Positions 1 to 64,000 of a stretch of DNA of 64,000 nt are shown here, piece after piece. Location of the stretch: assembly GCA_011109175.1 (NCBI GenBank), contig RDEW01000031.1, positions 655,542-719,541 on the forward strand, given 5' to 3'. Source of the DNA: Dicyema japonicum (lineage: Eukaryota; Dicyemida; Rhombozoa; Dicyemidae). Below the pieces are notes generated by a model. That model worked only from the letters and a program-made list of their open reading frames with translations. It was not told the DNA's origin and made no database searches. A program made the translations under genes and the position numbers. Position 1 is the stretch's first letter. Each line of letters opens with the position of its first letter.

Positions 1-28
1 TAACTCTTTTGTCAATAAATCGTTGTCA
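1..28 (+). mobile_element. 3' terminus of an upstream family A LINE copy
   Basis: The first 26 bases repeat the 3' end of the copy that ends near 2990 (…TTTTGTCAATAAATCGTTGT). The window therefore opens inside the tail of another family A element lying head-to-tail with the next one. Confidence 0.7.
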
Positions 29-2998
29 GTCTGCATTATAATAGGCGATTTTGGGAGAACGTGGACAGCAAAGACAATTATGTCAAAGTCGGCACCTAAA
101 ATTCTTCGAAAACCGAACGATGTCTCACCCAATCTATCAGAGAAGATACACGCTGAAATATCGGAGATTATGTCGCGGTTAAACTATTTGTGCTCGATTG
201 CACATGTGGATTTGGCTTTGAAGAAGAAGGTCACCTAAATGTTTGAAGCAAGGACTAAAAATAGTGCTAGTGAATGCCCGATCCCTAGGGAAGAGGCATA
301 ATGAACTAGCACTACTTGCGAGGGTCTCCAAGATCGACATCTTGGTGGTCAATGAGACGAAATTAAAGAAAACGAAGAGTAATATAATGACTGGATACAA
401 TTCTGTGGAAGTTTTATGGAAGGCTGGAGCAGTTGCTGGTACGGGAACGTCTATTTTCTACCGGGACTGCCTCCGAATTCGTAATCCAAAAGTCGTTTGT
501 GATGTATTGTGTGAATTTGTAAGCATGGACGTTTGTTGCGACGAAGTATGGATTAGTGTTGAAGGTCTATACTCCAAGAATTTTGAGACTTGTTCTACAG
601 ATATCACTGAGTTCTACAACAAGAATCCCTATACTATCTTAATTGGGGATCTTAATTTGAAGAACACTAGTTATGGTTGTAGCAAGACAAATCAGGATGG
701 ACGACGTTTAGAATTATTGTCTGATTCATGTGGCTTTGTGATCCTTACGTGGGATGACCCAAATCATTTTTCTTATCATGGTGGCGACAAACTCGGCGTA
801 TTCCTAGTATTGCCAGCTCTATCTGTGTATGTGGGAAAGCCAAAAACTCTATGGGATATCGGGAGTGACCATATCTCACAAGAATTAGTTATTACTTTGA
901 GATCAGATGTTATGGGAGATGTCTTCTTGAGGTTCAACATATCTAACTTGGATTGGGCCCACTATAGGGTCTTCATATCCAATAATTTGTGTGTTCTACC
1001 GAGAGAGTTTTCAACCATAGATGATATGAATACTGCAAGTTGAGAAGTAACAAATCTACTGCAGTCATATCTTCATCTGTATTCACGAAGGGTTTTCTCA
1101 AAAAAATGATTATTTTGTGTCGCCAATTATTATGAGGCTTATTCGGGAGAGGAATCGCCTTAGGGCAAAGCAAAGACGTTGTGTTGACAAAATAGACGGG
1201 GAATTCATATCGGCCAGAATCAGGATGATGAAAGAAGCAATTAGCAATATATGGAAGGAGGAGACTGATCGTATATGGAGGGCTGAGGCTGCAAAAATTG
1301 ATATGAAGAATCCCTCTTTTTGGAAATGCTATCAGAAGATAATGTGTCCGAAGTCGGGTGCAGAAAAAATTATACTGGATAAACCAGACGGGGGAGTATG
1401 CATAACGGAAGAAACACCTTCGATATTCAGGGATCAGCTCCAAAAAATTCAGGGTGTGGATCCGTGGAGTTTGATCCCTGATGACAAAAAGAAGGTGTCT
1501 GCCGATATATTTAAACACTCCGACGAGGAACTACCTATTGCTGATAGCACTGTCAGCATCTTTGAAGTGATGACAGCTATCAGGGAATGCAAGGTCAATG
1601 CTCCAGGATATGACCACATATCAATGAAACTTATCAAAGAGGGTCCGGATATTTTGTTTGACTGTCTGCGATGTCTTTATGATGGGTGTTTACGACTTGG
1701 CCACTTGCCTTTAATATGGAAGAAAACTGTTGTGAGGATGATTCCAAAACCAGGAAAGCCAAAGAGAGATCCGGCAAGCTACAGACCAATTAGTTAATAT
1801 GTTCTTTCGCGAAAGTGATTGAACGTATCATTTTCAAAATGCTATGCAGACATATAAAAGAAAACGACTTTCTGATTCCAGAGCAGTAGGGTTTTCGTCA
1901 CGGAAGAGGCTGTGCAGATTGTTTCTTTCTACTGAATTCTGAAATCATGAAAGCAAAGGATTCCAAAAGACAAATAAACTTACTATGTCTTGATATCTCG
2001 AAAGCATTCGACAGTGTATGCCATGAAGCGTTGTTAAGGCAGCTTGTATCAGCATGTGTTCCAAGATACCTATTTGTTTGGCTAAGAAATTATCTTCAGG
2101 AAAGACAATCTTTTGTGAAGGTGTGTGGATATATATCTGATGCAATATCATTCAAAAGAGGAGTGCCTCAAGGTTCAGTATTGAGCCCTATTTTGTTTTA
2201 TATATTTATGACGAGTTTTCCACGTCCGAGGAATATTCATACTAGTCTTCTTAGTTATGCGGATGACGTAATCGTGGTGGACACATTTCTAAAATCTTCT
2301 ATATCTGAAGGAAGAATCCCGGAGTATGTCGACCAGATTGAGCATTGGTGCAACTTGAGAGGGCTAAAGCTCTCTGCTGAAAAATCTTGCGCACTCCGAA
2401 TAAGCAGTTTGAAAAAGCACCTGAAACAAGAATACAAACTGGGAGTAAACAATTCACACAGTCTGCGCTACCTGGATGTCGACTATGGACACGCAGGAGA
2501 TAACATATACGACATAAAGGGGAGGAGAAAGAGAGCCTTTCAGTCGCTTCTATGTACACGGAAGTTACACGTTAGCCGTGACACTTACCTGTTTATCTTC
2601 AAAGGAGTTATTATCCCTAGCCTACTTTATGGGTGCGAGGGGTGGTTCTTCTCTCCGAAGAAGGACAAGATCTTATCCCTCCTAGAGAAGACTAGAAGAG
2701 CTGCAATTAAGCTCTCCTTAAACAAGAAACTGAAAGACTGTCTAAGCGAGGACGAAAACAAGCTCTTAGAACCGATTAGCAAGATTGTGGAGGATCGGAT
2801 CAATGGTTTCAGGAGGAGATCAAAGATCCAGGACACGTATATAAAGCTGGGAGAAACGTCCTGAAAAATATTAATAATAAAAAAAGGAGGAAGGGTCCAG
2901 GTGTGGAGTCCAAGCCTTATGGTAGGGCTCAGATGTAATACCCTCCAGAAAACTCCTTAACTCTTTTGTCAATAAATCGTTGTTGTTGTTAAAAAAAA
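28..2998 (+). mobile_element. Family A APE-type non-LTR retrotransposon, near full length, inactive
   Basis: A short 5' reading frame (23-238) looks like the end of a gag. It is followed by an exonuclease-endonuclease-phosphatase (APE) domain at 243-1043 with the motifs NARSL, NETKL, GDLN and SDH. Reverse transcriptase lies in two blocks: 1117-1797, with the FRPIS-like entry motif (SYRPIS) at its end, and 1947-2864, with FDS, GVPQGSVLSP and the active-site YADD. The blocks are separated by stops and a frameshift, so the copy is dead, although the catalytic motifs remain. A 3' UTR ends in (TTG)n followed by ten A at 2989-2998. The order gag-APE-RT with a short A tail fits a Jockey/CR1/I-type LINE. 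The exact clade is an inference. Confidence 0.88.
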
Positions 2999-3000
2999 AA

Positions 3001-4412
3001 GTCGGCATTATGGTCGACAGAAGGAGACTGGCTGGAATACGACATATAATAAGAAACCTTCTAAAAAAGAAACAGTAGAAGCTTCAACACAGACAAGCAG
3101 TCTTGATGAGAGTGACCAGGCGGAAGCACCTGTTAGAAAAGTGACTTTTGGAGTTTCTACACAGACTGTCGAGACACACTCAAACATCTGAAAATGAAGA
3201 AGTAGTAGCTTCCAACTCGATTCTTGACAAGTTGGAAAGAAGCATTAAAGATATGACTAGAACAAAAAAGGATTCTAAATTTGTACTAGATTTGGTGGCG
3301 CTCTTAAGAAAAGAGGGCAGCCACCAAAAAAACCAGTAGTCAGGATAACCCTGATTAATGCTCGTTCTCTTCGGAAACGGGCCTCAGTGCTGGTTGCTCT
3401 AGCCAGCACGATCCAGATGGATGTTCTAATTATAAACGAAACTAAATTGAAGAAAAGACCATTTAAAATTGATGGATACGACTCATTAGATATTTTTTGG
3501 AAGACTGGTTCTTGTGCTGGAACAGGAACTTCAATTTACTACAAAACTCCTTTAAATACAAGACTACCTACGATCAATGAAGAAAATTTTGTGAACTAGC
3601 AAGCATTCAACTACAAACAACCATGGGATAAATAACTATCGGAGGAATCTATTCTAAAAAACTACAACTGTATAATGAGCGAGGTGCCAAAACCGGAACA
3701 CATCAATACCAAAATGATAATTTATGCAGACGACCTTCTAATTTTGGACACTAGTATGAATAAATTAATATCATGGAAAAGAACAGTAGCTCATATGTCG
3801 AAAATCGAAGATTGGTGTCTGAATAATGGATTGACATTATAAAGAAAAAAAGTTCTGTAACCTGGATACCGAGAAATAGGAGGAATCAATATGTTGATAC
3901 AAGGAATGTTAAATTCTCGGAAAACCTGATATACCTTGGAGTATGCATTAAAATTACAGATTCCTAAAGTAAACTCAATGCGCTACCTCGGGATAATAAT
4001 CGATGGGAATGGTTCCTTCATGGAGGACATAAGACGAAGAAAGAAGAAGGCGCTTCAAGCACTCTTATGTACGAGAAAGTTGTTTGTAAGCCTGGAAACC
4101 TTCTTGTTCATCTTCATGAGGATCATCCTACCGGAACTGCTAAATGAATGCGAAGCATAGTTTTTTTCTTGACAAAGAGAAGGAATAATGTTTCTCATGG
4201 AAAAAACCAGAAGGTCGGCAATAAAGTTGGCTTAGGGGAAAAGGCTCTGGGATGCTCTCAGTACTGAAGAAGACATGATTCTACATTCTGTTAAAAACAT
4301 TGTAGAGAAAAGAATCAATGGGATCCAACGATAGAAGATAACTAAATGGAGTGTGGATACATCGGAAGTGTCCAGGCCGCATAGGCGGTATATCGGGCTT
4401 GAAAATGAATTA
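3001..4412 (+). mobile_element. Family A LINE, second copy, internally deleted
   Basis: It starts three bases after the A tail of the previous copy with similar 5' sequence (GTCGGCATTATGG against GTCTGCATTATAA). A gag end (3148-3339) is followed by the start of the APE domain (NARSL, NETKL, GTGTSIYY). The sequence then jumps at about 3600 directly into the RT palm (IYADDLLIL near 3720) and the RT C-terminus (RYLG, 3980-4410). About 1.2 kb of the APE and RT regions is missing and several stops are present. It is head-to-tail with the first copy. Confidence 0.82.
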
Positions 4413-4540
4413 AACAACAGGTTATGAAATAATTATCTATCAGTCTGCCGGTTGGCCTGGACTGTTCATCCGGGTACCCCTTTTCCTTGCTAACCATCCA
4501 TTTGCTGGTCTAGGCACATACACATCCTAATTTCATCTTC
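4400..4540 (-). repeat. Shared LINE 3' tail repeat, copy 1
   Basis: On the minus strand this matches 11277-11410 (+) and 53637-53765 (-). It runs from GGATGTGTA through CTAGACCAG…AAATG…GGTTAGCAAGG to TTTAATTCATTTTCAA. The three copies sit at the 3' ends of two different LINE families, so this is a mobile or shared tail module of about 130 bp. Confidence 0.7.
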
Positions 4541-4862
4541 AGAACGTTGTAGGTACAAAGCCAGTAAGCCTATCTTTAGTTAGTTCTCCCTTTGTAGGTC
4601 CTTTCCCAAGAATGTTCTTCCAAAGTGGTCCCAAGCCGTCCTGTAGGGACCGATGATGTGGTTGACAAAGTCCCGTGTAGATTTCAATTCGAATGTAAGG
4701 AACAATTGGTGTGAGTACCCCTCTGTAGGTCCCAACTCTAGTATGTACTTCCACAGTAGTCCCAGGTCCCGTAGGGATCAATAGTCTGGGAACAAAGTCC
4801 CGTGTAGACCCGGATACGAATGTAGGGATCATTTGATGTGGGTACTAGGTCCAACTTGGAAT
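4541..4862 (-). mobile_element. RTE-like LINE 3' coding end with an internal duplication
   Basis: On the minus strand the sequence encodes remnants equivalent to the segment before the tail repeat at 10980-11270 (ACAGGACGGCTTGGGACCAC). Two diverged copies of about 110 bp follow each other (about 4610-4730 and 4735-4850), both containing ACAAAGTCCCGTGTAGA. No intact reading frame remains. Confidence 0.5.
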
Positions 4863-5054
4863 ATATCCGGAGATTTTGACTCTTTGACTACTGCGTCCCC
4901 CAAAAGGTTCCTTCATCTTGTAGAATAATTTCATTCGACTTGTAATACGTTTCTTCGCCTTGAGGAGATTCCCTTGCAGTGCAATAGGTTCCTTCGTCTT
5001 GTAGTATGGATCCTCGCCTTGAAACTCTTTCGACTTGAGATAATAAATTAGCAC
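4863..5054. repeat. Degenerate short internal repeats
   Basis: Related units such as CCTTCATCTTGTA, CCTTCGTCTTGTA and CGACTTGTAATAC recur in this 190-bp stretch. The minus frame is open but lacks an ATG and looks repetitive. I see no recognisable gene here. Confidence 0.35.
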
Positions 5055-5161
5055 CAGTTTATTATTTTTTACTTAATATATTAACAAATTTTCTTAAATT
5101 TTTAATATTAACAATTTTCTTAATAATCAAATTTATTTAAAAACACAAAATTTGTTCAGGA

Positions 5162-5937
5162 ATGATTTTTATGATTTTGTCAATTTTGTTCTTTAAGATT
5201 CTCAATGATTCAGAAAATATAACCGAAATTGCATTGTAAGTATAATTTCAGTAATTCAAGGGATAAATTCAATTCAATGGATAAAAATAAAAACGGTAAA
5301 GTTGGAAAAAATGAATTCGTATATTACACAAAAGAAATGGCTTTCAACCGAATCTTGGAAAAAAACAGAAAACTATTCACAGAGAACAACATCACAGGCA
5401 TGAACATTTCTCAATTGACGACTATTTTGAAAATTGAGATCCCTGAAAATATATTTGAGACTCATGACTTGAACAAAGATGGAGTTATCTCTCCGGAAGA
5501 ATTGGTTTCTATATTGGATCCAGAAATCGATATAAATTACCAAATAATAAACGCCATGGTAATAATGTGCGGTTAATGTCCTTTTAGAATTTTTTTATGG
5601 AGTTTTACGACAAAAATAATGACGGGATCCTCGATTTGGAGGAGTCAATTGGTTCTCGTTAAACTTAGTTTAGCGTGCAAACATTTGAATTTATATGCGT
5701 ATGACACGGATGGAGACAACGTGCTTACAACAGAAGAATTAAAGCCTTTTGTGATTCAAAAATATGTAGACAATCGTCAAATAGACAGAATATTCAACCA
5801 AATTGATTTGGATAAAGTTGGTGAATATATATTCATGTTAGAATAATTATATCTCCTTCGGTGAATACGTAGAAATGTTCAAAAAAGACCGAACATCAGA
5901 ATCCTATGAAAATTTAGAATTAGACGAAGAATTATAA
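5162..5937 (+). CDS. Secretory-pathway EF-hand protein (reticulocalbin/calumenin-like)
   Basis: Five exons join in phase: 5162-5235, 5261-5558, 5588-5651, 5674-5816 and 5842-5937, giving 224 residues. The introns are 25, 29, 22 and 25 nt. The protein starts with a hydrophobic leader (residues 1-15, MIFMILSILFF) and then has five EF-hand loops: DKNKNGKVGKNE, DLNKDGVISPEE, DKNNDGILDLEE, DTDGDNVLTTEE and DLDKNNYISFGE. The last has Asn in place of the usual Gly at loop position 6. It ends in DEEL, resembling a KDEL-type ER retrieval signal. A leader, many EF-hands and an ER-type tail are the CREC (reticulocalbin/calumenin) plan, although it is shorter than the usual 310-330 residues. Two junctions have in-frame alternatives of only 16 nt (ending at 5251 and starting at 5658). 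I prefer the longer ones because ARPC5 in this window favours 25 nt over 16. Role in ER calcium handling is inferred from the family. Confidence 0.85.
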
Positions 5938-6153
5938 TTCCAGTTTGTGATTATTTGGTTTTGATGATTCAATCCTCTTTATTTTTATCCATGAATTAAT
6001 ACCAATTTGAAGCCACAATCAATTCTTCGAAATAGTTAAAGACTTGAATTGAATCCGACTCAATTATTAACCTTTGAGCGAGATCAACGTTGGTAGGTTT
6101 TTAGTTTCCCAGGGTGAGTTTTTTCTCAAATACTAAGCTCAGACTCTCAAACA

Positions 6154-6611
6154 ATGTCCATCTTCCAAATATTGATATTGTTGTCCTGTGTGATCACCAC
6201 ATATTCATGTTCCATTCGTTTGCTTTCAATGGTTCTCTTGATCACTAGAGTAGGTTATATTCACTTTAGCATCATGAACTAACTCACTTATCCGCAGATT
6301 ATCTTAATGTTCTCTACTTATTAGTTTTGATGACAATCCCAATTGCTATTAATGATATTTTTAATCGTTTTATCAAACACAAAGACTTATTATTGAATGA
6401 CCAGATATTCACAATAAAAATCCATAATAAAAGTATGAAATTTTTAATAATAAACATTATGCTCAAACTGAGGAGAGAGGTGCAAAAATATAGAAGAACT
6501 AAGGCGTTTTATGTGGATCATTGTGTTCACAGAACTCACTCCTATTCAATACTGGAGACTGGAAAGCAAGAACGTGAAAAGCATATGATGGAGAACTTTT
6601 TATTGATTTAA
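6154..6611 (+). CDS. Small predicted membrane protein, two exons
   Basis: ATG at 6154 opens a hydrophobic exon (to 6249). A 20-nt GT…AG intron (6250-6269) then joins in phase to an open frame ending at 6611, giving 145 residues. Residues 1-30 and about 40-60 (VLYLLVLMTIPIAI) are hydrophobic and the C-terminal half is basic. I do not recognise a family. The phase-compatible intron of the local size class supports it, but no homology does, and further small introns downstream cannot be excluded. Confidence 0.42.
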
Positions 6612-6688
6612 TGGAGAAAACAGAAGAAACCTTTCTGATGAATTCATGGTGTAATTTTGCAACATGAACCATTTATGTGCATTTAAAC

Positions 6689-7860
6689 CAGGGTTGTTAA
6701 AAATCATGATTTTTATGAAAAAATCGAAAAAATCTGATTTTTTGATTTAAACAGGATTTTTTGATTTAAATCAGATTTTTTTGAATTAAATGATTTTTAT
6801 TCTGAAACAAAGTAAAATAAAAATAAAAAAAATGGAAATCGTATTTATTTAAAAGATTGTAAACAGATTTTTCAATTTCCAGCCTATTTTGTACAGTTGA
6901 ATGTAAGAATCCAAAAGTCGAAAAAAATTGTTCTATTCCACCTGTGGAAGCAAATGCTCCAAGAATTTTTTGCAGTGTGAAATTACTTCAGAAGGTGGTA
7001 AGAGTTCGACTCCCACCAAGCTATAGGTGATACTTTGCTCAATAAATTCGGAGTGAACATGTATAGTTTGAATGGATTAGCTTTTGCTCTGAAATTAATC
7101 AGAGTCGAAATAGCATATTCATAATGTTCAGCACAATACTCCAAGGCCAGGTCAATCTCAGCTGTTGAAAGAAATCTCCCACAACGTGTTAGGTCCATTG
7201 AATTCGCAAGTAGGTGGAATAGTGTTAATGCTTGATCTGCTCGAGTTTTCACTTTTTCTAAAATGTAGCTATACCCAGAGGTGTCCACAGTGTCAATTAG
7301 ATAGCTCTCTCCATCCGATGTTACAACTGACACACAAATAACAAGTTCATTATGAATGTTGCTCCACCCGTCCAACATCACAAACACTGTCCTGTCCTGG
7401 AATCTTTGACGAAAGTCTTCATGTATTTGGTCGTACACACGATCGAGCAATGGACAACCAATTTGATGACGAGAAGGTCAACGATACCCAGGAAGAAGTA
7501 TTTGGACGAATTTGACAAATTCCGGATGTTCTACAGCAGCAAAAGGAGTGTTACTGGAATATATGTATCTAGCGAGTTGCATATCAATTAAATTTTTCTT
7601 TGATGACGTCGTCGTAGTAACGAAATTGATTAAAGACTGGTCCCTCATCCTTGGGAGGAATTCGCTGATCAAATCACTTTCTGGTTTCGACGGATTTTCA
7701 GAGATATCAATATTAGTTCGACATAACAAATGATGCTGCCTCATCCGAGATACGAGACCTTGTATCTCCTTCCCGTAATTACGGCATCTGGCTCGACTCC
7801 CGGTCTTTCCAGGAATAATACGTTGGTAAAGTCCAAGGAGATTACTTGTTGATTCAATTT
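6689..7860 (-). mobile_element. hAT-superfamily DNA transposon relic
   Basis: Read on the minus strand, a BED-like finger remnant (RCRNYGKEIQG…SRMRQHHLLC, 7795-7725) is followed by a hAT/DUF659-type transposase: ARYIYSSNTPFAAVEHPEF, LLPGYR, LDRVYDQI, then FVMLDGWSN…N and LIDTVDTSGYS (7640-7250). One in-frame TGA (7480-7478) and a frameshift near 6985 break it. After the frameshift the dimerisation end is readable (FSTFGFLHS-VQNRLEIEKS, 6930-6850). The right boundary shows a typical hAT end CAGGGTTG at 6689-6696, next to AATCATGATTTTT-type subterminal repeats (6697-6800). The opposite terminus is not visible. Confidence 0.85.
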
Positions 7861-8621
7861 ATTATAGCTGTGAGCTACACAGATTACATAATAGTTGTTG
7901 TTTGTTTCTGTATGAAGGGTTTATGGTATTTCTATATAAAGACCACACACATATGATAGATTAGAATTGGAGAACGAAACAATCAAATATTCAAATTCAG
8001 TTTTGCCAAGTACATCAAACCATTGAAAAATGACCACAATCAAGAAATCAGTCACCACAGTCAAAAAAGTCGCAAGAAAAGTCATCAGGACTATTCATAT
8101 AACGATATTTTACATTGAGATACTTTCTCATACAGAAGAAAGTATTAAGTAGGAAGCTCGAAAAACCCAAATTAATAAAAGTAACTGAAAATCCATAATC
8201 GAGTACTTACGAGAATTAGGATCACAAAGAATATCCAAAAGGAAATAATCTGATGAACGAAAATGAAAAATATAATCGGAATGAAAATTTTAAAGGAACC
8301 AACTGAATAAAAGCAGAGCACTTCATGATATTTTGACCCCAAGCAAAAAGGGGAACCAATTATGAACAAGAAGGTGACCCTCGTGTCGGAAAATTTCAAA
8401 CGATTAATATATACACAAAACCTATTCCAGGATAGAGGTAGTTTAGTTGTCAGTAGCGACTATGGATTTTTTTCAAATTCTTTGACTGTTTTATACTACA
8501 AATATGGTGGAAAATGACTACTTTTATAAAAATGGATTGTACACATTGAATAGTACTTAGTGGTAATGCAGTCATTACAAGTACGTAAAACAATAATGGA
8601 ATATATTTGTTAATATAAAAA
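7861..8621. other. Unresolved stretch with weak coding signs
   Basis: A TATA-like TATATAAA lies at 7933-7940. Downstream, a Lys/Arg/Thr-rich frame of 40 codons starts at 8030 (MTTIKKSVTT) and ends at 8152. A 51-codon frame lies at 8362-8517 (+), and a hydrophobic minus-strand frame without an ATG covers 8172-8399. A 39-nt GT…AG candidate at 8189-8227 could join two plus-strand pieces, but I could not assemble a convincing protein. A small intron-containing gene may be present. Confidence 0.25.
7933..7940 (+). promoter_or_regulatory. TATA-like box
   Basis: TATATAAA lies about 90 bp upstream of the small basic reading frame at 8030. The context is only suggestive. Confidence 0.25.
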
Positions 8622-10443
8622 TTATAATTGTCCCAGACGTGCGGATAACTGCTTATTCTGATTATGAATAACCTTCATATCATTCATAATATTTTCAATC
8701 TTACTGGCAGTATTCTTTATCTCTAATTGGACAATCTATGCTCAGTCAAGTTACACCTTATCGTCAATGGTATTCAACGAATCCGTAACTTCTTTCCGTT
8801 TTTGAGTGATCTCTCTCGAACGTTCACACAACTACGCTCTCCCTAAACAAAACCTCGTGGATTTCCACTATCCGCTCGTTCGCCTGTGGAATTATTTTAT
8901 TCAGTCGCCGTGGATCCTTATCAAAGAGTTCAACCAACTCGTCAAAAGTCCTCTCCGTGGTTCCTTTGACCAAAAAGATATGATCCTCTTGTTCTTTACA
9001 AACGCCTGAGAGCTAAATATTATACGACAGCCACTATTGAATATTCTTGTCTTTGATCATTCAGACATTTTTGGGTGTAAAATATCTTGTCAATATACAC
9101 GTGCCTTATGGGAGTTGAGATTGATTGATTAAGCTACCGAATTAGTTTTTATATACCATAGATTGGTGCCTTGCTTGGGTTTCGTTTTTGGCCTTGGTTA
9201 ATCGTTCAATCTCTGTCTTAAGCTGCACCAAGGACTCGGTTTCTTCTTTCTAAGACTAGTGACAACCGGAAAACCAGTAGTTCGGAGGCTTTTATGGTAT
9301 CCTCTGTCAACACTTCCAAATGAAGGGACCACTCCATCTCCATGTTCTCCAATCGGATTCTTCTCTTCTTCACAACCGCCTGAAAATAGCCTCACGTAAT
9401 ACATTCCAGTTTTCCAGTTCCTTTGTGTCCAAATCTATAGTAGAGATAGCTTCTAATGTGCCAGTACACGTGGCATATTCTGTCTTAACCTTTTCAAGCT
9501 CATTAATGAAATCTTTTTTAGTCATTTCTAGCAGTTCTGTGGCTTTTTTAAGGTCAGTTAACTCTATGGATCTTATTTCAAGGATCTCCTCCAATTCCTC
9601 AAGAGATTCAAACTCTTCTTCCACAGGGAACTCTACTTTCTGGTTATTTTCTACTAATTCCGAAATTTCAGTAGCATAATTGTCTTCAGATGTCACAGAA
9701 ACAAAATTCGCTTTCCCAGTAATCATTTCAGCACGTGATAATGCTTCCTGATCTTCTTCAACATTTATATCAATTTGGGGTAGTTTTGAGTTGAGGACAT
9801 CATTGAAGATTGAGGTTTCCTCGAGTCTTGGTAGCCGACTCCTAGTAAAGTTGGCGAGTAGAGAACAGACAGCACCATCAAACCTTGAAGTACACAAAAT
9901 GGGTCTAAGTTCACTTAATCCTCCCAAAATGAATGAACAGGAATGTCCCTCACTAAAGGATTGAAAATCCTTTATTTTTTAACCAAGCAAAACCATAATG
10001 AGTTGTCTTGGAACGAAACTGAGGAGAGATTGTTCACGAAGAGCATCTTTGACTTGTCCCATAAAACAGGTGAGTCCTTAAAGTATATTTTTGGTACCTA
10101 CGAGTAGTGGGAACTGAGACGGGGGACTTAGTCCTCTGTATTTTCTGGAGAAGAAAAAGGAGGACGTTTCTTAGATGGAGAGTGTTGCCATAAAGGAATG
10201 TCTCGAATCCTAAATCCCCTCTAAAACCCAAATCCTATGATAAATCTTGGTATAAACCTTAATGGTATCAACCAGTCGACTAGCCTGTTGATATCGAATT
10301 TCTAAAGAGTGGCTAAGCTCGTCCTGAGGAGTACGTTGAATGAGGGAGATTATAAAGTTGGTAACTTTAAAGCCTTCCTCTACTGACAAGTCAGTGATTG
10401 TATTGTCAATTGGACTTGTATTAATGGAAGTATTACCAGCCAT
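8622..10443 (-). CDS. CCDC22: CCDC22 orthologue (Commander/CCC complex subunit)
   Basis: Ten exons on the minus strand join without a frame error: 10443-10258, 10234-10102, 10076-9994, 9969-9403, 9379-9275, 9249-9157, 9133-9035, 9012-8836, 8810-8757 and 8735-8622. They give 536 residues (human about 627). The nine introns are 21-25 nt. The N-terminal calponin-homology-like part has LGFRGDLGFETFLY followed by NVLLFLLQK, matching the LGYP-ELGYQ-FLY…LLLFL signature of CCDC22. The second half is heptad-rich coiled coil. It includes a segment with EWSLHLEVL and a C-terminal part with IENIMNDMK and SARLGQL that follow the family order. With CCDC93 and COMMD proteins, CCDC22 forms the CCC complex on endosomes, which recycles cargo with Retriever and the WASH complex. 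Most introns are phase 0; one (10101-10077) is phase 1. The start is the only ATG upstream of the conserved domain in frame. Confidence 0.87.
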
Positions 10444-10620
10444 ATTCTTGCAATGTGATATTTATTGAGTGGTCGACGTTTTGCATTAATTACAGAGAAA
10501 TTAAATTTTAAATACTAATTATTTATTTATTGTTTTTTTTTCAACTTAAATATTTAATACTATAAGAGTTTTAAAGACTTTTACTTTATTCTCATCTTAC
10601 AAAACATAAAACAAATTATA
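10444..10620. other. AT-rich intergenic
   Basis: This presumably holds the CCDC22 promoter on its left side. Nothing specific is recognised. Confidence 0.4.
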
Positions 10621-11260
10621 ATGTTATACGACACTTTTATCAAACAAATCCTCCTATACGACTCTGGGACCTGGTCACCTCAAAAAAAAATTGGAAAAAC
10701 TAGACTCGTTTCACTAAGAAACATAACTGAAATGTCCTGGCCATCCAAGATCTCGCGGAAAGGACTGTACAATAAGTGTGACTGTACATCATTAGCTCTC
10801 GTTGGAGACTTTTTGGACACGTCTTGAAGTTGGACCCGATATCCCCTCCCGAATATCGCAATGGAAGATTACTACTCATCCAATTCAAAACGCTTTCGTG
10901 GAAAACGAGAACAATCCTCCCGGTCGTTTTACAAAACGATCTGAAAGCCGTGAAGAAAATATTGGTACGGGACTTTGTTAACCACATCATCAATCCCTAC
11001 AGGACGGCTTGGGACCACTGTGGAAGAACATACTGGGGAAANTTACTACTCATCCAATTCAAAACGCTTTCGTGGAAAACGAGAACAATCCTCCCGGTCG
11101 TTTTACAAAACGATCTGAAAGCCGTGAAGAAAATATTGGTACGGGACTTTGTTAACCACATCATCAGTCCCTACAGGACGGCTTGGGACCACTGTGGAAG
11201 AACATACTGGGGAAAAGACATACAAAGGGAGAACTAACTGGAGATGGGCTTACTGGCTTT
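10621..11260 (+). mobile_element. RTE-like LINE, 3' part
   Basis: Frames encode the C-terminal end of an RTE-type RT (LYDTFIKQILLYDSGTW, then RWRLFGHVLKL) that aligns in order with 34495-35018. A 174-bp block is repeated directly on either side of the single N at 11042, probably a join artefact. The coding part is followed by the shared 3' tail repeat. Confidence 0.72.
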
Positions 11261-11276
11261 GTACCTACGATGTTCT

Positions 11277-11410
11277 AGAGATAAATTAAAATGTGTAACT
11301 ACCTAGACCAGCAAATGGATAGTTAGCAAGGAAAAGGGGTACCCGGATGAACATTCCAGGCCAACCGGCAGAATGATAGATACCTATTCTGTTGTTTAAC
11401 TCATTTTCAA
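11277..11410 (+). repeat. Shared LINE 3' tail repeat, copy 2
   Basis: It contains CTAGACCAGCAAATGG, GTTAGCAAGGAAAAGGGG and TTGTTTAACTCATTTTCAA. It matches 4400-4540 (inverted) and 53637-53765 (inverted). Here it terminates an RTE-like coding end. Confidence 0.72.
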
Positions 11411-11469
11411 GTATCTAGAATCAAGATTATCTGTAAATCAAGTGCTTTCTATTTCAAAAATGGACAAAC

Positions 11470-11770
11470 AACATATATACATAAGTGTCCTTCCATATCT
11501 GTTGAGAGAAGTTTTTCTTTATTGGGAAAATTATTATCTAGACAGAAATTTTAAACCCGAAAACATTTATTATGTATTTTAATAAGATTTTGATTAGTTT
11601 TTTTTTATATTAAAAATTTTTTTTTGTAAATAAATTTTTCATAAAGTCAAAAAAGGTCAAAATTTTGAAATTTTAAGGTCAATAAAGTCAATTTTAGGTC
11701 AAAATTTCCGATATATGAAGTCAAAAAAAATCGCCATAGTGATTTGCAATAAAATAAAGTCAAAATCCCG
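11470..11770 (+). mobile_element. hAT C-terminal fragment and AT-rich motif repeats
   Basis: At 11498-11555 the plus strand reads SVERSFSLLGKLLSRQ, like the hAT dimerisation domain (ERxFS). It is followed by A/T runs and repeated AAAGTCAAAA / GGTCAAAATT words (11640-11770). It is a short relic with no complete frame. Confidence 0.45.
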
Positions 11771-11775
11771 TTTCA

Positions 11776-12115
11776 TACCAAATTGAGTACCTCAAGGATC
11801 CCAACTATCTTCAACCTTTTTCAACTTGTACATCAATGACATTCCGAAACCGCACTACGAAAATTGTCTTTTACTATCATACGCGAACGATATAATTATT
11901 GCTGCAAAAGACAAAAAGTATCAAACTGCTATCACGATGGCCCAGAACATGCTAACAATTTAATTTCTTGGCTCAAGAAATTCCGTCTTGAAGCTTCCCC
12001 TACCTTATTTACAACGTTCAAGAAGTACTATTCATTGAAACCTAACATTTCTCTCAATAATTGTGTGTTAGAGGATAGAAAAAGCATCGGCCTGTGTAAT
12101 GAAGTGTTGAGGTAA
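11776..12115 (+). mobile_element. Family D-like LINE RT fragment
   Basis: The plus frames give VPQGSQLS--FFNLYINDIP, then LLSYANDIIIAAKD and LISWLKKF, the RT palm with the active-site box mutated to YAND. Stops and a frameshift are present. Confidence 0.65.
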
Positions 12116-12235
12116 TATTTGATGGGTTTATAAGCAAACAAAAACAAGATTAAACTAGAGCAACATACTCAAAGTCATGAATGAGCACGTGTTATAATTG
12201 TATAATTGCTAAATTGGGCTTATTAATACGAATTT

Positions 12236-12972
12236 GAGCTGATTAACCAAAACATAGAATATTTTTATACAGAATCGGATTCATTTGAAACGAGGAAAGA
12301 CTGCCAAGAGATGAGCTTTGATGATGATTGGTATCCATTATCCATAAAAGTAAAGGATGCTTTACAATTCTTCCGAGATCTGGAGAAGTCGTATTATTGT
12401 TTGAGGAATAAAATCAAAGAAAACACATTTGGTCACACTCGTAGAATTCCTCAATTGAAGGTATAAAGAACCCGTATTATGCATCCCAACTTACTAAAAG
12501 TGCTCCTGGAAAAATCTTTTGGATACAAAATAGCAACAGACATGAAGGTAAAATTAAAAAACCGAACATTTTTGTGTTCGATAAAATGAAAAATAAAATA
12601 AATCTAATAGAAGTATGAATTACATCCCAACAATAGCATGTCCAAGTCGAGAAGGAACACAAGTATTATCTCTTAGCAAACAAACTCTGATTAATACACA
12701 AAGTAAAAGAGTATATAGTGATGTGGTTTTGACTTGGATGGGATTATCAGAAAGTACCACAAACAGCATTTAGAATCCTTGAATGTCCTTTGAAAGCCTA
12801 TATACAGACAGTCACGATTAAGAAGACAACAGAGAATATTCTTAATGGATGTAGAGATGAAATGGAAAATGTGTACAACGGTGAGAAGGAGGCTAAGAGT
12901 TATCCCAACCAACATAAATATGGGTTGGACACACCAGTTGGTCGTGAGAAACTGACATCGATATGGGAATGA
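12236..12972 (+). mobile_element. Family B (R2-like) LINE, C-terminal remnant
   Basis: The frames contain KKPNIFVFDK…INLIE followed by VEKEHKYYLLANKL and a C-terminal LKAYIQTV…ENIL. In family this is the restriction-like endonuclease KPD-(15)-EV and the downstream helical tail also seen at 45120-45740. Several stops and a frameshift near 12615 are present. Confidence 0.62.
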
Positions 12973-12975
12973 TCG

Positions 12976-13176
12976 ACGAAGGAGGTGCTGTTAAAGGATG
13001 AGATTATGAATAAGATTGGACAAGAGAATAAAAGGAGCCTCAGTATCCTTCTAGAGACTTTATTAAATAATTTATAAATTTAATAAAAATGATCGAAAAT
13101 CACAAATCGTAAACTTTAAATGAAATTAATGAAAAATAAATAATCTTATTATAAAATGTAAGAATTTAATATTAAA
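12976..13176. other. AT-rich intergenic
   Basis: It contains TAATAAAA-type words and lies upstream of XRRA1. No element is recognised. Confidence 0.35.
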
Positions 13177-15038
13177 ATGGTTACCAAGGCGACTGATCCA
13201 ATATTAATTCAAGGATTTCCAGCTCGACCGTTAATTAGTCCATCCGGTACTCCATTGTGACTCATTCAGATGGGGCATGGCTTACTGTCTACAGATCTGA
13301 GTTGTTGGAGTTTCTTAAGCGACAAAAAGGTAAGAAACAGACTAAAATGGAATCCACATGCAAATCTCTCACTCAAAAATACGCCGTATGTTAAAACTTT
13401 ACTATAGCTCCTCCAATCTGGAGAATCCGACCCTTCATCGGTTCTTACCCTCAATGTGAGTTCGTCTTGTTTAACTTCCATCACTGAAGATTTTAGTCAA
13501 TTTATTCTCTTACATACAGTTGATGCCAGTAACAACAAACTTAAACTCGGTGGAACATGATATTTTTACTTGTAGAGGACTTTGTCTCATTTCCTTCCCT
13601 TATGGAACTTGACCTTTCATTAAATAACATAAATTCTGTAATTCATATTGAATCGGTCTTTAAAAATTTACAAGTATTAATCTTAATTATGCAAGAAATT
13701 AAATCTTTCCTACAATAATATTAAAGAAAAAAGTATTTTGGACATCCTAGCTTGTCTAGAACTCAGGGACCTAAATTTAGACGGGAATGAAAAAGCAAAC
13801 TGGGCTATGATATTCAAACCGAACATTGATTGTGAACGGTATGTTTACTTAAATTATAGAGGTGGTTTACCAAATTGGAGATTTTGTCACTAGAAAGTAA
13901 TAGAATAACCGATTGCAAAATATTTTACTGGTTAGCCTTTATAAAAAAGTAAAATTAACAATAATTATAGTTTAAAGAAATTGAATCTAAAAAATAACAA
14001 AATTCAGAAAATCCCAACAGTTGAAATAATAGAGAAAAAAATAAATGAATTTTTTACCCAAGAGTTTGACCAGAATGATTGCTTAAATGCTGATATTTTA
14101 GGTTGATTGACATTATTAGCTTAGAAATAAACGAAAACGGAAATTTTGTCCCTCTAAACAATTTAAAAATCATCGACATTTCATCGAACCAAGTCCTGTT
14201 TATAACTATGGTAGATTAAAGACGAAGAGAGTGTTCTATCAATGACCCTTCTTCCACAAATTGAGACAATTATTTTTATCGACAATCCTTTCGAACACCT
14301 CTCTAGTGAACATGGAGTAATTGCTGATAAGTTCTTTGAATTAAAAAACATAGAATTTATTCGGTATTTTTGTTTTTCATTCTTCAGTAGTAGCACAAAG
14401 ATAAACGTTCAAAAAAGACCACCTTTAAATACAAGAAAAGTACCTAAAGTACACGTTTGGTTATTTAGACTAACTATGACCGGGCCTTTGAAGTCTTTCG
14501 GTATCAAAAAAGAAACATCGTGGAGAAACAGATTGAAAAAGTCGAAAAAAAGTACAAAACAAAAATTTCCATCAATAAATCATTAAATAATCTTATAAAA
14601 AGTGAAATGAAAGAAAAAATAAGTGATTTAAAAATTGATGACGTCGTTGAAGGAACTTTCACTACACAGGTCAAATTAATTGTTTATATTAGATTGGGGA
14701 ACGTTTACTTGAGGAAGAGACTTATGACTATAAAAGTCATGTTAACAAAACTAAAAGAGAATTAATGCAAATCTTAAAAAATTCAAAATTTGATTCTCGA
14801 AACGGGATTGACCAAATGTACGAATATGCTTATTTTTGTTCTAAAAAGGTACTTTATTCGTATCAATTTCCAGAAAAAAAATTCAAAAGTTATCAAAGAA
14901 TCAACACAAATTTGTGAGAAAATTATCAATCCAATATACAAAGAACGTTTGAATAAATTACTAAATTCAAAAACTGCATTTTCTATGATGGCTAAGACTG
15001 CTTACTTAAAGGTTTTCGGCTTTAAATATATAGTTTAA
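13177..15038 (+). CDS. XRRA1: XRRA1-like leucine-rich-repeat protein
   Basis: Thirteen exons join in phase: 13177-13246, 13270-13385, 13408-13549, 13576-13673, 13696-13838, 13862-13948, 13971-14101, 14125-14192, 14215-14363, 14388-14448, 14469-14669, 14693-14848 and 14874-15038. They give 528 residues. All 12 introns are 20-26 nt. The N-terminus carries GFPARPL then DGAWLTVYRSE, as in X-ray radiation resistance-associated protein 1. LRRs follow: DASNNKL, then FPSLMELDLSLNNI, NLQKLNLSYNNI, LEILSLESNRI, LKKLNLKNNKI and LKIIDISSNQ. After them comes the family segment with DEESVL…LLPQIETI…DNPF. The C-terminal third is Lys-rich and diverged (human about 790 residues). The molecular role of XRRA1 is poorly defined. 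The tenth intron could alternatively begin nine bases earlier in the same frame. Confidence 0.86.
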
Positions 15039-15325
15039 TAAAATATACAATGATCAAATTAATATTTAACTTAAGTTTAACTAATAATACTTTACACTAT
15101 TTATACCACAAAAGGGACATTTTGTGACAAGATTACAATGCCACTTTAATTTACAGTTCGAGGATTACTCATGAAATCAGTTTAATAAAATATACAATGA
15201 TCAAATTAATATTTAACTTAAGTTTTACTAATAATACTTTACACTATTTATACCACATAAGGGACATTTTGTGACAAGATTACAATGCCACTTTAATTTA
15301 CAGTTCGAGGATTACTCATGGAAGC
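15032..15325 (+). repeat. 147-bp tandem duplication
   Basis: AGTTTAATAAAATATACAAT… from 15032 recurs at 15179 and runs to GAGGATTACTCATG. The unit starts at the XRRA1 stop codon and includes the left end of the adjacent family C element, so the duplication occurred after that insertion or is an assembly effect. Confidence 0.75.
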
Positions 15326-15777
15326 AAACCACGCTGCCAGTGAGACTTGGAGGACTTGGAATTTGGAACCCTGTGCACCTTTCTCTCCCTTCATACCTAT
15401 CATTGCTAGTGGCCTGTAACTCCCATATCAATAGGAATCTCCTGAATTCTCTATTGACAAGGACACCGGCTATATTCGTGAGGCCTGGAGCCCCACTTAT
15501 CAGCTTTCTCTGCCTTCCTCGTTCTCTCAGCGAGGTTTGGACGATGCTATATGCTGGAATTCTTTCAAAGATTTGCTAGTGTCATCTAGCCAACATCGCC
15601 GTGCCTGTTTGTTGTCGGGGGCGCCTTGAGAGCGGTGCCTAGCTCAACGCCATTCCCAATGGAGTTCTGGGTACCTTCCTGGATGATGAATGCGTTCGTA
15701 TTGAGATCTCATTGCGACTGGGATTAAAAGTCTGTGATCCACATCCGTGCCTATGCGGAGACAAGATCGACTGTTTT
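15265..15777 (+). mobile_element. Family C LINE fragment
   Basis: Frames give LPVRLGGLGIWNP…LSLPSYLSLLVACNSHI and then RISLRLGLKVCDPHPCLCGDKID. The sequence is nearly identical to 20140-20625 (+) and is cut by the N run that follows. Confidence 0.8.
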
Positions 15778-16097
15778 NNNNNNNNNNNNNNNNNNNNNNN
15801 NNNNNNNNNNNNNNNNNNNNNNNNNNNNNNNNNNNNNNNNNNNNNNNNNNNNNNNNNNNNNNNNNNNNNNNNNNNNNNNNNNNNNNNNNNNNNNNNNNNN
15901 NNNNNNNNNNNNNNNNNNNNNNNNNNNNNNNNNNNNNNNNNNNNNNNNNNNNNNNNNNNNNNNNNNNNNNNNNNNNNNNNNNNNNNNNNNNNNNNNNNNN
16001 NNNNNNNNNNNNNNNNNNNNNNNNNNNNNNNNNNNNNNNNNNNNNNNNNNNNNNNNNNNNNNNNNNNNNNNNNNNNNNNNNNNNNNNNNNNNNNNNN
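15778..16097. other. Assembly gap (320 N)
   Basis: This is a run of undetermined bases between a family C fragment and a family A fragment. Reading frames spanning it are meaningless. Confidence 0.98.
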
Positions 16098-16361
16098 TCT
16101 AATCATTCTTCCTCTTCGCCACTGGTTTTGGGATCATCCTCTTAAAGCTTTCATCCATATTAAAGTGAGGTGGCCAAGTCGTAAACACCTATCATAAAGA
16201 CATTGCAGATAGTCAAATAAAATATCCGAACCCTCTTTGATAAGTTTCATTGATATGTGGTCATATCCTGGAGCATTGACCTTGCATTCCCTGATAGCCG
16301 TCATCACTTCCAAGACGATGACAGCAATAGGCAGTTCCTCGTCGGAGTGTTTAAATATATC
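16098..16361 (-). mobile_element. Family A LINE fragment (RT fingers)
   Basis: The minus strand matches 1505-1790 of the first copy (KHSDEELPIA, AIRECKVNAPGYDHIS, LIKEG). Similarity ends sharply near 16361, the likely insertion junction. Confidence 0.8.
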
Positions 16362-16364
16362 AGT

Positions 16365-16560
16365 TGAAATTAGGACTGATGATTTTGTTATCTGTTTTCT
16401 TGATTTTGGTCAGTTTATTCATCAAGAACGGGAAATAACCCTTGACCACGTTGCACTAGCAAGGGTCAATACTGGTCAGATAAATCGTATGTAGATGGTG
16501 GTGAGGAATACAGCATTGTCTCCAAGATCTTTTGTCCATGGGTTCAGAGTGTCAACATTT
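16365..16560 (+). pseudogene. Orphan 3' gene fragment beside a LINE insertion
   Basis: Right after the LINE junction the plus strand is open and protein-like (EIRTDDF…, FIHQEREITLDHVALAR). A 20-nt GT…AG stretch (16464-16483) would join it in phase to GGEEYSIVSKIF…VQSVNI and a stop. A 27-nt GT…CAG candidate earlier (16387-16413) is also in frame. This looks like the last exons of a host gene whose 5' part was displaced by the insertion. The family is not identified. Confidence 0.35.
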
Positions 16561-16674
16561 GAATTTTTCCGTAAAATACGTAAACTTTCAAAAAGTGTTA
16601 ATAAAATTAATAAAGTATAATATTAAAAAATATATATAAATTTAAATATTTTGGCGGAATTCGTTTCTATCTCA

Positions 16675-18018
16675 ATGTGGGACGTTAATGTTTCTGAGCT
16701 TTTGAATCTTCCAATGGCTTTTAGTAAATTTGATGCTATATGGGATGAAGTTGGGCTTTCAAATGACTATCGCCGTGAAAGACAGAGCAAATTTTTTGAT
16801 AACATAAAAAACAGGATATTCATGGTACTTGAAGATGAGGAACTATCAAAAATATCACTGGATAAGGAAATTTGCAGCATGAAGGAAGAAGCCGATTTTC
16901 TCGCAAAGGAACTTGGGTTTGAATGCAAAGAGGTCGATCCAGCTCTAAACCTCATTAAAAAATGCGAGATAATAACAAAATATTATGAAAAAATGGTTTC
17001 CGAAAAAGAAAAACGAATGTCAGAGAAGAATAGACTTTATGATTTGAACAGAAAGTATTCTCTTTTGCTCGAGGAGGAAATGATTAAGTTTGACGAAAGC
17101 GTAGTTCCCTCGTTGGAGTCCTTGGAAAAGGCTCAGCAACTGGTTGATATTCAAGAGACTCAAATAAGATTGAACTCTGACAAATACAACATGTATTACT
17201 CTGAGATTACTGACATTCTTGGACGACTATCTGATGTTCCTGCTTCTGAGTTATTCTGTTCTCACACGGACGTACTTTCTGAAGACTTTCTACTGGAATG
17301 TAAACGCTATATTGAAGAATTAAAGAAGGAACTCAACAGGAGAGAAACTCTTATGCAGTCTTTGTTGTCAACTGGTGAGAGCCTTTCAAATAATTTGTCA
17401 CTTATTGGTGTGCATGTGGCCTTTCCGAGAGCTGTGGACCCTATATCTTTGGATTTGATTACAGAATGGACTAACAAGGTGTCAGAACTTAAGTTTACTC
17501 TCAATGAAAAAAAGAGCTCTCTATTGGAATGTCTTGATACTGAAATGAAATTGATGTATTTTGGGAATAAACAGGTCCCTGTTATGACTATGGACGACAG
17601 TGTCAGAGATATTATAGACAAACTCAGTCATGTGAGAAGAATGAAGGAAAGAATATCAGTTTTTACGAGTAATATTAACAAGTGGAAGGAGTGTATGTCA
17701 TCTATAATGACGATTGGAGCTAAATCGAGTGACCCTGACCGACTCAGAAACAGAGGGGGTTTTCTGTTGAAGGATGCTGCGGATTTACAGAGGTTTAACA
17801 ATGAGTGTGGAAAGCTGGAGGCAAAAATATTAGGATTTGTTGTTGATGATGAGGAACTGAGTGAATTGATTGAAGAACAAAAAGGGGCTTTCAAAGAACT
17901 TGTGACTGAAGAGAAGCAAAGAATGAGTGATAGTAAGGCATCTCGTAAGGATAGTGTGAAAAAGAGTAGAGGAGAACAGTCAAAATATACCCATTCTGTA
18001 TTTTTTGATGTTATTTAG
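16675..18018 (+). CDS. PRC1: PRC1/Ase1/MAP65 microtubule-bundling protein
   Basis: This is a single uninterrupted frame. The first in-frame ATG, at 16675, gives 447 residues (vertebrate PRC1 about 600). The N-terminus has FDAIWDEVGLSNDYRRER followed by long coiled coil containing CSMKEEADFLAKELGF, as in the dimerisation/rod part of MAP65 proteins. The diagnostic spectrin-like microtubule-binding segment is present as DPDRLRNRGGFLLKDAADL (residues about 350-370). A Ser/Lys-rich tail follows (RKDSVKKSRGE). PRC1 crosslinks antiparallel microtubules at the spindle midzone and scaffolds kinesin-4, Plk1 and centralspindlin. Unlike its multi-exon neighbours it has no introns, which could be natural or could mark a retrocopy. 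No A tail is visible after the stop. Confidence 0.88.
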   Translation: MWDVNVSELLNLPMAFSKFDAIWDEVGLSNDYRRERQSKFFDNIKNRIFMVLEDEELSKISLDKEICSMKEEADFLAKELGFECKEVDPALNLIKKCEIITKYYEKMVSEKEKRMSEKNRLYDLNRKYSLLLEEEMIKFDESVVPSLESLEKAQQLVDIQETQIRLNSDKYNMYYSEITDILGRLSDVPASELFCSHTDVLSEDFLLECKRYIEELKKELNRRETLMQSLLSTGESLSNNLSLIGVHVAFPRAVDPISLDLITEWTNKVSELKFTLNEKKSSLLECLDTEMKLMYFGNKQVPVMTMDDSVRDIIDKLSHVRRMKERISVFTSNINKWKECMSSIMTIGAKSSDPDRLRNRGGFLLKDAADLQRFNNECGKLEAKILGFVVDDEELSELIEEQKGAFKELVTEEKQRMSDSKASRKDSVKKSRGEQSKYTHSVFFDVI

Positions 18019-18733
18019 ACTCCATTGTCGGTTAGTAATACTAACAAGGGAAATATTAACAGGAAATTTTAGATTTGATTTGTTATAAACTTTCGCTTTT
18101 TTATTACAAACTCGTTGCAAAAGTAATAGTTTCACAACTGTGTCTTTTTACATAATCATTATGCGACATTTATACTAATATTCTGGTTTAATGTGAAGTA
18201 GCACATAAAAATTCTTGTAGACAAATGCTAAGACTTGGGTTGAAGAATGTTAGCATTTTTTGTTTGAGATTATATTATTCTTTCATAAAGCGATTAAACG
18301 TAATCCTCTCCCAAGAAGTGGTAAATACAATTAACGCAGATGTATACAATGTTTAATCAATAAACTGTGTAGTTAATATTTAGTGTGTAATACCTAACAA
18401 AGAGGAACATGGCCGGTAGATTATTATGTTTCATTACAAAACTAAGGTTATAAAAGTCGCAATTGAAAATTTTGTTCATTTTCCTAACTGCAAACTAAAC
18501 TATGTGTACATATAATATTTGTTAAACATGGTTATTGTCAACAGAGTTTCACATTTAGTAATTTCTCATCATTTGTGCATTTTATTTTCAACACTTATGT
18601 TTTCAATATGAAAACTTGTGATGAAACTATTAAAAATACATTCTGTACTCAGAGCAAAATACCTATAAATGGGGATACCTGACTTGTACTCATAGTTTCC
18701 TGAAATGTTTAAAACTTCAAAAAGTTTTAAACG
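18019..18733. other. AT-rich intergenic after PRC1
   Basis: I see no convincing gene. Short frames occur, for example after ATG at 18608, but I could not assemble them. Confidence 0.4.
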
Positions 18734-19185
18734 ATGATTATGCAATATACGGTTCCACTTACAACAATTGTTTTCCTTTACGAAATCAACAAAATATTCT
18801 CAGAGAACAAAGTTGACGATGAACACTTGTCATCCCTGATCATGGTCGGAACTGCTAATATATTTCAGATATATGAAAAATTGTTATGAAAATGAAGCAC
18901 CTCAGGACAAAACAAAGAGTGAAAATGATAATATTGAATCTTTATTATTGTTATATTTGGGGGTGAATCGTAATATACCCTTTGTAGAGATACAGTTCAT
19001 TGCGGTGTTATTCATTAGCAAAAATAATAGCATATGAATTAGATATTGTCTTTTATTTTTTACAAATTTTCCTATTCAAAAAGATTTATTTCCCCGGAAA
19101 AAATTACAAATGTAATCGTTTGAAATCTTTTTTAGTCATCAAACGTATATTTCAATTGATTTTTTCGGAAAAAGTGAGCGAATAA
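18734..19185 (+). CDS. Possible intron-containing gene, unresolved
   Basis: A frame from ATG 18734 (MIMQYTVPLTTIVFLYEINK) runs to 18889. A second stretch reads protein-like (SENDNIESLLLLYLG, to 18962). A 25-nt GT…TAG interval (18963-18987) then leads in phase into a frame with SLAKIIAYELDIVFYFLQ that ends at 19185. The last two pieces fit each other, but the junction with the first does not keep phase under the splice sites I can see. No family is recognised. Confidence 0.3.
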
Positions 19186-19189
19186 TTAT

Positions 19190-19865
19190 ATAGCGGCCGT
19201 CCTGACTGAATGGCTATACCCTTTCCGGATGAGGATGACGAGCGAGATCAAATAACCAAATACGACTCAAGGAGTTTTCTTTCATGAGAGGGTGCAGGCC
19301 AAAACAGTCGATCTGGTCTCCACATCGGCACAGATGTGGAACACCTTCGTTAGTCCGAAGGGCATCCTCGATCGTATTGGAAAGGACCTCCGTAGCGACA
19401 GGTCGTACGGTCTTTGGATCTTCACAAGACTACTCTGTGAAGAAAGTAGCTCAGAGATGTAAGAATGTTTCGAGTCCGTAGTTGATAATTAACAGGAGAG
19501 TTAACAGTGGTGCGGGGACGAGGAACCTTCATGCATGACTGCTAGTTCCATACTCAAGCGCGCTCATTGCAGCTTGGGATAGCTTGATACACCTGAGGTG
19601 GAAGAAATCTCGACATGTGGAACAGAAGATCCCACGCTTCAGAGTTCTGACTTGCCCAATGGATGAACACCTCTCGAATGGATGAATACTTAGAAGATAC
19701 GATTTTCCTTAAAATGGGAACAAGATCCTGAAAGACAGATACTTGGGGATGAAGGGTGATGAAACTCTTGGGATAAAGTGGGATGACACTCTTGGGATGC
19801 GGGGATAGGCATTGTGGAGTGCAGCACACTTTTATGCACCAAAAACCACACAGCAGCACGTTTTT
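19190..19865 (-). mobile_element. Family C LINE fragment, inverted
   Basis: The minus strand gives the knuckle region around VETRSTVLACTLS and upstream RT C-terminal remnants (FIHWASQNSEAWDLL). Short GGGATGACACTCTTGGGAT repeats lie at 19740-19805. It faces the plus-strand copy that begins near 20030. Confidence 0.6.
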
Positions 19866-20029
19866 TATATTTCAAAAGGTAATATTATTATTGTCATTAG
19901 CCGCGTGTCCATGCATCTACTTGATTGAATATTCTGGTGACGTCATTGGATTTAAAAGAATCCGAATTCCTGGATGGTGGTTAGAAAATGTAAGAAGGGT
20001 CACGAAATTAATTAATTTTAGTCGATATA

Positions 20030-21240
20030 AATTACTAAATAAATATGTCATGAGGAATGCCCTCTATTTCACCCTGTGTGACCAACTCGCACAGATTAAC
20101 GAGATCTTCTGTACGACAGCGGAACGTATCTTCAACGTCCGGTTCGAGGATTACTCATGGAAGCAAGCCACGCTGCCAGTGAGACTTGGAGGACTTGGAA
20201 TTTGGAACCCTGTGGACCTTTCTCTCCCTTCATACCTATCATTGCTAGTGGCCTGTAACTCCCATATCAAGAGGATTCTACACTCTCTCCTGAATTCTCT
20301 ATTGACAAGGACATCGGCTATATTCGTGATGCCTGGAGCCTCACTTATCAGCTATCCCTGCTTTCCTCGTTCTCTCAGCGGGGCTTCAATGATGCTATAT
20401 GCTGGAATTCTTTCAAAGATTTGCTAGTGTCATCTAGCCAACATCGCCGTGCCTGTTTGTTGTCGGGGGCGCCTTGAGAGCGGTGCCTAGCTCAACGCTA
20501 TTCCCAATGGAGTTCTGGGTACCTTCCTGGATGATGAATGCGTTCGTATTGAGATCTCATTGCGACTGGGATTAAAAGTCTGTGATCCACATCCGTGCCT
20601 ATGCGGAGACAAGATCGACTGTTTTGGCCTACACCCTTTCTCCTGCTTAAAGAGTGCAGGCTGATTTCCCAAACACATAGCCTTGAACGAATCTTTGGAC
20701 GTCGTCGGACACCCCTCCATACTCGAACCGGTCAGTCTTTGCAGGCGGGACGTGAAACGACCAGATTGGATGACAATCTTCCCTTTTGAAGCCGGAAAAC
20801 CTCTTGTCTGGGACGTTACCTGCACCGACACGTTTGCTTCTTGCAACCTACTCCAGAATGCCTCCGGAGTCTGTTCTGCCCTGAGCAGGTCGTTGAAGCC
20901 GGAAAACCTCTTGTCTGGGACGTTACCTGCACCGACACGTTTGCTTCTTGCAACCTACTCCAGAATGCCTCCGGAGTCTGTTCTGCCCTGAGCAGGTCGA
21001 GAAGATGAAACGGGAAAAGTACGCGGTCCTACCCAAGGATTTTTTTTTCATTCCACTCGCAGTTGAGACGTCTGGTTTCCTTTGCCTACGACGCTGTAAT
21101 TCGTGAGTCGTCTAGGGAATTGGATCGCTACACGAACAGGAGATCCTCGTGAGCGCTGTTGGTTATTTGATCGAATCTCGCTCGCTATCCTAAGAGGGAA
21201 TAGCCACGCAGTCAGGGCAGCCGTTTACTCTTTTGTTTTT
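20030..21240 (+). mobile_element. Family C LINE, C-terminal half
   Basis: The RT C-terminus (LPVRLGGLGIWNP) is followed by LGLKVCDPHPCLCGDKIDCFGLHPFSC (CxC…H…C knuckle), then the nuclease-like VKRPDWM…FPFEAGKPLVWDVTCTDTF, spread over several frames. A 105-bp segment (about 20789-20893) is tandemly repeated at 20894-20998 within the WDVTC region. Inactive. Confidence 0.82.
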
Positions 21241-21289
21241 TTACTAAAATAGATGTAATATATATTTATTACCAATTATTACCTCTAAT

Positions 21290-22070
21290 CACACTTTTGT
21301 CGTCACATCTTTCGATACTCACCGCCTGCTGAGGTTCAACTCTTACAAACCAAGTGTACCTATTGTGCCACCATCGGAATCCGAAGTTCACGTGACCGAA
21401 GCCCGACTCTTTTGTTCCATTAAGGTTTTTGCTACAGCAGTAAAGGTATTAATTGACTTCCTCTTTGTCACATCAAGGATCTAATTTTCGAGGCCTGACT
21501 GTTATTCAATGTCTATATCCTGTTTCAAAGATTGTCATAGGAGATGTTCTCATATGCCTAAAACATCTTGTTTTACAAGCACCGATATCTGGATACTGGC
21601 TTCACATCTTCTGAGATAATATTGTAGGATCTCATACCTGTGTCCAGGAAGGGGATTCTCTTTGACCACTCTTTTTTGCTTTAATTGTCGATGATGTTGC
21701 ACACAATGTGCGTTCCTCGTTGAACGTATGGTATCTGGATGACATTGATCCACGGACGTAGTGAATAAACTTACTTTTCATTATATCGTCAGCCTTCAGG
21801 TACTGTGACATCTTTAACGCCATAGATTTAACCCTAAAATCCTAGAGGGTGATGTCCTCAATGTTTGGCTCGACTGTCCTGCCGCTTACTCTGCCGAAAG
21901 GAGGAGGCTGGCTAAATATTTTGAACTTGGAATCCATTTCCGTTTCGTCCCAATTGCAATTTTAGATTTGGTGGGTGGTCTGTCATCAAAAGTGTTCTCA
22001 GAGAGATTTTATATCCGTTAAGACTGAGAGATCTTCTGGAGTGGAGTTAATTCTGCGGTGATTTTGAATT
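21290..22070 (+). mobile_element. Family C LINE, second fragment with RT palm
   Basis: Plus frames contain CFALIVDDVAHNVRSSLNVWYLDDIDP (YLDD catalytic box). After a deletion they contain AERRRLAKYFELGIHFRFVPIAILD, the C-terminal segment seen as ISDRYIFAPVAIETS at 35137-35955. Stops are frequent. Confidence 0.65.
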
Positions 22071-22270
22071 ACCATCGTTCGCGCAAACTCTTTTTTGTCA
22101 TTTAAATTAATTTTTTTCGTAAATTGCGGTTGAGAAATAATCACAACGGTGTATGTGGTTAATAATACTTATATAATATGACAAAAGTTAATAGAACACT
22201 TTGCTATTCCCTCTTATTCGTTAATCAGAAAGTTGAACTAATTTTTATTTTAAATGTTAGTACAATAATA

Positions 22271-23248
22271 TTAATAATATCCGATTTTGAGATTTGTAAA
22301 CTTTGATTTAATTTTGGCAAAAAATAATTTGGTATCATTTCTGAATGGAGGGGAACTTTGGAGTAATAAAAAAAATGTCAATGAGAAATAAGAGATGCCA
22401 ATTATTCCATCAAATAATAATTTGACGATTAAAACTTTCAAAAATTCTTCCGAATCATTAAAAACAAAGTTAACCAAAACATAAAGAATGGAACATGGAA
22501 TATAGGTTGTCAAGTAGAAAATTGTAATAGTGAGGTTTATTTTGGTGGAAACTGGAAGTGTGTACATTCTTCCCGAGAGTTTCTTATATTCTCGTTCACT
22601 CCGTTTAATAAAGAATGTGGTGATTGCATTCAAAATGAGAATAATCAATGGCAATATCAAAGAGAGGATTGTTATCGTTAAAGAATATATTCTGTAATAT
22701 GTCAATGTGGATGGTTTTATGGTGCATAGACTGGTTGAAGTCTCATAAATCCAAAAATAAAAATTTGGCAAAATAAGTATAATATTAAATAAGAGAATCA
22801 ATAAACATGACAAAAGTGTCCGAGAATACGAAATGTATTGAACCATTAATGGGATTCCAACAGTGAACAATTCCAATATGCTCCCCATCAGTAAATAAAA
22901 TGGATGAGTTGTCTGGGAGGCATTAAAAATGCTGACAAACAAACCACAACCAAAACTGGAGCTGAAAATCTAAATTAAAACAATAAATACATTCAGGTTG
23001 TTATTTATGACCAAAGTGTGAATCATAAGAGTGACCAATGTGACGATATCACACGCAGAAAGGAAAAAGATAACAATCATCGACTTTGACTTTCTCTGTT
23101 TTGAATTTGCTAGAATCACCAACAACAAAATATTGGTAGGAATTCCAATTGTGAACCAAATGAATTTAAAAACTAGGGCTGTCTTTACACTGTAAAAAGA
23201 AAAATCGTTTAATATGTCATTCATCCCTGAGTTTGATTTGTTGTGCAT
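22271..23248 (-). CDS. Class A (rhodopsin-type) G-protein-coupled receptor
   Basis: Exon 1 (23248-22991) and exon 2 (22969-22271) are separated by a 21-nt intron (22990-22970, GTATTTATTG…TTTAG) in phase 0. They give 318 residues. Seven hydrophobic segments are visible: TM1 with GIPTNILLLVIL (Asn1.50), TM2 with SACDIV (Asp2.50), a Cys before TM3 (FGCGLF), and TM7 ending SYFSLTFF, which departs from NPxxY. Where DRY should follow TM3 the protein reads SILELF…IPL, so the Asp-Arg-Tyr switch is lost. Short loops and an Asn/Ser-rich N-terminus suggest a peptide-type receptor, but the ligand cannot be told. Confidence 0.84.
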
Positions 23249-24270
23249 TGTTCTAATCTACTTGCGGTGATACGAAAATTCTTAAAATATTTTGATAAAG
23301 ATAACAGTTCGATAAAATTCACATTTTATTGTTTATTTGGGTTTTTACATCTAAAATTATTTTTTTAATCAATTAATATTAAATTTAAAATTAAATTGAA
23401 ATATTGAAAATATATTAAATATCATCAAACATTAATCATAATGGATTATGCAATTGACAGCACATCCACCTTTAGGCGACGTTGAGAAATGTCTAAGGGC
23501 TCCTACGTTTCTGCAAGGAACTAGAAAACTAATTCAGAGAAACGTATAGGAAATCTGATCTACCATTAAGAAAGGTATCCAGATAGAATTCCTCTGCATA
23601 GACAACAGAAGACACTTTCTGAAAGCACTTGAGTCTCTGTCGGAACACTCAAGGAGAGTTATTTGGCTATTAGAGGCTTGATAACCTAATTAGTTGGTTC
23701 AACATTTCTTTATTGGTAGTCTTTGGGTTCTAGTAATAATAAACGTTAATATAGAAATGGAAAAGTTTATCCTTTTGTGAATTAATAACGACTCAAGGTT
23801 CGAATTGGCTTCTTATAACTCACATTAAACTTAATTTATTGAACCAGAAAACCACCGTCATAGCCAGACCTCACATAAAAAATTTATGTGATCTCTGCAT
23901 CCCTCAACAGTCTTTGCATGTTCGGACCCTTCCTTCTGGTCCGCCCAGGGTGAACTCCTCTGGATAATTATTTTTGGTATAATTTAGGATTATATCTGGC
24001 GCCACTAGAGATGGTGAATCACATGAAGCACACTACCAATTCATGGTCCCTGGAGCCAAAGGGGAATAATAGGAACAAAATAAACAAACAAAAATCTTCA
24101 AGTAGCCAAATAGCACTACAATAACTTTGGTTCCACGTGGTACATGTATTAAATAATAACTAAGAACCATATGGAAAGTTTGGAAATGAATATTTTACAT
24201 TTAAAACTATCTGTTTGAAAAAACCTCAAATTTAATGTTTTATTGTGTAATTTAATTTTTTCACTCACAA
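23249..24270. other. AT-rich stretch with two LINE tail fragments
   Basis: At 23470-23695 (+) degraded frames resemble the minus-strand piece at 49370-49700 (CCTACGTTTCTGCAAGGA; IEFLC-…RVIWLLEA). At 23890-23930 (-) there is RLLRDAEIT and a stop, the C-terminus type seen at 48450 and 61400. The rest (23249-23469, 23700-23880, 23940-24270) shows nothing. Confidence 0.45.
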
Positions 24271-24272
24271 TT

Positions 24273-24376
24273 AGAATATATGAAAAATTGCGTGCAGAAA
24301 TATCTCAAATAAAACAAAACATTGAAGACCTAAAGAAATACAAAATGCTATCGGATTCCTTCATGAAACTAAACTG
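24273..24376 (+). pseudogene. Isolated coiled-coil exon
   Basis: After an intron-like 3' end (TCACTCACAATTAG) the plus strand encodes IYEKLRAEISQIKQNIEDL…DSFMKLN and a stop. A 30-nt GT…AG candidate precedes it, but no upstream exon is clear. It may be the last exon of a host gene or a remnant beside the RTE copy. Confidence 0.3.
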
Positions 24377-24479
24377 ACTGATTAACATCGTGGAGAGTAT
24401 CACCTAATCCTCCTGCCTAGTCAGTCAATAACTATAACTAGGTGGTTCTCAGTATTATTTGCCATCAAATATGGAGAAT

Positions 24480-25860
24480 TAATGACAAAATTAAGGTTTC
24501 ACAAATCAAATGATTACCAATAACTAACATGTATGCACCCCACAGTGGATGGATTAATAAGAATCCTGAGGGAATTAATAATTTTTACATTGAACTCTCA
24601 ATGGTGTACTGTGAACATGGACATTCTTTATTGGTATTCATTGATTGGAATCTGAGTGCCAAAGTGGGAACTCGTGTTTACGCGGAAGAAACATTCATGA
24701 GAAGACATGGTAGGGGAAAAGAAACCTGCCAGGAATCTCACTCCTTAATTAATTTAATAATTATACATATATAGACACAACCAGACACGTAGTAATAGGA
24801 CGAATTTTGATGGTCAAATTATCTTAACTCAAATTGACTATGAAGGAATGAAGACAATTACAACTAATGCTCATATGGTGGATCAAGAATAACTTTATAA
24901 ATAAGCTTTAGAGAATATCGCCCGGATCCTAGACGACAAGGTTGGATACAAGGGGACGGGGGATTCCTGTTCAAAAACCCCTACAAGAAAACCTAAGATC
25001 TTTATTCCGATGAATACAATATGAAAGGATATCTTGTTCTGAGAAAACTGAAAGATATCTATTTGCATGCAATTGCGGATTTCGAAAGGGAAGATCTACG
25101 TCAAATGCTGTTTAGAGTCATAAATGGAGGTGTCAGTTTTACAAAGAATTAACGACTACAAAAATCTTATAAATTGATAATTCCAAATCCTTCGATTCTG
25201 TCAGTTGCCCAAACTTATTGAAAGCATTCTACTCAACTGATTTGAATCTATCAGAATTAGGAGAGTATTTGTTTCAAACCCATTCAAAACAGGGACCCCA
25301 CAAAAAGATCTATCTCCATTTTATTTGCAATATATGGAATGGGAACTTATGCAACTGAGGTCTTAAGAAAGACGTTTTAACTCGTGTGGACAATGTGAAG
25401 TTTGTCTCGGAAGACACAACCCAATTAATGGAGGTAATACCGGAAGACTCTCTGAATAATTTCTTAAAACTTAATGTGGACAAACGAATGAATCAATAAC
25501 TAACGAAATCGGGCGCAAGACCAAGAATTTAGGGACCATTCTAGGAGACCAGGAATACAGTGCGAGAAACAAAAACGATTGCAGTGGACATGAAAGACTT
25601 AGTTAACGTGGCCATGGAGGACTTTTTCATTTCTAACGCTCTCCAATTCAGTAGAGGAACAAGAATTACTCTCCCTAAACCTCTCTTGGTTTCAATCAAC
25701 AAGGTCTTTAAGTTATAAATGTTCTGAAAACCAGGTTACTCACTTTCCCTGTCTCGGACGCTTTTTAATAATGTCGGTTCCTTGGTTCATTTCCTTAATT
25801 AACTTCCACTTTGCTAACAAAACCGAATATTCACATAGCAGAGTACATCATATTTGCTTT
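24480..25860 (+). mobile_element. RTE-like LINE, degraded
   Basis: The APE domain is recognisable at 24529-24774 (NMYAPHSGW, VFIDWNLSAKVGT, ETFMRRHGRGK). Downstream RT pieces are scattered among stops. The order is the same as at 32331-35018. Confidence 0.7.
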
Positions 25861-25993
25861 ATGACTTGGTGATATAACAGAAATTCTTCAAAAACGCCTT
25901 AATTTCGTCTATATTGGATGTAAAACTCCTCATACACCATTCACAACTGAATTCGACCAATTCAACCTGGACCAACTTTTTGCCCAAATGATG

Positions 25994-26359
25994 TTACATC
26001 CTCGTTGTCAAAAAACAAAATAGTTTGTTTCTTACGGTCACATAAGTGGAAAATCTCGCAATATTACAAAAGTTTGAGTTTTGTGCTAGTGAGTCCTTTA
26101 CGCTAAAAATATCTCGAGTGAGGAAATAAATTGGATAAAAGAGAAAGGTCACTTGCGCTACTAAATAGTAGAAATATAATTCTTGCCATTTCCGAGAACA
26201 TTGTGTCAACTGACCCAAAAGAATAAACGAGGCAGGTAACCAGGGGGTACGTAGCAGGCTATTCTGAATGCCCTGGAATGGCTGGCCATACTTTGGAGAG
26301 CTCTGCAGTAGCAGATTCAGTACTGCTATGTTTGTGAGTGAGCTCAAGAAAATGACCAT
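25994..26359 (-). CDS. Hydrophobic reading frame, unknown
   Basis: This is a 121-codon ATG frame with two hydrophobic stretches (MVIFLSSLTNIAVLNLLL and LYFYYLVAQVTFLFYPIYF). TTTCTACTATTTAG inside it looks like an intron end, so it may be part of a spliced gene. It is flanked by LINE debris. No family is recognised. Confidence 0.25.
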   Translation of the reverse strand: MVIFLSSLTNIAVLNLLLQSSPKYGQPFQGIQNSLLRTPWLPASFILLGQLTQCSRKWQELYFYYLVAQVTFLFYPIYFLTRDIFSVKDSLAQNSNFCNIARFSTYVTVRNKLFCFLTTRM

Positions 26360-26439
26360 AAAAAAATTAGGGTCAGAGGAGGAGTACTGGTCTATAGGGG
26401 TGTGGACTTGATGGTTACAGTTTTCAAATAGAGCAAGAG

Positions 26440-28350
26440 CAGCACAGCTGTGACATGTTGCAGCTCAAGCATGTTTATGAGGTCTTCGCTCGGAATCTCG
26501 CTGCAGTGGCAGATGTCCCCCTTGAAGACAGTATAGTTACCCGTGAAATCCCTCATGTATGGTTAACGGAAGGATGTTAACCTGCATCAATAAGATTGTG
26601 GCTAATGTAGTGGAGGCTAAGCCAGTAGGGTCATTGTGTGACATCTGCCTAGTGCTGTATGCATTACAGATCCTGGACAAACCTAGACCACCCAGTAAAT
26701 AGAGTGAACAGATCTGTTCTAATATTGCTTGGAAAAGTTGGAAGCACTGGAAGGGTACATGATTAGTTTGGCAAAAGGGGTAAAGAGAAAAGTACAGTTA
26801 GTAAGAGGGTTACTTACTAAACGCCATGTTCTCAAATAGGACCTCAAATAATTAAGGACAGTATTGATGGAGTGAAGGAGGTAATAATTATGTACAGCAG
26901 GAAACTATGTACCCATGAAAATCGGTGTAAGAATAGGAGAGAAAATAATTTGTTTGAATTTAATTGCAGATTGTTTTACCGACGTCTACACAAAAATGGC
27001 AATAGTGCATGTTCCAAGTGGGACGTGGAAATGCTTTCTACATGGGGTATTTTGTGGGAGGCTAAACTTCGCAGAAGAAATGCGTGGAATGTCTAAATCC
27101 TGGCAGAATCCTGCGAAGTTTTTGATTTTTGCATGAAATAGGTCAATGCAATTCTATCCGAGAATCAGTTACCCAATGTGCGAAATTTTCAAAGGACAAA
27201 AGAACAGACTTTGATCAACTAGTGTTTTTTTGTATCATAAAAACTCACTTTTGTTTGGTGGGTATGAAGAAGGCTTATGATCATTCTTACCTTGTGGAGT
27301 GCCTACACAGGCTGTGTATGCTTTTCATTAGCTTTGTAGTTGATGAATAGGTGAAGTATTCATCAAAACTATAATAGGCACCAAATAAACGAATTAAGAC
27401 TCAAGGGGGATAGCATGTCTCTGCTAGTCTTTGTTCTCGGTTTGTAGTCAGTAAGCCGTCACTTAATCGTTTGAGCAAATACCAGTTCACTATGAGGGTT
27501 GTTTGTTTTAGTACAAACCGCCTTGCTTTTATTGCTGACCTGAAGATGTATGCTCGAACACTCGAGGACCTCTACTCCATAGGTGTCTGTGCTGTGAGTT
27601 ATTTGAGAGTATAGGGACTTGAACTATTCAAATTCTGAGACTATGTAGCGAAATAGTAAGAGTCTTAGAGGAACATGAAAGATATAAATATCTTGGTATT
27701 ACCCAAACTCCAAAATATAGTAAGAAATCACCTAGACACTATCAGATCTTTTTAGTCTGCTAAGTATGGTGTTGATGATGGTGGGCTAGTAAATTTGAAG
27801 GCGTTGATCGAATTCCGATAAAACAATTTGATTGAAAGGATCAACTTAAAAAGCCTTCAGAGTATTGGACGTCGACAACATGGCTAAGATACGGTGAAAA
27901 CTCACCTCGATCGGAGACATTGTACACGCATATGCAAGATTGAAATATTTTTGGGGGTCTATCAGCATACATGTCCTCATTTATGTCAAGGAACATATCG
28001 GTTGATCATTTAGCAACTCTGTGCGATTCCATTCTCTGCCACGACTATGTGTGTAGGCATAACGAGGTAGTAAACAGTCTTCATCCCCTAATATGCAATA
28101 AGTATGATATTCTCCAGAACCAGAAAATAAGGTGCAATCTATAGTAAAGAATACCAGTGGCCAAATCAAGGTAGACAGTTCTATCACTAAGCTCCAGGCC
28201 TACCTACAGTCCACTGTTTTAAAGCAAACACTAGACTGGCTTACACTGGAGCAGAGCCTGGAGATGCCATACAGATAGAGTGCTCAATTAGACAATTCGC
28301 TATCAGAATCGAACAAGCCTGAGGAGGCTGGCGAACGAGGAAGGTTGCTA
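26440..28350 (+). mobile_element. Family B (R2-like) LINE, degraded copy
   Basis: It parallels 43430-45740: KKAYDHSYLVECLHRLCM near 27260-27330, the palm remnant (AFIADLKMYARTLEDLYS) near 27530-27590, TWLRYGENSPRSETLYTHMQD near 27880-27950 and VDHLATLCDSILCHDYVC---HNEV near 28000-28070. It ends with the shared GAGGCTGGCGAACGAGG…GAAGGTTG tail. Many stops and deletions. Confidence 0.72.
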
Positions 28351-28461
28351 ATGGTAATAATATTAACTTTTTGGTTGATTGTATAAATAAATTTAGTATG
28401 AATAAATAAATTTAAAATAATTAATCTAAAATTATTTGAATAGTTATCAGTAAAATCAATA

Positions 28462-29335
28462 ATGCAATCTGTCGACGTGTCTGATCTTATGACTAAAATT
28501 CAAGCTTTGAAAACAGAGCGAGATTACTTCAAAGAAACAGTAAGAAACATGACTGAGGAGGTTCTCTCGAAACAGAATGAAATTAGCTTGGTCAACCAAT
28601 CTAGTAACCAATAGAGGGAACTTGAACTGAATATCGTCAGATCTCGCATTGAAAATTTAAAAGAGAGTAACGAAACCACCGAAAATTTACTTAAAAACAA
28701 TATTACAACCTACAAAGAGATGTACCTACAGTATGAGACAAGCGAGAGGTTCCAAGTGCTTTATTTTCCAGGGAACGTCGCTCTCTTGATGAAAAAAACG
28801 AAAAATTGGAGGCCGAGAACTCTAGAATGACTTCAGAACTGAAGAGACTGAAGTATCTCAATGAGGAGTTAGACAACGGCCTTGAAATTGTACTCGTGTT
28901 TCTTCAAGTAAGGGCCGAAGGAATAAGGAAATATTTGAGAGCAATACTAACCGCCTTGAAGGGATCGTGGAAACCAGGAAGAGGTTGAGAAGATCTATTA
29001 ACCTTAAGGGATTTACAGAAGATTTCTTCTGAACTCGACGACCTTTGCCGGGATCTCAATTCATCGAACCTTACCTTTGAAATTGTTTTTTGGTAGCTGA
29101 TGTAGGTTTCTGATAGCGTGGAGAGTATGATAGAGCATGTGTGTAGACTCAGAACTGAGGTTGGAGAGGTTGACTGGCTTAATTTGAAGTACGAGGAGAT
29201 GAATGGGAAAATGAAGGATGAGATTGCTGTTATGAAAGGTGTTTGTGTGTAACAAGTGTAGTGGAGGTTATAGATGAGAACATGTCTGTGGGGAGAATAC
29301 AGGATATGTTGTCTAATAATGTGAGGACTATTTAA
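28462..29335 (+). CDS. Coiled-coil protein, family unknown
   Basis: Seven exons fit together with no frame conflict: 28462-28590, 28615-28748, 28772-28889, 28913-28983, 29009-29084, 29106-29238 and 29262-29335. They give 244 residues. The introns are 24, 23, 23, 25, 21 and 23 nt and use phases 0, 1 and 2. Nearly the whole protein is heptad-rich and charged (KTERDYFKETVRNM, LDEKNEKLEAENSRM, LQKISSELDDLCRDL, EVDWLNLKYEEMNGKM). There is no signal peptide or membrane segment. The length and rod-like character would suit a centrosomal, kinetochore or cytoskeletal subunit, but no family signature is visible. The consistent splicing makes it a strong gene call with unknown function. Confidence 0.8.
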
Positions 29336-30264
29336 GTGATTTGTTTTTTTAATTAATATTATAACTATATTAGTACTAATGTTTTAACTACGTGGTTATT
29401 CTTACGGTGATCAGAATTCGCACAAAAACCTATTGGCCGGAGAACCGATGGAACCTACATCCAACACCAAAAAATAGTGATTTCAGAGACGCCCCTTTTC
29501 TCTAGAAACCATTTTTCTTTTACTATGCTCTTTCCTTGCAGCCTATTCTAATAATCTTTAAGAGAATGGGCTCCACCAAACGCATGTATAGAAGATGTAT
29601 AGTTCGATGCACTCTCTGTAGACAGAATTCCTGACTGGATGTTTTCCCCACTCTATAGGGGGCAAGTTATTAAGATATGCTCACTTTTTTCTCGATGTTG
29701 TTTCATCATAGATAAGATCTATACTAGCGATCATAATGTTATATTGACTTGGAGCGCACGTGATTTAATTGATGGCAGCGCCTGTCAAGTTTATCTTTGA
29801 TCATAATTGAAAAGAAATTCCTGACAAGTGAGGTGAAATCAGCTGTGGTACTGACTTTTGTTGACAGTAAAGGAACGATTGGACATGAAAGTAAGTTACT
29901 TTTTTGTTTATTGTTTAATAAAATAGTGATACATCTTACTTGATGTTTTATTTATTCACTCTTATGTATGACAACTTTATTTTAGTCACGATTTTTAAGT
30001 TAATTATAAGTATGCTTACCATCCGCCCTGGATTAGCCGACAGTCTCTAATTTGTAACCTTGTCCCAAATTTTGTCGCGGATTTAAGAGTTCCAGAATGT
30101 CCCGGATTATCATAGTTATTATTATTCAGTAGTGTGGGAATGGAAAACTAATAATTACGAATTAAATTGAATGCATGTTTGTAAATAATCTAATGAGAAG
30201 AGTGTTCAAATTCCTATTTTTATATTTTTTTAACAATAAAATATTATTTATTAACTATGGGGAA
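29336..30264. other. Intergenic, nothing recognised
   Basis: Mixed AT-rich sequence without a reading frame, repeat or RNA gene that I can support. Confidence 0.4.
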
Positions 30265-30955
30265 GAGCGGCTGCTGACATCACGGAGTAAGCGATTCCGC
30301 GAACAACTGCGATACCAATTCTTTGCCTCAGCCAGACCGCTTCCCGCACGTCTTTCTTGCGGTGGGCCAATTTTCCCCCGATTTTCTTTAGGAAAGAGGC
30401 TGTAATACGTACAGCCGCACCAGACGTCTCGATTGCTCAATTTCTCGATTGGTCTCCAATTTCGCCGTATTTTTTAATCTTGATTTTCTCGGCCAGATCG
30501 GCTGCCGATCCAGCAGACTGCGCCGAGCTGAGCATCATCGAGTTCGAGAAAGAATCCACAACAGTGCAGTCCCATACGAGCGATTTTCCCTCAGTGAACG
30601 GAAAGATAATTAACCCATCCGGTCTTTTCCCATCTCCACGGTCCAATCCCACAGGTTCCAGTACTGCCGGGAAGCCTGCCGCTTCGAGAGCTCGCAAGAC
30701 AATGTTGTTCATAGCAGCATGGCGGGGTGCTCTGCCCGCGCTCCTTTTGCACGAGAGCGGGTGCAGCCCTTTGGCATCGACGATCCCTCCACAGCGACAT
30801 TGGTGTTCGAGGCAAACATCAGCTCCCAGGCGTTGTGCGATTCCAATCCGAATACAGTCATCGTCCAATAGGGTCCCCAGGGAAGAACACAGGAGTGCAT
30901 CCAACCACGCTCCGCTCCCATGGTTTTCATAGCAGCATTTCATAGCAGCATGGCT
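30265..30955 (-). mobile_element. Family C LINE 3' end
   Basis: The minus strand has LGADVCLEHQCRCGGIVDAKGLHPLSC (knuckle), RAPRHAAMNNIVLRALEAAG, KRPDGLIIFPF and WDCTVVDSFS. It is very close to 57374-58108 but lacks about 25 bp around 30440 and is truncated at the 5' side. It ends with AATAATATTTTATTGTTAA, the element's 3' terminus. Confidence 0.85.
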
Positions 30956-32330
30956 TTTTTATTAAAATTATATTTTTTGCACTATTGTTCCTGTAGAAAG
31001 AATATTTTCAATTATGAATTCTACTTGGTAGAAAGAGGTCGAATGGAAGAAGAAACCTTCAAATCATTAGAGTTGTAAATTGATTATTTTGAAAAAATCA
31101 ATTTTTCTAGATAAAGTTCATTCAAATCATAAATAAAATCGAATTTCTAAGTTAATTTTCTTGTTTTTCTGTGAAATTTTATTGTCCCAAATTCCCGGAT
31201 TCGGATTATCAAAACAAATAAATGTTCCAGATTTCTAGAATAATAAGCTTAGTTATAAGGGGCATTATTATTATACAATCTCCGAGCAACATGACGCTTT
31301 GGCACGCCGACGCTCCCATGTATTCGTATGAGCAAGTTTCAAATAGATGGTATTTTTTATTAACTGATATTTTTAGAACGACAATGCTCATTGTTCCACG
31401 ATTTTTTAGTTAAATAATGGGAACCCTATCAGTTACGAAAGTTATAGTTGTTCTATTCTGTTTTATTAATTTTTGTAAAATATGTTGATTCTCCTTTTTG
31501 TATTAAAGTTGTACTCTTCTGTATTTTTTCGTCGACACAAAATATGTTTAAGTGAAAACACTTTGGTTCATTTATCTCTCCGGGTTTTATCTAATGCTTT
31601 AGAGTTCGAATCCCGAGTTTCATTTCTTTCGTAAGCCGGTTAATCCTTATAAGGCGATTTCTTTAGACAATGGAATTTTTCCATGTCAACTATCGGTCTT
31701 ACAATTGCCACCATGATAGAGCAGTTGATATAAGCACCACTTTGTCACTAGAAAATTAATCACTTAGATATAGGTTCCTCAAAAGATTGTCAGTAATTCA
31801 CCAATATTCACCAGTTTATATTTGAAGGGCCAAGAGACCCTCCTCCGAATGAAGGTTTCTTTTTTGAATTTGAGTAAATTGGATTCTTATTGACTTAACC
31901 AAAACAAAACATTTTGTTTCTAAGGACCTCATTGCTCAGGACAAGGGCAGCTTGTGTCGGCTATCACGAAATTAATTATGCTTTCTGGGACACTACAAGA
32001 AGCAATTTGTCACATCATCTTCTCTGTCAAGTTAATTGTATTAAATAAAAGAGAAGAATATGTGATTTTGGCTTGGTTTTCCGTCGGTTAGTCTTATTTT
32101 GGTTGAGCTGGTGACGTGGCTCTATTGCACACATGTCTTTTTCGTGCTTTTCTTCGGGATCTATCACTCGTTCAATGTAAGAGGATCAAAGAAAAAATTT
32201 AACCGTGGATTTTGGATCGTACAATGTAACCGTTGCGTGCTTACAGGAAACGAAAGTAAAAGGCTGACTAGACAAAATCAACAATGATTTCCTCCTGATT
32301 CTGCACCCTTCGAATTGCCCACACTACGGC
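30956..32330. other. Intergenic, nothing recognised
   Basis: AT-rich with short frames only. TTCGAATCCCGAG at 31607 resembles a tRNA T-arm but no tRNA fold is visible around it. Confidence 0.4.
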
Positions 32331-35018
32331 ATGGGATTTGCAATACAAAAAGAACTGAACAATCGAATCCACAAGGCGTGGAGGGTGAGCGATAGAATGT
32401 GTGTTTTACAATTAAAATACGGTGAAAGGAACAATTCCATAATCTCCATTATTAATGTATATACACCAACTTCGGTGAGAGTATCAATCAATGGAGACGA
32501 ACTAGACGACTTCTATTCCTCCCTGTCGCAACTATATGCATCTTTGGAAACATCGTTCATGACATACATCGCCGGAGATTGGAACGCAAAGGCAGGACGT
32601 GGGAGTAGTCACGAAGAATTCATGGGAAGCCATGGAAGGGGGATCAGGAACCATTCAGGAGAATCGCTTATCGAATTTTGCAATACATTCAAACTATTTC
32701 TATGCAACACTGCTTTCAGGCACTCAGCAAGACATAAGACGACATGGAGCTGCTACCGAAAGGACAAATCTGGGACTATCAAGCCTATATATAACCAAAT
32801 AGATTACATTATCTGCAAACAAGCCTACAAGGCACTGCTAACAGATTCTCGGAGCTACAGTGGGACACTAGTCGATAGTGATCACAGATTGGTTGTGTCA
32901 AGTTTTTTTTCAAACGATATTTTGAGGTTTCCAAAGCGGCTGGCATGAAGACATCTGAAGGGAGGTTCGGAGTGGAGCAACTCTGCATGGTGAAACCGAC
33001 TCGGGAAAGCTATCAAAATACATTGAGAGAAAAGATCAGACAGTGGAATAAAGAAAAAATGCCTGGGGAACTGTGGCAAGACACCATCGATGCAATAAAG
33101 TGCGCGGCCCATTCAACAGTTGGAGTAAAACCGAAGCATTTCAACGGACACTATGACCACGAGCTTGAAGAACTATCCAAATTGCAGAGGAACCTACGTT
33201 TACAGGTCGAAACCTGTCAGGACCAGGCAAAAGAACACACTCTAAGAGTCATGCGGAACAAAACCCTGTATAAAATAAAGAAAAGAACGATGGAAATAAA
33301 GGATAATAAACTTGTTGGAATGGCTAAAGAAATAGAAAGACTCCAAAATGGAGCGCAAATGTTCAAGGCTGTTCACCTACTACATAGAGACACGCAGTCA
33401 TCAAAAATCACAATACATGATCAGTTTGGAAAGACTATGTTAAACAAAAATGAAATTTTATATATCCAGCCATTATCAGCTTATTTTTTTTCATTTTCGT
33501 TCATCAGCAGGACTTCAATCAAAACCACGGGAAAACATCCAACAATTCGATGGTGAAGCACGAGAACTAAATATTCCGATAACGATTCTGGAAACAAAAA
33601 AAAGCCTTGGACAAACTAAACAACAATAGAGCTGCTGGCTTTAACAACATAAATGCAGAACTTCTCAAATATGCACCGACCGAGATCTCTGAACTATTAA
33701 CTGAGATATACAACAAAACATTCAAATACAACTCACCCCTGGATGTGGGTAATGGCACAATAATTGCATTACAAAAACCGGGCAAAGCTAACGAATTTAA
33801 GACCCATCGTACTATTGACGACTCTACGCAAGACACTATCACTTATAGTGCAGAATAGGATTGGACCTGGCATCGAAAACTTTCTCTCTCACGTTCAAGT
33901 GGATTCAGGTCAGGGAAATCTAAAGCTGATGTGGTCTGTGTGCAACACATCAAAAGTACAAGGGGGCTACTGGCATCCTTGGTATGGACATGTCCAAAGC
34001 CTTTGACTCTATACACAGAGAGAGACTTTTGGATATCTTGGAGAAGTTGGTTGACAGGACAGTGTCAGAATGATCCGTCTATTACTTGGAACAACGCAGC
34101 TAAGTGTACGTTTTGGAAATTTGGAGTCTGTCCCATTCGAGACAACGTTCGGGGTACCGCAGGGAGATTCCTTGTCACCGGTACTTTTTGTGACATATCT
34201 GGAGGCGGCACTCAGAAACTTCAGACTATTAATTGGCGATCTACCTCAAACTGAAGTGATTTATGCAGATATCGACTATATATCCAGCGACGAATAAACA
34301 TTAAACTATATACGGACAAGGATGCCAGATGTCCTAGAAAAATGGTTCATCAAAATCAATACGGAAAAGACGGAGACAACTACCATACGCCGTGAATTAA
34401 CCCGAATTTATGAAAAATGGAGATACTGTATAAAATTGGTGTCGTTGCTCGGAGACGCTGAAGATATCACTAACAGGAAGAGGCCTTTAGAAAAATGGGA
34501 GTAGTCTGGAATCATCGTAAACAAATTAGCACACAATTACGTGTAAGACTATACAATGCCTTCGTGAAACCAGTCCTAGTGTACAACGCTGCAACCTGGG
34601 GTGTCTCAGAAGCGATGATGGACAAATTAGATGCCTTCCATCGTAAACAACTCCGACTGTTGCTTGGCATCAACTGGCCAAAAAAATTACAAACAAGAAT
34701 CTATAAAAAGTATGTAATACAAGACCATTGAGTCTGAATATCCTGGAATCAAGATGGCGTCTATTTGGTCACATCCTTCGGATGAGCCAGATGACGCCTG
34801 CTAAAATAGCAATGGAGAACTATTTCTGCCCAGAAGTGAATACCTCGTTCCGTGGAAGACCTCGCATAACTTTGCCAGAGGTTCTACACAAGGACCTGAC
34901 CAATGTTAGACGAAAGCTGAAAACAGGAGATGATTTGGATACGCTCAGAATAATTGCCAGTAACCGTGGAGCATGGAGGAAGTTAGTTAAGAGAATTGTG
35001 GGAGAAAGAATAACCTGA
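32331..35018 (+). mobile_element. RTE-like LINE, best copy, inactive
   Basis: APE domain 32331-32948: INVYTPTSV, YIAGDWNAKAG, EEFMGSHGRG, NQIDYIIC and VDSDHRLVVSSFF. The linker and RT fingers follow in 32945-33556 and 33607-33858 (AAGFNNINAELL). The palm has GVPQGDSLSPVLFVTYLEAAL (34150-34215) and the active-site box mutated to YADID (34263). The thumb (KPVLVYNAATWGVSE) and C-terminal SRWRLFGHILRM…RGRPR segment run to 35018. At least five frame breaks are present. Domain order and motifs are those of the RTE clade. Confidence 0.87.
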
Positions 35019-35136
35019 AGAAAAATACGGCACAAGCGGAACCTTAAATAAATTACATTTTTGGTTTTTCGAAAGTGCTATTAATATTTTTTTATTAAAT
35101 TTATTATTTTATTATAAGGAAAAAGAATAGTTAATT

Positions 35137-36795
35137 TTAATTATTCAGCTGTTGGGAGATGCATAAGCTATTCCCACGGACAACAGCCAACGAGAGCCTC
35201 TCCTTGAGCCATCTCGTCTCACGAAGATCACCAGTTTTGTCGGATAGTAGTTTTCCAAGATGATTCAGGAACTTCAGCGTTTTAGGGCCAAAGTTCCCCG
35301 AAGTTTCAATCGCGACAGGTGCGAAAATGTACCTGTCGCTGATATCCGAATACTTAGCATTTTTCATTTCCTCTGCTTGAGAAGAAGGTCTGCCCGGTGA
35401 ATTATTTTTTTTGCTTGGGGCGAAAGAGCAGACACAGGTCACATCCCATACAAGGTTTCGCCCTCGCTCGAAAGGAAAGGAGGTCATGCCGTCAGGGCGT
35501 CTTCCGTTGTCAAATAGACCAGTCGGTTCGATCCGGCAACGGAATCCAGCCGATTCTAATGCCCTCTTAATGATGCCGTTCATTGCCGAATGTCGAGAAG
35601 ATCTGCCAATTCCGCTCCGGCATGAGAGGAGGTGGAGACCCAGTTCGTCCGATAGACAGCCACATTTGCACTTCGATTTGGTGCAAACAGGCAATCCGAG
35701 GTATAGACACACAGCTGTACGAAGGGAGTCATCATCCAACAATCCACCAACTTCTTGACATGGGTAAACCCCAAGCCAAAATCCATCAACCGCATCACTC
35801 GAATTTTGGAAACAGTCCAGGCGATGTCCAGAGAGCCGGCTGACTAGGTTGGATGCCAGAGCATTCCATCTATGGATCATCCAAGACGATTGTTGGTCTG
35901 GATTACGCGGCTCTCTAAGCCCTTCGCTCCGCCACACGTCCATGTATTCAACCAAGTCATTGGACAGTTTCCGAGTCCAGGCGATGTCCAGAGAGCCGGC
36001 TGACTAGGTTGGATGCCAGAGCATTCCATCTATGGATCATCCAAGACGATTGTTGGTCTGGATTACGCGGCTCTCTAAGCCCTTCGCTCCGCCACACGTC
36101 CATGTATTCAACCAAGTCATTGGACAGTTTCCGAGATGGACCTTTGAAAGAATTGAGTCCACTTGGTTTTTGCATGAAAGTTTTGAGGCAAAATACGCCG
36201 GGCCAGCAATTTGGCAGGGAGTAGTAAGACCGATTCCACCCAATGATATCGGTAATTGAGTCTGTATCCATCCAGGGGTGTCAAGGGAAACGTTAAGTAC
36301 GAATTCAGTACATCTTTTGAGGCAATCAGAGTATTCCATTAAAAGGGAATCACACTTATAACATGGTGCAGTCCTTAGTAAATAGTTTAATCTTGGAATG
36401 GACAAGCAGTTTCTCAATAGGAAGAGGGCAATATGGTTGTCAACATGCCGCAAAAGGGTCTCAAAAGTACCGAGCTCTATTGTCCTTTCTTTAAACACGT
36501 CCACAATTCGGTCTTCGAATATAGGAGAACCAAGGAACAGAGACTCCCCAACTGGAACCGATGCATAATTTTCGAGAGTGTATTTAAACTGGTCATTGTA
36601 GAAAGTAGTCAGATCGGGACTCAAATTGATCTTGATTAATTCACATTTGGCCTTGTTGACAGAAAGGGCAATCGCTTCGAATTCAGATATCAAACGACGC
36701 ACGTCCTCCAAAACTGTATCTGGATGTCCACCAATGATTCCGTCATTAATAATAATAGTCTTAAAATGCTTTTTTGAAATTTTAGTCTCATCCAC
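35137..36795 (-). mobile_element. Family C LINE, RT thumb to nuclease, longest copy
   Basis: 36795-36037 encodes the RT palm edge (IINDGIIGG where related copies have YLDD-type, then LSVNKAKCELI) and thumb (TQLPISLGGIGLTTP). 35955-35137 encodes VCTKSKCKCGCLSDELGLHLLSC (CxCxC…H…C knuckle), SSRHSAMNGIIKRALESAG, RRPDGMTSFPFERGRNLVWDVTC and APVAIETSGNFG. The RPDG…WDxT pattern resembles a PD-(D/E)xK restriction-like nuclease. A 160-bp direct duplication splits the two parts. The Asn in the palm motif suggests a dead RT. Confidence 0.85.
35815..36134. repeat. 160-bp perfect tandem duplication inside family C
   Basis: GTCCAGGCGATGTCC… at 35815-35974 recurs at 35975-36134. The break at the junction shifts the coding frame of the element. 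Confidence 0.92.
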
Positions 36796-36959
36796 AATTA
36801 AAAATACATTTCTTCTACTAAAAATATCTTTAATTCTCGTAATTTGATTTGAAATAAGTTAATGTTCCTTTATTTCAACAGTAACTTTCAGATCAACCTC
36901 GGATCTAGTGTGGAGCTACAAGTGGAGGTTCACAAAAGTCCACAAATTTGGGTGATAAC

Positions 36960-37990
36960 GTTTATTGTTGGGATTAATACGTCAAATTATTAGATTTGTC
37001 AAAACCGTTACAAATCCTTTAGGAATTCCTACAGTCAGGTTAAATAGGACATTCCTGACGGCTTCGTATCTGACTGTGGAAATCAAAGGAGCCTCCACAA
37101 GACGACTTGGACAACATTGGTACCCCCAAAGAGAACAATTATCTCATATTTTGTTTGTCACCTATCTTGAGGCAGCTTTTCTGGATCTCTCTGAGGGAAG
37201 AACATAGAGTATAAATGATTTCATTTCAAATGGTAAAGAAGCAGTTACCTCTTTATTGGAGAAAGTACCGGGAAAATAGTTGAATAGTTCCTAACAGTAA
37301 ACCTTGACAAAACCGAAATCACAAAAGGGAGAAGCGAGGACGGAGGATTACTGAGGCAAAGCCAAAAAGCTTGGCTCTCTTCTCAAAGACAACAAAAGCA
37401 TAACAAAAAACTGGTAAATTCCGTACTGCAAAAAATCAAGAAAACTTGATTTACCCATAAAAGACTCACGTGGATACAAGAGTCTGTATGCACTTGTGAA
37501 ACTCATACTTTTATACAATGTGGGTACTTGGGTCTGTTAATGATATGAACTCGGAAAGCTGAACTCTTCGCATATATACATTTCTAGAACCACTNACCCA
37601 AAAAGTTGGGCTCTGTCTTCGAAGACAAAAAAAACATAACAAAAAAACTGGTAAATTCCGTACTGCACAAGATCAAGAAAACCTGATTCACCAGTAAATG
37701 GCTAACGTGGATACAAGAGTGTGTATGCACTTGTTAAACTCATACTTTTATATAATGTGGGTACTTGGGTCTGTTAATGATATGAACTCGGAAAGCTGAA
37801 CTCTTCGCATATATACATTTCTAGAACCACTACAGATTCCCGTCCGACATTTTTTAAAAAGAGTTCGAGGAGCATGAGATTTCAGATGAGATTATGGAGG
37901 CAAGATGGAGGCTGTTTGGACAATACATCGTCTGGACCTATGACACAGCCAAACGTAGTCACGGAGGACTACATTTTTGTACGTTCCACG
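36960..37990 (+). mobile_element. RTE-like LINE, degraded
   Basis: It contains ILFVTYLEAAFLDL near 37150 (RT palm), KLILLYNVGTWVC at 37495-37535 and RLFGQYIVWTYD near 37910, in the order of 34150-34800. A block of about 237 bp is repeated across the single N at 37595. Confidence 0.65.
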
Positions 37991-38970
37991 TTTTCGTTCT
38001 CATTTAATAGCAACCCTACCGGTCATCTTGAAACTGGATCATTTTTTGGTTTTCAGGTTTCAGAATAAGACGGATGTATGCAAGTTTCCACAATATCAGA
38101 ATAGAATTTATGTTAATTTATGGTTTTAGATTTTTATTGTGATTCCATTCATATATTTAGAGGCATCATGGAAATCTATTAGGGTTCTACTCTCATTACT
38201 AATTGTCTCTCATTGTTTACAGTAAATAGATTCTTGTTCTCTTTGATTTTTTGAGAATGAGGGATTTTCTTAATTATGGTCCTTTTTACGTGATATTTTA
38301 TTTATACAGGTCTTTTTGTGTATAGTTCTCCGTAGGGTTCTGTCTGCACTTGAAATGTGTCGACTTACCCTCTAAATTTCTGTTATGGACTGATTTTAGT
38401 TAAAGACAAACAAGACCCGAATCCATTTTGACGACTTTAAACTCTTTGGACAGACTTTTATAAATGAATTTATTAATTAGGGTTATTAAGCCATAACGAA
38501 ATGTTTCTACCACAATATAGATTTTGTTAGTTAATATAGGATATTCGATTAAAGAAGGTAATTAGCTGTAAATAACTGAATCGTATCCAGTCCACAAATT
38601 TGTAATTTAAGAAATTTTTCTCACAATAAAAGAATTCCTCCTCGATCTCCAATAGAGTTATGTCGTAAATGACCAACTAATTAAAATCAGGAAGAGAGAA
38701 AAATGTAATTGTTAAACAAATATCCATTGATAAAATTAGTAAATATTTACCGACAATAATTTATAAAATGACATATAAAATTAGTTTTATATTTTTATTT
38801 AATAGTGGTCAAGAGCTTTACTCTAAAAATCTATTTTATAAAGTGAATTATGATAAATTTAGATTAATAAATGTTTCACTTAAACTGGTGGAATCAAAAA
38901 ATATTTTTAAAACTATAAATGTAGTATTGATTTTTTGGACTGAATATTGTCTTATCAAAGATGTACGGCC
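37991..38970. other. AT-rich intergenic
   Basis: A 68-codon frame at 38768-38974 (+) starts with ATG but is low-complexity and unsupported. Nothing else is seen. Confidence 0.35.
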
Positions 38971-39219
38971 TTAACAATAATTATAAAATTGGACAAAATA
39001 TAAGATTGTTGGCGCATCACAATCAGTTGTGGGATTAGTTTTCACGTGGATTACCTGCTGTGGAGAAAACTGCCTAAATTTGTAGCAAACAGTATTTCCC
39101 CTACCAAAAACTGCCAAATAGTTTGCTTGGTAAGGGAACAAGTTATCGTTGCCAGATTTCTTTAATAATATAGTTGAGAGGACTGTAATAAGAAATAAGC
39201 ATAAAATACCAAATACCAC
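38971..39219 (-). CDS. Open frame, possible short membrane/secreted protein
   Basis: An 82-codon frame without an ATG begins with a hydrophobic stretch (FGILCLFLITVLSTILL) and continues NDNLFPYQANYLAVFGRGNT. It lies 61 bp downstream of the TSC22D stop on the same strand. TTTCTTATTACAG inside the leader resembles an intron end. It could be an exon of an unassembled gene. Confidence 0.25.
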   Translation of the reverse strand: MVFGILCLFLITVLSTILLKKSGNDNLFPYQANYLAVFGRGNTVCYKFRQFSPQQVIHVKTNPTTDCDAPTILYFVQFYNYC

Positions 39220-39280
39220 AAAAATTTATTTTGATAAAATTATCCAATTAAAAATAAAAATATATTTTAGTAAAATGTAG

Positions 39281-39862
39281 TCAGCTTTCCTTTTTAAGTC
39301 TGTCATGTTGAGCCAAAACATCAACAGGAATGAGTGCCCTCAAAGAGGCAATCTCCAAATAACCAAACAGACAACCTCTTCCAACAGGGCGGTCTTCTCA
39401 ACATTTTCCTCATGGGTCTTCATGATCACGCTAATCTCAGCAGTCACATCCCTTATGAGGTGTTCTTTCACCATATCCATGGCCCTCTCAATCCTTCGAC
39501 TGATTGATTCTTTCGGGGTAGAGCCATGGATGAGTCCATTTGATTGAAAGTTCTCCCCAATCCGATCATTGATCTTGGCTTCTTGGTTGGAAACCACAGG
39601 ATTCTACTTTGGTTAGATTTATGGATAAATTAATAAGGAAATTGTATACTGTTGCAGATTTATCAACTGTTTTTGTGGGTTCGAAGTAATCCACACATTT
39701 CCATCGTCCGTATGAGTGAGTTTTTAGGGTAATCACGGTAAATCGATTTGGAAGACCTTCGGTAGCTTTTGGATTTGTGTTCGAATGTTGGACGTCGATT
39801 ATTTTGTAGCATGTTGACTTTTTCCTAATATCGGGGGAATCCGACTTGGTACTGTGCTCCAT
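39281..39862 (-). CDS. TSC22D: TSC22 domain family leucine-zipper protein
   Basis: Exons 39862-39608, 39573-39376 and 39352-39281 give 174 residues. The N-terminal part has NRFTVITLKTHSYGRWKCVDYF, the short conserved RF-VV-L…GRW-C-D motif upstream of the TSC box. The TSC box is RRIERAMDMVKEHLIRDVTAEI (residues about 105-126). It is followed by a leucine zipper (EKTALLEE, IASLRALIPVDVLAQ). The second intron is 23 nt (39375-39353). The first is 34 nt (39607-39574) or, alternatively, 46 nt (39649-39604); both keep frame. TSC22D proteins dimerise through the box and zipper and act in growth, stress and osmotic signalling. The family is restricted to animals, which helps to place the organism. Confidence 0.87.
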
Positions 39863-39895
39863 TTGTATAACAAATCCAGTTTTATTGAGAGACAA

Positions 39896-40536
39896 CGTGA
39901 GATAGTAATTTAAATTTTTTAACTATTCATGGTTTTCTTAAATTAAATAATTATGATTTAATTATATTTTATTTAAATAAAAATTATTAATTATATGTTG
40001 AAAAGCAGAAATTTGTAAGATTTTTTAGTCTTATAAACATTTATTTTGAGTTATCATAAAATGATTAACTTTTTTTTCTTTGCTCAAACTTGTTAACATG
40101 TGTAGAAATGATGGAATATGAACGGATGACCATCTTTCCGTTTTAAATTGGAAAGTCTCCAGTCCGTACGTTACCTGGACGAATTCTTTCAACGCAAAGC
40201 TAAACAAGCCTGTTGGGCCACTTTGATATCGAAATGTTGAAAAGAAAAGAGTATGCTGACCTACCTTACTAAATGATGTTTATTCTTTTTGAAGTGAGAC
40301 TTCTGATGCCATTGGACCCTCAAAGTTGGTATTTCTAGGTCGACTTGAGAATCGGATTTCTCGAATCCTGCGATCTCCGTGAGTACTGTCAGCTATTCGG
40401 ACGAGTTTGACTTTCAACTTAAGATAAAATAGACAGTCTTCTTTCAGGACTACTAATTGGATTACCAAATTCAAAAGTCAATAAAAAATAAAATGTCACA
40501 AGTCAGCAATATTATTCTCCAATCTTATAAATAAAA
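39896..40536. other. Intergenic with one undecided open frame
   Basis: A minus frame at 40280-40474 (VKLVRIADSTHGDRRIREI) lacks an ATG and has GT…AG pairs that would change it. I could not decide between coding and non-coding. The rest is AT-rich. Confidence 0.3.
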
Positions 40537-41189
40537 TCATGTGAACCTCACAATCTGTCGAAAGTTAGCATTCTGCTTCTCATTGGCCACAGAACACAAA
40601 TGCGACAAATACTAAATAGTTAATACAATAAAGACATTCTCGTTTATAAGTAATAGGCCATCGTTAGAAATGGGAACTTCAAGCTTTGAGGTTCCACGAA
40701 TTGCCTGAATAAAGACAATCTCCTACCAAAGTTATCTTTCTAAGTTTCCTCCCGAAAGTAATCCCAGAGTTTTTGAATCCAGAAGTCAATGCCCTTTGAA
40801 TCTTCAATAAATTGTTAATCTACTAGTTTATTAGCTGCTTCCAATGTACGGCAGGCCACGTGTAAAATAGCTGGTTCAAAACGTAAGATAATCCTCCCTT
40901 CGCCGAGATTGTCTCTTAAAATTGATTCAAGAGAATTGGAGTCACACAAGTCATGAGTCACATGCAACCAATGACAGGATCTTTTGTTGTTAATCTCATT
41001 CTTGAAAAATTATGTAAAACGTACTGATATTGAAAGAGAAATTCTTCCAGAACACGAACTGGTAGTATAGTAGTCTTCGAGTTGGTTGATTTTGTTTATT
41101 ATGTTGAGTATTCGTTCATCAAATGACTTTTTAATACTCAAATCAGGAGAATTTAAACAAATATTTTTAAATTTATCAAATTGTTCCAT
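40537..41189 (-). CDS. TYW3: tRNA wybutosine-synthesizing protein 3
   Basis: Five exons, all in phase 0: 41189-41025, 41000-40824, 40801-40727, 40704-40636 and 40611-40537. They give 186 residues; the introns are 24, 22, 22 and 24 nt. The start Met is followed by EQFDKFKNICL…DLSIKKSFDE, then the invariant YYTTSSCSGRI (residues about 42-52). Next come WLHVTHDLCD, ILRFEPAILHVACR, SGFKNSGIT and TSKLEVPIS, all in family order. TYW3 is the N4-methyltransferase step in wybutosine formation at position 37 of tRNA-Phe in the cytoplasm. The C-terminal low-complexity tail of vertebrate TYW3 (about 260 residues) is absent, so the domain is essentially complete but trimmed. Confidence 0.94.
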
Positions 41190-41249
41190 TAAACACAAGG
41201 AGTTATTTTTAATTTTACTATTTTTTAATTTTTATTAATTAAATAATTA

Positions 41250-41640
41250 AATTTTCTTTTCCAAGGATACCCTTTGTCTCCAGTTTTATTCAACCTATTC
41301 CTTGTGGACCTGTGCCGAGAACATTACTCACGAAAAAGATTTTTGACACCACCATTCAGCCGGCTTTGAAAAGATGGATAGCCAATTTTCTTTCCGGAAG
41401 AAGAGGACGTGTCTGTATAGGCCATGCAAGATCGAGGTCCCGTCTTCTACCAAATGGCGTTCCTCAAGGATCGATTATTCCTAAACGATTTACCTTGCCC
41501 TGGAGGACCAGATTCAATGCTTTTACATATGCTGACGACTTAGTTATCGCTAGCAGGAGCAAATACGTGGATATGGCAAAATCAGAGCTTGGTCCTCTGC
41601 CCCTGAAGGACTTTTCTCTTGTTATAGTCTTTTTCGTTTA
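41250..41640 (+). mobile_element. Family D LINE RT fragments, rearranged
   Basis: GYPLSPVLFNLFLVDL (41266-41313) is followed by an upstream RT segment, RWIANFLSGRRGRVCIGHARSRSRLLPNGVPQGSII, and TYADDLVIAS near 41530. The order is scrambled relative to 62830-63070, so at least two fragments are joined. Confidence 0.68.
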
Positions 41641-42109
41641 GTTTTTTGTATGGATTTTTTTCAACTCCTTTGCTAACTCCTTTACTAGTTATGTTTGTAT
41701 CGTCCGACCTTTACTGGCCGAAGTACTGACTTGCTGCTTCGTTTATTATATTATAGATGTATTTTTGGTAATTTTTGATGTGTCTGGATGAGAGATCAGT
41801 TTTTCCGTTGCGTATCCATTTCTTGTATTCTCAATATTATTGTTTGTAATGTTATTATGTTTCTTATGTTTGATGTTTCGCCAAGCTGAAGGTGACAATA
41901 ACCATTCTGTGATCGCTCACAGTTGTTGAACCTTCGTATGAGCTTGCGTTTATAAGAAAGCGTTTGTCATTGATCCGGCATATAATATGTCACATTGGCA
42001 ACATGAAGCCTATGGGCAACCTGTTTTTTTACGTGTTTCCATGTAGGTACTCAAATGAAACGGAGAGTACGAGAATAGGCCTCACATTTTTCGCTTAGAT
42101 AAGTTTAAT
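41641..42109. other. Intergenic with a short RTE fragment
   Basis: 41955-42050 (+) matches 45835-45900 on the opposite strand (GGCAACCTGTTTTTTTACG; frame IMSH…YGQPVFLRVSM), a piece of the RTE APE domain. The remainder is unremarkable. Confidence 0.45.
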
Positions 42110-43062
42110 TCTGATTTAATTCAGACTTTTCTTGAAAGGAAACACAGAAAAATTTGTTATTCCTCTGGACTGTGAGTCCGAGATGGAAACCCATGCCAGA
42201 TCCCTTCATCTGATCTCACACAGAAGGATCAATAAAATCGAATTTCTTTGCCATTAGTCGGCATTTTAAGTATGTCAGAATTCCCTTTTCCACTCATATG
42301 GACCTTGTCACGGGACTGAATTTAAAATTACTAACATTCAAACTTTATGTGAAAAATTCAGAATACATCCATGGAAGACCGAACAATCCTAGATCCCAAG
42401 TTTGTACACAAAATAATTTTTAGGGAATAGTGGAACGTTTCAATCAAACGTTGACAAGATCAATATCTAAACTTATTGATGGAAATAAAAAATGAATTGT
42501 GTCTATTCTAGAATATGCAGTTTACTACAATACGACAATGCACTCTTTTTCAAATGAGACGCCATTCAAACGGTATCGCGGAATTTTTGGAACAAATTCC
42601 TTACAAAAGATAGAATGCGAAAATGGTGCTACATTCAAATTTTATAATTTTAGAATCAGTGAGAAAGTTAACGACGCTTCAACTATTTGCGGTTTTTAAT
42701 TTATAAATTACAATTTTGTAGAATCCTTTAATTTTAAGATAACACCAATTGGGGGCGACGACCAATACTATTGACGGATGAATAGACGAATGGGTGTACA
42801 TTGTAGTAAGTACAATTATGCAATTGGAGATCAAGTTAAATTTTTTAATTAAGGTACGAATCGCGAAAGATTATGAAACTAACTCGACATTGATTCTTGA
42901 AAAGTTTGAATCCAAATATTCTGATACTTGCGAAGTAGTCTCTATCTTACCTAATTCACGTGTAGAGGTATTTTTTGAATGTATTTATAGGTTGAATTTT
43001 CTGATGGAAGAAGAAGATCGGTCTCAATGTAAAGACTTAAAAAATAATTGTTTTTTATAATA
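42110..43062 (+). mobile_element. LTR-type integrase relic
   Basis: Frames include HPWKT/HGRPNNPRSQ and IVERFNQTLTRSISKL (final catalytic Glu region, about 42360-42470). These are followed by VYYNTTMHSFSNETPFKRYRG (42520-42580) and NYAIGDQVKFF…RIAKDYETNSTL (42800-42900). This is the C-terminal half of a DDE integrase core and tail as in Ty3-like or Ginger-type elements, broken by stops. No LTRs are seen. Confidence 0.62.
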
Positions 43063-43129
43063 TTAAATAAATTCTTAAAAAACAATTATTATTTTTTTTG
43101 GCGGAATCTTGCGGAAATCGAAAATTCCG

Positions 43130-45745
43130 CAAGAAATTTGAGACGGTAATGAGACATCTCCTTGATTGGAAAACGACCGGGGTCGATAAAGTTTATAATT
43201 TCTTTATCAAAAGATGCACTTCATTGCACGAGTCTATGTGTCGTGTATTATAGAAAAGCATCACTAACCCGGAAACGATTCCTGATTGGGCATGCAAAGG
43301 GACAACTTATCTGATCCCAAAGCTGGACAACCCCCAGTCTGCTGCAGATTATCGACCGATAACCTGCATGCCAACCCTGAATAAACTGATGACCAAATTG
43401 GTGGCTAATGAGGTCATGAGCTTTGTAGAAGCAAATGGGATTCTTTCCGAGAATCAGTTGAGTACTGTGCGAAATTGTCAGGGGGCAAAAGAGCAGGCTT
43501 TGATCAACAAATGCCTTTCTGTGTCTCACGGAAACTCACTTTTGTCTATGTGGGTGGATGTGAAGAAGGCTTACGATTCAGTTGATCATTCTTACCTTGT
43601 CGAGTGCCTACACACTCTGTGTATGCCTGTGTGGTTCATCAGCTTTGTAGTAGCTGTGATGAATAGGTGGAGTATTCATCTGAACTATAATAGGCACCTG
43701 ATAGGCGAGGTAAAACTCAAGAGGGGGATCCTTCAGGGGGATAGCATGTCTCCGCTGCTCTTTGTTCTCTGTTTGGAGCCATTGAGTCGCCCCCTCAATG
43801 ACCGGTTTGAGCAAATACCAGTTCATTGTGAGGGGGTTTGCTTCAGTACAAATCACCTTCTTTTTATCGATGACCTGAAGATGTATGCTCGAACAGTCGA
43901 GGAGCTCTACTCCATGGGGGTCTGTGCCAGGGAATTCTTTGAGAGTATAGGACTAGATTTGAATTATTCAAAGTCTGCGACTAACATGCAAGTATGTAGC
44001 GAGTTAATAAGAGTCCTAAGGAACACGAAGGATATAAGTATCTGGGTGTTACCGAATCTCCAAAGTCCTTTATAATGCCTGAGACAAAGCGACAAATTAC
44101 TGAAGGAATCCGTAAAAGAGCAGCGTTATTGTGTAAGACGTCTCTAAATGCAAGGAATTTATTCCTAGAATTAAATGAGTATGCTGTCTCGCTGCTAAAC
44201 TACTACATAGGTGTTGTGGAGTTTGAGCCCAAAGAGTATGATGAGATTGATGTTATGANNNNNNNNNNNNNNNNNNNNNNATCCGTAAAAGAGCAGCGTT
44301 ATTGTGTAAGACGTCTCTAAATGCAAGGAATTTGTTCCTAGCATTAAATGAGTATGCTATCTCCCTGCTAAACTACTACATAGGTGTTGTGGAGTTTGAC
44401 CCCAAAGAGTGTAATGAGATTGATGTTATGATCCGTGGAGTACTCAGAGGAAATCATGGCCGTGTGCTGGCAGCCAATAAGGAGAGACTATATTTACCCT
44501 GTGATAAATTCGGCCGTAAACTGTGTGGAGTAGTCCAACTAAGTGAGCGTATCCTAATGCGAATGCACGACACCCTAATAGCTGGTCAAGTGTGTCTGCT
44601 AGAAAGCACGCCATAATAACGACCGAGAAAACACGAGCAACCCACCTAGGCACTATCAGACCTTTTTTTGTCTGCTAAGTATGGTGTTGATGATGGTGGG
44701 CTAGTAAATGTGAAGACGTTGATCGAATTACAAAATAATAATTTGATTAAAAAGCCTTCATAAGGTCCTCTTCAGAGCATTGGACAACCCACATGTTGAC
44801 CTTAAGTCGTCGACAATATGGCTAAAATACGGTGACAACTCACCTCGATCTGAGGCGTTGTACACGTATATGCAAGACCGCAATATTTTTTGGGGTCGAT
44901 CAACAAATACATGTCCCCACTGTAAATCAAGGAGCATGTCGGTTGATCATTTAGCCACTCGATGTGGATCCATGCTCTGCCACGACTATGTGTGGACTTC
45001 TACTATGCAATAAGTATGGTATTCGCCACACCAGAAGATTGCGGACTCATAAGGTGCAATCTGTAGTAGAGAACACCAGGGTACAAATTAAGGTAGACAG
45101 TGTTATCCGTACCTCGGTGCTAGTCAAGCACAATAAACCGGACATTGTGGTACACGATAAGGAATCTGGCCAAGTCCTTATCGCGCATCCAAATGGTTAT
45201 GTGGCATGCACAATGAAGAATGCGGTGTTGCACAAGAACAGTTTGTTTGCCGTGCAGAAATGGCCAAGTATGGTCCCAGGGAAGTTTCTTTTCCCACGTC
45301 CGTTTCTTCCCATGAAGGTATCTTCTGAGTTCATTTTTGTTCCAATTTTCGCATTTAGATCGCATCACGTTTCAAGACCGTTTGCAGACTGTGGAGGTAA
45401 AGAAAAAAGAAATTATGACTTTCTTGCAAACGAGATGGGGCAGATGCTTGGTTGCAAGGTCCTCGTTATTCCTATAGTAATGACGTGGGAAGGAATTGCA
45501 ACAAAGTACCACAAGGGTTATCTGAAGCAGTTGGGGGGTAGATAGGAAGCTCCAGGCCTATTTACAGTCCACTGTGTTAAAGCGGACCCTAGAGAGCCTG
45601 ACACTGGAGTATAGGAGGCAGAGCCCTGAGATGCCATATGGGCAGAGTGTTCAATTGGAGAAGGCGCTCTCGGAGTTGTTTCAGCAACCAGAATCGAACC
45701 TGCCTGAAGAGGCTGGCGAACAGGCAGGCGAGGAAGGTTGTTGAT
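43130..45745 (+). mobile_element. Family B R2-like LINE with restriction-like endonuclease
   Basis: RT runs from about 43260: KGTTYLIPK, ADYRPITCMPTLNKL, DVKKAYDSVDHSYL, KRGILQGDSMSPLLFVL and FIDDLKMYARTVEEL (catalytic F-DD). After a frame break, ITEGIRKRAALLCKT continues and is duplicated across a 22-N gap (44259-44280). The C-terminus has CPHCKSRSMSVDHLATRC…HDY (CCHC knuckle) and KPDIVVHDKESG…ITFQDRL…VEV (restriction-like endonuclease PD…EV), then NYDFLANEMGQML and VMTWEGIATKYHKGY. A 174-bp RTE insertion interrupts the nuclease. This architecture defines the R2/R4/CRE-type LINEs. Confidence 0.87.
45180..45363 (-). mobile_element. 174-bp RTE fragment inserted in family B, with target-site duplication
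   Basis: 45185-45358 is nearly identical to 45949-46122 and belongs to the RTE APE domain on the minus strand. It is flanked by ATCGC at 45180-45184 and 45359-45363. It lies exactly where the nuclease should read …LIxEVGIT…, so the insertion is younger than the host LINE. Confidence 0.78.
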
Positions 45746-45834
45746 TATTAAATATATTAACTTTTTTATTGTTTGTTAAATAAATTGGGTTAAATAAATT
45801 CTTTGTTAAATCTAGCAATTGCTAACTTGTTACC

Positions 45835-46260
45835 ATGGAAACACGTAAAAAAACAGGTTGCTCATAGGCATCAAGCCACCCATGTGACATAATATAATCA
45901 ATTTGGTTGTATATAGGGACTAGTTTCCATCTGGGTTTCTTCGTTCACGCATCCAAGTGGTTATGTGGCATGCACGATGAAGAATGCGGCGTTGCACAAG
46001 AACAGTTTGTTTGCCGTGCAGAAATGGCCAAGTATGGTCCCAGGGAAGTTCCTTTTCCCACGTCCGTGTCTTCCCATGAAGGTATCTTCTGAGTTCATTT
46101 TTGTTCCAATTTTCGCATTTAGATCACCAGCAATGAATATAAGTGAGTACGACTCATATTCATTATACGTCTTTGATGATTGCTGAGTAGAATTTATCCA
46201 GTCGGTCGGGTTTTTTTGCCACTCTTCCACAGTGTGGTGCATATACATTTATAATTGTTA
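45835..46260 (-). mobile_element. RTE-like LINE APE domain fragment
   Basis: Minus frames: IFIAGDLNAKIGTKMNSEDTFMGRHGRGK, HFCTANKLFLCNAAF and NQIDYIMSHGWLDAYEQPVFL, the APE core ending after the IDYI motif. No RT follows. Confidence 0.75.
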
Positions 46261-46530
46261 GTTTATTTTTATGGGAACATTGGAATGGCAAATCCAAGAC
46301 CATAATTTTCGTCTCTTGTATACAGCCAATAGAAATGTTATATCTCTCTAGGTCATCACAGAGAATATTTCTTTACTGAGGCTTAGACATTCCTCTAGCA
46401 TTGAACGTAAGCTTTCTAGACTTTTTTTAACCGTTGTACAGAGAAGAAACGAGGCACGTGACCGTTTACTCTCACTTCATTCCTTAATAAAAGTATCAAT
46501 TAAATATCGAGAGAATTAAAGTAAACAAAA
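46261..46530. other. Short intergenic
   Basis: This is probably the 3' flank of the PITP gene (minus strand). Nothing specific is seen. Confidence 0.3.
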
Positions 46531-57326: not shown

Positions 57327-58108
57327 TTTTTTTTTTTTAAAACAAAAATTTATTAACAATAAAATATTATTTATTAACTATGGGGGAGAGCGGCTGCTGA
57401 CATCACGGAGTAAGCGTTTCCGCGAATAACAGCGATACCAATTCTTTGCCTCAGCCAGACCGCTTCCCGCACGTCTTTCTTGCGGTGGGCCAATTTTCCC
57501 CCGATTTCCTTTAGGAAAGAGGCTGTAATACTTCCAGCCGCACCAGACGTCTCGATTGCTATCGGTACAAAACGGTAGCGGTCTCCAATTTCGCCATATT
57601 TTTTAATCTTGATTTTTTCGGCCATATCGGCTGCCGATCCAGCAGACTGCGCCGAGCTGAGCATCATCGAGTTCGAGAAAGAATCCACAACAGTGCAGTC
57701 CCATACGAGCGATTTTCCCTCAGTGAACGGAAAGACAGTTAACCCATCCGGTCTTTTCCCATCTCCGCGGTCCAATCCCACAGGTTCCAATACTGCCGGG
57801 AAGCCTGCCGCTTCAAGAGCTCGCAAGACAATGTTGTTCATAGCAGCATGGCGGGGTGCTCTGCCCGCACTCCTTTTGCACGAGAGCGGGTGCAGCCCTT
57901 TGGCATCGACGATCCCTCCACAGCGACATTGGTGTTCGACGCAAACATCAGCTCCCAGGCGTTGTGCGATTCCAATCCGAATACAGTCATCGTCCAATAG
58001 GGTCCCCAGGGAGGAAGACGGGAGTGCATCCAGCCACGCTCCGCTCCCATGGTTGGCGGCGGACACGAGGCATGCAAGACGATGCTGGTTGGCCTCAGAT
58101 ATTATCAT
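57327..58108 (-). mobile_element. Family C LINE 3' part with poly-A tail
   Basis: A 244-codon frame (58108-57374) has LGADVCVEHQCRCGGIVDAKGLHPLSC, KRPDGLTVFPFTEGKSLVWDCTVVDSF, YRFVPIAIETSGAAG and WLRQRIGIAVIRGNAYSV, the most intact nuclease end in the window. The 3' terminus (AATAAATAATATTTTATTGTTAA) is followed by an A-run of about 15. It is 5'-truncated near 58108. Confidence 0.87.
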
Positions 58109-58110
58109 AT

Positions 58111-59169
58111 TTATCTGATATAAGTTTTGTCAATTTGCTAAAACCAAGATCGCCGCTATTGTGTTCTTGGGATAAAATAATGAATTCTGTCCTTTTGAAA
58201 AGCACAAACGACTGTCCTTAGAGATCCATATTTTTTAATCAAAAATAAGTGATCATTTATCAATAATAGACTTTGACACCATCTTCTAAGTGTTTTTTTT
58301 AGTATGATCAGACATTCCAATAGGATATACTTTCTCTTTCAAATAATAAATAATTATATTCAGTTCTTGTGACAATAATTGTCGTATGTCATAAGAACCC
58401 GGGGCGTTGATACTGTCCGGGTTGAAGAGACAAATTTATCACTTGAAAACATTAACAACCACTAAGTTTTGTCTCAAGAGAAACAAAATAGACAAAAAAC
58501 AAAAAATTTTATTTTGAGTCAATAAAGCGATTAAGCAAAAAAGGGTCGAAAATAGAAGAGGTCGAAGGATCGGTCCGTTGTTCACTCAAAAAACAAAAAA
58601 ATTTATTTTGAGTCAATAAAGCGATTAGCGTGAAAATGGTTATTTGAGTGTTATATAATATTTTTTTAATATTTTTAATTTTTTTTTAAAAATTTAAAAT
58701 TTCACGCATCATTTTAATTTTGTTATGCCTTCTACATTCAGCATTAATACACCTGATGAATTAAAGAAAATTATGAATTATCTCGAATATAAACAGTATC
58801 CTGATGGATTTAATGAAAATCACGCTATCACATACGACAATAATTAATGTGATCAATGATGTTGCAAATAGTTAAACACAAGTTTCTCAATATTTGGGTT
58901 CATGTTTGTGAACCTAATTCGTAGATATCCTCTTTCAACAATGTCCAAGCGGTTTCTCATTTTGGTAATTGATACGATACTGAAGCCTCTCTCGTATTGT
59001 TGCTAAGCGAAATCGACTTAATATTCTGGGAAGTTTGGTGCATTACTGTTTTCAGTACTTCAATAATTAATGATATTATCAGTTCCTCCCCAATTGTGTG
59101 GGGTTTCCCCAACTTGGCGATAAGTAAAACAATAATTAGTGTGTGTTCCAGTTAACAAAAAGGTTAAAA
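58111..59169. other. AT-rich stretch with a local duplication
   Basis: AAAATTTTATTTTGAGTCAATAAAGCGATTA occurs at about 58504 and again at about 58597. A 41-codon frame from ATG 58723 (MPSTFSINTPDELKKIMNYL) is protein-like but unassigned. Confidence 0.35.
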
Positions 59170-59760
59170 ATTTCCGTTATGTAGATAATTGCGTATTTGC
59201 TTAGGTATTTTAGGTGAAATGAAGATACTTTGTCTGGGTCGCAGGCCCGTAAGTTTTTTTAATCCGGCGATAACCTGAGACCTGCTTATCTGAGAATAGT
59301 TCTTGGTAAGGTTCATTTTTCGGTTTTCGGGCACGTACTTTGATATCCAGTTGTTTAGAGAATTTCTTGAAGCTGATCGCAGCGTAATGTTTCATAAGTA
59401 GATTAGGGCGTATATGACAAATATTTTAGGAGAGGAGTTACAGGTTCCATTCGCATCTTCCAACTCTGATTTACTTTGTTTTAATGTTTTCCAAAAATGA
59501 TGAGATGAACTTTACCCGTCAAGGCGATTGATTAGAACAGCATGAGAATCAGCGTCCACGAGAAGCATTCGAATACTTGTACTAATAATTTTTTTCCAAT
59601 TTGTATTAAAAATTGTCCAATTAATAGGGAGAATAGGATTTTTCTTAGAAAATATTTAAAAATGCGCCAATAAGCGAGGATGACTATATAACAAATCCAG
59701 ATGAGTCTGATAGTGATCTTGACCGTTCTTGACACTAAATGGAGTCCAATAATAAAGGTA
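59170..59760 (-). pseudogene. Decayed reading frame, probably of a mobile element
   Basis: One minus frame stays protein-like over about 500 nt, broken only by single stops: RMLLVDADSHAVLINRLDG, stop, SSSHHFWKTLKQSKSELEDANGT, stop, then NNWISKYVPENRKMNLTKNYS and IAGLKKLTGLRPRQSIFISPKIP. In-frame stops without usable splice sites suggest a dead ORF. Family not recognised. Confidence 0.4.
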
Positions 59761-60166
59761 ATAATGGTTGGACCTAAGAAGAGAATATTGAGTTATAAAA
59801 TAATTACTTTTACTTATTTTTTTGATATATAAAATGACTGGTATTAATTAGATATTACTGATAATACAAAAGCTTCTTTAAGATTATCTATTATCCAAAA
59901 GATTTTTGATATCTGTTTTATTATAGGATTTGTAGTATTTAAGTTGAAAATACACAAAACCTATTGACTCATCAAAACATTATTCTTCCCTTACTGGATT
60001 GTGATTAGTTGACTGATTTTTGTCAAAAATTTTGTTTAATTTTTCTGAAGTAGTTTACAAAAACTGTTAATTCCCATTCCACTTTAAAATGGTCATTTTG
60101 CATTTTAGAATATATTAACAATCATTAAAAATTCATTAATAAATATTCATATTACCTTTGTTCAAT

Positions 60167-60390
60167 ATTTAGATAAATGTCCTCAATCGAGGAAAAGCTA
60201 TAAGACCTTGGGGTTGTGATAGACTGGAATGTCCATCATCCCTGGGTATTAGCTGATGAACCTATAGTCAATTATTNTATTTAGATAAATGTCTCAATCG
60301 AGGAAAAGCTATAAGACCTTGGGGTTGTGATAGACTGGAATGTCCATCATCCCTGGGTATTAGCTGATGAACCTATAGTCAATTATTGGT
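60167..60390. repeat. Direct duplication across a single N
   Basis: TATTTAGATAAATGTC(C)TCAATCGAGG… up to CAATTATT is present on both sides of N 60277. This is a probable contig-join artefact. Confidence 0.8.
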
Positions 60391-60454
60391 GATGTTTAAT
60401 TTACTAGAATTAAATAATAGGAATAATTAATAAATTAGTATAATCCGTAAATCA

Positions 60455-60896
60455 TCAAACTATTTTTCTGTCGCAAAGAACTCTGCAGATGCACCCAACA
60501 CCAGATTTTGACATTATCTAACAAATTACTCACAAATTCAACAGATTCGTGCCACTGCAGTATTTTATTGGCATTTCCTTCATATAGAAATTCCATGGAC
60601 TTGTAAACGTACTTTAGTAGGTTGATAATCTTGTCATCGTCCAGATTGTCCACAAACTGTCCTACATTCCCTCGGTATAGCACAAAACACTTAGAAAGCA
60701 TCGTTGCGATGTTGTTCTAATTAACACACAAGAATACTTTCAAAGAAATATCGGATCCAGTATTTGGTCGAGAAATAGCTTCCTTAATGGCTGATTCGTA
60801 GTCTCCTCTAAAAGTAATCTAAAGAACTAACTTGTCTATTAAAGGCTTTAGTTCCTGTGGAGTTACAAAATTGTTATCTATGGTCGATTTTACCAT
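60455..60896 (-). CDS. ARPC5: Arp2/3 complex subunit 5 (p16-ARC)
   Basis: Exons 60896-60832, 60807-60738, 60716-60543 and 60517-60455 give 123 residues (human 151). The introns are 24, 21 and 25 nt in phases 2, 0 and 0. Conserved blocks: KGDYESAIKEAISRP, NNIATMLSKCF, NLDDDKIINLLKYVYKSME, NKILQWHES and GVGCICRVLCDRKIV at the very C-terminus. The last intron could be 16 nt (GTGAG…) or 25 nt (GTTGAA…). Only 25 nt restores the six residues between WHE and GVG found in the family. The acidic N-terminal extension of vertebrate ARPC5 is missing. The protein stabilises the Arp2/3 complex, which nucleates branched actin. Confidence 0.94.
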
Positions 60897-61019
60897 TAAT
60901 AATAATAATTTGAATTAATTTAAAAAAATCAAGGGTGAACACACTAAAAAGGGTAAAAATAATTAAATTAAATTGTTTATTTTATTAATAAAAATTAATC
61001 ATCAAAATGTTAATAGTGA

Positions 61020-61505
61020 TTAATCTAATTATTTATGATCCTAAAACCGACGATTGAGTACGCCTGTGCCTCATGGGCCTATGGAGCTTCGATATCAAAT
61101 TCACTCAAGATCAATACCCTAATTGGAAAACTAGCACGTCAAACAAATCTACCCCCCGATCTTTTCCCTCCAATGCTTGACCACGCCGCAATCAAAAATA
61201 ATGGCTCCGGCTTCATCTGTCTGTGAGGCCAAGAAACAAGTCGTTTCTTCCATTCAAGGCTGAAGGCTTCAAATACACGAAATTTGGGAAAAACCCCACT
61301 CCTCCTCAAACCCTAATGAAAGATGATCGTCGTTTATTCAGGAAAACCGTGGGTACTCTGGAGGAACACAGGAAAAACCTCTCGATCCTGTTGAGGCGTA
61401 CCGGGATCACTTAATTAGTTGGATTACTCCTTCTTTCTTGGTGTTCCCTTTTCGGGTTATTAAATAAATAAAATAAATAAATTAAATAAATAATAATGAT
61501 TAATC
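61020..61505 (+). mobile_element. Family D LINE 3' end with microsatellite tail
   Basis: RT C-terminal frames (LKPTIEYACASWAYGAS, then TLEEHRKNLSILLRRTGIT and a stop at 61412) are followed by a short UTR and (AAATAAAT)n at 61463-61495. The next family D copy begins directly after it. Confidence 0.75.
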
Positions 61506-61518
61506 GTAGCGTGACGTT

Positions 61519-63320
61519 ATGTGTCCATCAATTCAAAAAATTCAAAAGCATTTGGCAACGCCCAGAGGGCTTCTAATGCACTCCCAAAAAAGACCATTAG
61601 ACCCTTTCCTTTCGGGGTCATTATCGACCCCCGGCGATGTGCTCAAAAAAAGTCTAAACATTCCCGGAGAAAACCCTCAGCCCACTGTGGAGAAAGGAAA
61701 ATTACTGCTCTCGAATTGAACATCAATGGAATTAAAGGCAAGGTCAGGGAACTCCGTTCAATCCTGGCAAATCAGAAGATTGACGTGGCTATGATTCAAG
61801 AAAATAAACTCCGCATGAATGATCCCACTTTTTCATTCCCTGGATACGAGGCTATCAGGATGGACCATAAAAAGAGAAGAGGGGGTGGACTACTTACTCT
61901 ATTCAAAAAGAACCTGAAATGCAGGTACATTACCTCGGAAGTAAAAAACTTGTTGGAAATGACGAGGTTACTGAGTCAATTGGAATTTCGCTTGGGACAA
62001 CGAAAGGAAGTCTGTGCCTCGTGAATATCTACTTACCTCCTCCCGGCTCCTGCCCAAAGGACTATGTTATTCCAAACCTATCAAGATTGGCTATCTACGG
62101 GGAGATCATCATATGTGGAGATTTAAACGCAAAGCACCCCTTATGGTTGTCAACCCAATAGGCCAACACGAGAAGGAAGCTATTGTTGTTGAAAACGGAC
62201 TCCCTAACCATACTGAATGACCCAGCGAAAAATACAAGGACCCCACTCAGAGAGACGGATCAGCCTACCTCTCCCGACGTAACACTCTGCTCCACATCAC
62301 TTTCATCGAAAATTACCTGGTCACTCTTCTTTGAAACAAGAAGCGATCATAACCCGATTGTGATGAAGATCAAGAGAGAAGTCAACATTCCAGTAGTGTT
62401 ATTGAAGAACCTTAAAGATATGGGAGTCAGTTTTCTAACGTCGATTTTCAACTATTCAATTAATTGGAATGTAAAATCGTTATTATGAAAGCAAGCCAAC
62501 ATCCGACCTATACTGAAACCTGGAAAACTTAAGAAAGACCCGGCATCATTTAGACCTGTGTTATTGTTATGTTCCGTATCGAAAATCCTGGAGAGGCTTG
62601 TACTTGGAAGAATCAAGGCTTTTTTATTAGAAAAGGATTTTCAACACGGATACAAGAGCGATTGTTCTACATCAACGTACCTACAGAAATTAACCAACTT
62701 CATTAGAGACGGATTTTCAAACAAACCAAAGCATTTGAAAACAGTCTTATGTTCCATTGATATTAACAAGGCCTTTGATTCTATTTCGAGAAAAATATTA
62801 TCAAAGAAAATTTTCCAGTCGGAGATCCTGGGGAAGCTTAAACTTTAGATAACAAATTTCTAAGTGGACGGAGGGGAAGTGTATGCCTCGGAGGGCTGAA
62901 CTCAGTCTCGCGTCTTCTCCCAAACGGTGTCCCCCAAGGATCTCTTTTATCTCCCCCTTTATTCAATTTATACCTGGCCGACCTCCAGACACTGAAATCC
63001 AATAACGATGTTCTACTCTCATATGCGGACGAAATTGTTTTGGCATCGCGCGATCGAAATATCCAAAATGCTACAGAAAGATTACAAATTAACTTGGACC
63101 GACTCAACGCCTGGGTTATTAATAACCAACTCACGGTAAATTCCAGAAAGTCAGTCTATGTTTACTTCGGACGAAAGGTTGGAGAAGAAGACTGTCACCT
63201 TAAAATTGGAAAACGTTAAAATTCCTTTCAGCAAATGTCAGAAGATCCTGGTCGTGACACTGGATACGCACTTATGTTTGTCACCACACGTGGCAAACAT
63301 TGTTCTTAAGTGCGAGAAGA
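61519..63320 (+). mobile_element. Family D Jockey/R1-like LINE, inactive
   Basis: A gag remnant (HCGERK) leads into an APE domain: LELNINGIKGKVREL, VAMIQENKLR, RGGGLLTLF, VNIYLPPPGSCP, GDLNAKHPLW and RSDHNPIVMKI. RT: DPASFRPVLLLCSVSKILERL, QHGYKSDCSTS, SIDINKAFDSISR, LPNGVPQGSLLSPPLFNLYLADL and the active-site box mutated to YADE (63022). Frame breaks occur near 62030, 62490 and 62850. Coding similarity ends near 63320. Confidence 0.87.
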
Positions 63321-63593
63321 AATCAATGTATTGAATCTATTTTCTTAATAATATCTCCATCTTGCATTCAAATATTATCATCCCAGTGGGATCATGTTCA
63401 CGATAATCCAGAAAGTTTTAATATAGAAGAATTGCAAGTTGTAGAAAATATAGACACTTATACAAAAGGTTTTTTATTGTTATTTATTAGTAAGGATTAT
63501 GAGTTCCAGTTTAAATTTGAGAGGGTAAATTTACAGTCTTCGTATATAAAAGAATGAATAGGAAGATGGGAGTGGTTTATTCATAACGACAAA
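63321..63593 (+). pseudogene. Orphan 3' exons beside a LINE
   Basis: After a 3' splice-like TATTATCATCCCAG the frame reads WDHVHDNPESFNIEELQVVENIDTY. A 22-nt GT…TTAG pair would then join it to RIMSSSLNLRG and a 28-nt pair to MNRKMGVVYS and a stop. Alternatively the unspliced frame ends at 63557. It may be the tail of a host gene cut by family D. Family not recognised. Confidence 0.28.
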
Positions 63594-63849
63594 AAAATCA
63601 AAACTACTAAAAATAATAGTTAATTAACACTTTTGTAAAATTGTTAATTTTGATATAATAGATTATTTTTATTTTTGACATTGATGGATCACTCTCAGCG
63701 CTCACGACATAATAATTTTTTTATTAAAAAAATTACGCCAATTTTAGTCTGCATAACCTATTTATTGAATATAAAATAATAATCCACGGTATAAAAATTT
63801 TCCAAGTTTACCTAATGGCCCATAGCAGGATTTTTATCAAAGATAATGC
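63594..63849. other. AT-rich intergenic
   Basis: Nothing recognised. Confidence 0.3.
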
Positions 63850-64000
63850 GATTTTCCACTTTTCATTTAGTTGTCTCGACCACAATCGGATAAAACGCGA
63901 ATCGGCCGGGTAGCGCTTCGTATTTCTTCTCATTTGCCCTCATCCTTTTTTCCGCGGCATACAGTGTGTCTACCGCTTGCTCCCGACAATGTTGGACGGG
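63850..64000 (-). mobile_element. Family C LINE fragment, running off the window
   Basis: The minus strand reads SNIVG…EQAVDTLYAAEKRMRANEKKYEALPGRFAFYPIVVETT, matching 53245-53340. The element continues beyond the window edge. Confidence 0.75.

Follow-up and report, generated by a model that had tools for sequence, protein, structure and literature searches.

Dicyemids are tiny parasites of octopuses. Very short introns have been known in this group since 2007, from work published between 2007 and 2019. In the sections drawn on here, the introns of Dicyema measure 26.2 +/- 1.9 nt (n=16); a median of 27 nt is also given, with about two thirds of the predicted introns below 30 nt (Aruga 2007, PMC2222250; Zverkov 2019, PMC6543705; Lu 2019, PMC6736024). 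The genome-wide mean is given as 38.2 (Lu 2019, PMC6736024), and a further study of Dicyema introns (Ogino 2010) appears as a reference in PMC6543705. The relevant part of Irimia and Roy (2008, PMC2483917) assigns Dicyema, with 41 introns in the table, a 5' boundary score of 0.5 bit, the weakest in the survey, and describes no branch-point signature in its introns. The statement in the original prediction that dicyemids have very short introns is borne out by these four papers, as far as the sections cited go.

Introns of the same length class have arisen independently outside the animals, in Paramecium and in the nucleomorph of Bigelowiella natans (18-21 nt), both as cited in PMC2222250. According to the portion of the Stentor coeruleus study used here (PMC9505925), that ciliate has introns of 15-16 nt with the branch A at position 10 in about 91%; the N-terminus of its ISY1 is reported as non-conserved, and a change in the branching factors that avoids a steric clash is conjectured. 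Stentor and the genome described here share AU-rich tiny introns, a conserved PRP8 and the lack of a strong branch consensus; all snRNAs are present in Stentor, and U1, U2, U4, U5 and U6 are present here. They differ in that Stentor has a fixed branch A, whereas the introns here vary in length with no fixed branch A seen, and in that the ISY1 N-terminus is conserved here.

The window (the whole stretch of DNA that was analysed, 64,000 nucleotides) contains the following features.

5162..5937, + strand: EF-hand protein gene (EF-hand matches on the spliced protein, E 1.3e-23; above 40/40 shuffles)
5236-5260 (25 nt), 5559-5587 (29 nt), 5652-5673 (22 nt), 5817-5841 (25 nt), + strand: EF-hand introns, placed by hand
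8622..10443, - strand: CCDC22-like gene (Pfam CCDC22_N, E 3.1e-14; above 40/40 shuffles)
10235-10257 (23 nt), 10077-10101 (25 nt), 9970-9993 (24 nt), - strand: CCDC22-like N-terminal introns, placed by hand and domain-supported
13177..15038, + strand: leucine-rich-repeat gene (LRR_4, E 1.4e-10, and other LRR models; above 40/40 shuffles)
22438..23248, - strand: putative 7TM receptor gene (7TM_GPCR_Srsx, E 0.0057, under the cut-off; above 40/40 shuffles)
28462..29335, + strand: coiled-coil gene with 5-6 introns (above 40/40 shuffles)
28591-28614, 28749-28771, 28890-28912, 28984-29008, 29085-29105, 29239-29261, + strand: coiled-coil introns in one model (six, 21-25 nt)
39281..39862, - strand: possible TSC22-domain gene (TSC22, E 0.002, under the cut-off; above 40/40 shuffles)
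39353-39372 (20 nt), - strand: intron of the TSC22-domain candidate, with a second, uncertain one upstream (46 nt or 19 nt, by model)
40496..41189, - strand: TYW3 gene, ending at 40496 or 40537 depending on the model (Pfam TYW3, E 3.8e-48)
41001-41024 (24 nt), 40802-40823 (22 nt), 40705-40726 (22 nt), 40612-40635 (24 nt), - strand: TYW3 introns, by spliced alignment to PDB 2drv
46531..47369, - strand: PITP gene (Pfam IP_trans, E 2.6e-82)
47266-47291 (26 nt), 47107-47132 (26 nt), 46668-46689 (22 nt), - strand: PITP introns, by spliced alignment to PDB 2a1l
50680..51345, + strand: region named SIGMAR1 in the original prediction, with neither gene nor introns confirmed
60435..60896, - strand: ARPC5 (p16-Arc) gene (Pfam P16-Arc, E 7.2e-12; human ARPC5, E 2.3e-6)
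60808-60831 (24 nt), 60717-60737 (21 nt), - strand: ARPC5 introns, placed by hand within the matched stretch

The identities proposed from the sequence for PITP, TYW3, the EF-hand gene, CCDC22 and ARPC5 are upheld by Pfam and PDB matches. Those of TSC22D, the GPCR and XRRA1 are weak, the last being matched by leucine-rich-repeat models and nothing beyond them, and the name SIGMAR1 fails, as its region has no Pfam match and no relevant PDB match. The last EF-hand intron lies inside an EF loop. The CCDC22-like protein aligns with human CCDC22 (8f2u, E 1e-4) over residues 44-132, with the third intron just beyond, and about six further introns without homology placement fall in its coiled-coil part. 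The parsimony model of the leucine-rich-repeat gene has 11 short introns, whose borders are not placed by homology, and the putative receptor gene has about two. The antisense score of the coiled-coil gene is also fairly high (120 vs 174).

Across the window and the PRP8, U2AF2 and SF1 genes of the same genome 62 introns were placed, 53 by protein alignment allowing 12-400 nt (for PITP and TYW3, as for PRP8, with no length preference) and nine by hand (ARPC5, CCDC22, EF-hand). All but one (61/62) measure 20-29 nt, with a mean of 23.4. The single outlier, a 68-nt intron in U2AF2, is included in the count and excluded from the mean; its existence implies that the spliceosome is not restricted to tiny introns. 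PRP8 contributes 36 introns, one of which, aligned at 38 nt, was scored as 24 owing to a one-base slip in the next exon; a 184-nt proposal made by one of two alignments lies outside the conserved region and was left out. Three of 12 proposed SF1 introns were kept, the others being ambiguous or lying beyond the homologous part (lengths of 40, 54 and more than 100 nt among them, as well as 23-25 nt), and one 23-nt U2AF2 intron is uncertain because a probable one-base slip adjoins it. ISY1, outside the 62, has three introns of 25, 23 and 23 nt. The size class of 20-34 nt (mean near 23.6) given in the original prediction holds, with the 16 homology-supported window introns (PITP, TYW3, ARPC5, CCDC22, EF-hand) falling at 21-29 nt, mean 24.0. 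These introns are of the same very short, narrow-range and frequent spliceosomal kind as those in the published Dicyema data cited above; the sample here, 61 introns from conserved genes only, is slightly shorter at 23.4.

Frame restoration was assessed with a parsimony splicer that removes GT...AG intervals of 19-35 nt, each of the ten regions being compared with 40 dinucleotide shuffles. Nine regions exceed all 40, so tiny introns in most of the genes stand as predicted; against the ten genes with about 45 introns originally given, the best models of the nine regions have 40 introns, or 41 at lower intron cost, the SIGMAR1 region falling away (1/40 shuffles reaches its score, and the path that scores best there is free of introns). 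Forty of the 41 measure 19-30 nt and one 32 nt. With 12-100 nt allowed there are again 41 in nine regions, none above 32 nt, and 16 shrink to 12-17 nt. The method favours codons, so its borders move, and it was discarded for exact lengths, which were taken from homology. Over 274 kb of sequence, most of it other than host genes, in-frame GT...AG pairs show their largest excess at 20-23 nt (551 vs a decoy mean of 463 and maximum of 516), the sole bin above every one of six decoy dinucleotide pairs; the 24-27 nt bin is second (411 vs a mean of 360 and maximum of 412), and some other bins exceed the decoy mean by at most about 26. Gene finders self-trained from long ORFs learned transposon codons, forced single-gene models gave borders that shifted, and a finder trained on PRP8 found little else; these failures on codons, borders and coverage led to their replacement by protein-to-genome alignment. 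A later finder with no length prior (13-150 nt) called 56 introns, 44 of them within 19-30 nt; 35 of the 56 belong to PRP8, and its splice-site weights were learned from introns already placed. On reversed sequence it called no intron.

Little is kept in the placed introns beyond an initial GT[A/T] and a terminal [T/A]AG, GT...AG being the only ends permitted in placement. Measured against intron composition, the relative entropy is 0.15 bit for position +3 and no more than 0.05 bit at +4 to +9, and a G stands at +5 in 9 of 61 introns. A branch-site motif was sought in the placed introns and not found, and pairing of the introns with U2 is at most a weak tendency (32/500 shuffles equal or exceed it). 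In the 61 introns neither the 5' splice site nor the branch site shows a recognisable consensus, a lack already reported for Dicyema. Compared with the cited part of Irimia and Roy (2008), the present set comprises 61 introns from eight genes, joined by snRNAs of the same genome with canonical recognition elements.

The machinery considered here comprises the snRNAs, PRP8, SF1, U2AF2 and the ISY1 N-terminus. The genome has 11 matches to U1, 25 to U2, one to U4, 15 to U5 and 10 to U6. The best U2, U4, U5 and U6 matches lie above the Rfam gathering score; all 11 U1 matches lie under it (best 69.0 vs 69.5), U1 as a whole being divergent. The recognition elements are kept: ACUUACCUGG in 10/11 U1 loci, GUGUAGUAUCUGUU in 12/12 U2 loci read, the U5 loop GCCUUUUAC in 10/10 loci read, and ACAGAGA in 9/10 U6 loci. 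A TTAAAGC-like upstream element is visible by eye in most copies of U1, U2, U5 and U6; the common upstream motif chosen by a script is weak. PRP8 is about 80% identical to that of other animals (81% to a brachiopod), the alignments of U2AF2 and SF1 cover their conserved domains, U2AF2 with the conserved segment YWDVxPPGFEH, and ARNAEKA at the N-terminus of ISY1 matches human exactly. As judged from sequence, these parts look ordinary; an adaptation at the protein level may still exist in others, such as U1 proteins, U2AF1, SF3B, CWC25 and YJU2.

The original prediction had named snRNP geometry the most unusual system here and proposed comparing U1/U2/U6 and SF1/U2AF with other animals; that comparison, with canonical elements and conserved SF1 and U2AF2, gives it no support. 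A spliceosome structurally remodelled for 21-nt introns is an unlikely account: the geometric squeeze on such introns is real, U1 is divergent overall, and for Stentor divergence is reported in the N-terminus of ISY1 and in the CWC25 plug (PMC9505925, in part), but the recognition elements, PRP8, SF1, U2AF2 and the ISY1 N-terminus are all conserved here. That the introns themselves are an artefact, many GT/AG sites allowing any AT-rich region to become open, is very improbable. Parsimony does overfit: shuffled sequence scores as high as 255, the best shuffle of the SIGMAR1 region matches the real one, and exact borders are not stable; against this stand the nine regions above every shuffle, the empty reversed sequence, and independent protein alignments giving introns of the same sizes, those of five genes with their homologues already telling against it. 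The short GT...AG intervals are confirmed, and from frame and homology we infer their removal from mRNA.

A short-intron protist like Paramecium would also have such introns, since introns of about 25 nt occur in Paramecium and Nyctotherus, but this origin has next to no likelihood: the named top relatives of PRP8 are animals at about 80% identity, its alignment has no in-frame stop under the standard code, and every named relative among the best 41 U2AF2 matches listed is a mollusc or bryozoan. Three tapeworms and the orthonectid Intoshia linei provide the best four SF1 matches, and similarity rank in U2AF2 and SF1, rather than a tree, points to lophotrochozoan affinity. A lophotrochozoan other than a dicyemid, such as an orthonectid relative, that arrived at the same regime is improbable; I. 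linei does rank with the closest relatives by SF1, but the orthonectid intron median is 57 nt (Zverkov 2019, PMC6543705, in the part used), and intron size, a genome of 64.67 Mb and a window GC of 37.4% fit Dicyema japonicum (67.5 Mb, about 65 Mb estimated, GC 36.7%; Lu 2019, PMC6736024, in the part used). The dicyemid origin originally proposed is likely on this fit and on the U2AF2 and SF1 relatives.

We consider it probable that the genome is that of a dicyemid-like lophotrochozoan in which ordinary U2-type introns have been reduced to about 20-29 nt, and that an unmodified animal spliceosome would remove them. Textbook side-by-side occupancy by U1, SF1 and U2AF needs about 25 nt, as judged from footprints, so their contacts would have to overlap or be sequential. 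A branch A about 8-13 nt from the 3' end would leave a lariat loop of roughly 10-15 nt, and introns may be recognised by their AT-richness, their narrow range of length and the exons on either side, not by long base-pairing.

The genome also contains genes for U12 (85.4 bits vs a cut-off of 53) and U6atac (37.0 vs 33) snRNAs with their recognition elements present, and by eye U6 and U6atac have in common a TATA-like CTCTATATATA about 30 nt upstream. These genes suggest that a minor spliceosome is probably retained. Loose U12-type intron matches in 274 kb number 26, vs 19-32 in ten shuffles, and none of three inspected was convincing. It is possible, if doubtful, that both spliceosomes are kept with unaltered RNA recognition cores and that U12-type introns too are squeezed to 20-35 nt; a pan-eukaryotic survey left out introns under 30 bp by design.

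The machinery data from the same genome and the pieces of a minor spliceosome add to the published picture of dicyemid introns, the sections cited of PMC2222250, PMC6543705, PMC6736024 and PMC2483917 giving no account of the machinery side. Since the snRNAs and core factors are ordinary, the lost 5' splice site and branch consensus would not be explained by U1, U2 or U6 recognition elements that had changed to compensate, and since the ISY1 N-terminus is conserved, the link between tiny introns and a divergent tip of ISY1 suggested for Stentor fails for this animal. A minor spliceosome amid 23-nt introns raises the question of the minimum length of a U12-type intron. If U12-type introns of 20-35 nt do occur here, they would be the shortest minor introns known, and about 23 nt would be manageable by either spliceosome without RNA-level remodelling or strong intron signals.

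The tiny GT...AG introns predicted in the window genes are real. A parsimony splicer, which chooses GT...AG removals that restore the reading frame, was restricted to 19–35 nt and applied to all ten regions, each compared with 40 dinucleotide shuffles of itself. Nine regions outscored all of their shuffles, and homology gives the same intron sizes. The original prediction of ten genes with about 45 introns of 20–34 nt is therefore upheld for nine regions, whose best models contain 40 or 41 introns according to the per-intron cost chosen. It does not hold for the SIGMAR1 region, where one of the 40 shuffles matches the score and the draft protein has neither a Pfam match nor a relevant PDB match. 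The domain matches behind the names XRRA1, TSC22D and GPCR are all weak or general. The splicer is unable to fix intron borders, because 16 of the 41 introns slid to 12–17 nt (none exceeded 32 nt) once 12–100 nt was permitted.

Exact lengths were obtained by protein-to-genomic-DNA alignment, with introns of 12–400 nt all costed equally, or by hand placement:

Intron lengths in five window genes
PITP: 26, 26 and 22 nt; alignment to PDB 2a1l
TYW3: 24, 22, 22 and 24 nt; alignment to PDB 2drv
ARPC5: 24 and 21 nt; hand placement, supported by a domain match
CCDC22: 23, 25 and 24 nt; hand placement, supported by a domain match
EF-hand gene: 25, 29, 22 and 25 nt; hand placement, supported by a domain match

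Genes elsewhere in the genome gave similar values. PRP8 (locus L069), with 81% identity to brachiopod and bee PRP8 across nearly its full length, has 36 introns, 35 of which are 20–26 nt as aligned; the other aligned at 38 nt and was counted as 24 nt because of a one-base slip in the next exon. U2AF2 contains six introns of 22–23 nt and one of 68 nt, and SF1 three of 23–25 nt. Among the 62 introns counted in these eight genes, 61 are 20–29 nt long (mean 23.36, SD 1.46); the ISY1 introns, outside this count, are 25, 23 and 23 nt. Apparent one-base frame slips occur in otherwise conserved exons of PRP8 (L069, reverse strand, near 4931) and U2AF2 (locus L065, near 2304–2330), and are likely assembly errors, which skew the intron lengths that automatic models give. 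An alignment-free scan of 274 kb counted in-frame GT...AG pairs by length and set them against six decoy pairs. The greatest excess, and the only one above every decoy, fell at 20–23 nt (551 against a decoy mean of 463). The 24–27 nt bin was second (411 against 360), yet the top decoy reached 412, and the remaining bins exceeded the decoy mean by at most about 26.

Very short dicyemid introns are already known from published work. Aruga 2007 (PMC2222250) used genomic and cDNA clones of Dicyema and measured 16 introns at 26.2 ± 1.9 nt, and Zverkov 2019 (PMC6543705), which cites Ogino 2010 for 40 genes, gave a median of 27 nt with about two thirds of predicted introns below 30 nt. Lu 2019 (PMC6736024) stated a mean of 38 nt and a D. 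japonicum genome of 67.5 Mb; the present assembly totals 64.67 Mb in 191 contigs, and window GC is 37.4%. By similarity ranking, all named U2AF2 relatives through the 41st place are mollusc or bryozoan, and the first four SF1 relatives are three tapeworms and Intoshia. Taken with intron size, the predicted dicyemid origin is the best fit.

Several other features were observed. Single Ns at window positions 11042, 37595 and 60277 are followed by sequence repeating the preceding stretch (60 nt ungapped; 100%, 75% and 82% identical) and look like unresolved assembly joins. Another single N lies at 55781, and N runs occur in repeat-rich sequence at 15778–16097 (320 bases) and 44259–44280 (22 bases). 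A repeated segment has two similar copies, 30241–30943 and 57361–58110 (403 of 688 15-mers of the first found in the second), with minus-strand open frames of 169 and 245 codons, respectively. Decayed reverse-transcriptase-like ORFs, LINE type by eye, lie at 1132–2864, 32331–36746, 43236–45744, 54875–57007 and 61519–63200, and misdirect gene finders that learn from long ORFs. A MAP65/ASE1 (PRC1) family gene at 16675–18018 (447 residues, E 5.2e-15) is intronless among intron-rich neighbours. Outside the window, an NAD-kinase-like coding sequence, named by eye, occurs at L065 3887–4250 and L069 9081–9399 (reverse strand), on contigs C114 and C87, with the first 60 residues the same; the pair is either a duplicate gene or an uncollapsed haplotype.

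Sequence signals were tabulated for the 61 short introns. A occupies position +3 in 30, T in 28, C in 3 and G in none; +5 is G in just 9; and the base preceding AG is T in 44, A in 13, C in 4 and never G. Information relative to intron composition does not exceed 0.05 bit at any of positions +4 to +9, and potential U1 pairing averages 4.9 of 9 Watson–Crick pairs. The best U2 branch pairing score did not clearly exceed that of shuffled sequence (32 of 500 shuffles scored at least as high), and two introns have near-perfect branch motifs 8–9 nt from the 3' end. Irimia and Roy 2008 (PMC2483917) reported the weakest 5' splice sites and an absent branch signature for Dicyema. Intron interiors are AT-rich (GC 5% in PRP8, 21–34% in other genes) and lower in GC than the flanks in each gene. 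In raw counts, 16 of 61 lengths are multiples of three, and an in-frame stop occurs in 15 of those introns.

The predicted unusual spliceosome geometry is not borne out, as the snRNAs have ordinary recognition elements and the proteins tested are likewise ordinary. Genome matches number 11 for U1, 25 for U2, 1 for U4, 15 for U5 and 10 for U6. U1 retains ACUUACCUGG in 10 of 11 loci, although all 11 matches score under the family gathering threshold; U2 retains GUGUAGUAUCUGUU in 12 of 12 loci read, U6 retains ACAGAGA in 9 of 10, and the U5 loop is kept in 10 of 10 read. A TTAAAGC-like element about 70–80 nt upstream, common by eye to most U1, U2, U5 and U6 copies (flanks of loci L009–L051), is a candidate snRNA promoter element. 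SF1 is standard, with SF1-HH followed by a KH-like stretch, as is U2AF2, with RNA-binding stretches and the segment used by U2AF2 of other animals to bind U2AF1. The Stentor report (PMC9505925) describes the active-site-reaching tip of ISY1 as strikingly non-conserved where introns are 15–16 nt, and offers steric clash as a conjecture; in contrast, the tip here (ARNAEKAR.TILARWR) is close to human (ARNAEKAM.TALARFR).

Two minor-spliceosome snRNA genes were also found:

Contig C68:163471–163599 (locus L064): U12 snRNA gene, single match, 85.4 bits
Contig C34:237761–237858 (locus L070): U6atac snRNA gene, single match, 37.0 bits, cut-off 33

The recognition elements of both are intact. U12 departs from its family consensus at a single position within the first 28 nt. 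U6atac has AAAGGAGAG intact, and CTCTATATATA, common by eye to most U6 genes, lies about 30 nt upstream. With these genes present, the minor spliceosome is probably retained. A U12-type intron pattern scan of 274 kb gave no more matches than chance, and the literature searched, with most subscription journals outside its scope, yielded no description of a dicyemid minor spliceosome or minor introns, or of orthonectid U12-type introns. A pan-eukaryotic minor-intron survey, whose available text names Intoshia as sole mesozoan, excluded introns below 30 bp and gave a shortest average just under 42 bp (Blastocystis). Accordingly, minor introns are to be expected here, and they may be record-short.

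The very short intron is most likely tolerated by an unmodified animal spliceosome; the observations cover the length and sequence of the introns and the gene content, and every later step is inference. The branch A would lie close to the 3' end, leaving a loop of some 10–15 nt to the 5' splice site. The footprints of U1, SF1 and U2AF are together too large to be seated side by side on 23 nt, so their binding would be overlapping or sequential, perhaps with exon definition assisting recognition. Intron identity would then be set by AT-rich composition, length and the flanking exons.
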